From NCBI RefSeq assembly GCF_002234675.1, contig NC_019859.2, forward strand, positions 759,740 through 823,739: 64,000 bases of DNA. Direction: 5' to 3'. The notes beneath the pieces are model-generated. The model had not been told where the DNA came from. It worked only from the letters and a program-made list of their open reading frames with translations, and searched no databases. Source of the stretch: Oryzias latipes. Lineage: Eukaryota; Chordata; Actinopteri; Beloniformes; Adrianichthyidae. This document shows positions 1-64,000 of the stretch, in pieces. A program made the position numbers and the translations under genes. Each line of letters begins with the position of its first letter. Position 1 is the first letter of the stretch.

Positions 1-483
1 AGTAAACGAAGTGGACAGTAAACACCGGGGGGGGGGTCACCCTGCAGCTCTGCAGCCGCCCCGTCCTGATCACGTGCCTTCTGTCTGCAGAACGATTCTT
101 CTCACTGTGGGGGGGTAGAACGCCGGTTCCTTCAGCTGATCTACGATCCAGTTCCACCAGGTTCAGTAACGTGCAGAACCGGTTCAGTCTGGAGGTTCTG
201 AACCGGTTTACCAGCAGAACAGGGTCATCCCGCAGAGGCTGCTTCCTTTGCTGCTCCAGAAACCTTCAGACGGACGGAACGACGTGTGACGTGTTTATGT
301 TCACGCAGACATGCGCAGGTTTGAGCGCGCTCACGAGGGTCCTTCATGACCCTTAAGGGGACTCACTAACAAGGGGCGGAGCTCCAGCTCTGACGCAGCT
401 TTCACGCCTGAAGACGGTGTTTTTGTGGAACACGTTGGATCTGTTTGGTTTTACCTGAAAAGTGCTTTTTTCTGCCAGTTTCA
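1..483. other. Intergenic sequence, nothing recognised
   Basis: No open frame here resembles a known protein, and no repeat boundary is visible apart from short homopolymers. It may be the flank or an intron of a gene lying to the left, but nothing in the sequence shows that. Confidence 0.4.
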
Positions 484-622
484 AACAGCTGCTTCCTGCT
501 TTTATTTTGACAGAAACAGCTGCTTCCTGCTTTTATTTTGACAGAAACAGCTGCTTCCTGCTTTTATTTTGACAGAAGCAGCTGCTTCCTGCTTTTATTT
601 TGACAGAAGCAGCTGCTTCCTG
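484..622. repeat. 31-bp tandem repeat, about 4.5 copies
   Basis: The unit is 31 bp, starting AACAGCTGCTTCCTGC and ending ATTTTGACAGA, repeated head to tail with one or two substitutions per copy. Each unit carries CAGCTG (E-box type), CTTCCTG (ETS core on the other strand) and TGACAG (MEIS/TGIF type). It lies about 2.9 kb upstream of the btbd3 start codon. The repeat is seen directly; any regulatory role is inference. Confidence 0.9.
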
Positions 623-783
623 TTGTGGAGCAGCATTGAAATCATCATTGAGTAAAAATGTATAAAATCTTTAAATGTTAAATGTATTTATTAATCAGGT
701 AAAAATGGTGAATTTTTGAGTTTTATCTGCCAGTAAAAGATTTAAGTGAGAAATTGTCTGTTTTTATTTGATTCACTCTAAAG

Positions 784-1551
784 CAGGGGTGTCAAACATA
801 CGGCCCGCGGGCCTTGTCCGGCCCGCCAGGTGGTTAAGTCTGGCCCACACATGAAGAGTAAAAATCATAAGGATGGTTAAAAAAGAAAGCAAGTTTCTAG
901 TCCATTCCTGTGGCAAGTTATGATTTTTTAAAGAAATAACCGAAATGCGCAATTCCGCCACTAGGGGAAGCATAGGAAAGGCAAAACAGGTGAAACAGCA
1001 AATCTCTGCACGTGCCAAAAGTGAAACCTAACCGCTCTGTGTCTGGGTAGGATGCACCTTGGTTCCCTATGAGCCTCACCGCTGTTATTTTGCTATGAGG
1101 ATGATCGACACCCTAATGACCAAAATGTTGTCAAAAAGTGAAGTGGAGTGAATAGATTTCCAGGAAAAATGGACAGTTTTTTTTTCTTTCATGAAGCTGA
1201 ATGCAAAACCTTCCATGCTTGTGATGTCATCAACAGGTTGCAGTGTTCAAAGAATATAACATTCAGCACCACGAAGACGCTCACCATAAAGAAAGGTTTC
1301 TGGATTGCTTCAGTGTCAGATGTAAAATATTCAGTCTGTATTAAATGGTTTTTTTTTAATTGAAATTAATTTTATTTTATATCCATTGGCCCCAAGTAAT
1401 TAGGCTACTATGTTGGTTGAGGCATTTTTTTCAAATTGAGTAAAACAAACGAAAACAAAGCTGTTATTTTGCTTTTATGTTATGGTCCGGCCCACTTGAT
1501 ATCAGAGGGGCTGAATGTGGCCCCCGAACCAAAATGAGTTTGACACCCCTG
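784..1551. mobile_element. Non-autonomous hAT-type transposon with 8-bp TSD
   Basis: The element starts CAGGGGTGTCAAAC and ends with the exact reverse complement GTTTGACACCCCTG. It is flanked on both sides by the identical octamer CTCTAAAG (776-783 and 1552-1559). CAGGG ends with an 8-bp target duplication are the hAT superfamily signature. The 768-bp interior carries terminal GGCCCGCC/GGCCC-rich segments common to fish and mammalian Charlie-like repeats, and has no intact transposase. It was probably mobilised in trans. Confidence 0.88.
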
Positions 1552-3020
1552 CTCTAAAGGTTTAAATGAAATAGAATTCTATAGAATCCTTCATGATTGA
1601 ATAAAGAAAAAGAAATTTGACATTTAAATAAATTAACTCAATTAAAATGATCTCAATCAACAAAAACAGCATAAAGGGGGTTTCAAACATTCAAGGTTAA
1701 ACTTAATCTTTTAGTGCTTTGATGTTTATCCACAAACAGTTCTGCATAAATAATGTAGAATAGTTAGAAGTTTGTCTTTTGCGTCCATCAGAAAAATGTG
1801 GTAAACGTCCCTTTGAGCTCTTAGCGCCAATAAGTGACAACAAGATGAAACAAGTAGATGTGTTAGAATAGACTAGAAAGGCCTTATTGTCATTAGGTGA
1901 CATTCAGGTACAGTTGTCCTCAATGTGGACGGTCAATACAGATAAATAAATAGAAGAACACCTTATTACCCAGGTAACCATTAAAGAAATGTGCAAAAAT
2001 CCCAGAGGAATGTGCCAGTTTCAGAAAAAGTAGCATTCAACGGAGTCCCAGCTCCGTCAGAGTTGTCCTTCAGAACGCTTCTGCCCCTGTTCAGGCAGCG
2101 GGGGGTAAAGATGGAGGGCATTAGAGGCAGAAGGCAGCCCATAGTATTCTGTGTTGGTCGTCTTTTGTTTCTATTGTACTTTTATTTATTTATATATATA
2201 TATAGTTTTTTATATTATATTTCGTTAGGTGTTTTCTTTGCACTGCAAATAGTAGCAGTGATAATAAAAGCACATCCATCCATCCATCCAGAGAAAATTC
2301 GATTTGTAAAGACTTTGAACAGAAGACTTTCCTGAGAGGTTCCATCACTCCTCCTAGTCCTGCTTTTCCATTTTACCAACTAACTTGTTCATTTTTTGTG
2401 AGCTGCTCAGCAGATACATTTTCCTGCTGGAGAATAATAAAGTCTTTTTCAGATCTATGGGATTTAGATTTGGAAAAATCCCGGATCCAATGGTATCTTA
2501 TTCCCCCCCAGTGAATGCTTTGTTTACTTCACACTACTTTCTGTGTCACTTTGATGTTTTTTGGATGTCTGTTTTCTTCGCTGCTGCTGACAAAAGTTTC
2601 CCCATCGTGGGATTAATAGTCTTTGATTACAGGCAACAATTCAGTCCTTTTTATTCCTTAAAATGCTATTTTTTAAATTTCTAGTTTTGGTTGCCCTAAA
2701 TCAAAGTTGTGAGCTAAACGGTTTGTTCCAGAAGATGATGTCAAGACGGTGTAATAACCTTGCTAACATAACATGGCTCTCTCTGACAAATGTTGTGAGA
2801 TTGAAAATTATTACACATTTTTCTGTAAAAAAACCCACACACAATTGCTAGAAAGCTGTTTTTTTTCTTCATAGATTAGATAAAAAAATAATTTATTTTA
2901 ACTTTAAAACTTTGGGGGATTCATTCTAATACGCAAACACAACACAGAAAGAGAAGAATGAAAAAAAATCCAAAATAAACACATCTTACTGCTGTTAAGG
3001 ACAATTAAAGTGGTGTAACG
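1552..3020. other. Intergenic sequence with old repeat remnants
   Basis: No gene is seen. The stretch from about 1866 to 2300 (rich in rate-type motifs such as CCTTATTGTCATT and ending in a short CATC repeat) and the segment near 2600 (TTTCCCCATCGTGGGATTAATA) look like the 3' tails of retroposed fish repeats. Family assignment needs a repeat library. Confidence 0.35.
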
Positions 3021-3508
3021 CTCACTTCTTTTACAATTACTATTTCCGCCGCGGAGCCGCTAGATGGCGCCTCTGAGCTGAACTCCAACAGACGAAGAAG
3101 AAATAGCGGATGCTGCACTCTGATTGGCTGTCAGGATTCCGGCTCTTCGTAAACAAATGGCTGCTGCTCGTCTGAACTTGACAAACTTGAAACTCCTTCG
3201 ACCAGAAGGATCGCCGAGCCCAAAGTCTCCAGAGTGACTCAGCGGTTCGTTCGCGGTTCCTCATCCACACCAAGAACGTTGACCGGAAACAGCAGCCAAA
3301 CTTCTCACCGCTTAGCCCCCAGGCTAGCATCAGGCGCTAAAGGAGCGGCTAACACTTTACATTTTAGTGCTGAAGCGCGTGCACGCTCCCTGCGTGAATG
3401 CGCTCCTCTTCGCGCGGTTGCTCTGCTCCTGAGTCCCGCAGCCTTTGCCGCTCCGTCCCCGCAGAGCAGAGGCTGCCATGAGCCGGTCTGCGGCCTGACC
3501 GGAGGACC
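3021..3508 (+). promoter_or_regulatory. btbd3: Probable btbd3 promoter and 5' UTR (CpG-rich)
   Basis: The sequence changes from AT-rich to GC- and CpG-rich at about 3045 and stays so into the first coding exon. This is the pattern expected of a vertebrate CpG-island promoter. No TATA box is obvious. The transcription start cannot be placed from sequence alone, so the boundaries are approximate. Confidence 0.45.
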
Positions 3509-5680
3509 ATGGCTGCGGACCTGCTGTTCGGGAAGAAGCCGCCGTCCTCCACCGGAACCACCGCCGCCGTGCAGCGGTACCAGCAGCAGAACGTCACCAA
3601 CAACAACACGTCCGCCGCGCAGAGCTGCGGGAGCTGGCAGGGCCTGTACCCCACCATCCGCGAGAGGTGAGGGGGCGGGGCTAGAGCAGGGCGCCACAGG
3701 TAACCACGCCCACTCCAGAAAGACAAGGCAGCTGGAGGAGAGACGGGTTCACACCCAAAAAGTGAAGGCTACACCGGCCACGCGCGCGCACCCACACACC
3801 AATACACACACCAGCACAAAGAAATACACAAGTTCTCTGTGTGGAGGAGATGAGGAGGAGGAGATGAGGAGATGAGGAGGAGATGAGGAGGTGATGAGGA
3901 GGAGATGAGGAGGTGATGAGGAGGAGATGAGGAGGTGATGAGGAGGAGATGAGGAGGAGATGAGGAGGTGATGAGGAGGAGATGAGGAGGAGATGAGGAG
4001 GAGATGAGGAGGTGATGAGGAGGTGATGAGGAGATGAGGAGGAGATGAGGAGGTGATGAGGAGGTGATGAGGAGGAGATGAGGAGGAGATGAGGAGGAGA
4101 TGAGGAGGTGATGAGGAGATGAGGAGGAGATGAGGAGGTGATGAGGAGGAGATGAGGAGGTGATGAGGAGATGAGGAGGAGATGAGGAGATGATGAGGAG
4201 GAGGTGTTTGTGTTCAGGAGCCTCAGCTGTGATGCTTCTGTCTGCAGGAACTCCGTCATGTTCAACAACGAAATGATGGCCGATGTTCACTTTGTGGTCG
4301 GACCACCGGGCGGGACTCAGCGGGTTCCAGGACACAAGGTAACCCCCCCCCCCCAATGGTCTGCAGGTTCTGATGAAAACTGAGACGGGTCTGATGCTGA
4401 CGGTTGAGGATCTCCTGGTTCCCCGTGAGCTTCACCTCCTGTTTCTCCTCCTCGGCAGTACGTTCTGGCCGTCGGCAGCTCCGTGTTCCACGCCATGTTC
4501 TACGGAGAACTGGCCGAGGACCAGGAGGAGATCCGGATCCCTGACGTGGAGCCGCCGTCCTTCCTGGCCATGCTGAAGTAGGTTTGTGTGGCGATGACGT
4601 CACGGTAAGCTCCGCCCCTCAGCTGACGGCGGTTTTCGGCCCTGCAGGTACATCTACTGCGACGAGATCGACCTCTGTGCCGACACGGTTCTCGCCACCC
4701 TCTACGCTGCCAAGAAGTACATCGTGCCCCACCTGGCGCGCGCCTGCGTCAGCTTCCTGGAGACCAGCCTGAGCGCCAGGAACGCCTGCGTGCTGCTGTC
4801 GCAGAGCTGCCTGTTCGAGGAGCCCGACCTGACGCAGCGCTGCTGGGAGGTGATCGACGCGCAGGCCGAGCTGGCGCTGCGCTCCGAGGGCTTCTGCGAC
4901 ATCGACGCGCAGACGCTGGAGAGCATCCTGCTGCGCGAGACGCTCAACGCCAAGGAGATGGTGGTGTTCGAGGCGGCGCTGAACTGGGCCGAGGCCGAGT
5001 GCCAGCGGCGCGAGCTCCCGCCCACCATCGAGAACAAGCGGCTGGTTCTGGACAAGGCCATCTACCTGATCCGCATCCCCACCATGGCTCTGGAGGACTT
5101 CGCCAACGGGGCGGCGCAGTCCGGCGTGCTGACGCTCACCGAGACCAACGACATCTTCCTGTGGTACACGGCCTCCAACAAGCCGGAGCTGCTGTTCTGC
5201 TCCAAACCCCGCAAAGGCCTGGCGCCGCAGCGCTGCCACCGCTTCCAGTCCTGCGCCTACCGCAGCAACCAGTGGCGGTACCGCGGCCGCTGCGACAGCA
5301 TCCAGTTCGCCGTGGACAAGCGCATCTTCATCGCCGGCTTCGGCCTGTACGGCTCCAGCTGCGGCTCCGCCGAGTACAGCGCCAAGATCGAGCTGAAGCG
5401 GCAGGGCGTGGCCATGGCCCAGCGGGTCATCAAGTACTTCTCGGACGGCTCCAGCAGCACCTTCCCCGTCTGGTTCGACTACCCGGTCCAGATCGAGCCG
5501 GACACCTTCTACACGGCCAGCGTGGTTCTGGACGGAAACGAGCTGAGCTACTTCGGCCAGGAGGGCATGACGGAGGTGCAGTGCGGCAAGGTCACCTTCC
5601 AGTTCCAGTGCTCCTCGGACAGCACCAACGGCACCGGGGTGCAGGGGGGGCAAATCCCCGAGCTCATCTTCTATGCCTGA
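3509..5680 (+). CDS. btbd3: BTB/POZ domain-containing protein 3 (BTBD3-like)
   Basis: Coding exons are 3509-3666, 4248-4338, 4459-4577 and 4648-5680. All junctions are GT..AG and in phase, giving 466 residues. The N-terminus (MAADLLFGKKPPS, then an NNN-rich linker and GLYPTIRER) is BTBD3-like. A BTB/POZ domain follows (about 56-160, with MADVHFVVGPPGGTQ and HKYVLAVGSSVFHAMFYGE). Next come a BACK domain (about 170-275) and a PHR-type beta-sandwich (about 314-464, QRCHRFQSCAYRSNQWRYRG) ending GGQIPELIFYA. BTBD3 and BTBD6 are paralogues; ELAED, KYIYCDEIDL and WFDYPVQIEPDTFY fit BTBD3 better. Mammalian BTBD3 directs dendrite orientation toward active axons, and the family binds Cul3. The chosen ATG matches the short BTBD3 isoform; an upstream exon for a longer N-terminus was not found. 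The third position of codons is very GC-rich in exon 4. Confidence 0.93.
3844..4203 (+). repeat. Purine-only minisatellite in btbd3 intron 1
   Basis: About 360 bp of GATGAGGAG-based units (GAGGAGATGAGG and GAGGTGATGAGG alternating irregularly) fill most of the 581-bp intron 1. On the gene's sense strand the array is G- and A-rich with only T interruptions. It starts 177 bp downstream of the exon 1 donor and ends about 45 bp upstream of the exon 2 acceptor. The opposite strand reads as low-complexity ORFs of Ser/Pro/His/Leu, which are artefacts. Confidence 0.95.
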
Positions 5681-6310
5681 GGCGGGCGGGGGGGCCGGGG
5701 CGCTGTAAACTCACTGCTGAGCAGGGGAGGCGTCACCCTTTGAGGGGTACCTGCTCCGCTGTTGGCTGAAGGTTCTGGATCAGAACCGGCTCCCCCTGCT
5801 CCCCCGGGTGCCTCCTCCTCAGCGGCAGGGAGACGGGGCTGGAGCAGATCTCCCTATGAGAGCCTGGAGTTGCCATGGTGACCTGTCAGGCCAGCAGGTC
5901 AGGAGCTGCCGTGACGTTTGGTCCTCTGAAAGATTGTCATCAGTTTGTTGCCTTAAAAACTTTTTGTTTTTCCTGTGTGTGAGGCGTTTCCATGACAACA
6001 TTCCTGCCATTTCCCACGTCTGCTGTGATGTCAAACTAGGATTTTTACTGAAAGGTTCACTCCTCAGTGTGCTTTTATTTTGAAGGCTGGTGTCCTGCCT
6101 TCGGTTGTCGTACGCGTCTCCGTTTAACCTCCGTCCATCACTGCCGGTTCCCGCCGTGTTGCGGTGAGTCGGCGGCCTTCTCGCCGTTTAGCACAAACGG
6201 AGATGAAGGCTCTTTTGGTTTTGCTGGCTGTGACGTCACATTTCCATCTTTTATGAATGAAGTTGTTTTTCTATCTCAGTGGGAGTTTGGTAATAAAACA
6301 CGTCTGTAGA
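5681..6310 (+). other. btbd3: btbd3 3' UTR with polyadenylation signal
   Basis: After the TGA at 5678-5680 no coding sequence continues. The first good polyadenylation signal on the gene's strand is AATAAA at 6292-6297, followed by a T/G-rich stretch. The 3' UTR would be about 630 bp. A distal alternative site cannot be excluded. Confidence 0.6.
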
Positions 6311-7292
6311 AAACACTTGTCGTTTTGGAGGAAAGTCTTTACATTTCTGGTTTTAATTTTCACTCATTTTCACCTCATGCTTAGATTTCTTTTGTCTTTT
6401 CTAAATTAATTTTATGACGCGCGTTCACGCAGCTCCATGTAGCAGATTCATGGAAAACATAGGAAACGCTGACCCGTTACATCAGAAAAACTAATGAAGG
6501 AATATTATTTGGGGGGGTTTGAAGACGATTGATTTAGAATCAATGGTTGGAACTTTTAAAATAAAATGTTCAAAGACTTTATGGCTAATCCTGACTCATT
6601 CTGGTTTCATTTTGTGTGACTTTGACATTTCCAAACTTCCTATTAATAGTTAAGAATTTCACAGACAAGTACTTTTCCAGTGGGAAATGACATGTAGTCC
6701 TAGTTTTAGCCTCACTGCGCCCCCCAGTGGAACAACAGAGTAATGACCACAAACAGGAAGACAATGTTTCATCAGAATTGGTTTGACCTCAAGATGTTCT
6801 TGAACCGGACGGTGAAATTCTTCAATTAAGACACTTCATAAGAAAATATGATGTTTAATGTTCAACCAAGGAATTTCAGGAAACCTGCAGAGTAATTCCA
6901 ATTGCTTTAATACATTTAATAATAAAATACAATATTGTCTTCCAATGTTCAAGTTAAACTACCAAATTCAGTAATAAGTGAAACAAAACTTACTGAAAAT
7001 ATGTGATAATAAACATCTAAACAAATCCATTACAGGTCAATTATACCAGGACTTTAACAGAGAAGTGAAACATAAAATAACTGAGACACCTGTCAGTCAC
7101 ATCAGGTGCTCAACATGGACATTCATCAAATGACCCGTAGTCCCCAAGATGAAAGAAATGCAGTTCAGAATGAGAAACAATGATTATCCATCAGCAGAGA
7201 CGCTGAGGAGAAGATTTGAGGTTGATCCGTGTGATTTCTGTCATACAGAAACAACCAGAAACGTTCCTTCATGTCAGAGATCCAAAGATTCT
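6311..7292. other. Intergenic AT-rich sequence, nothing recognised
   Basis: The sequence is AT-rich with no ORF resembling a protein and no clear repeat ends. Confidence 0.4.
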
Positions 7293-8728
7293 AGGGGGGT
7301 CTTCCAGAAAGCAGGTTCTGCTAGCTCCCACGGTAAGTTTGAGGCTAAGGAAGTTGATAACCTCAGATTTCTGTTCCAGAAATGGAGGTATGTTTCAGGG
7401 TAGGTCAAGTTGCCATAGCAACTCATGCTCTGAACATAACCTGGTCTGGAGCAGGTTTAGTTGAAGGTTAGTTTGTTTACAGAGAGGTGAACCAGCATGG
7501 CGTGTCCATTTGAAGATGATTTAGTGGATGAAGAAGCTCAGATAATACTTTTTCCACCGTGAGAGGCTGATAAGACCACATATGGATGTTGGAAAGAGAA
7601 ACTTTATACTTTGATCTAACTTAATTATTTAATTCAGTTAAGATAAATCATTTTTTAGGTCACCTTAAAAATAAAATGTAGTTTTCAGACAGTTATTTTC
7701 CTTTTATTCAAATTAATTCATTTAAGTAGGTGTAACTTTGGTCCTGCTGTTAGATCGGCACCGCAAGGGATTGTGGGATATCATTCCCTTTGCCTGTCTG
7801 GACGGATTTGGGTTTAAGTGTGGCTTTGTGACCAAATGTGTTTAGTTGTTTAGCTGTTTTACTGTGTTTTGCCGAGTTATTTTGTCCTACTATGCTTACG
7901 TCTCTGCACCATGAGTGAGAGTGAAGGATAGATGATGACTTTTTATAGCACTCCTACTATTTTTGACTGTAATCATAATGACGGAGAATTCTTTAATAAG
8001 TTTTTGCACTCCGTTCATTTTCCCCCCGTCCTTTTAATTGTGATAAAAATGAGCATATCTGCCGGCTCAAACGTGGACCTATGAGAGTTCAAGAATCATA
8101 ATTATTTAAGATGGAAAAAAGATTAATTGAATTGGAGGAATGTGGCATTTAGTTAAATAAATATGTTAATTTTAGTTGTAAAAAAAAATACTGAGTTTTA
8201 TAGACCTAAGAAATTAGGTTGAATAAATTTAACTCAATTATTTGTTACCAATAGAAGTAATTCTTTTAAGGTGGCAAAATTGGATAATTTATATATATTT
8301 ATATATATATCCGTCACAATGAAAATGGAAATAAGATCAGAAACTTGTGCGTTTACTTTGTTGTTTTTCTCCAAGCAGAAACTCTTTCTTTTGCTGATGA
8401 TGCAGCCGTGTTACTTTATTGATGGTCATATAATCTTCATACGCCGTCATTAAAATCTCAGACTCCGTCTGAAGTATAGCGCTCTCTCTTTTTTTTTTCC
8501 ACGCGTTTCCATGGTGACTCCAGAAATCTGTGATCCATTGAGAATGTCTTTATGTACCTGCTGTGCACGTGCATTAACCCAGGGTTACCAAGTGGAGCGT
8601 AATTACGCCAACTCATATCCGGTCTTTAGGAACCAACATACCCAGAGTAAACAAGTTCAGGCGGATTTCAGCCAGAGTTCAGGGTTAAAGTCAGGCTAGT
8701 TTAAACAAGATTCCTGGAATACCCCCCT
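7293..8728. mobile_element. Harbinger-derived element, copy A
   Basis: The left end (GGGGGGTCTTCCAGAAAGCAGG) is imperfectly mirrored by the right end (CCTGGAATACCCCCC). At 7497 a short frame reads MACPFEDDLVDEEAQI, the typical beginning of a PIF/Harbinger (HARBI1-like) transposase, and then breaks. The right part matches the start of the Myb-like gene of the third, better-preserved relative (see 46643-48115). Copy B at 22678-23925 is similar throughout. The element is an internally deleted, non-autonomous Harbinger derivative. Confidence 0.75.
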
Positions 8729-8745
8729 GGATCAGTAGGAAAATG

Positions 8746-9300
8746 AACAACATCCAATAATGATCAACATCCAATAATCAACATCCCATAATAATCATCA
8801 TCCAATAATGATCAACATCCCATAATAATAATCATCCCATAATAATCAACATCCCATAATAATAATCATCCAATAATGATCAACATCCCATAATAATCAT
8901 CCAATAATAATCAACATCCCATAATAATCATCCAATAATGATCAACATCCCATAATAATCATCCAATAATAATCAACATCCCATAATAATCATCCAATAA
9001 TAATCAACATCCCATAATAATCACCCAATAATAATCATCATCCAATAATGATCAACATCCCATAATAATCATCCAATAATAATCAACATCCCATAATAAT
9101 CATCCAATAATAATCAACATCCCATAATAATCACCCAATAATAATCATCATCCAATAATGATCAACATCCCATAATCATCATCCAATAATAATCAACATC
9201 CCATAATAATAATCATCCAATAATAATAATCACCCAATAATGATCATCATCCCATAATAATCATCCAATAATGAACAACATCCCATAATAATCATCATCA
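8746..9300. repeat. AT-rich minisatellite (AACATCCCATAATAATC units)
   Basis: About 555 bp of alternating AATAATCATCC, AATAATGATC and AACATCCCAT blocks directly abut the right end of Harbinger copy A. Unit length varies and the array has blocks duplicated at about 60 and 120 bp. Confidence 0.92.
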
Positions 9301-9798
9301 ATTCCCAGAATAACATATTCTGTTCTCTAACAGTAAATTATCTACAGAAATAACAACTTTAGTGAAAATCTTCCTGATTTTAGGAAAATATCATTTTCCT
9401 CCAAAAATGGAGCAAAGATGGTCTGAATGTTGTGTTTCTAAAATGAAGTCAGATTCTATTGATCCTCATGAACTCAAATCTTTCTTGATGACATCGATCT
9501 GCTCCAGAATAGTTCCTGATCCAGATGACCTGGAAATGGAACTTATGCTGAGAGATTTCTCTGTTTTCTACATGGAGACATGTGTTTCTGTGGAGATCTG
9601 CGCCTCACGTCACTGTCTGCTTCATGTCTGCCACACTTTGGAAACATTACATTTCTATTGAAAATGAAGAAGAAGAAAAAGGAAACAGTATTTTGTCCCT
9701 CCGTGCCTCCCATAGGGTATTTGCTTTCTTAACCGGAAGTGACGTATGTTTATGCTCGAAGTCCAAACAGCGCAGGAACGTGGTGGTTCGGTTCCGTC
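9301..9798 (+). other. acaa1: acaa1 upstream region
   Basis: No gene is recognised here. The last roughly 100 bp before the acaa1 ATG become GC-rich and probably hold the promoter and 5' UTR. No TATA box is convincing. Confidence 0.35.
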
Positions 9799-14779
<4,981 letters not shown>

Positions 14780-14925
14780 CTGCAAACGGCTTCCTGACCG
14801 CCAGGAGAACGGTTCCTCACGGTTCCTCGTCTGGTCCTAGAACATGGAACCTTCTGGCAGGAGATCCACCGGCTCCTCCTGCTCGGTTATCAATATCATT
14901 TTGAATAAAATTTTATTCGTTTCAG
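14780..14925 (+). other. acaa1: acaa1 3' UTR with polyadenylation signal
   Basis: AATAAA occurs at 14904-14909, 125 bp after the stop codon, followed by a T-rich stretch. This gives a short 3' UTR. Confidence 0.75.
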
Positions 14926-15646
14926 TTTTTGCCATCAGTGTTTAAAAAGTTCTGTCTCTTCTGAGAGGAGCTGACAGAAATGAGAGAACCACAGAGAACG
15001 ATTTGCAAGGAACACACAGAACAGGTTGGTGTTGGCGGATCGTGCTGCCCAACGGTGGGGGTAACTTAGGCAGACAGAGTAATCCTGAAGGGACAGTCAT
15101 TCAAAATCTGACTCACTCCTGAATCTCTACCAGAACTCAGGGAAAGAAAATCTTGGGGTTTTTTCGGTCATTTGGAATTCAGGCCTTGAAAATGAAAATC
15201 CCTTCTGCAATTTAGAATTCAATATTTAAAAAGGACATTTCAATCCGTGGTTTTTAAAGTACCTTAAAATCTATGACACTGTAAGATGCTGTTTTAGGGT
15301 CAGAATTCAAAGGAAATTGTAAAACAGCGCCCCCTGGTGTCTGCATTTTCGTAGCATGAAATGCAAACTGTCAGACGGTCATCAGGGCGGGGCCACCCAC
15401 CTTCCGAAATTCTCTAAATCCAGCCTCCAACTTCCTCCTTGAGATGTCACTATGGGTCACAGGGTAGATAAACGCAGAGGATGGAGCAGCGTTCCTCCTC
15501 TCAGCTCCAAACACGTCTGTAGTAGAAACCAAAGATGTTTCTGTCTCCAATGCGTCACATGATGAGGTTCATGCTGAAGCAGAATGCTGGACGTTTACGT
15601 ACTGAAGAAATGTAAGTTTTCTGTCTTATTTTTATTATGTTGAAGT
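14926..15646. repeat. Intergenic sequence with a dispersed repeat
   Basis: No gene is seen. The part from about 15255 to 15440 (TAAAGTACCTTAAAATC ... CATCAGGGCGGGGCCA ... CAACTTCCT) is clearly related to 60350-60540 in the same orientation, so it is an interspersed repeat of unknown family. Confidence 0.55.
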
Positions 15647-18500
15647 TACACACGTTTAAGTACACACATGGTTATGTACACACATGGTTACGTACACACC
15701 TGTTTACGTACACACGCTTACGTACACACGCTTACGTACACACACGTTTAAGTACACACATTTTTACGTACACACATGGTTACATACACACTTGTTTACG
15801 TACACACCTGTTTACGTACACACGCTTACGTACACACGTTTACGTACACACACGTTTACGTACACACACGTTTACTTACACACAAGTTTACGTACACACA
15901 AGTTGCGTACACACACTTTTACGTATACACAAGTTGCGTACACACACTTTTACGTACACACGCTTACGTACACACGTTTACGTACACACACGTTTACGTA
16001 CACGTTTACACACACACATTTACGTACACACTTTTACGTACAAACACGTTTACGTACACACACGTTAACGTACACACGTTTACGTACACACAGGTTTACG
16101 TACACACAAGTTGCGTACACACACTTTTACGTATACACGGTTACGTACACACACGTTTACGTACACACACGTTTACGTACACACAAGTTGCGTACACACA
16201 CTTACGTATACACAAGTTGCGTACACACATTTTTACGTACACACATGGTTACGTACACACACGATTACGTACACACAAGTTTACGTACACACAAGTTGCA
16301 TACACACACTTTTACGTACACACAAGTTGCGTACACACACTTTTACATACACACATGGTTACATACTCACACGGTTACGAACTCACATGGTTACGTACAC
16401 ACACGTTTACGTACACACACGTTTACGTACACACAAGTTGCGTACACACACTTTTACGTATACACAAGTTGCGTACACACATTTTTACGTGCACACATGG
16501 TTACGTACACACACGATTACGTACACACACGTTTACGTACACACAAGTTTACGTACACACAAGTTGCGTACACACACTTTTACGTACACACAAGTTGCGT
16601 ACACACACTTTTACGTACAAACACGTTTACGTACACACACGTTAACGTACACACATGTTTACGTACACACAGGTTTACGTACACACAAGTTGCGTACACA
16701 CACTTTTACGTATACACGGTTACGTACACACACGTTTACGTACACACACGTTTACGTACACACAAGTTGCGTACACACACTTTTACGTATACACAAGTTG
16801 CGTACACACATTTTTACGTACACACATGGTTACGTACACACACGATTACGTACACACAAGTTTACGTACACACAAGTTGCATACACACACTTTTACGTAC
16901 ACACAAGTTGCGTACACACACTTTTACATACACACATGGTTACATACTCACACGGTTACGAACTCACATGGTTACGTACACACACGTTTACGTACACACA
17001 CGTTTACGTACACACAAGTTGCGTACACACACTTTTACGTATACACAAGTTGCGTACACACATTTTTATGTGCACACATGGTTACGTACACACACGATTA
17101 CGTACACACACGTTTACGTACACACAAGTTTACGTACACACAAGTTGCGTACACACACTTTTACGTACACACAAGTTGCGTACACACACTTTTACGTACA
17201 AACACGTTTACGTACACACACGTTAACGTACACACATGTTTACGTACACACAGGTTTACGTACACACAAGTTGCGTACACACACTTTTACGTATACACGG
17301 TTACGTACACACACGTTTACGTACACACACGTTTACGTACACACAAGTTGCGTACACACACTTTTACGTATACACAAGTTGCGTACACACATTTTTACGT
17401 GCACACATGGTTACGTACACACACGATTACGTACACACACGTTTACGTACACACAAGTTTACGTACACACAAGTTGCGTACACACACTTTTACGTACACA
17501 CAAGTTGCGTACACACACTTTTACGTACAAACACGTTTACGTACACACACGTTAACGTACACACATGTTTACGTACACACAGGTTTACGTACACACAAGT
17601 TGCGTACACACACTTTTACGTATACACGGTTACGTACACACACGTTTACGTACACACACGTTTACGTACACACAAGTTGCGTACACACACTTTTACGTAT
17701 ACACAAGTTGCGTACACACATTTTTACGTACACACATGGTTACGTACACACACGATTACGTACACACAAGTTTACGTACACACAAGTTGCATACACACAC
17801 TTTTACGTACACACAAGTTGCGTACACACACTTTTACATACACACATGGTTACATACTCACACGGTTACGAACTCACATGGTTACGTACACACACGTTTA
17901 CGTACACACACGTTTACGTACACACAAGTTGCGTACACACACTTTTACGTATACACAAGTTGCGTACACACATTTTTACGTGCACACATGGTTACGTACA
18001 CACACGATTACGTACACACACGTTTACGTACACACAAGTTTACGTACACACAAGTTGCGTACACACACTTTTACGTACACACAAGTTGCGTACACACACT
18101 TTTACGTACAAACACGTTTACGTACACACACGTTAACGTACACACATGTTTACGTACACACAGGTTTACGTACACACAAGTTGCGTACACACACTTTTAC
18201 GTATACACGGTTACGTACACACACGTTTACGTACACACACGTTTACGTACACACAAGTTGCGTACACACACTTTTACGTATACACAAGTTGCGTACACAC
18301 ATTTTTACGTACACACATGGTTACGTACACACACGATTACGTACACACACGTTTACGTACACACAAGTTTACGTACACACAAGTTGCGTACACACACTTT
18401 TACGTACACACAAGTTGCGTACACACACTTTTACATACACACACGGTTACGTACTCACACGGTTACGAACTCACATGGTTACGTACACACATGTTCATAC
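15647..18500. repeat. 2.85-kb minisatellite of TTTACGTACACACA units with 581-bp higher-order repeats
   Basis: The basic unit is 10-13 bp, centred on TACGTACACACA with a variable spacer (GTT, AGTTG, TGGT, CTTTT). Larger blocks begin with the same motif series at 16074, 16655, 17236, 17565 and 18146, giving periods of 581, 581, 329 and 581 bp. One copy therefore has an internal deletion of 252 bp. On the plus strand all three frames are free of stops for hundreds of codons, giving Thr/Tyr/His/Val/Arg/Leu-rich frames that are not genes. Confidence 0.97.
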
Positions 18501-19716
18501 AACATAACAAAACATACATTGGGGGCTAGTTTAATGGTTTAAACTTGCGCGTCGTGATGAAGAAATTTACCTTTAACGTCAAAGTGGATACTAACTTGAA
18601 TGGAGGCGTGGCGCCATCGATACAAAAGGCTGCATCTCCAGCTCTAATGAAATCAGGCCAAATCCCTCGCCATTGCTTTTTTATACGGGCGCCACCACGT
18701 TGAAAGCAGTCAACAGTGATTGGTCAAAGTCTGAGTCAATGAATCTATGCCAACTACTACGGCAATGACGACGCCCATATCAGGAAGCCACGGTACTTCC
18801 TATTTAGAAATAGAAGAAGGGGGGGGTTGAGCTGTCCATCTTTTTTACAATGTTTTTAAGGTGAAACGGATAAATATAGCAAAGTAAGATGACCAAGCCG
18901 TCTAAAACTGGTATTTTCTAAATATAATATGAACGGCGTCTGCAACTTTCTTTTCTATCAGACTACGCAGGCCTCAGTGTGTTTCTAATGCTCATTTATA
19001 ACGGATAGGAAATACTAAATGAGTCACAAACTGGCACCAATGGAATCAGACAGTTGGCGAGACATCATTACAAATAAAGCTAATTTTATGACAAAAAAAC
19101 GAAACATGCGTCAGCTGCAGCTCAGTCAGTGTGTAAGGTGGAGTCTGGGAGCAGGGGAGGCATGGACGGCTGGAGCCTCACCCGCAGAGTAGAAGACATG
19201 TCTAAAAAATAATATTTGACTTGTATTTTTACTTTCAAATGGTATGTTCATCTACTTTAATTGATGTATTTTGTAAGCTATACGCTGCCTCCCCTTATTG
19301 CACGTCGATGAGGGAATTAGACAGTCGGAGTGTCATTTATGTGGACATCCTACAGGCGTCCTCTGGGCATAGATCATGTCAGTAAGGAGCCAGAACTCAC
19401 ACCTTACTAACCACTACAGAGTCGCGTCAGGATGCCGTACGTTAGCATCAAACATACATCAGAAGTGTGTGTAACTTCCAGAATCTTCATGAATACTTCA
19501 TGATACATTCACCACAATGGTACGTTCCATTTTTATGACGTCCTTTAGGGTGGCTGTACGAGCCTCAAGGGAACTGCAGACACACCTGCGCTCCCCTGAA
19601 GGTGCAGCCGCTCCTCTACGACCCTCCATGGACCCGGACAACCCAAAACCTGCAGAACCTGTACAGGTGTATGTGACCAAAGATTTGACAGAAGACGATC
19701 ATTCTTTGGTCTAAAT
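18501..19716. other. Intergenic sequence, no gene recognised
   Basis: Sequence of mixed composition with no protein-like frame. It may include old interspersed repeats, but no ends were found. Confidence 0.4.
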
Positions 19717-20607
19717 CAGAGGTTCTCAAAGTTTTTGCAGCGGAGGGCCAAATTAGTAACTCCACATTAGAGTGGGGGACAATTTTGGTGAAAAAAATGG
19801 ATAAACCGTAAAAGTAGTTTTTATTAACTTTAATGACTGAATGTCATTTGTACAGTTAACCAGACCCTCCAGATGTTTTCCAGAGGTTACTGTCCAGATC
19901 TTCTACTCGTCTAGTATTTGTATCATTTACAGACTACGCCGTTTCCAGAACCACAATGTAGAGCTTCTGTCTCAGCTTCACTGGATGTAGTCATTTCTGT
20001 GGACATCGGCTGTGCAGCATCGCCTCGTTGTCGTTGTTGGAGCTCATTGTTGTTCTCCTCAACCATAGATTTGTCATAGTTTCTATGATTTGTAACACAG
20101 TGACGATTTATAATGAATTCTTTCAGCATTGCATTTACCTGCATGCAGATAAGGTAAATGACTTTATCCATGAGGTACGACAAAGTTAGCATTTGTCCAC
20201 TTAGCTAGAAAACGCCTTTTCTCCTGGCCAACACAACGTTTTTCCTCAAAGGAACCTGCTCTGGCTCTGTCTGAATCTGCTCTGAGTCCTTTTCTACTGC
20301 CGTCGTCACGCTCCTTCCTTCTGCAGAGGCATTGACAAAGAAAATGTCTGAAATTAATACACTGTGCTGTTGACACAGAGTGTAGTTACCCTTTTTTTCC
20401 TGCAGATGTCGCCAGAAACCACGGAACAATATTCATTAATTCATTCAGTCAGTCATTTTCTTAACCGTTTTTCCCTTTCGGGGTCACGGGGCTGCCGGAG
20501 CCTATCCCGGCCACGGAACAATATTTTTCCAAGCAATCTACAGCTGGTTTAAAACCCATAAATAAGGATTTATTGGTGGCCCCAAGGCCGCACTTTGAGA
20601 ACCCCTG
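19717..20607. mobile_element. Second non-autonomous hAT-type element
   Basis: The element begins CAGAGGTTCTCAAAGT and ends ACTTTGAGAACCCCTG (one mismatch between ends). The flanking octamers are GTCTAAAT (19709-19716) and GTCTAAAG (20608-20615), a target duplication with one change. Inside, at about 20455-20520, sits a common fish repeat segment (TTTCGGGGTCACGGGG ... GAGCCTATCCCGGCC), apparently a later insertion or conversion. There is no intact transposase. Confidence 0.8.
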
Positions 20608-20668
20608 GTCTAAAGTAACTCTTCATTTATTGTAAACCAGCTGATTATGTTGCAGAGAAAAGCAGCTT

Positions 20669-22196
20669 CATTGATATGAGAAAGTTTGGCCCCCTGATAA
20701 TTTTCCAGATTTTCCTTCATAAATCATTGGTTGTTTGGATCATCAATGTCAGTTAAATATATTATCTAGCAGATGAACACAGTGATTTTTGAGAAGTGAA
20801 GTGAAGTTTAAAGAAACTGTGGCCCCCCCAACAGAAACATGCCATAAATATTTAGTAGATCCTCCTTTTGCAGAAATGACAGCCTCCAATCTCTTCCTAT
20901 TGCTTCCAATCAGGGCCTGGATTCTGGTTGAAGGTCTTTTGGACCATTCCTCTTTGCAAACATCTCCAGTTCAGTCTGATTTGATGCTTCCCAGCACGGA
21001 CAAATCCCACCACAGATTTTCAATCATATTCATGTCTGGGGACTGAGATGGCCGTTCCAGAACATTGGACTTGTCCCTCTGCATGCAGGCCTTTGTAGAA
21101 TTAGAGCAGTGTTTAGGGTCATTGTCTTGTTGAAGGATCCAACTTCAACTTTGTCACTGATTCTTGAGCATTGTAAGAATCTGCTGATACTGACTGGAGT
21201 CCATGCCACCTTCAACTTTGACCAGATTTGCAGAACCTGCACTGGCCACACAGCCCCAAAGCATGATGGGACCAAATGTGACTGTGGGTAGGAAGTGTTT
21301 GTCTTGGAATGCTGTGTTCTTTGTTGGCCAAGCATAGCCTCCCTTGTTATGTCCATTTTAGTTTCATCAGTCCTCAGCGCCTCATCCCAGAATGAAGCTG
21401 GCTCATCCAAATGTGCTTCAGCAGACCTCAAGCGTCTTTGTTTGTGGCATATGAGCAGAAAAGGCTTCTTCCGCATTCCTCTTCCATCCAGCATCTCCTT
21501 GTGCAAAGTGTGCTGATTGGTTGAAGGATGCACAGTGACACCATCAGCAGCCAGATCACCTTGTAGGTCTTTGGAGCTGCTCTGTGGGTGGAGTCTGATG
21601 GTTCTCACCATCCTTCGCCTATCTGAGGTTTTTCTGGGCCGGCCACTCCGGGCCTTTGCTTGAACTGTGCCTGTGGTCTTCCATTTGTTCCTCACAGTGG
21701 AAATTGACAGCTGAAATGTCTTAGCAAGCTTTTTGGATCCTTCACCTAAACTGTGATGTTGAACAATCTTTGTTTTTCAGGTCCTCTGACAGCTGTTTGG
21801 AGGTTCCCATGTTGACATTCTACAGAGAAGATGAAAGAGGAGAAAAACTCGCTCTTGACCTCCTTAAACACTTCTTCTCATGATTGGCTTCACATGTGTA
21901 TGGAGGTCAAGGGTCAATGAGCTTGTAAAACAAATTTTGTGTTCCAATAATTATTGCTAAAGGTAGTCAAAGCAATAAAACAACAGGGGGGGCCACATTT
22001 ACCCACCTGCCTATTTTTGTTTAAGTAATTATTGCACAGTTTCTTTAAATCCGATAAACTTCACTTCACTTCTCAAATATCACTGTGTTCATCTGCTAGA
22101 CGATATATTTACCTGTAATTGATGATCCCAACAACCAATGATTTATGAAGAAATATGTGGAATTATCAGGGGGGCCCAAACTTTCTCCTACCACTG
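20669..22196 (-). mobile_element. Degenerate Tc1/mariner transposon with ~150-bp inverted repeats
   Basis: About 150 bp at the left end (GAGAAAGTTTGGCCCCCTG ... GAAGTGAAGTTTA) is repeated inverted at the right end (TAAACTTCACTTC ... CAAACTTTCTCCTACCACTG). A TA dinucleotide follows the right end (22197-22198); the left TA appears mutated. Size, long inverted repeats and the transposase relic on the minus strand identify a Tc1-type element. Divergence between the two ends suggests age. Confidence 0.88.
21030..21810 (-). pseudogene. Broken Tc1-type transposase
   Basis: The minus strand starts with MGTSKQLSEDLK at 21810. It continues through an HTH region with a frameshift (KWKTTGTVQAKARSGRPRK near 21690), then TVHPSTNQHTLHKE, and then the first catalytic Asp in TDETK. 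The second Asp (QDNDPKH) and the final DDE-type Glu (SQSPDMNMIENLW) are visible near 21040-21130 but in another frame. All parts of a DDE transposase are recognisable, but frameshifts make it inactive. Confidence 0.87.
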
Positions 22197-22374
22197 TATG
22201 TGTCGTTTTGCAACACTTTACGTTAAAAATGAACAAAGCTGAGATGCAAAGTTTCTCTGCGCCAGAATCTATTGATTCAGTGATCATGTGAATGCAGAGT
22301 TCCTGTATGTCGTGTAGCGTGTTACTCAGGTGGCGACGCCTCTGGTGTTTCAAGGGTTCAAGCTTCAGCCACAG

Positions 22375-22520
22375 TTTCAATTCAATTCAATTCAGTTTTA
22401 TTTGTATAGCCCAAAATCACATCAACAGTCGTCTCGATGGGCTTCTTAGTCAAACATGAACTCAAAAGGATCACGAATACAAAGAGTTCAATAGGAAAAT
22501 ACTAAAATGAACTAACAAAC
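22375..22520. repeat. Fish interspersed repeat (TTCAATTCAATT ... TTTATTTGTATAGCCC)
   Basis: TTCAATTCAATTCAATTCAG leads into TTTTATTTGTATAGCCCAAAATCACA, a stretch found very widely in teleost genomes next to retroposed repeats. The family is not assigned. Confidence 0.6.
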
Positions 22521-22677
22521 TGACTAAGCTATACTGGCTAAATCCCTCAACTGTTCACGTCTGTCCGTTATTGTCCACGTGTCGGTCTGTGTTTCTGTTT
22601 AATTCTTTTGTTTTCTGACGTCACTGAAGCTCAGATGTGAAGACAGCACTGGGACACTTTACCTGCCATAGAACACC

Positions 22678-23925
22678 AGGGGGGGGTATTCCAGAAAGCA
22701 GGTTCTGCTAGCTCCCACGGTAAGTTTGAGGCTAAGAAAGTTGATAACCTCAGCTTTAGGTTCCAGAAATGGAGGTATGTTTCAGGGTACGTCAAGTTGC
22801 CATAGCAACTCATGCCCTGAACATAACCTGGTCCGGAGCAGGTTTAGTTGAAGGTTAGTTTGTTTTCAGAGAAGTGAAGCAGCATGGCGTGTCTATTTGA
22901 AGATGATTTAGTGGATGAAGAAGCTCAGATAATACTTTTTCCACCAGGAGACGGTGATAAGACCACATATGGATGTTGGAAAGAGAAACTTTATACTTTG
23001 ATCTAACTTCATTATTTGATTCAGTTAAGATAAATCATTTTTTTTTGTTAGAAATTTTTTTGTTAAAAATTACACGTAGTTTTCAGACAGTTATTTTCCT
23101 TTCGTTCAAATTAATTCAATTAAGTAGGTGTAACTTTGATGCTGCTGTTAGATCAGCACCGCAAGGGACGGATTTGGGTTTAAGTGTGGGTTTTTGACCA
23201 AATGTGTTTAGTTGTGTAGCTGTTTTACTGTGTTTCACCGTGTTTGGCCGAGCTATTTTGTCCTACTATGCTTACGTCTCTGCACCATGAGTGAGAGTAA
23301 AGGATAGATGATGAGTTTATAAAGCACCCCTACCGCTAAATACTTATATGACAGTGACGGAAAGTTCTTTGGTGAGTTTTTGCACTCGGTGCATTTTTTT
23401 CCGTTCTTTTTATTGTTGTAAAAATGAGCATATCTGCCGGCTCAAACTTAGACATATGAAAGTTCAAGAAATATAAGTAATTAAGATGGAAAAAAGATTA
23501 ATGGAGTACTGTGTCATTTAGTTAGATAAATACGTAAATTTGAGTTGTATAAACAATTATTGAGTTTGAATAAATTTAACTAAATTATTTAAATTATTTT
23601 TCAGCCGTGTTACTTTTTTGATGGACTTATAATTTTTAACCGCCGTCATTAAAATCTCAGACTCCGTCTCACTTCCGTCTCAAGTGTCGCGCTTTCTTTT
23701 TTTCTCCACGCGTTTCCATGGTGACTCCAGAAATCGGCGATCTATTGAGAATGTCTTTATGTACCGTGCGTTAACCCAGGGTTACCAAGTCGAGCGTAAT
23801 TACGCCAACTCATATCCGGTCTTTTGGAACCGACATACCCAGAGTAAACAAGTTCAGGTGGATTTCAGCCAGAGTTCAGGCTTAAAGTCAGGCTAGTTTA
23901 AACATGCTTCCTGGAATACCCCCCT
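22678..23925. mobile_element. Harbinger-derived element, copy B
   Basis: The left end (GGGGGGTATTCCAGAAAGCAGG) and the right end (CCTGGAATACCCCCC) match copy A at 7293-8728. The short transposase start at 22884 (MACLFEDDLVDEEAQI) is also shared. It is about 190 bp shorter than copy A through internal deletions. It is non-autonomous. Confidence 0.78.
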
Positions 23926-24089
23926 GCTGCTCCCGACCAGGTTATGTTCAGAGCATGAGTTGCCATGGCAACTTGACCTACCCTGAAACATACCTCCATT
24001 TCTGGAACCAAAAACTGAGGTTATCAACTTCCTTAGCCTCAAACTTACCGTGGGAGCTAGCATAACCTGCTCTCTGGAATACCCCCCCT
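23926..24089 (-). mobile_element. Inverted extra left end of the same Harbinger family
   Basis: Immediately after the right end of copy B lies about 164 bp that is the reverse complement of the family's left end. It runs from CTCCCGACCAGGTTATGTTC to the terminal GGAATACCCCCC. The composite thus has a left end, a right end and a second, inverted left end. The extra end differs from copy B's own left end at several positions, so it came from another copy or is old. Confidence 0.78.
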
Positions 24090-24884
24090 GTACAGACAAG
24101 TCTGTTGATGGGAGAACAAAACTACCAAGTTACTGCCCCCTGCTGGTGTCAGGAAGTATGACTGTTTTCTTTTACATGCCAGTCAAATAGTCTCCAACAG
24201 GACTTCAGACGCTGGTCTGATGATCCTCCATCCATCATTGGAGTCTCCAACATCAAAGGCGGATGGAGGTGGCGTGTGATTGGCTGTCATGGCTACAAGA
24301 ACAGGAACCAACAACAGGTCCTGGACTGAAAGGACAAACTGATTTAAAACTAAAATGATGTGAAGACGGTTTATCCAGTGAGACAAGGACCCAGAGTTCA
24401 GTTGAAGTCTGGATGACAAGACTTGGTTTCTGGACGGGATGGACCAGAACCAAAGTCAGAGCCATGGTGGACCCGGTGGTCCAGTTCCTCCTCACAGGGG
24501 TCCACAGCCTCCATAGGGCTGTAGAGACAAACTGACCCCCTTCAGTCCTGTTAACCCCCCCATGTGTAGAACCAGAGCGTCTGGTTTGTGTAGATTCATG
24601 CCAACACTGAACAATCTTCATCCTTTCAGTCAGGTTTTTCCAGAGTCTGGACCCGTGAGGGTCCCGGTTCCCGCGTCCTCCGCTGGTTGGTCAGGATGGA
24701 TGCTGGGGGGGGGGGGCTGGAGGAGAGGGAGCGTCCAAACAGGGACTTCCCTGATCCTCCATCATCTGCAGGGAGGGAAAAGCACCAACACCGCCCCCCC
24801 TCACACACACCCGGCGCTGACAGCGAGCGGAAGGCTGCAGTCGGCTTCACTCGGACGCAGACAAAAGGACTAGAACCCGCAACC
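24090..24884 (+). other. gpm6a: gpm6a upstream region and 5' UTR
   Basis: No other gene is recognised here. The last few hundred bases before the gpm6a ATG become GC-richer. A frame open upstream of the ATG (from 24687) is in phase with gpm6a, but it has no resemblance to any M6A N-terminus, so it is taken as 5' UTR. Confidence 0.45.
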
Positions 24885-27800
24885 ATGGAGGAGAACATGG
24901 ACGAATCCCAGAGCCAGAAAGGTAGGAGAAGCGCGGGCTTTTCTGCCCGCCATCGGCCGCGGTGCCTTTGTTCTGCCAGAAGGCATCATGGGAATTCTTC
25001 CTGTGATAAAGGCTGCGATGAAGATGGAGGAGGGGGGGGGGGGGTGGAGGAAAAAGAGAGAAATAGCTCGGTTCCGACAGAGCGGCAGGAGGTTCTTGTG
25101 GTTCCGAACCGACCGTCGGTTGTTTTCTGCAGGGGTGTGGGGGAGGGGGGCATGTCTGCTGCTGGGATTCAATGAACAGACTCATTAATGAGCAGCGTTT
25201 GGGGTGGGGGGGGTGGGGGTCGTGTTGTTTTGGAGGCTGAACGGACAGATGGACGGACAGATGGATGGAGAGATGGATCCTGGAGGTGGGAGTGGCTGGG
25301 GGGTGGGGGTGGAGGGATGCCTTGAAATAAGGAGAGAAAATGAAGGGGGGGGGGGTAAGAGGGGCTGTGACTGATGCCTCCGTGGGGCTTTTCTTTGTTA
25401 GCCTCCATTGTGAAGCTTCACGCTTGTCTGAACCCCCCCTCCGACCCCCCCACACTTTCCCTTCCCTCCATTTTCCTCACATCTCTGTTTTCTTTCAGGT
25501 GGAGGGTCTCCTCTTCCTCTGTCTCCGCCCACCCAGCATCCACCCATCATCCATCATCCATCCATCATCCACCCATCATCCATTCATCATCCATCCATCA
25601 TCCATCCATCATCCATCCATCCATCCATCCATCCATCCATCCATCATCCTCCATCCATCCATCATCCATCATCCATCCATCCATCCATCATCCATCCATC
25701 ATCCATCATCCAGCCATCATCCATCATCCATCCATCATCCATCATCTATCCATCATCCATCATCCATCATCCATCCATCATCCATCCATCATCCATCATC
25801 CATCCATCATCCATCATCCATCATCCATCCATCATCCATCTATCCATCATCCATCATCCATCCATCCATCCATCATCCATCATCCATCCATCCATCCATC
25901 ATCCATCCATCATCCATCCATCCATCCATCATCCATCCATCCATCATCCATCTATCCATCATCCATCATCCATCCATCCATCCATCATCCATCATCCATC
26001 CATCATCCATCCATCCATCCATCATCCATCATCCATCCATCCATCATCCATCATCCATCCATCCATCCATCCATCATCCATCCATCCATCCATCATCCAT
26101 CATCCATCCATCCATCCATCATCCATCATCCATCCATCCATCCATCATCCACCCATCATCCATTCATCATCCATCCATCATCCATCCATCATCCATCCAT
26201 CCATCCATCATCCTCCATCCATCCATCATCCATCATCCATCCATCCATCCATCATCCATCCATCATCCATCATCCAGCCATCATCCATCATCCATCCATC
26301 ATCCATCATCTATCCATCATCCATCATCTATCCATCATCCATCCATCATCCATCCATCATCCATCCATCATCCATCATCCATCCATCATCCATCATCCAT
26401 CCATCATCCATCCATCCATCATCCATCATCCATCATCCATCCATCATCCATCATCCATCCATCATCCATCCATCCATCATCCATCATCCATCCATCCATC
26501 ATCCATCCATCCATCATCCATCTATCCATCATCCATCATCCATCCATCCATCCATCATCCATCATCCATCCATCATCCATCCATCCATCCATCATCCATC
26601 ATCCATCCATCCATCATCCATCCATCCATCATCCATCTATCCATCATCCACCCATCATCCATTCATCATCCATCCATCATCCATCCATCATCCATCCATC
26701 CATCCATCCATCCATCCATCCATCCATCATCCATCATCCATCCATCCATCCATCATCCATCTATCCATCATCCATCATCCATCCATCCATCCATCATCCA
26801 TCATCCATCATCCATCCATCCATCCATCCATCCATCATCCATCATCCATCCATCCATCATCCATCCATCCATCATCCATCTATCCATCATCCATCATCCA
26901 TCCATCCATTCATCCATCATCCATCCATCATCCATCATCCATCCATCATCCATCCATCATCCATCATCCATCCATCATCCATCCATCCATCCATCATCCA
27001 TCATCCATCCATCCATCATCCATCATCCATCCATCCATCATCCATCTATCCATCATCCATCATCCATCCATCCATCATCCATCCATCCATCCATCATCCA
27101 TCATCCATCCATCATCCATCCATCATCCATCCATCATCCATCATCCATCATCCATCCATCATCCATCTATCCATCTATCCATCATCCATCCATCCATCCA
27201 TCATCCATCCATCCATCCATCATCCATCATCCATCCATCATCCATCCATCATCCATCCATCATCCATCATCCATCATCCATCCATCATCCATCTATCCAT
27301 CCATCCATCCATCCATCCATCATCCATCATCCATCCATCCATCCATCATCCATCCATCCATCCATCATCCATCATCCATCCATCCATCATCCATCCATCC
27401 ATCATCCATCCATCCATCATCCATCTATCCATCATCCATCCATCATCCATCCATCCATCATCCATCCATCATCCATCATCCATCCATCCATCCATCATCC
27501 ATCCATCCATCATCCATCCATCATCCATCATCCATCCATCATCCATCCATCCCTCATCCGTCTTTCTCCTTCTGCTCCAGCTGAACGTTTTTCTGCAGAT
27601 GACGTCTTCCTGTTCGTTCAGCTCACTCCTTGTTGTTGTCAATGGCGCCCTGAATGGGCGTGTCCATCAGCTTCGTCGCACCTTGGCCGTGAGCACGCCG
27701 TTTGGTGGCGCTTTCACGCTGACTCCCAGCAACCCCCCGCTCATGCCGTGTTTGCTGGGAATCAATCTTTCATTTTCTGCATTTCTGTTTGCAGCGCTGT

Positions 27801-30800
27801 TTCCATGGTAACGCAGCGAGGGCTTCGTCCTCTCCTGCCTGATAGGTGGACTCGTGCCTGTTTTGCTGGCAGAAATGCGTTTTGTCCAATCAAAAGGCGA
27901 ACCAGGAGACATGTTGTTGAAGAGAACGGGATTTTCACCCCCCACTCCTGCTGCCGCTCCATGGAAGCAGCTTCACACAGAACAGAACAGTTGGGCCGAC
28001 GGGGCACGACCCACGAGCTGTGGTGTGTGGTGGGTCACACGGGGGCTCAGAGGTCCGGAGTGAGTTATTAACGGGGGGGGGGGCTCACCTGTAAACACAG
28101 TTCTGGTTGTTTGCTGAGTCGGCAGCTGCATCAGAACCAGAACTCATGCTCTGCTTAGGGGTCTCATGTGCAGAGGGGCGGGGCTCCCAGCAGGTTTTTT
28201 TACGTAAGTGTGAGGGTGGAGGCGGACCCAGACTTCCAAGTTCTTCACCGGATCCTCACCGGATCCTCACCGGATCCTGTCTGGATCACACCAACGTCAT
28301 CTGAACCAAAACAAGAACACTTTAAAGAATCAAAATGGAACATTTAGAACTTCGCTGGTCCAGTCCAGATCCCAGACGACATGCCTTAATGGGTTCTGAA
28401 TCTGGGTTCTGAGCAAACAAAAGGAGGAACCGGAGGAAGCGTCTGCTGTCACAAACTGATGAAGGATCTCCAAAGCAGACGTCTTCCTCAGCTCTTTGCC
28501 TTACAGCCCAAATCAGCTGATGAGCATGTGGGCGGGGACAAAGCTGTGATGTCACAGGTCCGAACAGAACCACGGAGTCTCTCAAAGTGACAGAACCTAG
28601 TCTGAGTTTTGGATCTGCAGCCTCTGAATTGGTTGAGTGACAGATGAAGCGTCTGGATGGTTCTGGTTGGGATTTGGTGCCCGGAACCCGTTTCACATCT
28701 TCGTCTGCTCTGCGGTTCTTCTGAGCTTTGCTGCTTTCCGGGTCTGAACCTGAACGCCTTTGTGGTTCTGCTGCTCATCTGGACGAGCTTTAAAAACCAA
28801 GAAATGAGAAACTTCACATTCAGAATCTGGGGAAACTGGACCGGTCCCGCTTCAGCAAACTTCAGGCTTCAGGTGACAGAACTGAGCCAGAGTCAGAACC
28901 GGGTCGGTAAAGCTGCTGCCTTCCTGTTCTAGATGTAGTTTATCAGTAAAGGTAAAGGAACCCTTTTTGGTTTGGATCTTCTCAGTTCTCCAGCAGCTCA
29001 GAACCTTCAGGGTCCAAAGTTCTGCCTCATGAGGTTTCCCAGAACACGGTTCTGCTCAAACGCAGGAAAAAAACCCACCAAGGAGCAGGTGGGCGGAGTC
29101 ATTTGATTTGACCACGCCCAGGACGGCAGCAGAGGCTTCACGGCATCAGGGAACCTGGGAAGTTCTAACCTCTATGGGGCGGCACAGTGATGTAGTGGTT
29201 AGCCCGCTCGCCTCACACCAAGAGGGTCCTGGTCCAAATCCCAGCTGGGTTTGTTCTGTGTGGAGTTCTCCTGTGGGTTTCTCCAGAGAACCCGCTGCAC
29301 CCGGGTACGTTCCCCATCAGGAGGAACCCAGACCGAACCCGGGTCCAACGGCGGAGGAAGACCGAACAAGCCCCTCCCCCTGCAGGCTCTGCAGAGTAAC
29401 TGATCCTGATCCACTTCATTACTATGACCGCTAATAGAAAGGAACTTGACGGGAACGAGAACGTCGATACCGACTCACTTTCACTGCAGCCGCTTCCACT
29501 AACAGGAAACCTGAACCGGCGCTCTCCTGAGGCCTCGCCGCTCCCAGGAGCACCAGCCCATCCTTCCATCTTCTGCTCCTGGACTCAGCTCGCCCCCGTG
29601 AGCAACGGCCCGCCGGCGGCGCCGAACCCTAAGCTGCCAGGACGCCATCGTGACCACAGCCTGTCAGGAATGAGGGGGCTGCACCCCCTCCCCCATGGAG
29701 GAACCAGGCGGCGCTTTGAACATTCTTTGCATGAATAATTTGTGCTCCGACTGCTCCTCTCTGCTCCTCACTGCTCCTCACTGCTCCTCTCTGCTCCTCA
29801 CTGCTCCTCACTGCTCCTCTCTGCTCCTTCCTGCTCCTTCCTGCTCCTTCCTGCTCCTTCCTGCTCCTTCCTGCTCCCCCCTGCTCCTCACTGCTCCTTC
29901 CTGCTCCCCCCTGCTCCTCACTGCTCCTCACTGCTCCTTCCTGCTCCTTCCTGCTCCCCCCTGCTCCTCACTGCTCCTCTCTGCTCCTTCCTGCTCCTTC
30001 CTGCTCCTTCCTGCTCCTTCCTGCTCCCCCCTGCTCCTCACTGCTCCTTCCTGCTCCCCCCTGCTCCTCACTGCTCCTCACTGCTCCTTCCTGCTCCTTC
30101 CTGCTCCTTCCTGCTCCTCACTGCTCCTCACTGCTCCTTCCTGCTCCCCCCTGCTCCTCACTGCTCCTTCCTGCTCCCCCCTGCTCCTCACTGCTCCTTC
30201 CTGCTCCCCCCTGCTCCTCTCTGCTCCTCTCTGCTCCCCCCTGCTCCTCACTGCTCCTTCCTGCTCCTTCCTGCTCCCCCCTGCTCCTCACTGCTCCTTC
30301 CTGCTCCCCCCTGCTCCTCACTGCTCCTCACTGCTCCTCTCTGCTCCTTCCTGCTCCTTCCTGCTCCCCCCTGCTCCTCTCTGCTCCTTCCTGCTCCTCT
30401 CTGCTCCTCTCTGCTCCCCCCTGCTCCTCACTGCTCCTCTCTGCTCCTTCCTGCTCCCCCCTGCTCCTCACTGCTCCTTCCTGCTCCTTCCTGCTCCCCC
30501 CTGCTCCTCACTGCTCCTCTCTGCTCCTTCCTGCTCCTTCCTGCTCCCCCCTGCTCCTCACTGCTCCTTCCTGCTCCCCCCTGCTCCTCTCTGCTCCTTC
30601 CTGCTCCTCTCTGCTCCTCTCTGCTCCCCCCTACTCCTCACTGCTCCTCTCTGCTCCTTCCTGCTCCCCCCTGCTCCTCTCTGCTCCTTCCTGCTCCTTC
30701 CTGCTCCCCCCTGCTCCTCACTGCTCCTCGCAGGAATATGTGAATTTAGCATAATTTTTCTAAAACTTCATTCTCCGTTTTACAATAATTCACAAAGATG

Positions 30801-30827
30801 TAAAATAACTGACAGAATTTTGTCACA

Positions 30828-30898
<71 letters not shown>

Positions 30899-33800
30899 CA
30901 TATAATTAATATGAGGTCTTTAAAGAATACATGGCCAATAAAACAGATCCAGCTCTAACGCTGTAATAATTGAATAATCATACATTTTCAATATATTTTA
31001 TCAATTAAGCTTAAATTTAAAAAAGATCAAAAGCAGCACATTTCACCGCTGATGTTAAATGTTTTTTACTTCCTGTTCGTTGTCTATAGAAGAGCCTGAA
31101 GTTTAATTAAATTCTTATCAAAACACAAAGAATGCAAACATAAGAAACTGTCAACAGAAAAGCTGCTAAACTGGTTTTTTTGGGAACTGGTTCAACAGTT
31201 CCCAAAAATGAGAAGAACAAAAACCATTCCACTGAAACTTTGAGGACAGTGGAGACTAGTGTGCGAGGAACATCAGAGGAACCATCAGAGGAACATCAGA
31301 GGAACATCAGAGGAACCATCAGAGGAACATCAGAGGAACCATTAGAGGAACCATCAGAGGAACCGTCAGAGGAACCATCAGAGGAACCATCAGAGGAACA
31401 TCAGAGGAACCATCAGAGGAACATCAGAGGAACATCAGAGGAACCATCAGAGGAACATCAGAGGAACATCAGAGGAACCATTAGAGGAACCATCAGAGGA
31501 ACCATCAGAGGAACCATCAGAGGAACATCAGAGGAACATCAGAGGAACCATCAGAGGAACCATCAGAGGAACCATCAGAGGAACATCAGAGGAACCATTA
31601 GAGGAACCATCAGAGGAACCATCAGAGGAACATCAGAGGAACCATCAGAGGAACATCAGAGGAACCATCAGAGGAACATCAGAGGAACCATCAGAGGAAC
31701 ATCAGAGGAACCATCAGAGGAACCATCAGAGGAACATCAGAGGAACCATCAGAGGAACATCAGAGGAACATCAGAGGAACCATCAGAGGAACATCTGTGA
31801 GCTGGAAGTCCTGCAGTGGAATAAGGAACGCAGGAACTTCGGTGTTCTTGAAACATTTCAAAAGCCCATACCATTATACAACCCCCGCCGGCCTAAGGAG
31901 CTGATTCCCAGCAGACCCATGTTTCCTGCATGTTCTGCTGAAGCAGAACCACCAAAACCCAGAGGCTGCAGTTCCTGAAGCCCAGTGGAGGCTCTTCAGG
32001 GGGATTCTGGAACAATCTCTGCAGACGGTTTTGTTTGACAGAGCTTCAATCCTCTTGGAATGCTGGGAAAGTGGGCGGAGCAAACAAATCCGCGTTCCTC
32101 AGATGTGTCCATCAGGATCCTCGGAGTTCCCAGAGATCCTCCGTCTTCATGTCTGCGGTTCGCTCACCTCATGTCGAACCATTCCAGTGCATGTGTGTGT
32201 GTGCGTGCACGTGCATGTGTGTGTGTGTGCGTGTGAGCGAGCGCTCAGTGCGGTCATCCGTGTTCTGGTCCTAATGGTTCAGTTGGGCTGAACTTGTCCT
32301 TTTCCATTAGAGCAGCACTTTGACTCCTGAGTGCATCTGCAGGCCATTTTGTAGCCTCTCACTTTGTGTAGTTGTGTGTCAGTGTGAGACCCCCCCCCAG
32401 TGATCCACACACAAATACACACTTTGTGTGTACACCAGTTTGTTAGGTCCGACAAGAATGACCAAAACGTTCCCTAATGAGCCTCAGTGGGAGTGTGTGT
32501 GTTTGTGTGTGTTTTTCTTCCATTTGAACAAACCTTCAGTCTTAAATGTGTTTTTACAATCAGAACTTCATTTCACATTTTATGGATTAAAATACTTTTT
32601 TTGTTAACTTTAAAAAGTTGTAAAAGTTTAACTTTGGGGTTTTATTATGGCGTAAATGGCGAATGCTATAGCGCTTGTCTACCTTCCTCAAAGGCACAAA
32701 GCGCTTTACAGTAAGAGACCCAGTACCACACACATTCACACACACAGTCACACACACACACACTTACACACTAGCTGTGTTTACATGGACAAAAGTAATC
32801 GGAAAGAACGCCTGATTGGAAGGAAAATGCGTCATGTAAACACGCCGTTCGGAATAATCTGCCCCCATCAGACTCGTTTGGATCAAAATTTCATTCCGAT
32901 GGAGATAGTTATGCTGATTGTTGATCCGCTTGTTGTTCATGTAAACGGTTCCTTCCGATCTACTGCTCTGGTTTACGTCACGCATAGACGGTGTTTCGCT
33001 GAGAGAAAGTTTTGGAGCGCAGACGGGACCGGCCGGCTGCTCTGCGGACGCCCCGTGAAAAGCGCCGCTCCGCTCTCGCCGCGCTGGCTTTTCGCATCTC
33101 CGCTATCTTACACCCTCACGAGGGAGATGCGGGGGAGGAGCGCTTCGTGCCCACTGACGTCCGGACCCTGCACCCGAGCTCTGCGTTCGGGCTCAGGTGC
33201 CAGTGGACCGACACCGAGCGAACTGTGTCTCTGAGCAGAGCAGCTGGATTTATTAATGTGTGTTTGAGGGGAGGGGAGGATGCTTTGTTACGTGTGCGTT
33301 TTGTTGTTTTGTTATGTGTGGGAGACTTGGACTGCGATCCGTCCCGCCGCTCTGGGTTAGCGGCGGCCGGCTTCAGGAGAACCGTGTGTCCGGGCAGAGC
33401 TCTGACCGCCAGCTCACACAGCGGCTTTGGGACGGCGTGCAAACTTTTCGAAGCAGAAATGCCTCTTAGTGCTGAGAAACTGTTCAAACAATCACGTGGA
33501 TTTGTGTTTCCAGTCGTGTCCCGACTAAATAAAGGCTGATGTTATTCCACACATTTACATGCAGCCAGGATGCAAATTGCAGAGTTTCCTGGTCCTGAAT
33601 TTTGTGTCCATGATCAAACAAGGCTAATGTAGTTAGCGTGTTAGCTTCTCCTAACACTGACCTCTTCCAGCTCCGTTCTTCTTCCACAAAAACGCACTGA
33701 CCACACGGATTAAATATAAAACAATGAGCGAACAGGCGCTTCATAATATTCATTACATTAATAAAAAGCGTGTTTGGAAGATCGTCTGGTATGTTACCGA

Positions 33801-36800
33801 ACTGCTGCATAAAATAAATGTATGCGGCAGCTGTTTGATTACAACGGGACTCGTTTCCTCTTCTGGGATTTCAACACTACTGCGCATGTGTGAATCATTT
33901 ATTCTGACCGAATGTGTGACCATGTGCCCCCCATGTGGGGGCGGCCGTGCTGCAGTGATAGGGCGGTCGACCCATGATTGTAAGATTGCAGGTTCGATTC
34001 CCGCCTTGCACACCCATGTGTCGACCTCCCACCAGAGGCAAGGTGGGGTTCAGGACACTTCAACACATGGGCGTGCAAGGCGGAAATCAAACCTGCAATT
34101 TTACGATCATGGGTCGACCGCCCTACCGCTGCACCACGGCCCCCCTATTTTTATTGAACATTACGTCGTTCCTCCAACTTTGGGATAAATTTGTGAAATA
34201 AGTTCACAAAACGTTTGATTAATGTGAGCATGGAATCAGATTGTTGTCTTCATGCTAACATGAGTTTTTGAAATTCACTGTTTCATCGATAAAACAGTCT
34301 TTGAGGTGAAATCATGAACCAGTGAGGCGCCAGAGGAAGTTTTATTCTTTGTAGAATGTCGTTGGTGGTTTTTTCTTTGTTTCTTTAGCTGCTCCGTTTC
34401 AGGAGTTTTGGGTTCTCGTTCTGGAGTTCTGACCCGGACTCCAAGAGAAGGCCGGTCCGTCTTTATCACTCAGGAACAACAGAGAACTTCAAACCAGCTT
34501 CTTCTGACGGCGTTTAGTCTGGCAAAGATTCAACGTCCTCACAGAAGTTCATGAACACTTTGGTTATGTGAACCTCATGTATAGAACACAATAGAAGATT
34601 CAATCCATCCCATAATAACACCTCAGCTATAACTGTCTGTGCTGGTTAAATATGTTTATTATGGGATCAATGGATCCCCCCACCCCTGCTGACCTCTGCC
34701 CCCACAGACGTCTCTGTCCAACCAGCAGCAGAACCTTCTGGATCAAAGGCTGCAGTGATGAAGCCAGACTGGACCTCCTCCAGAGGTAACCATGACAACA
34801 GAAACGATGATGTGAACTCCAGCATTCTTTTGAACGCGGTTATAATCTTTGATTAGGGTAACAGAGCACTGAGGCGGAAGAATACGAGGAAGACAGGTGA
34901 GCGATGCATTTAAGGTGTTGATGAGGATGAAAGCAGGAGAACCCAGTAAGTTCTGTCAACATCTGATCAGCTGCTGATCCAAAAGAACCCAGAAAAACTC
35001 TGGACTGAACACAACGAAATAATACAAACATAACGTAACGATTCAAACGTAACGTAACGATACAAACGGAACGGAACGATACAAACGGAACGTAACGATA
35101 CAAACGGAACGTAACGATACAAACGGAACCGAACGATACAAACGGAACGGAACGATACAAACGGAACGGAACGATACAAACGGAACGTAACGATACAAAC
35201 GGAACGTAACGATACAAACAGAACGTAACGATACAAACAGAACGTAACGATTCAAACGGAACGTAACGATACAAACGGAACGGAACGATACAAACGGAAC
35301 GTAACGATACAAACAGAACGTAACGATACAAACGGAACGGAACGATACAAACGGAACGGAACGATACAAACGGAACGTAACGATACAAACGGAACGTAAC
35401 GATACAAACGGAACGTAACGATACAAACGGAACGTAACGATACAAACGGAACGTAACGATTCAAACGGAACGTAACGATACAAACGGAACGGAACGATAC
35501 AAACGGAACGGAACGATACAAACAGAACGTAACGATACAAACGGAACGTAACGATTCAAACGTAACGTAACGATACAAACGGAACGGAACGATACAAACG
35601 GAACGTAACGATACAAACAGAGCGTAACGATACAAACGGAACGTAACGATTCAAACGGAACGTAACGATACAAACGGAACGGAACGATACAAACGGAACG
35701 GAACGATACAAACGGAACGGAACGATACAAACAGAACGTAACAATACAAACGTAACGTAACGATTCAAACGGAACGTAACGATACAAACGGAACATAACG
35801 ATACAAACGGAACGTAACGATTCAAACGGAACGTAACGATACAAACAGAACGTAACGATACAAACAGAACGTAACGATACAAACGGAACGTAACGATTCA
35901 AACGGAACGTAACGATACAAACGGAACGTAACGATACAAACGGAACGGAACGATACAAACGGAACGGAACGACACAAACAGAACACGATTAAACAATCAG
36001 AACGTGACAACAGAAATGGAACGTGATGATACAAACAGAACGTGATGATACAAACGGTGATACATGACGATACAAACAGAACATTACGACACAAACTTAA
36101 TGTGACAACAGAAGCGGAACGTCATGATACAAACAGAACGTGACAATACAAACGGAACGCGACGTTACTACCGAATACGACGATACAAACAGAACGCGAC
36201 TATACAAATGGAACACAACGCTACAAACAGAATGTGACGATACAAACAGAACATGACGATACAAACGGAACATGTTGTAACAAACAGAACATGACGATAC
36301 AAACAGAACGCGACTATAAAAAACGGAACGTAACAACACAAACAGAACATGACGATACAAACGGAACGTGTTGAAACAAACAGAACGTAACAACACAAGC
36401 GGAACATTTCGATACAAACAGAACTCGATGATACGAACGCAACGGAACTATACAAACGGAACAGAACGATACAAACGGAACGGAACGATACACACAGAAC
36501 GTGACGATACAAACGGAACGTGTTGAAACAAACAGAACGTAACAACACAAGCGGAACATTTTGATACAAAAAGAACACGATGATACAAACAAAACATGAC
36601 GATACAAACGGAACGGAACGATACAAACAGAACAGGACGACACAAACAGAATGCGAAAATACAATCAGAACGTGACAACACACACGGAACGTGACAACAC
36701 AAGCGGAACTTGAGGATACAAACAGAATGTGACAACACAAGCGGAAAAAGTTGATACAAACGGAACGCGACGATACAAACGAAACGCGACGATATAAAAC

Positions 36801-39800
36801 AGAACGAGACAACAGAAGCGGAACATGACGACACAAACGGAACATGACGATACAAGCAGAACAGGACAATAGAAACGGAACGCGACGCTACAAACGGAAT
36901 GTGACGATACAAACGGAATGTGACGATACAAACGGAATGTGACGATACAAACAGAACGTAACAACACAAGCGGAACATTTTAATACAAACCGAACGTAAA
37001 AACACAAACAGAACGTAACGATACAAACAGAACGTGACAATACAAACGGAACGCGACGTTACTACCGAATATGACGATACAAACAGAACGCGACTATACA
37101 AACGGAACACAACGCTACAAACAGAATGTGACGATACAAACGGAACATGACGATACAAACGGAACATGTTGTAACAAACAGAACATGACGATACAAACAG
37201 AACGCGACTATAAAAAACGGAACGTAACAACACAAACAGAACATGACGATACAAACGGAACGTGTTGAAAAAAACGGAACGTAACAACACAAACAGAACA
37301 TGACGATACAAACGGAACGTGTTGAAACAAACAGAACGTAACAACACAAGCGGAACATTTTGATACAAAAAGAACACGATGATACAAACAAAACATGACG
37401 ATACAAACGGAACGGAACGATACACACGGAACGTGACGATACAAACGGAACGTGTTGAAACAAACAGAACGTAACAACACAAGCGGAACATTTTGATACA
37501 AAAAGAACACGATGATACAAACAAAACATGACGATACAAACGGAACGGAACGATACAAACAGAACAGGACGACACAAACAGAACGCGACAATACAATCAG
37601 AACGTGACAACACACACGGAACGTGACAACACAAGCGGAACTTGAGGATACAAACAGAACGTGACAACACAAGCGGAAAGTGTTGATACAAACGAAACGC
37701 GACGATATAAAACAGAACGAGACAACAGAAGCGGAACATGACGACACAAACGGAACATGACGATACAAGCAGAACAGGACAATACAAACGGAACGCGACG
37801 CTACAAACGGAATGTGACGATACAAACGGAATGTGACGATACAAACAGAACGTAACAACACAAGCGGAACATTTTAATACAAATGGAACGTAAAAACACA
37901 AGCGGAACGTGAAGATACAAACGGAACGGACAGTGCAATTTATGATATGATGACTATAATACAGGAACGTAAATATCCCCTGCCCCCCACCCCTAACACA
38001 AATTCAGAGAGCCCCCTCCCCTCAGTGCTGCATGTTTGTGATTGTGCGAGCTACTTACTCTGACTCACAAATGAACAAATCCTTTATTTCTCATTTTGTG
38101 TTGATGGCGGGAGACGCAGCCTTTCTGCTGGGCGCAGCCGCCATCTTCATTTCTGCGCCGCCGCGCCCTCGCCTGTGCACGCTTCTTCTCTCTCACACAC
38201 TGAGAACGGGGGCTGTTGGTGAAGATGAGCGCTTTGTGTGTCTGAGCAGGCGTCGTCGGGGCTGTAGCACTCTCAGAGCCGCTCTGTTGCCATGACAACG
38301 CTACAGGCAAAGTGGGTCATCAGGCTCCTGCCACACCCCTGTTTGCATGGCAACAAGGCCGGTCAGTCCTACCTACTAATTCACACGTGCACACGCAACG
38401 AGGGCGTGCACGAAGCAGTTATCGCTCTTTCTCTTTGACAGAATTGCGGATTTTCTCTGATCAATGTTTTACTTTCTCCTTTGTGGGGTTGAGGGGAGGG
38501 AGGAGCAGGAGGCTCCAATTGGCTGAGGCTCCTGTCAATCAGACCCACAGCAGACAGATGAATCAGTCATCAGTTACAACAATAATAGATGAAACTGTAA
38601 ACAATAATGATAAAAAATGTGATAAAGCTTTTGAAAAAACCCTGAAATAACATTTGGCTCTGGGATGGATGAAGATCTGCTGGTCTGAATGTTCTCCTTG
38701 TTCCGTGTTGACTTCCTGTTTTATTTTGAAGGATTTCTCCTGATTGCTGCCGTTCATTTATGGAGAACCACGTCAGTGGTTTGTTCGGATCTCATCTTTG
38801 CTGAGCCAGATGTGATCAAGCTGTGGTTCTGCTCCGTCCCTGATAGAACCGTGGAACAGCAGAGGATGTTCTCCAGCTGAGCCTGTAGAACCAGGATGAG
38901 TCTGGTACCTGTAGTTCAGGTAGAACGTCCTGACGGAACGTCATGTCAGTTTGATCCAGGCCTCTGCTGCCTCTGGATGGCTGACGGGTCGTCTTCAGGC
39001 GGGGAGGGGTCGTTCAGGCGGGGAGGGGTCGTTCAGGCGGGGAGGGGTCGCTCAGGTGGGGAGGGGTCGTTCAGACGGGGAGGGGTCGGTAAGGTGTGTA
39101 AAAACTGTGTGTTTTGGTTAAAGAAGCATAAATGGTGCCGACTGGGGTTCCTGGGTTCTTTTCCTGGTTCTGGTTGGTGCGGACGCTGCAGCTCCATCTA
39201 GTGTCAAAACTGAGAAGGACGGCAGAGATTCATGGGGTTCGGGGTTTGTTTAGGATTTTCTGTCATGTTTGTGTTTTTGGAGCAGATCCGGTTTTAGTCT
39301 TCATAACCGAAGAGTTTCAACGTTTCTGTCCCAGCCGGACCGGCCGCTCCAGGTTCTGCAGAGCGGCGTCTCTAACGGCCCGATTCTCTCTCCAGGCTGT
39401 AAGGAGTGCTGCGAGCGATGCGTGGGCAGCCTCCCCTGGGCGTCTCTCATCGCCACCATCCTCCTCTACATGGGCGTGGCCTTGTTCTGTGGGTGTGGCC
39501 ACGAAGCCCTGAGCGGCACCGTCAACATCCTCCAGAGCTACTTTGACGTCGCCCCGGCCGCTGGAGACTCGGTGGACGTCTTCACCATGTGAGCGTTTGT
39601 GATGCTGCAGAGGAACCGAAGGTTCCCTCTGAACAGAAACAGGTTCTGCTTTAAGCAAAGACAATCAGTGAAGACACGTAAAGGAACCGTAACGGATTCA
39701 ATGTCTAGAAAATGACCGTTAAAACATATGCAGAAGATTTCAAAAGTGATGTTGAGGAGCAAACACAGAGGGTCTGTGCACAGAACCTCTGTAGAAACAG

Positions 39801-42800
39801 GAACCTGCAGAACGTTGGGTTCCTCCAGACAGTCTCAGGGTTCCTGAAGAACCATGCAGACATCACCTGGTTCCAAAGCTCCACCAGGCTAGAACTTCAC
39901 AAACACATGAAAGAACGAAGAGAAGCAAAGCCTGAACTCTGAAATGCTGGTGTGTGTGTGTGTGCGTCTGTGTGTGCACGTGTGTGTGTGTGTGTGTGTG
40001 TCTCCCCACAGCATCAACATCCTGAAGTACATCATTTACGGTCTGGCCGCCGGCTTCTTCGTGTTCGGCGTGCTGCTTCTGGTGGAGGGCTTCTTCACCA
40101 CCGGCGCCATCCGGGATCTGTACGGCGAGTTCAAGATCACCGCCTGCGGACGCTGCCTGACCGCATTCGTAAGCAAACACGTTCAGAGACAGACTTCCTG
40201 TCCGGCCGGCGTCTCGCAGGCGTTCGGTTCCTGAAGTTTCTGCTTTCAGACGCTCTTTGGTCTGTTCTGAAGTCTGAAGTTCGCAGGCTTCTGTCCTTCA
40301 CCAGCGGTTCCTGACTGAAACCCTTAGACCCTCAGGGTCCTGGACCCCCCTGCTGCCTCTCATCCAGGCTCCTCCTTGTGTCCACAGCTGATGTTCCTGG
40401 CCTACCTGTTCTTCCTGGTGTGGCTGGGCGTGACGGCCTTCACCAGCCTGCCGGTCTTCATGTACTTCAACGTTTGGTCCATGTGTCAGAACACCAGCTT
40501 GGTGGACAAAGCCAACCTCTGCCTGGACCTGCGTCAGTTCGGTACGTTCACACCTGCGTCTGTGGAGGTGCAGTACCGGTCTCCACCTGCAGGAGACCGA
40601 CGCCTTTTCCTGTCCTCTCCTTTCTTCAGACTCTGAGGTCACATGACAAAATGGATTGTTCTCACTAGGTTTTCTTTTCCGTACCATGAAGGCGCCACCG
40701 CCGTGCATCTCTATAAGCAGTGTTCCAATGACTGAGCTCAAATAGAGTTTTAGCTCCAGTGTTGACGTTCTTTCATGAACCGGAACTCTTCAACCGTTTA
40801 TGCAGTTTACCTAATTCCAGCCGATTCTGTCGCGGAGCAAAGCGGCTTTGTGCAAATATGCGACACTTTTGCAGACCGATGTGAAAAACCGCTTTTCTCG
40901 CCGTCACAATCAGCTGATTGACATTGGTGGGAAAAAGAGCTCCGGTACATCAAAGAGCGTCTGTCAATCAGGCGTCGCCGGAGACATCTCAGGTGTTAAA
41001 GACGAAGATTCAGGTCAAACATTTTTGTCTCCTGATGTACGTTTAGGCGGTAAAAAAATATAAATGAGGTTGAAAGATCGTAATCCTTAAACCGTACTTT
41101 CATATTTCTTTGGACTGATGTTCTGCAGGTTTTCCAGGAAGATCTCCAGTGAAACATTCCGACTTTTTCCGCCATTAATCTGCTCCTTCGTGTTTTTACG
41201 CAACGCAAAGTAAAACTCAGATCTGGCCGTGATCGAAGAATCGCGTCAAACTGAACGGAGATGATTGACAAGGTCTACAGCCAATCAGGAATCAGAGCAT
41301 GATGCACTGTTAAAATGTAGGGGGCGAGTTTTTGCCCTCCTCTGTAAACACTGTCGCCTTTCAGAGCCCCTTTGCTAGGGCCCGGGCCCCCGTGACCCGG
41401 AGCCTCTGTAGCAAAGCAGGTCAGACGTCAGAACATGATGTCGGTTCAAATCCAGACATGTGCGGCGCGTGCATTCTCCGCGTTTTTCTGATCCGTTATC
41501 GGTACCGTAATGTGTTTTTGGTTCCGGTCCGTCTGTCCAGATCTGTCCTGAAATGTCTCCGTCCGGTCCGATCGGGTCCGCCCCGGGTCGGTCCTGCTCT
41601 TGAGCCTCTTAAATGAACGCTGTTCCTTCTCAGGGGCGGTGACCATCTCTGAGGACAGGAAGCTGTGCACGGCGTCCGAGAGGTTTGTCAAGATGTGCGA
41701 ATCCAACGAGGTGAGTGGCGTGCACGTGCGCGTGCGTGAGGAAGGGGGCATCACAGTAACCGGCCTGTTTGTGTCCTGCAGCTTGACTTGACCTTCCACC
41801 TGTTTGTGTGCGCTCTGGCGGGGGCGGGGGCCGCAGTCATCGCCATGGTGAGAACCACAACGTTTTCCCAGCACTTGCAGGTTTTTCTCCAAAGCTCGGT
41901 GGCGCCCCCTGCAGGTTTCAGGGCTTTGAGGGGGGGCTTTTGGTTTTCCATAGAACTGCATCTCTGCATTCCTTGTTTGTTTCTGCTCAGACTTTTGGGG
42001 GGTGGAGTCCTCACAGAATACCCCCCCACACACACACATCTATGGAAGCATTCCCGGTGTTGACTTTGGTTTAGAATTATGTGACAGAAATGCTTCCATA
42101 CGCATCAACAAACTCCTGAACGCTGGTGGATCTGAATCTTCTTCAGAGCGAAGGACGTCGTTTTCATGATCGTTACTTTGCTCTGAAGTAAACGATCCCA
42201 AACATGACTCTTATTTTGAAAGATTGCAATGACAGCTTCCTACAGTTGGCAGCAGCAGAAACGACACTACTTTGAAGGAGCAGCTTCCTGTTTTCAGAGT
42301 CAAAGAAGAAACTGACGGCCTTCAAAGATCCAAAAATAAGAATTGGTGATCAAAGCCTGGAAAGGTCAAAGGTCATCATTGGAAGCAGAAGGAACTCCAT
42401 CAAGTTCCAGGAAAACAAAAATGAAGGTTCAACTAAAAGAAGTTAGAAATTCTGAGTTGAAACAAACCAGAGCCCCAGTTCTGATGGTTCTGATGGATCT
42501 GTTGGATCTGATGGATCTGTTGGATCTGATGGATCTGATGGATCTGATGGATCTGATGGATCTGTTGGATGTTGTTTCTAACAACTCTTTGATGTTTTCA
42601 AAAAACCCACAGATTTAAAAAAAAACAATTTAATGTTTTTAAAACATTAAAATGTTTTTTTAAACAACTTTGATGTTTTTTCAAACCACTTTAATGTTTA
42701 AAAAAACGTTGAGGTTTATTAAAACACTTTTATCTTTAAAAATAGTTTGATGTTTAAAAAAACAACCATTTTATTTTTTAATAAACTCTTTGATGTTTTG

Positions 42801-43442
42801 ATGCTGTTTCTTGGTTTCTAAACTTTGTAAATAGTTTTTCTTTGAAACACTTTGAGAAGCAGCTTCGTTGTTTGAAAAGTGCCACATGTGACTTTATCCA
42901 GCCTCTTTCAGGAAATAGTCTGAGCCCATCGGGTTCTGGGTCGATGCTGGTGACGCGTCTGACCTGAAATCCGTTTCTAAATGCTGATTATTATTATCAT
43001 TATTATACATTCAGACTTTTCTAATCGAGGAAACACAATCTTTTAAACGGAGAGGCGGTTCTGCTGGTCCTCCAGCCTTCTTCCATGAAGCTTCATCGGT
43101 CCAGATGGGCGGGAAATTGATTTGCTTCGGTTGAATTCCGTCTCTTTCTTCACCCAAAGCTGTTTTAGGAGGACGTGACGTCAGAGCCACATCTGTCGGT
43201 CTGTCATCCCATCAGGCCAGAAAACCTGGTCCAGGAGTGAAGATCTGACTCCTCATCCTCTCTGACCTTTGCCCTGGTCCTCCTCGCAGGTCCACTTCCT
43301 GATGGCTCTGGCCGCCAACTGGGGCTACCTGAAGGACGCCAGCCGGCTGCAGAAGTACGAGGACATCAAGTCCAAAGAGGAGCAGGAGCTGCATGACATC
43401 CACTCCACGCGCTCCAAAGAACGGCTGAACGCCTACACATAG
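24885..43442 (+). CDS. gpm6a: Neuronal membrane glycoprotein M6-a (GPM6A)
   Basis: Coding exons are 24885-24921, 39396-39588, 40012-40168, 40388-40541, 41634-41710, 41782-41847 and 43290-43442. All are in phase and give 278 residues, the human GPM6A length. The start [13 protein letters not shown] and the C-terminus [20 protein letters not shown] ... RLNAYT are specific to GPM6A rather than M6B or PLP1. Four membrane segments are seen at about 24-44, 83-110, 130-153 and 210-238. GCKECCERC (13-21) is the palmitoylated cysteine cluster. Large-loop cysteines Cys162, Cys174, Cys192 and Cys202 are all present, and N164 (NTS) is a glycosylation site. In mammals M6a sits in neuronal membranes and promotes filopodium and neurite formation. 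Exon 3 is 157 bp, as in the PLP family. The 14.5-kb intron 1 is about half tandem repeat, while the other introns are short. Confidence 0.97.
25537..27558. repeat. 2.0-kb (CCAT/CATCAT) minisatellite in gpm6a intron 1
   Basis: CCATCCATC and CATCATC blocks alternate for about 2 kb, with occasional CTATC, CATTC and CCTCC variants. A block starting near 25540 recurs near 26140 and again, partly, near 26640, so larger segments have been duplicated. Long His/Pro/Ser/Ile plus-strand frames are artefacts. Confidence 0.96.
27559..29175. other. gpm6a intron 1, unique sequence
   Basis: No exon-like frame or clear repeat is recognised. There is a short GGATCCTCACC triplication at about 28250-28280. Confidence 0.4.
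29176..29440 (+). mobile_element. tRNA-derived SINE-like repeat
   Basis: The segment starts GGGGCGGCACAGTG and has an A-box-like GTAGTGGTTAGC and a B-box-like GGTCCAAATCC about 45 bp further on. It then continues TGTGTGGAGTTCTCC ... GAACCC. This is the layout of a fish SINE with a tRNA-like head. It is diverged and not a functional tRNA. Confidence 0.6.
29751..30730. repeat. Exact decamer array, 98 units of CTGCTCCNNN, in gpm6a intron 1
   Basis: Each of 98 successive 10-bp units is CTGCTCC followed by TCA, TCT, TTC or CCC. The last unit ends TCG and one unit near 30631 reads CTACTCC. No insertion or deletion breaks the 10-bp register over 980 bp. The sense strand is pyrimidine except for one G per unit (plus the A of TCA). 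The Cys/Ser/Leu/Pro plus-strand frames and the Glu/Gln/Arg/Gly minus-strand frames are artefacts. Confidence 0.97.
30830..30903. repeat. (TA)n microsatellite
   Basis: About 65 bp of uninterrupted TA dinucleotides ends in TACATACATA, soon after the decamer array. Confidence 0.97.
31265..31796. repeat. Minisatellite of AGAGGAACATC / AGAGGAACCATC units
   Basis: Units of 11 bp and 12 bp (differing by one C) alternate irregularly for about 530 bp in gpm6a intron 1, with rare C-to-T changes (CATTAG). The sense strand is purine-rich. Plus-strand Glu/Arg/Asn/Ser frames are artefacts. Confidence 0.96.
31797..32640. other. gpm6a intron 1, unique sequence with GT tracts
   Basis: No exon-like frame is recognised. 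A GT-rich tract lies at 32190-32235. Confidence 0.4.
32648..32780 (+). repeat. Fish SINE-like tail with CA repeat
   Basis: TGGCGTAAATGGCG ... TATAGCGCTTGTC ... AAAGCGCTTTACAG is followed by CACACATTCACACACAC. This arrangement is very common in teleost genomes. The family is not assigned. Confidence 0.5.
32781..33936. repeat. Possible DNA-transposon-derived block in gpm6a intron 1
   Basis: Motifs such as GTTTACATGGACA, TCATGTAAAC and TTTACATGCAG recur in both orientations near both sides, with a GC-rich centre (33010-33240). This resembles fish DNA-element remnants, but no exact ends were found. No supported gene is present. Confidence 0.3.
33937..34145. mobile_element. Two tRNA-like SINE heads in head-to-head (palindromic) arrangement
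   Basis: The left arm (33937-34020) has GGTTCGATTCC, a perfect B box, and GCAGTGATAGG as a possible A box. The right arm (about 34060-34145) is its imperfect reverse complement (GGAAATCAAACCTGC ... CGACCGCCCTACCGCTGC). About 40 bp separate the arms. The pair could fold into a hairpin of about 85 bp per arm in DNA or in gpm6a pre-mRNA. Confidence 0.75.
34146..35012. other. gpm6a intron 1, unique sequence
   Basis: No exon-like frame or repeat ends are recognised. Confidence 0.4.
35013..37930. repeat. 2.9-kb minisatellite of 19-bp CGATACAAACGGAACGTAA units
   Basis: From 35013 to about 35985 the array is a nearly regular 19-bp repeat with three CpG per unit. From about 36000 to 37930 units are degenerate (GATGATACAAAC, ACATGACG, AACAACACAAGCGGAAC), and a long stretch is duplicated at an offset of about 894 bp (for example 36304 and 37198). 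It lies in gpm6a intron 1. Minus-strand Arg/Tyr/Val/Phe/Cys frames are artefacts. Confidence 0.96.
37931..38984. other. gpm6a intron 1, unique sequence
   Basis: The region is mixed, with a CpG-richer part at about 38110-38420. No exon-like frame is recognised. Confidence 0.4.
38985..39090. repeat. Short G-rich tandem repeat (GGGGAGGGGTCGTTCAGGC)
   Basis: Five imperfect 19-bp units lie about 300 bp upstream of gpm6a exon 2. GGGG and GGGAGGGG runs on the sense strand could form a quadruplex. Confidence 0.85.
42484..42572. repeat. TGGATCTGA tandem repeat in gpm6a intron 6
   Basis: GATGGATCTG and TTGGATCTG units are repeated about nine times. A stretch with repeated AATGTTTT/AAAAAA blocks follows to about 42790. 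Confidence 0.88.
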
Positions 43443-43476
43443 ACACGCCGCCGCCAGAAGAGACACACGCTTACCG

Positions 43477-43519
<43 letters not shown>

Positions 43520-46372
43520 AGAAGGAGGAAGATGGAGGATGAAGGCACAGACACCTCCGTCATCCTCGTGTCTGCAGCGGATTCTGCTCCACAACCACCA
43601 GAACCGGCTTCCAGAAACCCAAAAGCGATTAGAAGAACCGAATCAAAACCCAAAGAAAAGTCCTATTTTTGTAAGAAGAGTCCACGGCAGACGGGGGATG
43701 AGGGCGTGTCTGTGAGGTCATCATGTGGGGGGTGGGTCAGGTCACACACACACACACACGCGTCGATGTGATGGATGGTTGGTGTCGTGCGGCGCTCTTG
43801 TCGGTTCTGTCATGCTGTTCGTGTCGTTTCAACACTTTGATGGCTGCTGTCCCTGAGGAAGTGCCCCCCTCCTTCTCTTTACCCCCCTCCCTGCCTTTTT
43901 TCATTAGTGGTCTGCCCCAGCCTCAGTAGGGACAGCTGACCCCCCCGGTTGTATAAAGGTGTGATTGGTTCTCAGAAGCAGCACAAAGTTTTCACCTTTT
44001 GAGGTTTTTCAACCACATTTCTGTGTCGTTTTCTCACCGCGGGGCTTTAGGGGGCGGGGCTTACAGTCCACGCGGTCACGTGACCAAATCCCTTTTTCAT
44101 CCCAGAACTTCTTTTGTTTTTATCCAAACTGAAAGTGACCAAAAGTTTCAGCAGGAATCTGAGGAAGAGGCGAAAGCGGGTCAGAAGGTTCTGCACGGTC
44201 CGGGTCAGCGCAGGTTCTTCTGGGCTGGATCCCTTTGGACCGTGAACCAGAACCAGAACCAGAAGGTTCTCGGATAGTGAGGCCAGCAGCTCCGTGTTTG
44301 GAGGGTCAGAACCTCCAGGTGGGTTCTGGTGATCCGGGTTTTTGCTAGCTCGCCGTAAAGACGTCAGTTTGAACAGAAGAGACTACCAGCACACACACAC
44401 ACACACATGCACACGCACACACACTCCAGCACCACCGTCACTCTGAGCCATAACTCTTTGATCTTTTCTTTCCACCGATGACATCTCACTATTTTATTAT
44501 CAACTTTTAATCTTTGAGACTTTTTAAATGTGAAATTATTTATTTAGAAGAAGAAACGTGTTTTTTGTCTGTCGTGGGCAGTTTCACACGCTGCACCTGC
44601 ATCAGCTGTATAAAGATATACATATATGTGAACAGGTGAGGCAGCAGCCGGGGGAGGAGTCTGCAGGGGGCGGAGCCTTCACGTCCCGCTCAGGTGTGCT
44701 CAAACACACGAGCCGCTCGGACAGCAAACTAAAAGTCTTTTCAACAAGCGAAGGGAAGTGAAGTCCAAACATTTCCGGTTTTGCTAGAACCTTTGGTTCT
44801 GAACTATTTATGTTTCCGCTCAAAGTAAAGAAATTTGCAGTAAACGTACCGCGGCGCAAACGGCGTTTAGAGTCATGTGCACAGCGCCACTAACACAAAC
44901 GAACCAGTTTGACCCGAAATCCCACCGGGGTGTTTTTACATCACCGGCCTGCTAGGGGGCGCCGTTGGCCGCCTGAAGGACCCTCTGGGAAGAGGCGGAG
45001 CTTCCATTCGACCAACATGCAGGACAATGTGAAAGTTGGAGGGGGGGCGGGGCCAAGCCGGGGCAGATCAGGATCAAACTGGATCCTGGAAAAGCAGGAA
45101 AAATCAGAAAATTTGAGAAAAAGAGAAAAGTTTGTAGAAACGTCAGTGAGGGGGCGTGGCCAAACGCCGCCGTCCCCTGCAGACTCGTGTTGCGTTCAGG
45201 TGCATCCCGGCTGCTCACCGTCAGTATTTTTAAGGGTCTAGTTTTACAGTAACAGTATTCTATCATGTCATTGCCTGACAATGGATGTCTGTCAGTGTTT
45301 TTAACCTCAGATAAAAGAAAAAAATAGTTTTTGTGCACTTATTGACCATTGTGAGCGCTCTCTCTCTCTCTTATTCTTGGTGTGTAAGTGCATTGGACCC
45401 CCCCGTGGGGGGGGGCCTGTGTATAGTCTTGCAGCATTGGTTCTAACCTGAGATCATGAAAAGTTCCTAATACTGAAGAAGAACCGTGAATATCGTTGTT
45501 GTTTGTGGCATGGTTATGCATTCAATGGTCATAATCCTAAAGAGTCAAACCAACCCCCCCCACACCCCCCACTGGCGCTGTTCTGCTGTTTAACCCCCCC
45601 CCTCAGTGTGCAGTATCGCGGTTCCTGTTGCTAACGTGTTGCTAAGCTCTTTGCTTGCTCAGTGGAACCAGAGCAAACCGTTAAGGCAGGAATCTGCCCC
45701 CCCCCCCCCCCTTAAATGCATGAGTTTCTGCCTGCAAGGCGACGTGGTTCTGTCACCTGGACTCTCGGCGGCGGACGGTGGGCGTGGCTTTAATGTATTG
45801 CTCTGGCCAACCTTTGTCCTGTCTGCTCACCCCCCCCCTCTGCTGAGGCTTCCTGTCGCCTAGCAACCGTCTGACTACGGGCGGCAGAGGTGGCCCTGGG
45901 GGCCACTGCAGGCCCTCAGAACCAGCGGCAGATCCACCATCCGGGCCGGGGGCGTGAGCGGCTCGCCTTCCGTGTGTCTGAGTCCCGCGTCCCCTCACGT
46001 CTCCCGTAAGGTTCGTGCCCCCCCCGCGTCCTCTCTGTCTTCCTGCTGAACATGGGCTGAACCATTCCAGGACCCGCCTCCTGATCCTGTCAGCGAGACA
46101 CCCCCAACCATCTGTGAAGGGGCGGCCCCCTGGGCGCTCAGCCGGGACCCGCTGCTTCAGAACCAGGCTCGGGCCGGGTCAGCCCCGACACGCAGGACGT
46201 CAGAACCCCCCCCATAGTGTTCTAGTTCTGTCCACTCGTGAGCTTCGTAGCGGCGCTGTCTGAGTCCCTCCTCCATCTCTGTACATATCTGTGCCAACAG
46301 CTCGGGCAGACAGTGGCTTTTTTATTTGTAAAAACATCAACTTGCTTGCAAATATAAATAAAATGAAATAAA
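43443..46372 (+). other. gpm6a: gpm6a 3' UTR with tandem polyadenylation signals
   Basis: No coding frame follows the TAG at 43440-43442. A (CA)n tract starts 36 bp after the stop (43479-43517). Two AATAAA signals occur at 46357-46362 and 46367-46372. A long 3' UTR of about 2.9 kb is usual for this gene family, but transcript evidence would be needed to exclude a nearer site. Confidence 0.6.
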
Positions 46373-46977
46373 ACACTTGTGTACTTGTTAATAAGGGAAC
46401 TTTGGAGTTCGTGTCTTCATTCTAACACCTATATTTACGTTATTTTGTCTTTTGAGTGTTTTATGATGTTCTGTGCATCAAGCCCCGCCCCCAGGCTAAT
46501 GCAACAACGACTACTTTCTCTGTGGAGCTAGCGGTGATCGGATAAACCAGGGGGGGTCCCCAAATCCAGGCCTGGAGGGCCGGTGTCCGACATGTTTCCC
46601 AACCAACCTCCCGTTGAAGCTCCTTATTGGCTATACACACCTGGGGCCTGTTTCAGAAAGGAGGTTAAGTGTAAACTCTGAGTGCGTTAACCCTGAAATC
46701 AGGGAAACCCTGGGTTTTCCGTTTCAGAATGGGAGGTTTGTTAAACCAGAGAAAGCAGAGTAAGTCAAACCCGTTTCTGAAAGAGAGGTAACTTATACTC
46801 GGAGTCAGTGTCCATGGTTACTTACGCTGTGAAACTAACCTGGTCGGGAGCAGGTTTTATTCTCCAAACTCAAGGTTTCTGCCGGTCCCCTCCCCTTTTT
46901 AAAGACGAAGCGGTATTTTTCGCTTTAACCTTCATTGCCCACATTTCCGTCACACAGAGACGGTCTAAGTGACAAGA

Positions 46978-47154
46978 ATGGCTTGTCCTTTTTTGGAGGA
47001 CCCAATAGACGAGGAGGCTGCATTCATTCCTAGAGAATTACATTTACGTCGTGCGAGGATTTTGAGACCTAGACTCGATTTTGTGTCATTTCCCCATACG
47101 TCTTTATTTGAGCGTTATCGTTTTTCGTTGCAGTCAATTACATATATACAATGA
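46978..47154 (+). pseudogene. HARBI1-like transposase, N-terminal fragment
   Basis: The frame begins MACPFLEDPIDEEAAFI and continues through RARILRPRLDFVSF to LFERYRFSLQSITYI before a stop. This is the conserved N-terminus of Harbinger transposases. The catalytic DDE part is absent, so it is a relic. Confidence 0.8.
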
Positions 47155-47745
47155 AAACAACATTAGATATGTATTGCTATGTAGATGTTTCATATGTCAA
47201 ATATTGTCAACAAAGCCTACATCCATGACATGCTCACATTTACCTGATTGAATTATGTTTTTATACTTCATTTTTAGCTGCTGCCATGTTCTTTTAATTC
47301 CTGCAGGATTGCATCTACATGAAAATGAAATCAGGGACATTGAATTAGATTAATGTAACAATTACTTTTTGTAAACACAATTTGCTAGCACTGCTTACTT
47401 TCTTAATCCCATATAAACCTATACCACTTGATCAATACAAGGGTAGACAAAAGTTCACTTTTAAAAACACAATTGCATGTATTAATATTAAACTGACCAA
47501 CGTTTGCAAGAGGGGAAGGTTAATAAAAAAAAGTCCTCTAAACATTATCAACGTTAAATGCATCCCCCCCCGATTGGTTCTGTACACTATGCAGCATTTC
47601 ATGCATTTACACCAGGAATAACACTTCAAAAGTACACCTAAATATCACCATTTGCTATTTCACACCTTACGCTATTTAAAAAGTTATTACAGCCAATATT
47701 TCATAACAATGATTTAAATGCAAACTTACGCATTAACTTGAGCAG

Positions 47746-47900
47746 CTATGTTTTCCACGCTAACTGTCTCTGTTTTGCAGATGCAGCGGTGTTGCTTTTC
47801 TTCTGGAATAATATGTGCTCATATTCACTGTAACTCTGCAGCAGCACGTCAAGTTCAGATGGAGAAAAATACGCAGACCTCTTTTTTCCACAGTTGCCAT
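47746..47900 (-). pseudogene. Harbinger Myb/SANT-like protein, N-terminal fragment
   Basis: On the minus strand the frame reads KKRSAYFSPSELDVLLQSY, then EYEHILFQKKSNTAASAKQR. This is the beginning of the Myb/SANT-like DNA-binding protein that accompanies Harbinger transposase. The start is frameshifted relative to a nearby ATG, and the rest of the gene is missing. Confidence 0.75.
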
Positions 47901-48200
47901 GGTGACTCGTGATATCTGCGCTCCATTGATAATGGCTTCTTATAGTCGCGGTGCTCACGCTCACCTCCGAATCAGTCCACTCAGAGTTGATTGACCTAAC
48001 TCGGATCAGCTTCTCTGAAACAGAAAACTCAGAGTTGTTAATCTCCCGATTGACCAACTCGGAGTTCAAGTTCAACCTCAGAGTTGGTTGAACCTCCTTT
48101 CTGAAACAGGCCCCAGGTCCAGGTAACCAGCAGCAGATGGGGCGGGGTTTCTGAAAGACCAGCAGGAGGCCTCATCAATTTGCCGGGTTTTAGTCAGTTT

Positions 48201-49050
48201 AAATGTAAGTCTAAACTTTTTTTATTTAGAAAAATTAGCGGATCTTAGTTCCAAAAAGTTCATAGTGTCTTTGTTATTAACTGACTTATCAGACACGGTT
48301 GTGTGACGTCGAAACACGTCAGATATGTGACAACAACACAACCATGTCTGATAACAGGAGAAGCCAGGAAGTCAATTACCGGATCTTACCTGCACTGATG
48401 TTTTCGGTCCAGCAGGGGTCAGCCTTGAGTGACACAGCACCGTTACAGTTTGGGCAATGTGCCGAAACGCTTCACGAGGCTTCATCTAACCATCGCTAAG
48501 ATGCACATCCATCTTTGCAAAAGTATCAAATGTTTGTTCTTGTAAGCAAAATGCAGACACGCCACCGAGGCCGGCTCTAGGATTACGCCATGAAAGGCGG
48601 AGCCTCAGAGATTGAGTCGTCTTAGTTCCTGGTAGGAAAAGAACTCAGGAAAATAACTGATATTTAATAAAATAAATTGTTAAAAGCAGGTTAAAACCAC
48701 CTGAGCTTGAAACGAATTTGAACTTATTTTTGTAAACATCATTAGTTCCTTTTTAGAGGTGGGGACAAACACTGGAAGAGAAAATGGAGAAAGCAGTGAT
48801 GGAGCCAGGAGCCACCAAGACCGAGAAAAGGGAGATTTGGCTCCACCTGGTGGACAAACAGCAGAAATACAAGAAGGGTCCAGAAAGTTCGTGGAGATGT
48901 TTTCAGTGGTTCAGTTCTCGTCTGAAACGAGGGACAAATCTAAAGGTTTAATTACAAAATGGAAGAAGAAGTAAAAACTATTCTAGTTCAGCTCATATTT
49001 ATAGACGTATTAAATGAAAAAAAATCCTAGAACTTTGTCTGAAACACGGA
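48201..49050. other. Intergenic region between gpm6a and dok3 ends
   Basis: No gene is seen. The segment at about 48590-48640 (GAAAGGCGGAGCCTCAGAG ...) is the inverted relative of 10495-10548, so it is part of a dispersed repeat. Confidence 0.45.
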
Positions 49051-49056
49051 TTTATG

Positions 49057-49373
49057 TTTATTTATGTATCTGACATTCATCAAAGACACAGAACTGGATA
49101 AAATCGATAATATCAAGTTTTATGTTTTAAAAACATCCAACAAACCTCTGATTCTGGTCAGAAATCTGCTGATTCAGCAGAAAAAAACGTTTCTCAGATA
49201 TCTGGAGTCACCACATGACTCAGGTCACGCTCAGGTCACGCTCAGGTCACGCTAAGGTCACGCTCAGGTCACGCTCAGAGCAGAGGAAGTGAAGGAACGT
49301 GAGTCTTGAAGTTCTGGAGAACTCTGGATCCGTCTGAGCAGAACCCGGTCAAGGATTCTTCTGACCTCATGGG
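49057..49373 (-). other. dok3: dok3 3' UTR with polyadenylation signal
   Basis: On the minus strand AATAAA occurs at 49062-49057, about 310 bases after the TGA. The UTR contains the AGGTCA array described separately. The cleavage site is inferred. Confidence 0.55.
49222..49271 (+). promoter_or_regulatory. Five AGGTCA half-sites as direct repeats spaced by 5 bp (DR5)
   Basis: AGGTCA occurs at 49222, 49233, 49244, 49255 and 49266, always 11 bp apart, separated by CGCTC or CGCTA. DR5 of AGGTCA is the classical binding arrangement for RAR/RXR. The array is in the probable 3' UTR of dok3 and about 2.9 kb from the end of gpm6a. The motif layout is seen directly; receptor binding is not shown, and the same pattern could be a simple 11-bp tandem repeat without function. 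Confidence 0.6.
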
Positions 49374-52300
49374 TCAAATGATGCCCAGGTTTTCGTAGAT
49401 GACGTCATCCGGCGCTTCCTCGCCTCTGGTCAGACGAGTGGGGGGAGGGGCGGCACTGGGCCGGGCCTCGCTCTCGGGGGACGGTCCTCTTGGCGGCGCT
49501 GGTTTGCAGACTTTGGCATAGAGGTGGGCAAACGGGTCGGGTGTGCTTTCAGTCCCGTCACGGTCTGGCTCCGCCCCCGCCGTGGGCTCGGCGTAGACGG
49601 GTTCCTCTGGTTTCTCTTTGTTCGGGTCGCCGCTCTGCTGGTTCCGATGGGTGCTGACCCGGTCCAGTACCTCAGAGTAAACGGAATCGTGGTCGTCTGT
49701 CTGTGGGGGGGGACTTTCGGCGGCCCCCGGGGGTTTCAGAGGAAGGACGCTGGTGGGGTCGATGTACAGAGCTTTGGATGGGAGGAGCCTCATGATGGGC
49801 GGGGCACATTCAGCTGGATCAGCATAAATCCCATCTGACTCGTCGACTGGGACCTTCCTGGAGGGGGGGTTCTGTGTGGGCAGCAGTGGGAGGGGCATAA
49901 GCGTTATGGGAGCAGGAGCGGCGTCCGGCTGACCCCCCCGGTCTTCCTGAGCGTGGGGGCCGTCCTCCAAGGACGGGGACTTCCTGTCCTGGATCTTCAG
50001 CTTGGCTTCCAGAGCTGCAGCCATGTTGGGTGTTTTGGGGTGGGGGGAGCGGGGCTGCAGGGGGGCCTCCTGGGTCAGGGGGGCAGAGGGGGGGGCCCTC
50101 TGTTTGATGCTGCTCTGAATCAGAGAGAAGATCTTTTCAGCCTGAGAGCTTTCAAAGTTGAAGATTCCCGGACCAGAACCGCAGCGCCGACCCGCTTCGA
50201 TGGTCAGGACCGACTGGGGGGGGGGACATGACAGTGGTGAGGTCTGTCAAAAACAGAATCTGCATGGGGGGGTCAGTCAGGTACCTGATGGCTCCCATAT
50301 CTCCTCAGCTGCTCGTACGGCCATTCTCCAACCAGCTTCTTCTTCTGCGCTTCTCTGAGCAGCAGCGAGGCTCCGCCCACCTCCAGCCAATAGGAGCCCT
50401 CCAGGCCACAGCGAGTCGCAGCCTCCGTCTTCTGCACCGCCACCCAGAACTGCCGGGCTAGATGGGGGAGGAGAACACCAGCGTGACCCCAACATGTCTG
50501 CTGCCTTTGACCTCCAGGGTTCTTTTGTGACCTCAGCCATTTGATTGACAGCCATGACTCAGCAAACTCCAACAGCAGCAGAGGTGTTTGAATCAAACTT
50601 TATTGATCTCAGGTGGAAGACAAGACAACAGGTTCTACTCAGTTCCCCTGAGTTGTCCAGATAAAAACTCAGATCTTGATTCCCTCCTTGAACAGAGGAC
50701 GTTTTTAGATCCATGGTTAGTCCGTCACATATTTTCTGAAGTTCTCCATGGCTGTAAGCCCCGCCCCCTTTATGTCAGAAAGCGTGAATAAGGAACCAAA
50801 CCTGAGTGAGATGAAAACCCAGATAGAAGGTCCTACCTTCACCTGCAGAGGCGTAGATCTGGTTCTCCTCCAGGTGAGCGTGAACATTTCCTGAATTGTT
50901 TCCTGTCTGAGACGCATCAGAGCAGGAAGTGAGCGGGAGGAAGTGGAACCACAGAGTGGGAAGATTGATTTTTGACCTTGAAGCTGCTGAGACACAGCTT
51001 GTCCACCCAGTCCAAACAGTCGTCTTTGAGAGCAGCAAACACCAGCGTTCGGTCCTGGCTCTCCACGCAGAAAGCAGACATGTTCTCCTGCGAGCAGGGC
51101 GGAGCTTAGCACAGATCTTTGAGCAGGTCGCCAGCAGGGCGGACACTCACCATGGGACAGGCCTCTGCGTTTGGGGGGAGTCTGAGGACGCTGATCAGCT
51201 CCGACAGTCGCACCACCTTTACCTTCCTGTCCAGGTGAGGGTGGTGCCTCCTGATTCCACTACCAAGATCACCTGCTGCCCCGCCCCCTGGAGAGCAAGG
51301 AAACAGCAGGTCAAAGGTCAGTGAGCTAAGTGGCTGCAGATCTTCACACCTGAATCTCATGTGAGTGCGGGTAAACAGGTGAGGGGGGGGGTGTTCCCAC
51401 TTAGAAGCTCCGCCCATAGCCCCCGTCAAGCACAGCGTGCAACGTCCTCTGCTCTGTATGATTACTGAAGGGATGCATCCCTATGTTCATGCTGGAGTTC
51501 AAAGACGTTCTCTGCAGAACCATCAGAACGTCATCTGCTTTGTCACTGTTTGCAGACGCCACCACCATGTCTGTCTTGAAAGAAGCTGTAAGGAAACAGC
51601 TCCCACAGCAGCTCCCACAGCTCCCACAGCAGCTCCCACAGCTCCCACAGCAGCTCTCCCACAGCTCCCACAGCAGCTCCCACAGCTCCCACAGCAGCTC
51701 CCACAGCTCCCACAGCAGCTCCCACAGCTCCCACAGCAGCTCCCACAGCTCCCACAGCAGCTCTCCCACAGCTCCCACAGCAGCTCCCACAGCTCCCACA
51801 GCAGCTCCCACAGCAGCTCCCATAGCTCCCACAGCAGCTCCCACAGCAGCTCCCACAGCAGCTCCCACAGCTCCCACAGCAGCTCTCCCACAGCTCCCAC
51901 AGCAGCTCTCCCACAGCAGCTCTCCCACAGCAGCTCCCACAGCTCCCACAGCAGCTCCCACAGCAGCTCCCATAGCTCCCACAGCAGTTCCCACAGCAGC
52001 TCCCACAGCAGCTCCCACAGCTCCCACAGCAGCTCCCACAGCAGCTCCCATAGCTCCCACAGCAGCTCCCACAGCTCCCACAGCAGCTCCCACAGCAGCT
52101 CCCATAGCTCCCACAGCAGCTCCCACAGCTCCCACAGCAGCTCCCACAGCAGCTCCCACAGCAGCTCCCACAGCAGCTCCCACAGCAGCTCCCACAGCTC
52201 CCACAGCAGCTCCCACAGCAGCTCCCATAGCTCCCACAGCTCCCACAGCTCCCACAGCAGCTCCCACAGCAGCTCCCATAGCTCCCACAGCAGCTCCCAC

Positions 52301-55300
52301 AGCTCCCACAGCAGCTCCCACAGCAGCTCCCACAGCTCCCACAGCAGCTCTCCCACAGCTCCCACAGCAGCTCCCACAGCTCCCACAGCAGCTCCCATAG
52401 CAGCTCCCATAGCTCCCACAGCAGCTCCCACAGCAGCTCCCACAGCAGCTCCCACAGCTCCCACAGCAGCTCTCCCACAGCTCCCACAGCAGCTCTCCCA
52501 CAGCAACTCTCCCACAGCAGCTCCCACAGCTCCCACAGCAGCTCCCACAGCAGCTCCCATAGCTCCCACAGCAGTTCCCACAGCAGCTCCCACAGCAGCT
52601 CCCACAGCAGCTCCCACAGCTCCCACAGCAGCTCCCACAGCAGCTCCCATAGCTCCCACAGCAGCTCCCACAGCTCCCACAGCAGCTCTCCCACAGCTCC
52701 CACAGCAGCTCTCCCACAGCAACTCTCCCACAGCAGCTCCCACAGCTCCCACAGCAGCTCCCACAGCAGCTCCCACAGCTCCCACAGCAGCTCCCACAGC
52801 AGCTCCCACAGCAGCTCCCATAGCTCCCACAGCAGTTCCCACAGCAGCTCCCATAGCTCCCACAGCAGTTCCCACAGCAGCTCCCACAGCAGCTCCCACA
52901 GCTCCCACAGCAGCTCCCACAGCAGCTCCCATAGCTCCCACAGCAGCTCCCACAGCTCCCACAGCAGCTCCCACAGCAGCTCCCATAGCTCCCACAGCAG
53001 CTCCCACAGCTCCCACAGCAGCTCCCACAGCAGCTCCCACAGCAGCTCCCATAGCTCCCACAGCAGCTCCCACAGCTCCCACAGCAGCTCCCACAGCAGC
53101 TCCCACAGCAGCTCCCATAGCTCCCACAGCAGTTCCCACAGCAGCTCCCACAGCAGCTCCCATAGCTCCCACAGCAGTTCCCACAGCAGCTCCCACAGCA
53201 GCTCCCACAGCAGCTCCCACAGCAGCTCTCCCACAGCTCCCACAGCAGTTCCCACAGCTCCCACAGCAGCTCCCATAGCTCCCACAGCAGTTCCCACAGC
53301 AGCTCCCACAGCAGTTCCCACAGCAGCTCCCACAGCAGCTCTCCCACCTCTCCCACAGCTCCCACAGCAGCTCCCATAGCTCCCACAGCAGCTCCCACAT
53401 CATCTCCAACAGCAGCTCTCCCACAGCTCCCACAGCAGCTCTCCCACAGCTCACACAGCAGCTCCCACAGCAGCTCCCACAGCAGCTCCCACAGCAGTTC
53501 CCACAGCTCCCACAGCAGCTCCCATAGCTCCCACAGCAGCTCCCACAGCAGCTCCCACAGCTCCCACAGCAGTTCCCACAGCTCCCACAGCAGCTCCCAT
53601 AGCTCCCACAGCAGCTCCCACAGCAGTTCCCACAGCTCCTACAGCAGCTCCCACAGCAGTTCCCACAGCTCCCACAGCAGCTCCCACAGCTCCCACAGCA
53701 GCTCCCATAGCTCCCACAGCAGTTCCCACAGCAGCTCCCACAGCAGCTCCCACAGCAGCTCTCCCACAGCTCCCACAGCAGTTCCCACAGCTCCCACAGC
53801 AGCTCCCATAGCTCCCACAGCAGTTCCCACAGCAGCTCCCACAGCAGTTCCCACAGCAGCTCCCACAGCAGTTCCCACAGCAGCTCCCACAGCAGCTCTC
53901 CCACCTCTCCCACAGCTCCCACAGCAGCTCCCATAGCTCCCACAGCAGCTCCCACATCATCTCCAACAGCAGCTCTCCCACAGCTCACACAGCAGCTCCC
54001 ACAGCAGCTCCCACAGCAGCTCCCACAGCAGCTCTCCCACAGCTCCCACAGCAGTTCCCACAGCTCCCACAGCAGCTCCCATAGCTCCCACAGCAGCTCC
54101 CACAGCAGTTCCCACAGCTCCTACAGCAGCTCCCACAGCAGTTCCCACAGCTCCCACAGCAGCTCCCACAGCTCCCACAGCAGCTCCCATAGCTCCCACA
54201 GCAGTTCCCACAGCAGCTCCCACAGCAGTTCCCACAGCAGCTCCCACAGCAGCTCTCCCACCTCTCCCACAGCTCCCACAGCAGCTCCCATAGCTCCCAC
54301 AGCAGCTCCCACATCATCTCCCACAGCAGCTCTCCCACAGCTCCCACAGCAGCTCTCCCACAGCTCCTACAGCAGCTCCCACAGCAGCTCCCACAGCAGC
54401 TCTCCCACAGCTCCCACAGCAGCTCCCACAGCAGCTCCCACAGCAGCTCCCACAGCAGCTCTCCCACAGCTCCCACAGCAGTTCCCACAGCTCCCACAGC
54501 AGCTCCCATAGCTCCCACAGCAGCTCCCACAGCAGTTCCCACAGCTCCTACAGCAGCTCCCACAGCAGTTCCCACAGCAGCTCCCTGCTCTTCCTGGAGG
54601 ATGTCTCCTCTGGTTCAGGCTTCCTCTCATTGATCTTGAACAGAATGTTGTTCCTCAGTTTGTCCACCAGAGGTCAGTGTTTAGCCTCTTTCAGCAGCTG
54701 CTCTCCAAGGGCCTCATTTATAAACGTTGCGTACGCACAAAAGAAGGCGTACGCCACTCTCTACGCAATAGTTGAGATTTATAAAAAGCAAACTTGAGGG
54801 GAAAATGTGCGGTCCTTCAAGCTCTGACCCAGGCGTACGCACAAAAACGGGTGAAATGAGAAACGGCGACACCGTCGGCAGATGGAAGAAACACGTGAAA
54901 GTGAAAATGACAATACTGCCTCTCAGAAATAACATGAAGACTTCACAAAACAAGTCTGACAATTAACAGCTACACCAACACCCGTTTGATCGATCAGCAG
55001 TGAAACAAACAAAAAAATCAAACGAAAATTACAACAGAAATTCAAATGAACACTTATTTGCAAAAAGAAAAGTGAAATATGTTCTGCAATATTGGCATGT
55101 TGTGCAATTCATCCTCATGAATAATATAGTTAACAGAACGAAAAAATGTACAAAACTGATATTCTCGTCAGTGTGTCCGTCTGGCGGAGCAGATATAGGT
55201 GCAATCAGACAGATGGATAGATAGAGAGAGATGTATTAATTGTCCACTGGGGAAAGTTGTTTTCATAGTAAAACATTTCTTCATAAGCTACAGAATTATG

Positions 55301-58300
55301 GTATTCATGCATATGCCTTTAGTTTGTTTTATTTTTGATAAAACAATGTATGGCGTATGTCTCAACCATTCAGAAAGCAACAAGAAATTACATTTGCTGA
55401 TCAATTTCCCATTTTCACGTGGATTATTACCGACATCTGTAGCTTGTCAGATGTAATTAAATGGATGGAAATAAAATGCCCCATCACAATGCGTAATGAC
55501 GCACAATGGCTGATCTGGCGCTCTTAGAAGATGTGGCAAATGGAAGAATTCGGAGTGAACGCATCTTTAGACAGCAAGAAGACTTGCTGGCAAACGAGGA
55601 CGAGTGGCTTATGAGCCGGTTCCCACTTCCTCCAGCCGTCCTGTTGGACCTCTGTGGGCTTTTGGGGGGTGTCACCCGGTGCATCTGGCGCGTCGGTGTC
55701 CCCCTCCGCCTCAGTCACCACTCGTCTTAAAAGGGATTCCCCAATTATTGCCGCCAGTCTCTCATCAGGAGGGGTCAGCTCCGGTGTCCCCCCCCCACAC
55801 ACACACCCGTGGCAGACACGGGTGTGTGTGTGTGTGTGTGGGGGGGGGGGTTCAGCGCTAGACGTTTTCTTTGCCTTGACTTTTCTTTTTTATTTCCTTC
55901 TTTCTTTTTTATTTCCTTCTTTTTTATTTCGGCCACGGTCCGAGGTTGTGAGGCTGCAGCATTTACAGCGTCTGCCGCCGTCTGCCACTCACGTGCCTTT
56001 TTGGCATACACTGTGCCCTCCAAACAACATTATTCTCCTCTTTTCCACCTCGCCAACGATAACTTCTACTTCACATTTCTTTTTCTCCTGGAGAAACTTG
56101 GATCTGTATCAGAGAGAAGAACCGGAACCGGAGCAGAGAACCTTCAGCTTTCTGTCAGACTGAAGCTCCAGGAAGTCTCGAAGACCTCGGAGTGTTTTGG
56201 TTGGTTTGGATGCAGAGCTACAGTCTGATGGTTGGAGCAGCAGCACCAACCAGCAGGGGGCAGCAGTGGGTGCAGCATCCTTCTGCTCTGCGAGGGGGGG
56301 CTCCTCTCAGCTCAACAGTTTCTCATTGATTCTTTTGCTCTTATGAATAATTTTACCCCCCCCCCCCACAAAAAAAAGGAAAGCTTCATGTCACTTCCTG
56401 CATGTTCCAGTGAAGCGAGCGCGCTCATGGTGCACGTGAGTGGGAATGGGGGAGGTGCCAGTGCTTACATAACCCAGTGTTTCTGCTCAGGAGTTGGTCC
56501 TAATACCCCCCCCCCCCCCAAAACACACTGTAGACACCTGTGCTGCTCTTCCATGATTCTCCATGACACAACATGATTCTCCAATCACCCCCCCGCCCGT
56601 CTGTGATGCTCAGCAGAAAAACATGGAGACCTAAAAGCTGCTTTAAATTAGTGATTCTCTCGTGAACATCATTCGTCCATCCGGGTTTGGAAAAACATCC
56701 TCAAAGGTTTGTTGGTTCCTCTCAACACATGAAACCCTCTGACCCTCAAGAGTTTCCATTCCAGCGATGAAGGAACCAAAGGACACTCCTGTGAGTGTCA
56801 ATCTGAACGGGAAATTTAAAACATGTGTTGGGAAAAAAAACCTTCAAATAGATGTGAAGAACCGGGAGGCTTAACAGGCTCCACCCACTTTTAATTGAAG
56901 CTTCTCATTGGTCAGTTTGTAATATCCTAAAAAAAAGGTTATCTAGAAGATGTTTAAAAAAGAATCAGATCAAGAATGTTTATTCTGACCAATAGAAGGA
57001 CTGTTTATTTCTATGGGATTTTACTTCCTGTTTGGAACGTCAGGGGGGCGGGGTCCCTCAGTCCAGGTCCTAGATTCAGTCAAAGGGTTGGACTCACATG
57101 ATGCTGAGGTGGAGGTGAAACCATCCACCTCTCTGAAAGTCTTATTCATGAGGGAAAGCAGGAACGATGCTTCAGAAAAATACTTCACTCTGCTCGTTTC
57201 AGTCCTTCAGTGCTTTAGCACTTCAGTGATTCAATGATTCAATGATTCAATGATTCAATGATTCAGTTATTCAGTGATTCAACGATTCAGTGATTCAGTG
57301 ATTCAGTGATTCAATGATTCAATGATTCAGTGATTCAGTGATTCAACGATTCAGTGATTCAGTGATTCAGTGATTCAATGATTCAATGATTCAGTGATTC
57401 AGTGATTCAACGATTCAGTGATTCAGTGATTCAGTGATTCAATGATTCAATGATTCAGTGATTCAGTGATTCAATGATTCAATGATTCAGTGATTCAGTG
57501 ATTCAACGATTCAGTGATTCAGTGATTCAGTGATTCAATGATTCAATGATTCAGTGATTCAGTGATTCAACGATTCAGTGATTCAGTGATTCAGTGATTC
57601 AGTGATTCAACGATTCAGTGATTCAATGATTCAATGATTCAATGATTCAGTGATTCAGTGATTCAGTGATTCAATGATTCAGTGATTCAGTGATTCAGTG
57701 ATTCAGTGATTCAGTGATTCAATGATTCAGTGATTCAGTGATTCAGCGATTCAACGATTCAGCGATTCAATGATTCAGTGCTTTAGCACTTCAGCGATTC
57801 AGTTATTCAGTGATTCAACGATTCAGTGATTCAACGATTCAGTGATTCAGTGATTCAGTGATTCAATGATTCAATGATTCAGTGATTCAGTGATTCAGTG
57901 ATTCAATGATTCAATGATTCAGTGATTCAGTGATTCAGTGATTCAACGATTCAGCGATTCAATGATTCAGTGATTCAGTGATTCAGCGATTCAACGATTC
58001 AGCGATTCAATGATTCAGTGCTTTAGCACTTCAGCGATTCAGTTATTCAGTGATTCAACGATTCAGTGATTCAACGATTCACCGATTCAGTGATTCAGTG
58101 ATTCAGTGATTCAGTGATTCAGTGATTCAATGATTCAGTGATTCAGTGATTCAGCGATTCAACGATTCAGCGATTCAATGATTCAGTGCTTTAGCACTTC
58201 AGCGATTCAGTGATTCAGTGATTCAGTGATTCAGTGATTCAACGATTCAGTGATTCAGTGATTCAGTGATTCAATGATTCAATGATTCAGTGATTCAGTG

Positions 58301-61300
58301 ATTCAGTGATTCAATGATTCAATGATTCAGTGATTCAGTGATTCAGTGATTCAGTGATTCAATGATTCAGTGATTCAGTGATTCAGTGATTCAGTGATTC
58401 AGTGATTCAGTGATTCAGCGATTCAACGATTCAGCGATTCAATGATTCAGTGATTCAGTGATTCAGTGATTCAGTGATTCAACGATTCAGTGATTCAGTG
58501 ATTCAGTGATTCAATTATTCAGTGATTCAGTGATTCAGTGATTCAGTGATTCAATGATTCAGTGATTCAGTGATTCAGTGATTCAGTGATTCAGTGATTC
58601 AATGATTCAGTGATTCAGTGATTCAGTGCTTTAGCACTTCAGCGATTCAGTGATTCAGTGATTCAGTGATTCAGTGATTCAATGATTCAGTGATTCAGTG
58701 ATTCAGTGATTCAATGATTCAGTGATTCAGTGATTCAGCGATTCAACGATTCAGCGATTCAATGATTCAGTGCTTTAGCACTTCAGCGATTCAGTTATTC
58801 AATGATTCAATGATTCAGTGATTCAGTGATTCAGTGATTCAGTGATTCAATGATTCAGTGATTCAGTGATTCAGTGATTCAATGATTCAGTGATTCAGTG
58901 ATTCAGCGATTCAACGATTCAGCGATTCAATGATTCAGTGCTTTAGCTCTCCTCCTTAACAAGCAGCTTCCTTTCTGTCGCTCCTCTATCAGGAACCTTC
59001 CAGTTGTCTGTCCGTCCACAGAACCGTCTTTGGTTTCGCCCGCTCACCTGCCATATCCTGGATCTCCAGTCGGCCCACTCCACTGCTGCTGGGGGGGAAC
59101 AGGGACAACAACACCGGCTTCCATTTCTGAGAGGAGAGAGAGGAGAAGATCAGAGCTGGTTGGTGACGTTCCTCAACATAAAACCCTCAAGAAAAATTTT
59201 GCAGTTTTAAAAATAACAATTTAAAAACAAACAAACTGCATTTTACATTGGTTTGCAATTCACAATGCAAAACTAAATAAAGCCACGAGCGGCGTTGGAT
59301 GGCCCAAAGGCGCTACTTGCCCTCCCCGCCAGCCTCTACGCACCACCCAAACCTATTGGCTGAGATGTCACTACACACATCTAACTCACTCATCTCTTTC
59401 TGTAAGACTAATAAGCTGCATGTGGCTAAATTTACCAGCATAGCGATCAGCTTTATCAACTCACTCAGGAAAACACGGTGCTGAAGAGTCTCACATTGGT
59501 AAGAGCTACATGTGATAAGTTGAGAGAAAAATTTTCAAAATGGCGGCTTTTCTGTTGATTTTATCTCCATAGCAACTATTTCATGTTTTGGTCACCTGGG
59601 GATAACAAATAGAACGACATCAGTTTCAGGCGAATCGGAAAAAGTAAATTTTTTGATTTCCTTAGCAATGGAAGTTTTTTGCTAACCACGCCCACATTCC
59701 TTATTTGTCCATATCCAGTATACTTAAACATATTCAGCCATGGATGCATGCATTCAGTTTTCACAATATTCCATTGAAAAATAAATGAGTTATAAGATCG
59801 CGCCACATTTGTGAACTCGCCTTCCAGCCAATTCAAAATCTAGAACTTTGGATTGCAAAATTTTTTCCACTGTACCCTGCCATTGATGCCCGAAAAGTCA
59901 CGACAAGAACAATTAAAATCCCAATGAGGAGTTTTCGTTTGTATCTGGTACTAATGGCTCTTTTTGCAGAAGGTTTTTGGTTAGCCCCGCCCACAATCTT
60001 TACTTCGTATGTTACATTGTTTTGACCCGTGTGGGTCAGGGAACCGCATGTTTACTCTTTACAACGTTTTTTTTAAACTCCATTCGTGTTTTTCGGCCCA
60101 TTGATTTCTTTTACGTTATCCCTCGCTGTGATGTCATCGTCACAGATGGGGCGTCGTTCCCTTTGCCGTTAATTCATTTTTGCCGGGTCCTCGGTGTGAG
60201 AAAATTTGGGGGACTTTTCGTGCATGGCGGGGGTCAAATCTTCGCTCAAAGACGCAGAAATTTTTCCAACTGTGAAAACAATCTGGTCCCTGCAGTCAGT
60301 GATGCTAAAAATGACATTTCAATAAATCAACCTTTGAAATTCATTGTAAAGTAACTTAAATCTATTGCATTGTAATCTGCTGTTTGAACCCCCCCTCCCA
60401 TGTCATGCATTTACATTTACAGCACGCCACGCTTTATTCCACCCAAAGCTCAAACTGAAATGCCGTCTGTCACACTCGCATCAGGGCGGGGCCATCACCT
60501 GTCTATAGTTAGTAAATCCCGCCTCCACTTCCTTTGGCTGACCAATTAAAATACCAAAAACAATCAACAAACCAATGGCGGTTAGACTGCGGTCTCCTGT
60601 AATGAATTTGCTTCTGTGTTTGTGACCACGGCTGAACTTCTTCCTGTTTTCCTATGAAGGGTTAAACTTTGAGAGAAACATGTGAAAATGTTCATGTCTG
60701 TGTGAGAAAAGCGTAGAAAGTGTGAAGTGAGGACTTTACCCGCCTAAAACATCTGGAAGAATTCTAAAAAATAAAGATGACGTCAATAACTGAACCCATG
60801 ATGGATGAAGGATGGATGCGTGTCACTCCTCCTGTTTTCATTCCAGGCCAGAAGGCGGGCTTTGTGTCCACAGGGGGCGTGGCCTCTCCCTCATGAGTGT
60901 GAATGCAGCCCATGCCAAAGAGTCACACATTAACCCCTCCCCCCCCAACACACACCTGAAACTGCTCTCCACAACCGTCCCACTCAGGTAAATATTAGTC
61001 ATGTCCTCTGTGCATCAGGATAGGCCACACCCACTTCTTCAAAACAAAAGAGCCTCGTGTCATTGTTGGTGAATCTTTGAAAGACCAAAAGTTAGCTGCA
61101 GTTCTGTGATTTGGATCAGCTCCAGCCTGACGCTTCGTCTGAGCGCGTGCAGGAATGCGTGCTGCGGTAACGCCGCTGTGTTTCAACTTGTTCCTCCAGA
61201 ACTCTGGAGCCTCCTGAGCGGCAAACAGAAGTCCTCACCTGCAGAGCAAACGCCGACTTCCTCACCTGAGAAGTCAGACTTTGGTGTTCAGAGGCTTCAT

Positions 61301-61489
61301 GAAGCTTCAAACATCAGTTTAAGACAAACTCAGGACTTCCCTCCATGACAGCAGGCGTCTCCTGCTGCCAACACGCACACACACAAGAACACAATCACAC
61401 ACACACACAGGAGCACACACAGGTGGACTTACTTTTCCTGCTTTGTGCGGCCGCAGGTAAACCTTCCCCGTTTTGCTCCCAGAGTCCAT
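49374..61489 (-). CDS. dok3: Docking protein DOK3 (PH-PTB adaptor)
   Basis: Coding exons in transcript order are 61489-61433, 59126-59048, 51287-51151, 51087-50977, 50906-50837, 50457-50285 and 50213-49374. All are in phase and give 488 residues. A PH domain (about 7-128: [47 protein letters not shown]) precedes an IRS-type PTB domain (about 152-250: [31 protein letters not shown]). The tail has possible phosphotyrosines at 339, 359, 388, 416, 441 and 482. LYAKVCK and the terminal YENL (a Grb2-type YxN site) resemble mammalian DOK3 more than DOK1 or DOK2. DOK3 is a leukocyte adaptor that dampens B-cell and macrophage receptor signalling through SHIP1 and Grb2. The exon 4 donor (AAG/GTCAAA) is weak. 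Introns 1 and 2 carry the bulk of the gene, and two large minisatellites lie in intron 2. Confidence 0.9.
51597..54584. repeat. 3.0-kb minisatellite of CCCACAGCAGCT units in dok3 intron 2
   Basis: Units are CCCACAGCAGCT and the shorter CCCACAGCT, with CCCATAGCT, CAGTT and CTCTCCCAC variants. A distinctive block (CCCACCTCTCCCACAGC ... CACATCATCTCC) recurs near 53345, 53900 and 54257, marking duplicated segments of about 555 and 357 bp. The dok3 sense strand is the G-rich one (TGGGAGCTGCTG). Because 12- and 9-bp units keep frame, several ORFs of more than 500 codons appear on both strands; they are artefacts. Confidence 0.97.
54585..54712. other. Short unique stretch in dok3 intron 2
   Basis: A short minus-strand frame ([19 protein letters not shown]) has a charged, protein-like look but no splice context or recognised family. 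It is left uncalled. Confidence 0.3.
55506..55690 (+). pseudogene. HARBI1-like transposase, N-terminal fragment (second lineage)
   Basis: The frame reads [15 protein letters not shown], then [20 protein letters not shown] and [17 protein letters not shown], typical of the Harbinger transposase N-terminus. The similarity stops at about 55670, where sequence from the convergent gene begins. No catalytic core is present. Confidence 0.8.
55674..56030 (-). pseudogene. Harbinger Myb/SANT-like protein, fragment with GT-repeat expansion
   Basis: On the minus strand, [18 protein letters not shown] and RTVAEIKKK represent the Myb/SANT part. [19 protein letters not shown] and [13 protein letters not shown] represent the C-terminal region of the same protein family. 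Between them a GT/CA tract (55795-55850) and a lysine-rich low-complexity stretch interrupt the frame. Inactive. Confidence 0.7.
56036..57204. other. dok3 intron 2, unique sequence with C-runs
   Basis: No exon-like frame is seen. There are several C-runs of 8-13 bases (56356, 56504, 56586). Confidence 0.4.
57205..58948. repeat. 1.75-kb octamer array (GATTCARY) with hairpin markers in dok3 intron 2
   Basis: The unit is the 8-mer GATTCA plus GT, AT, AC or GC, with very few exceptions (TTATTCA). At 57210, 57778, 58018 and at four later points the array is interrupted by CAGTGCTTTAGCACTTCAG, whose core GTGC-TTTA-GCAC is a perfect small hairpin. The same motif stands at the left edge of the array, so it is probably part of the founding unit and marks larger duplicated segments. 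Confidence 0.96.
59127..59274. other. Start of dok3 intron 1 region
   Basis: Unique sequence upstream of dok3 exon 2, with a good polypyrimidine tract and acceptor on the minus strand (CTCTCTCCTCTCAG). Confidence 0.5.
59275..60360. repeat. Probable interspersed repeat in dok3 intron 1
   Basis: GAGCGGCGTTGGATGGCC ... CTACGCACCACCCAAACC and the later AGTCACGACAAGAACAA look like a moderately repeated teleost sequence. No ends or coding frame were identified, so the family and borders are uncertain. Confidence 0.35.
60361..61432. other. dok3 intron 1, mixed sequence
   Basis: The first 180 bp (to about 60540) are the second copy of the dispersed repeat seen at 15255-15440. The remainder shows no exon-like frame; a CA tract lies at 61372-61412. 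Confidence 0.45.
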
Positions 61490-62997
61490 CACAGACGGAT
61501 TTGCTCTTCCGACTGGCGGCAGCTGCAGATACACGTCTGGAAGGTAAGAGTTAGGCCACGCCCACATTCCTACAGTGTGATTCTTATCGGAACCACACAC
61601 ACACGCACACACACTCTGACTGCTACCGGTATGAGAGAGGTCAAAGTTCAGGTTTGAAGTTCCCCTTTCGCCCGATTTCCATCTTTGTTATCCTGTTTTA
61701 CAGAACATGTCAGACGTTCTCCAGACTACGGAGAACTTCCTTTGACTTCATGTGGTGAAGCTGAGAGATGGTGTCTGACTGAGAACCAAAGAAACTGAAG
61801 CTGAAGAACGAGAAATGATCCTAAAGAAGAAAGAAAATAGAAAAACCCAAACGCAATGAAAAAGTAAAAATGTCAGCAAGACCGTCAATCCTCCGGTTGC
61901 CGGGTAGATTACTGAATTCTGTCCAGATGGTCTGTGTGAGTGTGTCACCAGCTGAAAACATTCTATCCAATCACAGCCCATTCCAGCCTTTTCTTGGCCA
62001 ATCACATGTGAGTTTCATATTTTTTTGTAAATGAAATTAATTGAGTTCTAAACGGACCAATCGGAAGCCTCATTAAGTCGAACATTTAAAGCGTTTGATT
62101 GACTGATTCTCCAGAGTCACTTTCAGTGGTAGGGGTGTGGCCTTCCAACAAGCTCACTCCTGATTGGTGAGAGTGGTTGTCATAGGAAAGTGGACTCAAT
62201 CCACGTTTTTATGGATCTGGCTCCGACATGGCGGCGTTGGGGTTGGAGGTGGAAGTGAGTCCGCTGTAATGAAGAGGAACCAATCAGAAGATTTTAATAT
62301 TTAAACATCAGAATGTTCACGTTTTCTTCTTCTGACTGCAACACACCCCCACTGGTCTCTGGAGGAACTGCAACATTTGCCGTGTCAGCTTTCACCTGTC
62401 ATTGCAGATGTTTGAACCAACCCCCCCTCCTCCCCCTCAGCTCCCATCATCAGCAGTTCACCCCCTGGGGGGCCTTGAACAGCTCTGTTCCGTGGTTGGC
62501 CGTCAGCCTCCACCTCCTGCATCTCCTCGTGCTTCATCAGGAGGTTTGTGGAACAGGAGGAAGAGGAGCTTCAGAGGAGGAGACGTCCAGAAAAACAGCA
62601 GGTCACAGGAGCGGCTGCAGGAAAGGTCACAGCTAAATATAACGAGAAATAAGAAGCTCCAGAGTCTGCCGCCTGCAGCTGGAAGGATGCTCTGTCTACT
62701 TCGTGCACGCTCCTCGTGCACACTTTTCGTCCTCACACCTGATCGGACTGACAGGCCCAACCCCGGCGGCGCTGGTTTACATTCAGACAGGAAGAACTGG
62801 GTCCGGCGGCACCTTCCTCTGCAGCTCTGCTCCACGTTTGGTCGTAGAGACGGTCAGAGACGCTGATCTGCCCGGGGGGGACACGAGTTCCCCAAAGTAC
62901 TAAAGCTGGATGTTTGATTTAGTTTCACAGTCTGAAACTGTAGAACAGCCTGACCCACTTTTTAGAGAAGTCTGATGAGGTAAAGAAAAAACTGTGA
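61490..62997. other. dok3 upstream region, no further gene recognised
   Basis: The dok3 promoter and any non-coding first exon should lie here on the minus strand, but no signal is decisive. A CA tract is at 61595-61616. Short frames in 62300-62900 have no recognisable similarity. Confidence 0.35.
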
Positions 62998-64000
62998 GTA
63001 AACTCTGACTCCACAATCATTATAGGAGGAGACGTCAACCTTGTTTTGGACCCTGAACTTGACAGACTCAGCACAGCAGCAAATCAGCGTACATGGCGGT
63101 CTGCAAGTATTCTAAAGCAGTACATGAATGATCTGGGTCTCTGCGACGCTTGGCGCTCATGTCATCCAAACACTAAGGGGTTCACCTTTTTTTCTCCAGT
63201 TCATCATTCACAATCTCGTTTAGATTATTTATTAGTCAGTAACTCCCTTTTGAAAGAAATTAAAAGTTCCAACATTCATCCAATTATTATCAGTGACCAT
63301 GCACCAGTTTCTGTTACTATTTCAAGGGAAGTACCCAGACCCTCGGGTTCAACCTGGAGGTTTAATACATCTCTGTTAAAAGACCAGGAATTTATTGAAT
63401 TCTTTAAAAAAGAGTGGGCAACCTTCTTAGAATTCAACGATACTTCTGAAATATCACCAAGTATTCTTTGGGAAACAGCAAAAGCAGTCATGAGAGGGAA
63501 AATCATCTCTTATTCAACGCATAAAAAACGCAAGGAGAAAGCAGATTTATTAGAATTAGGAAATAAAATAAAAACTCTGGAGACTGCTTATGCTGCTTCT
63601 GCACAGGAACACATACTGGGGGACCTGAAAAATTTAAAGCTGCAGTTAAATGACATCATCAATAAACAAACACAATTTCAAATACAAAGGCTTCGACTGG
63701 AAAGATATGAAAACTCAAATAAATCTGGCAAATTTCTAGCTAATCAACTTAAAATTAATAAAGAAAAATCAACAATCACTTCGATTATGGACCAAACAGG
63801 GAATGTCACCCATGACCCGGCAAAAATTAATAATGCGTTTAAAGACTTTTATAAAAACTTATACACTCCACAGATCAATCCATCAGAACAAAGCATCAAC
63901 TCATTTCTCAACAATATAAACCTGCCCAAGTTAAACGAAGATCAAATCACAAATTTAGACTCTCCGCTCTCGTTGTCTGAGCTTCATGAAGCTCTGTCAC
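62998..64000 (+). mobile_element. L1-type LINE ORF2, endonuclease C-terminus to start of reverse transcriptase (runs off window)
   Basis: One frame is open from 62998 to the end of the window (334 codons). It contains the AP-endonuclease motifs IIIGGDVNLVLDPELD, SRLDYLLVSNSLL and ISDHAPVSV. A lysine-rich coiled linker follows, then NNAFKDFYKNLYTP, the segment that precedes the reverse transcriptase domain in L1-clade elements. A stop codon at 62995-62997 and the missing endonuclease N-terminus show 5' truncation at insertion, as is normal for LINEs. The absence of frame breaks suggests a fairly recent copy. The reverse transcriptase should lie beyond the window. Confidence 0.88.

Follow-up and report, generated by a model that had tools for sequence, protein, structure and literature searches.

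Nine long minisatellites in a terminal segment of medaka chromosome 1: a sample of a repeat-rich zone at centromere-far chromosome ends?

Nine long minisatellite arrays in one stretch of chromosome 1 (C1) of medaka (Oryzias latipes strain Hd-rR, 734-Mb genome) appear to sample a repeat-rich zone found at centromere-far chromosome ends, probably the zone in which DNA is broken and exchanged in sperm-forming cells. The stretch analyzed, 64,000 bp at C1:759,740-823,739, is called the window below. TRF recovered all nine arrays listed in a preliminary description of the window, demonstrating that they are real, and their total of 14,909 of 64,000 bp (23.3%) agrees with the approximately 15 kb given there. 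All nine consist of head-to-tail units of about 7-100 bp extending over hundreds of base pairs to kilobases, as in minisatellites (VNTRs), although the array at 25537 reads as either 4 or 11 bp. Rfam and tRNA scans of the 64-kb window gave no match. The window also contains a Tc1 remnant.

The first array, with the 11-bp unit GGAGGAGATGA (3843-4203, 361 bp), has no C on the + strand and lies upstream of a btbd3-like open exon on the + strand (4598-5680) that encodes the end of the BTB domain, BACK and PHR and stops at 5680. It is followed by a G-poor array with a 17/31-bp unit (8748-9299, 552 bp; block repeat at lag 110) and by one with the 16-bp unit ACACACGTTTACGTAC (15648-18495, 2.85 kb) and a CpG o/e of 2.1. 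A gpm6a-like gene on the + strand (24885-43439) was placed by seven exon matches (24885, 39395, 40013, 40367, 41633, 41779 and 43284) to a gpm6a query; the match for exon 1, at 24885, is weak (E = 0.03), exon 2 is at 39395, and the list omits two further weak matches (E 0.88 and 0.98). Intron 1 of this gene, about 14.5 kb long, contains four arrays: a CATC / CATCCATCCAT array with a unit of 4/11 bp and virtually no G (25537-27559, 2.0 kb), the 10-bp unit CTGCTCCTCC (29751-30729, 979 bp), the 12/23-bp unit GAGGAACCATCA (31265-31795, 531 bp) and the 19-bp unit ATACAAACGGAACGTAACG (35022-37928, 2.9 kb). The remaining two lie upstream of dok3-like PTB (IRS-type) exons, which are open frames on the - strand (49377-50599), and before a PH-like segment at about 59.0 kb that was recognized by eye only, so that each is probably in a dok3 intron. 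These are the 12-bp unit CAGCTCCCACAG (51597-54585, 2.99 kb), with G-run quartets on the - strand, and the 8-bp unit TTCAGTGA (57222-58940, 1.7 kb), with the recurring hairpin variant AGTGCTTTAGCACT. Six arrays had been assigned to introns of btbd3, gpm6a and dok3; the assignment stands for the four in gpm6a and probably for the two in dok3, but the array at 8748 is downstream of the btbd3 stop.

The arrays differ widely in composition. Their GC content spans 28% to 64%, the highest value being reached by two of the nine (units of 10 and 12 bp), two have a CpG o/e above 2, and the GC skews differ in sign. Chance is ruled out as their origin by base composition, since the array at 25537 is virtually G-free over 2 kb. 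Transcription-linked strand asymmetry was rejected because the skew signs differ and, in an informal comparison, bear no evident relation to gene strand. A G-quadruplex cause was likewise rejected, as G-run quartets occur in bulk in only one of 27 arrays (the nine of the window and 18 sampled elsewhere). Every pair among these 27 shares at most 5% of 12-mers, and a search of the medaka genome with the 19-bp array returned no relative elsewhere, which excludes a single duplicated array as the source. A further array at C1 0.96 Mb is matched by the one at 29751 as well as by that at 51597, so that these two may be distantly related. The preliminary description had called the arrays unrelated; this holds at best inside the window, since five of the six that were searched against the genome (15648, 29751, 31265, 35022, 51597 and 57222) have relatives elsewhere.

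Internal structure bears on how the arrays grew. Seven of the nine carry multi-unit block repeats whose length exceeds that in every one of 100 shuffles of unit order, with blocks of 127-680 bp recurring at lags of 110-932 bp; in the array at 15648, a 680-bp block recurs perfectly at lag 910. Because so many arrays carry such blocks, slippage by single units is less favored, and the slippage-prone replication proposed at first loses ground in that form. It is improbable that neutral replication slippage in high-GC regions or long introns, with ends that are simply GC- and gene-rich, accounts for the arrays. The length of gpm6a intron 1 and the higher GC of end samples than of the interior speak for it, and the two arrays outside the seven are compatible with it, but the multi-unit blocks are not single-unit slippage, and the wide range of array GC indicates that GC does not select arrays. 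Long perfect internal repeats such as the 680-bp block could also mislead an assembler. False tandem expansion in the long-read assembly is nevertheless extremely improbable: Hd-rR SMRT subreads are given an average of 6.5 kb in the medaka genome paper (PMC5705604), longer than any array here (at most 3.0 kb), units are heterogeneous, and the 19-bp array is homogeneous on its 5' side up to about 35975, while its 3' part is more decayed.

The window was taken for a local hotspot, which is not the case: 22 of the 24 chromosomes have places with related arrays no more than 2 Mb from an end. The subtelomeric position also suggested for it is supported. The window starts 0.76 Mb from the contig end; arrays of at least 200 bp were present in 12 of 16 10-kb samples from C1 0-1.51 Mb and absent from all four taken at 1.6-1.91 Mb; and of the 61 relative places (five families), 46 fall within 2 Mb of a chromosome end, against 7.98 expected. 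A pericentromeric reading was rejected, since the legend in PMC5705604 implies that the chromosome 1 centromere is in the other half, assuming the published contig orientation; further evidence against it is that the first 10 kb of C1 contain a single array of at least 200 bp, with a unit of 11 bp.

The families are terminal to unequal degrees. The 10-bp family is the largest found, with 25 relative loci, 23 of them within 2 Mb of an end, and is present on 18 distinct ends of 48. All nine relatives of the 12/23-bp array are within 1.5 Mb of an end, as are 11 of 17 relatives of the 16-bp array within 2 Mb. The proportions are lower for the 12-bp array (one of four within 2 Mb) and the 8-bp array (query 57300-58800; two of six within 2 Mb, five of six within 5 Mb). 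One unit at many ends, as in a telomere-associated satellite, is seen for some arrays only, such as the 10-bp family. The independent birth of unrelated arrays envisaged in the preliminary description is partly wrong: the 10-bp, 12/23-bp and 16-bp arrays have relatives at many other chromosome ends, while none was found for the 19-bp array.

Random samples point the same way more weakly. For units of at least 5 bp, arrays were found at two of nine far-end, none of ten near-end, one of one unassigned-end and one of 30 interior sites, the single interior case being a TTG array read at a long period; no such array occurred in the 1-kb samples from right ends, which numbered ten and included six far ends. 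Such units cover 7.07% of bases at other ends and 1.77% in the interior, where the sample set is small, and coverage by units of any length shows no clear difference (7.68% vs 5.20%). The relatives, then, display the excess near ends over interior that marks a human-type subtelomeric VNTR zone, and random sampling indicates it less strongly.

The two ends of a chromosome are not equivalent. Centromere sides were taken from the legend of Fig. 2a of PMC5705604, and contigs were assumed to keep that paper's orientation. On this basis, the 23 assigned ends with relatives within 2 Mb comprise 20 centromere-far and 3 centromere-near ends (two-sided P = 0.0005), and the contrast weakens to 20 vs 4 at 3 Mb (P = 0.0015) and 20 vs 6 at 5 Mb (P = 0.009), where independence of places is assumed for all P values and the test was conceived after the first lists were seen. 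The 12/23-bp family, searched after the side rule had been noticed, occupies far ends at all seven assignable ends (P = 0.016). Sampled GC was 0.466 at far ends, 0.416 at near ends (far vs near, P = 0.037) and 0.382 in the interior; in another comparison, end samples had 0.454 and interior samples 0.378.

This asymmetry bears on whether telomere proximity itself, through late replication, subtelomeric chromatin or end-to-end exchange, accumulates arrays without meiotic recombination. The terminal enrichment and the families common to non-homologous ends are in keeping with that account, as is a report that in zebrafish early prophase some 30% of telomeres are associated with other ends (PMC6336226). 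However, centromere-near ends are chromosome ends as well and hold families in only 3 of the 23 assigned cases at 2 Mb, a point possibly weakened by poor short-arm assembly. The window also lies 0.76 Mb inside, and no TTAGGG x5 site was seen at that C1 end among the matches listed. We regard telomere proximity itself as a rather unlikely cause.

We favor as probable the view that the window is a piece of a terminal, centromere-distal zone of chromosome 1, at about 0-1.5 Mb, in which arrays arise and turn over through concentrated meiotic breaks and crossovers. Meiotic double-strand breaks and crossovers would concentrate in this zone, as in males of other fishes: stickleback male crossovers are reported to cluster at long-arm ends, where GC rises (PMC5982825), and zebrafish breaks to form near telomeres (PMC8033029, PMC6336226). 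Medaka male crossovers would cluster at centromere-far ends, and repair of the breaks by synthesis-dependent annealing and unequal exchange may drive array expansions. Exchange between ends that cluster in the meiotic bouquet could have produced the families common to many ends, as could repeated origin from a favored sequence. Recombination at the window is probably high.

Such a process would not need any array function, most arrays being in gene introns or flanks. Selected function, with intronic arrays as regulatory or pairing elements, appears highly improbable: units are not common to arrays and relatives follow chromosome position, against which stand the sure or probable location of six of the nine arrays in gpm6a and dok3 introns, the two arrays with CpG o/e above 2, and the statement that the human genes richest in VNTRs are expressed in the brain (PMC7608644).

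Human subtelomeric VNTRs are a close parallel, being minisatellite-type repeats concentrated near chromosome ends; variants are enriched 7.1-fold within 5 Mb of ends, for which faulty meiotic recombination is suggested as a cause (Linthorst et al., 2020; PMC7608644). The human excess is described there as strongest for units above 15 bp and GC above 60%, whereas medaka units are mostly 8-19 bp with GC of 28-64%. Unlike the human VNTRs, as that source presents them, medaka relative places are mostly within 2 Mb and favor the end opposite the centromere. The human minisatellite core GGGCAGGANG (Jeffreys, 1985, as listed in PMC2408603) offers a second comparison. At up to one mismatch, GGGCAGGARG has 35 sites in the 10-bp array at 29751, of 52 in the whole window, and none in the other eight arrays; the 10-bp array thus has a close variant of the core of hypervariable minisatellites and the other eight are without it, a likeness seen here at the sequence level alone. 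Terminal male crossover zones of teleosts, as reported for stickleback (PMC5982825) and salmonids (PMC5555479), resemble the medaka pattern in lying opposite the centromere and, in stickleback, in raised GC, but those are crossover maps, while the medaka zone is known from traces in the DNA. The short tandem repeat expansion of codfishes (PMC5894186) is similar in being a teleost genome dense in tandem repeats; the cod and haddock repeats are described as genome-wide and mostly dinucleotide, in contrast to the regional, mostly minisatellite-length units of medaka.

The clustering of minisatellites near chromosome ends is a long-standing puzzle, and the debate has often drawn on human data, where closeness to the telomere and recombination go together. 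Medaka chromosomes with off-centre centromeres have one end near the centromere and one far from it, which helps to tell the two factors apart, and the 20 far vs 3 near ends, on the published centromere sides, point to recombination rather than end proximity. Subtelomeric enrichment is already known in humans, and what is new and testable is the difference between the two ends; among the matches listed from openly licensed literature, no title or abstract beginning reported medaka minisatellites to be enriched opposite the centromere. Long-read assemblies are stated to exist for three inbred medaka strains (PMC5705604). We advance more tentatively the possibility that long medaka minisatellites are a map of male meiosis, arising, turning over through break repair and in part passing between non-homologous chromosomes mainly in the 1.5-2 Mb at the chromosome end opposite the centromere. 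If this is true, the array landscape of a genome would show, without any cross, where its males recombine. Should recombination be the cause, male crossover zones might be predicted from repeat scans in fishes lacking a linkage map.

TRF recovered all nine arrays at the positions assigned to them in the preliminary description, with a total length of 14,909 bp (23.3% of the window). The window spans C1:759,740–823,739. Unit length, sequence and base composition vary among the nine (GC 0.28–0.64), and 12-mer sharing does not exceed 5% for any pair among 27 arrays (the nine in the window plus 18 from other sampled sites). The 10-bp array (29751) and the 12-bp array (51597) have one match in common, a 3-kb array on the opposite strand at C1:959,453–962,490, which lies ~150–170 kb from the window arrays and matches the 10-bp array at 79–81% and the 12-bp CAGCTCCCACAG array at 71%. 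The array at 51597–54585 contains 61 G-run quartets on the minus strand, and is the sole array among the 27 with such quartets in bulk. In the 8-bp array, a hairpin variant, AGTGCTTTAGCACT, recurs between 57209 and 58782, with one copy at the left edge and five irregularly spaced internal copies. CpG observed/expected reaches 2.1 at 15648–18495 and 2.5 at 35022–37928, compared to 0.65 outside arrays, possibly reflecting an unmethylated state or recent amplification. The gene pieces between arrays have domain or protein matches in open frames, and include a btbd3-like exon, a gpm6a-like gene (seven exon hits), dok3-like PTB exons and thiolase exons. A Tc1-type transposase piece (21033–21776) and a Myb/SANT-like open frame (47749–48171) are also present, both on the minus strand.

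The nine arrays had been proposed to form a local hotspot, but the clustering is not local: arrays of at least 200 bp, of any unit length, were found in 12 of 16 stretches at C1 0–1.51 Mb, versus none of four at 1.6–1.91 Mb (twenty 10-kb stretches sampled). Coverage by arrays of at least 100 bp was compared among the window, C1 0–1.51 Mb, 20 sites ~0.8 Mb from the ends of other chromosomes and 30 interior sites. For units of at least 5 bp, the window has 20.5% coverage, compared with 14.0% for the remaining stretches of C1 0–1.51 Mb (nearly half owed to a single 28-bp array at 0.6 Mb), 7.07% at other ends and 1.77% in the interior. This last figure reflects a single TTG-type array, for which TRF also gives a long-period reading. 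The 28-bp array spans at least the entire 10-kb sampled stretch L015 (C1:600,001–610,000). Since the values with all unit lengths are 23.7, 14.3, 7.68 and 5.20%, respectively, random sampling by itself hints at a terminal excess but does not establish it. The longest array in the 30 interior samples, by a wide margin, is a ~1.6-kb TTG/TTTG repeat in stretch L031 (C1:27,700,001–27,702,000), and the sole other interior array of at least 100 bp is a 106-bp TA run in stretch L057.

Relatives of six of the nine arrays (15648, 29751, 31265, 35022, 51597 and 57222) were sought across 734,051,031 bases in 25 contigs (24 of them large), with 1,501 of its 1,719 bases as the query for the 8-bp array. Because the search scores no more than its top candidates and ignores very frequent words, relative counts are lower bounds. 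No relative of the 19-bp array (35022) was found. The other five gave at least 61 places after adjacent matches were merged by hand (C1 0.96 Mb counting in two families), and 46 of the 61 are at most 2 Mb from a contig end, versus 7.98 expected. By family, these comprise 23/25 places for the 10-bp, 11/17 for the 16-bp, 9/9 for the 12/23-bp, 2/6 for the 8-bp and 1/4 for the 12-bp array (51597). Places 6–12.5 Mb from an end were listed by the same searches, which are therefore able to report interior places. Among 100 of 232 matches listed for TTAGGG x5, those inside contigs at C2:6.34 Mb, C7:4.59 Mb, C9:5.02 Mb and C4:0.49 Mb are possible interstitial telomere repeats.

According to the Fig. 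2a legend of PMC5705604, chromosomes 7, 11, 22, 9, 12, 13, 18, 8, 1 and 19 were inverted to put the centromere left; their native centromere therefore lies in the right part, and that of the remaining chromosomes in the left. Chromosomes 21 (two arrays) and 24 (none) were set aside, leaving ends 21L, 21R and 24L, which have relatives within 2 Mb, unassigned. Provided that the contigs keep the orientation of PMC5705604, relatives occur within 2 Mb of 20 ends opposite the centromere (far) and three beside it (near; 2L, 8R and 9R; two-sided P = 0.0005), with 20 versus four at a 3-Mb limit (P = 0.0015) and 20 versus six at 5 Mb (P = 0.009). This rule was spotted after four families; in the fifth (12/23-bp), searched later, all seven assignable ends are far. 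GC at the sampled sites ranks likewise, at 0.466 for far ends (n = 9), 0.416 for near ends (n = 10) and 0.382 in the interior (n = 30); the far–near difference has P = 0.037 (0.045 once arrays are excised) and the near–interior difference P = 0.09. Minisatellites were present at 2/9 far sites, 0/10 near sites and the only unassigned site, on chromosome 24; one near site holds a 184-bp ATT microsatellite.

Seven of the nine arrays contain an exact internal repeat longer than any in 100 unit-order shuffles (units cut at hand-picked anchors). The lags are 110–932 bp, and in the 16-bp array the repeat is perfect over 680 bp at lag 910. The longest repeats of the short arrays at 3843 and 31265 did not exceed all 100 shuffles. 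Copying of many units as one block fits break repair or unequal exchange more readily than it fits slippage by single units. The 5' part of the 19-bp array is homogeneous and the 3' part more decayed. In zebrafish, PMC6336226 reports that breaks form beside telomeres and that, during early prophase, ~30% of telomeres are found in association with other ends. The simplest account would place the window inside such a terminal break zone, and we infer a recombination step behind the arrays. Human subtelomeres are enriched in VNTRs, as described in PMC7608644, although the medaka arrays depart from the human unit-length and GC signature in that account; the 10-bp array (29751) resembles a human minisatellite core listed in PMC2408603. 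We class all nine as ordinary minisatellites belonging to a subtelomeric zone, in which the new point is possibly the bias toward the chromosome end opposite the centromere.
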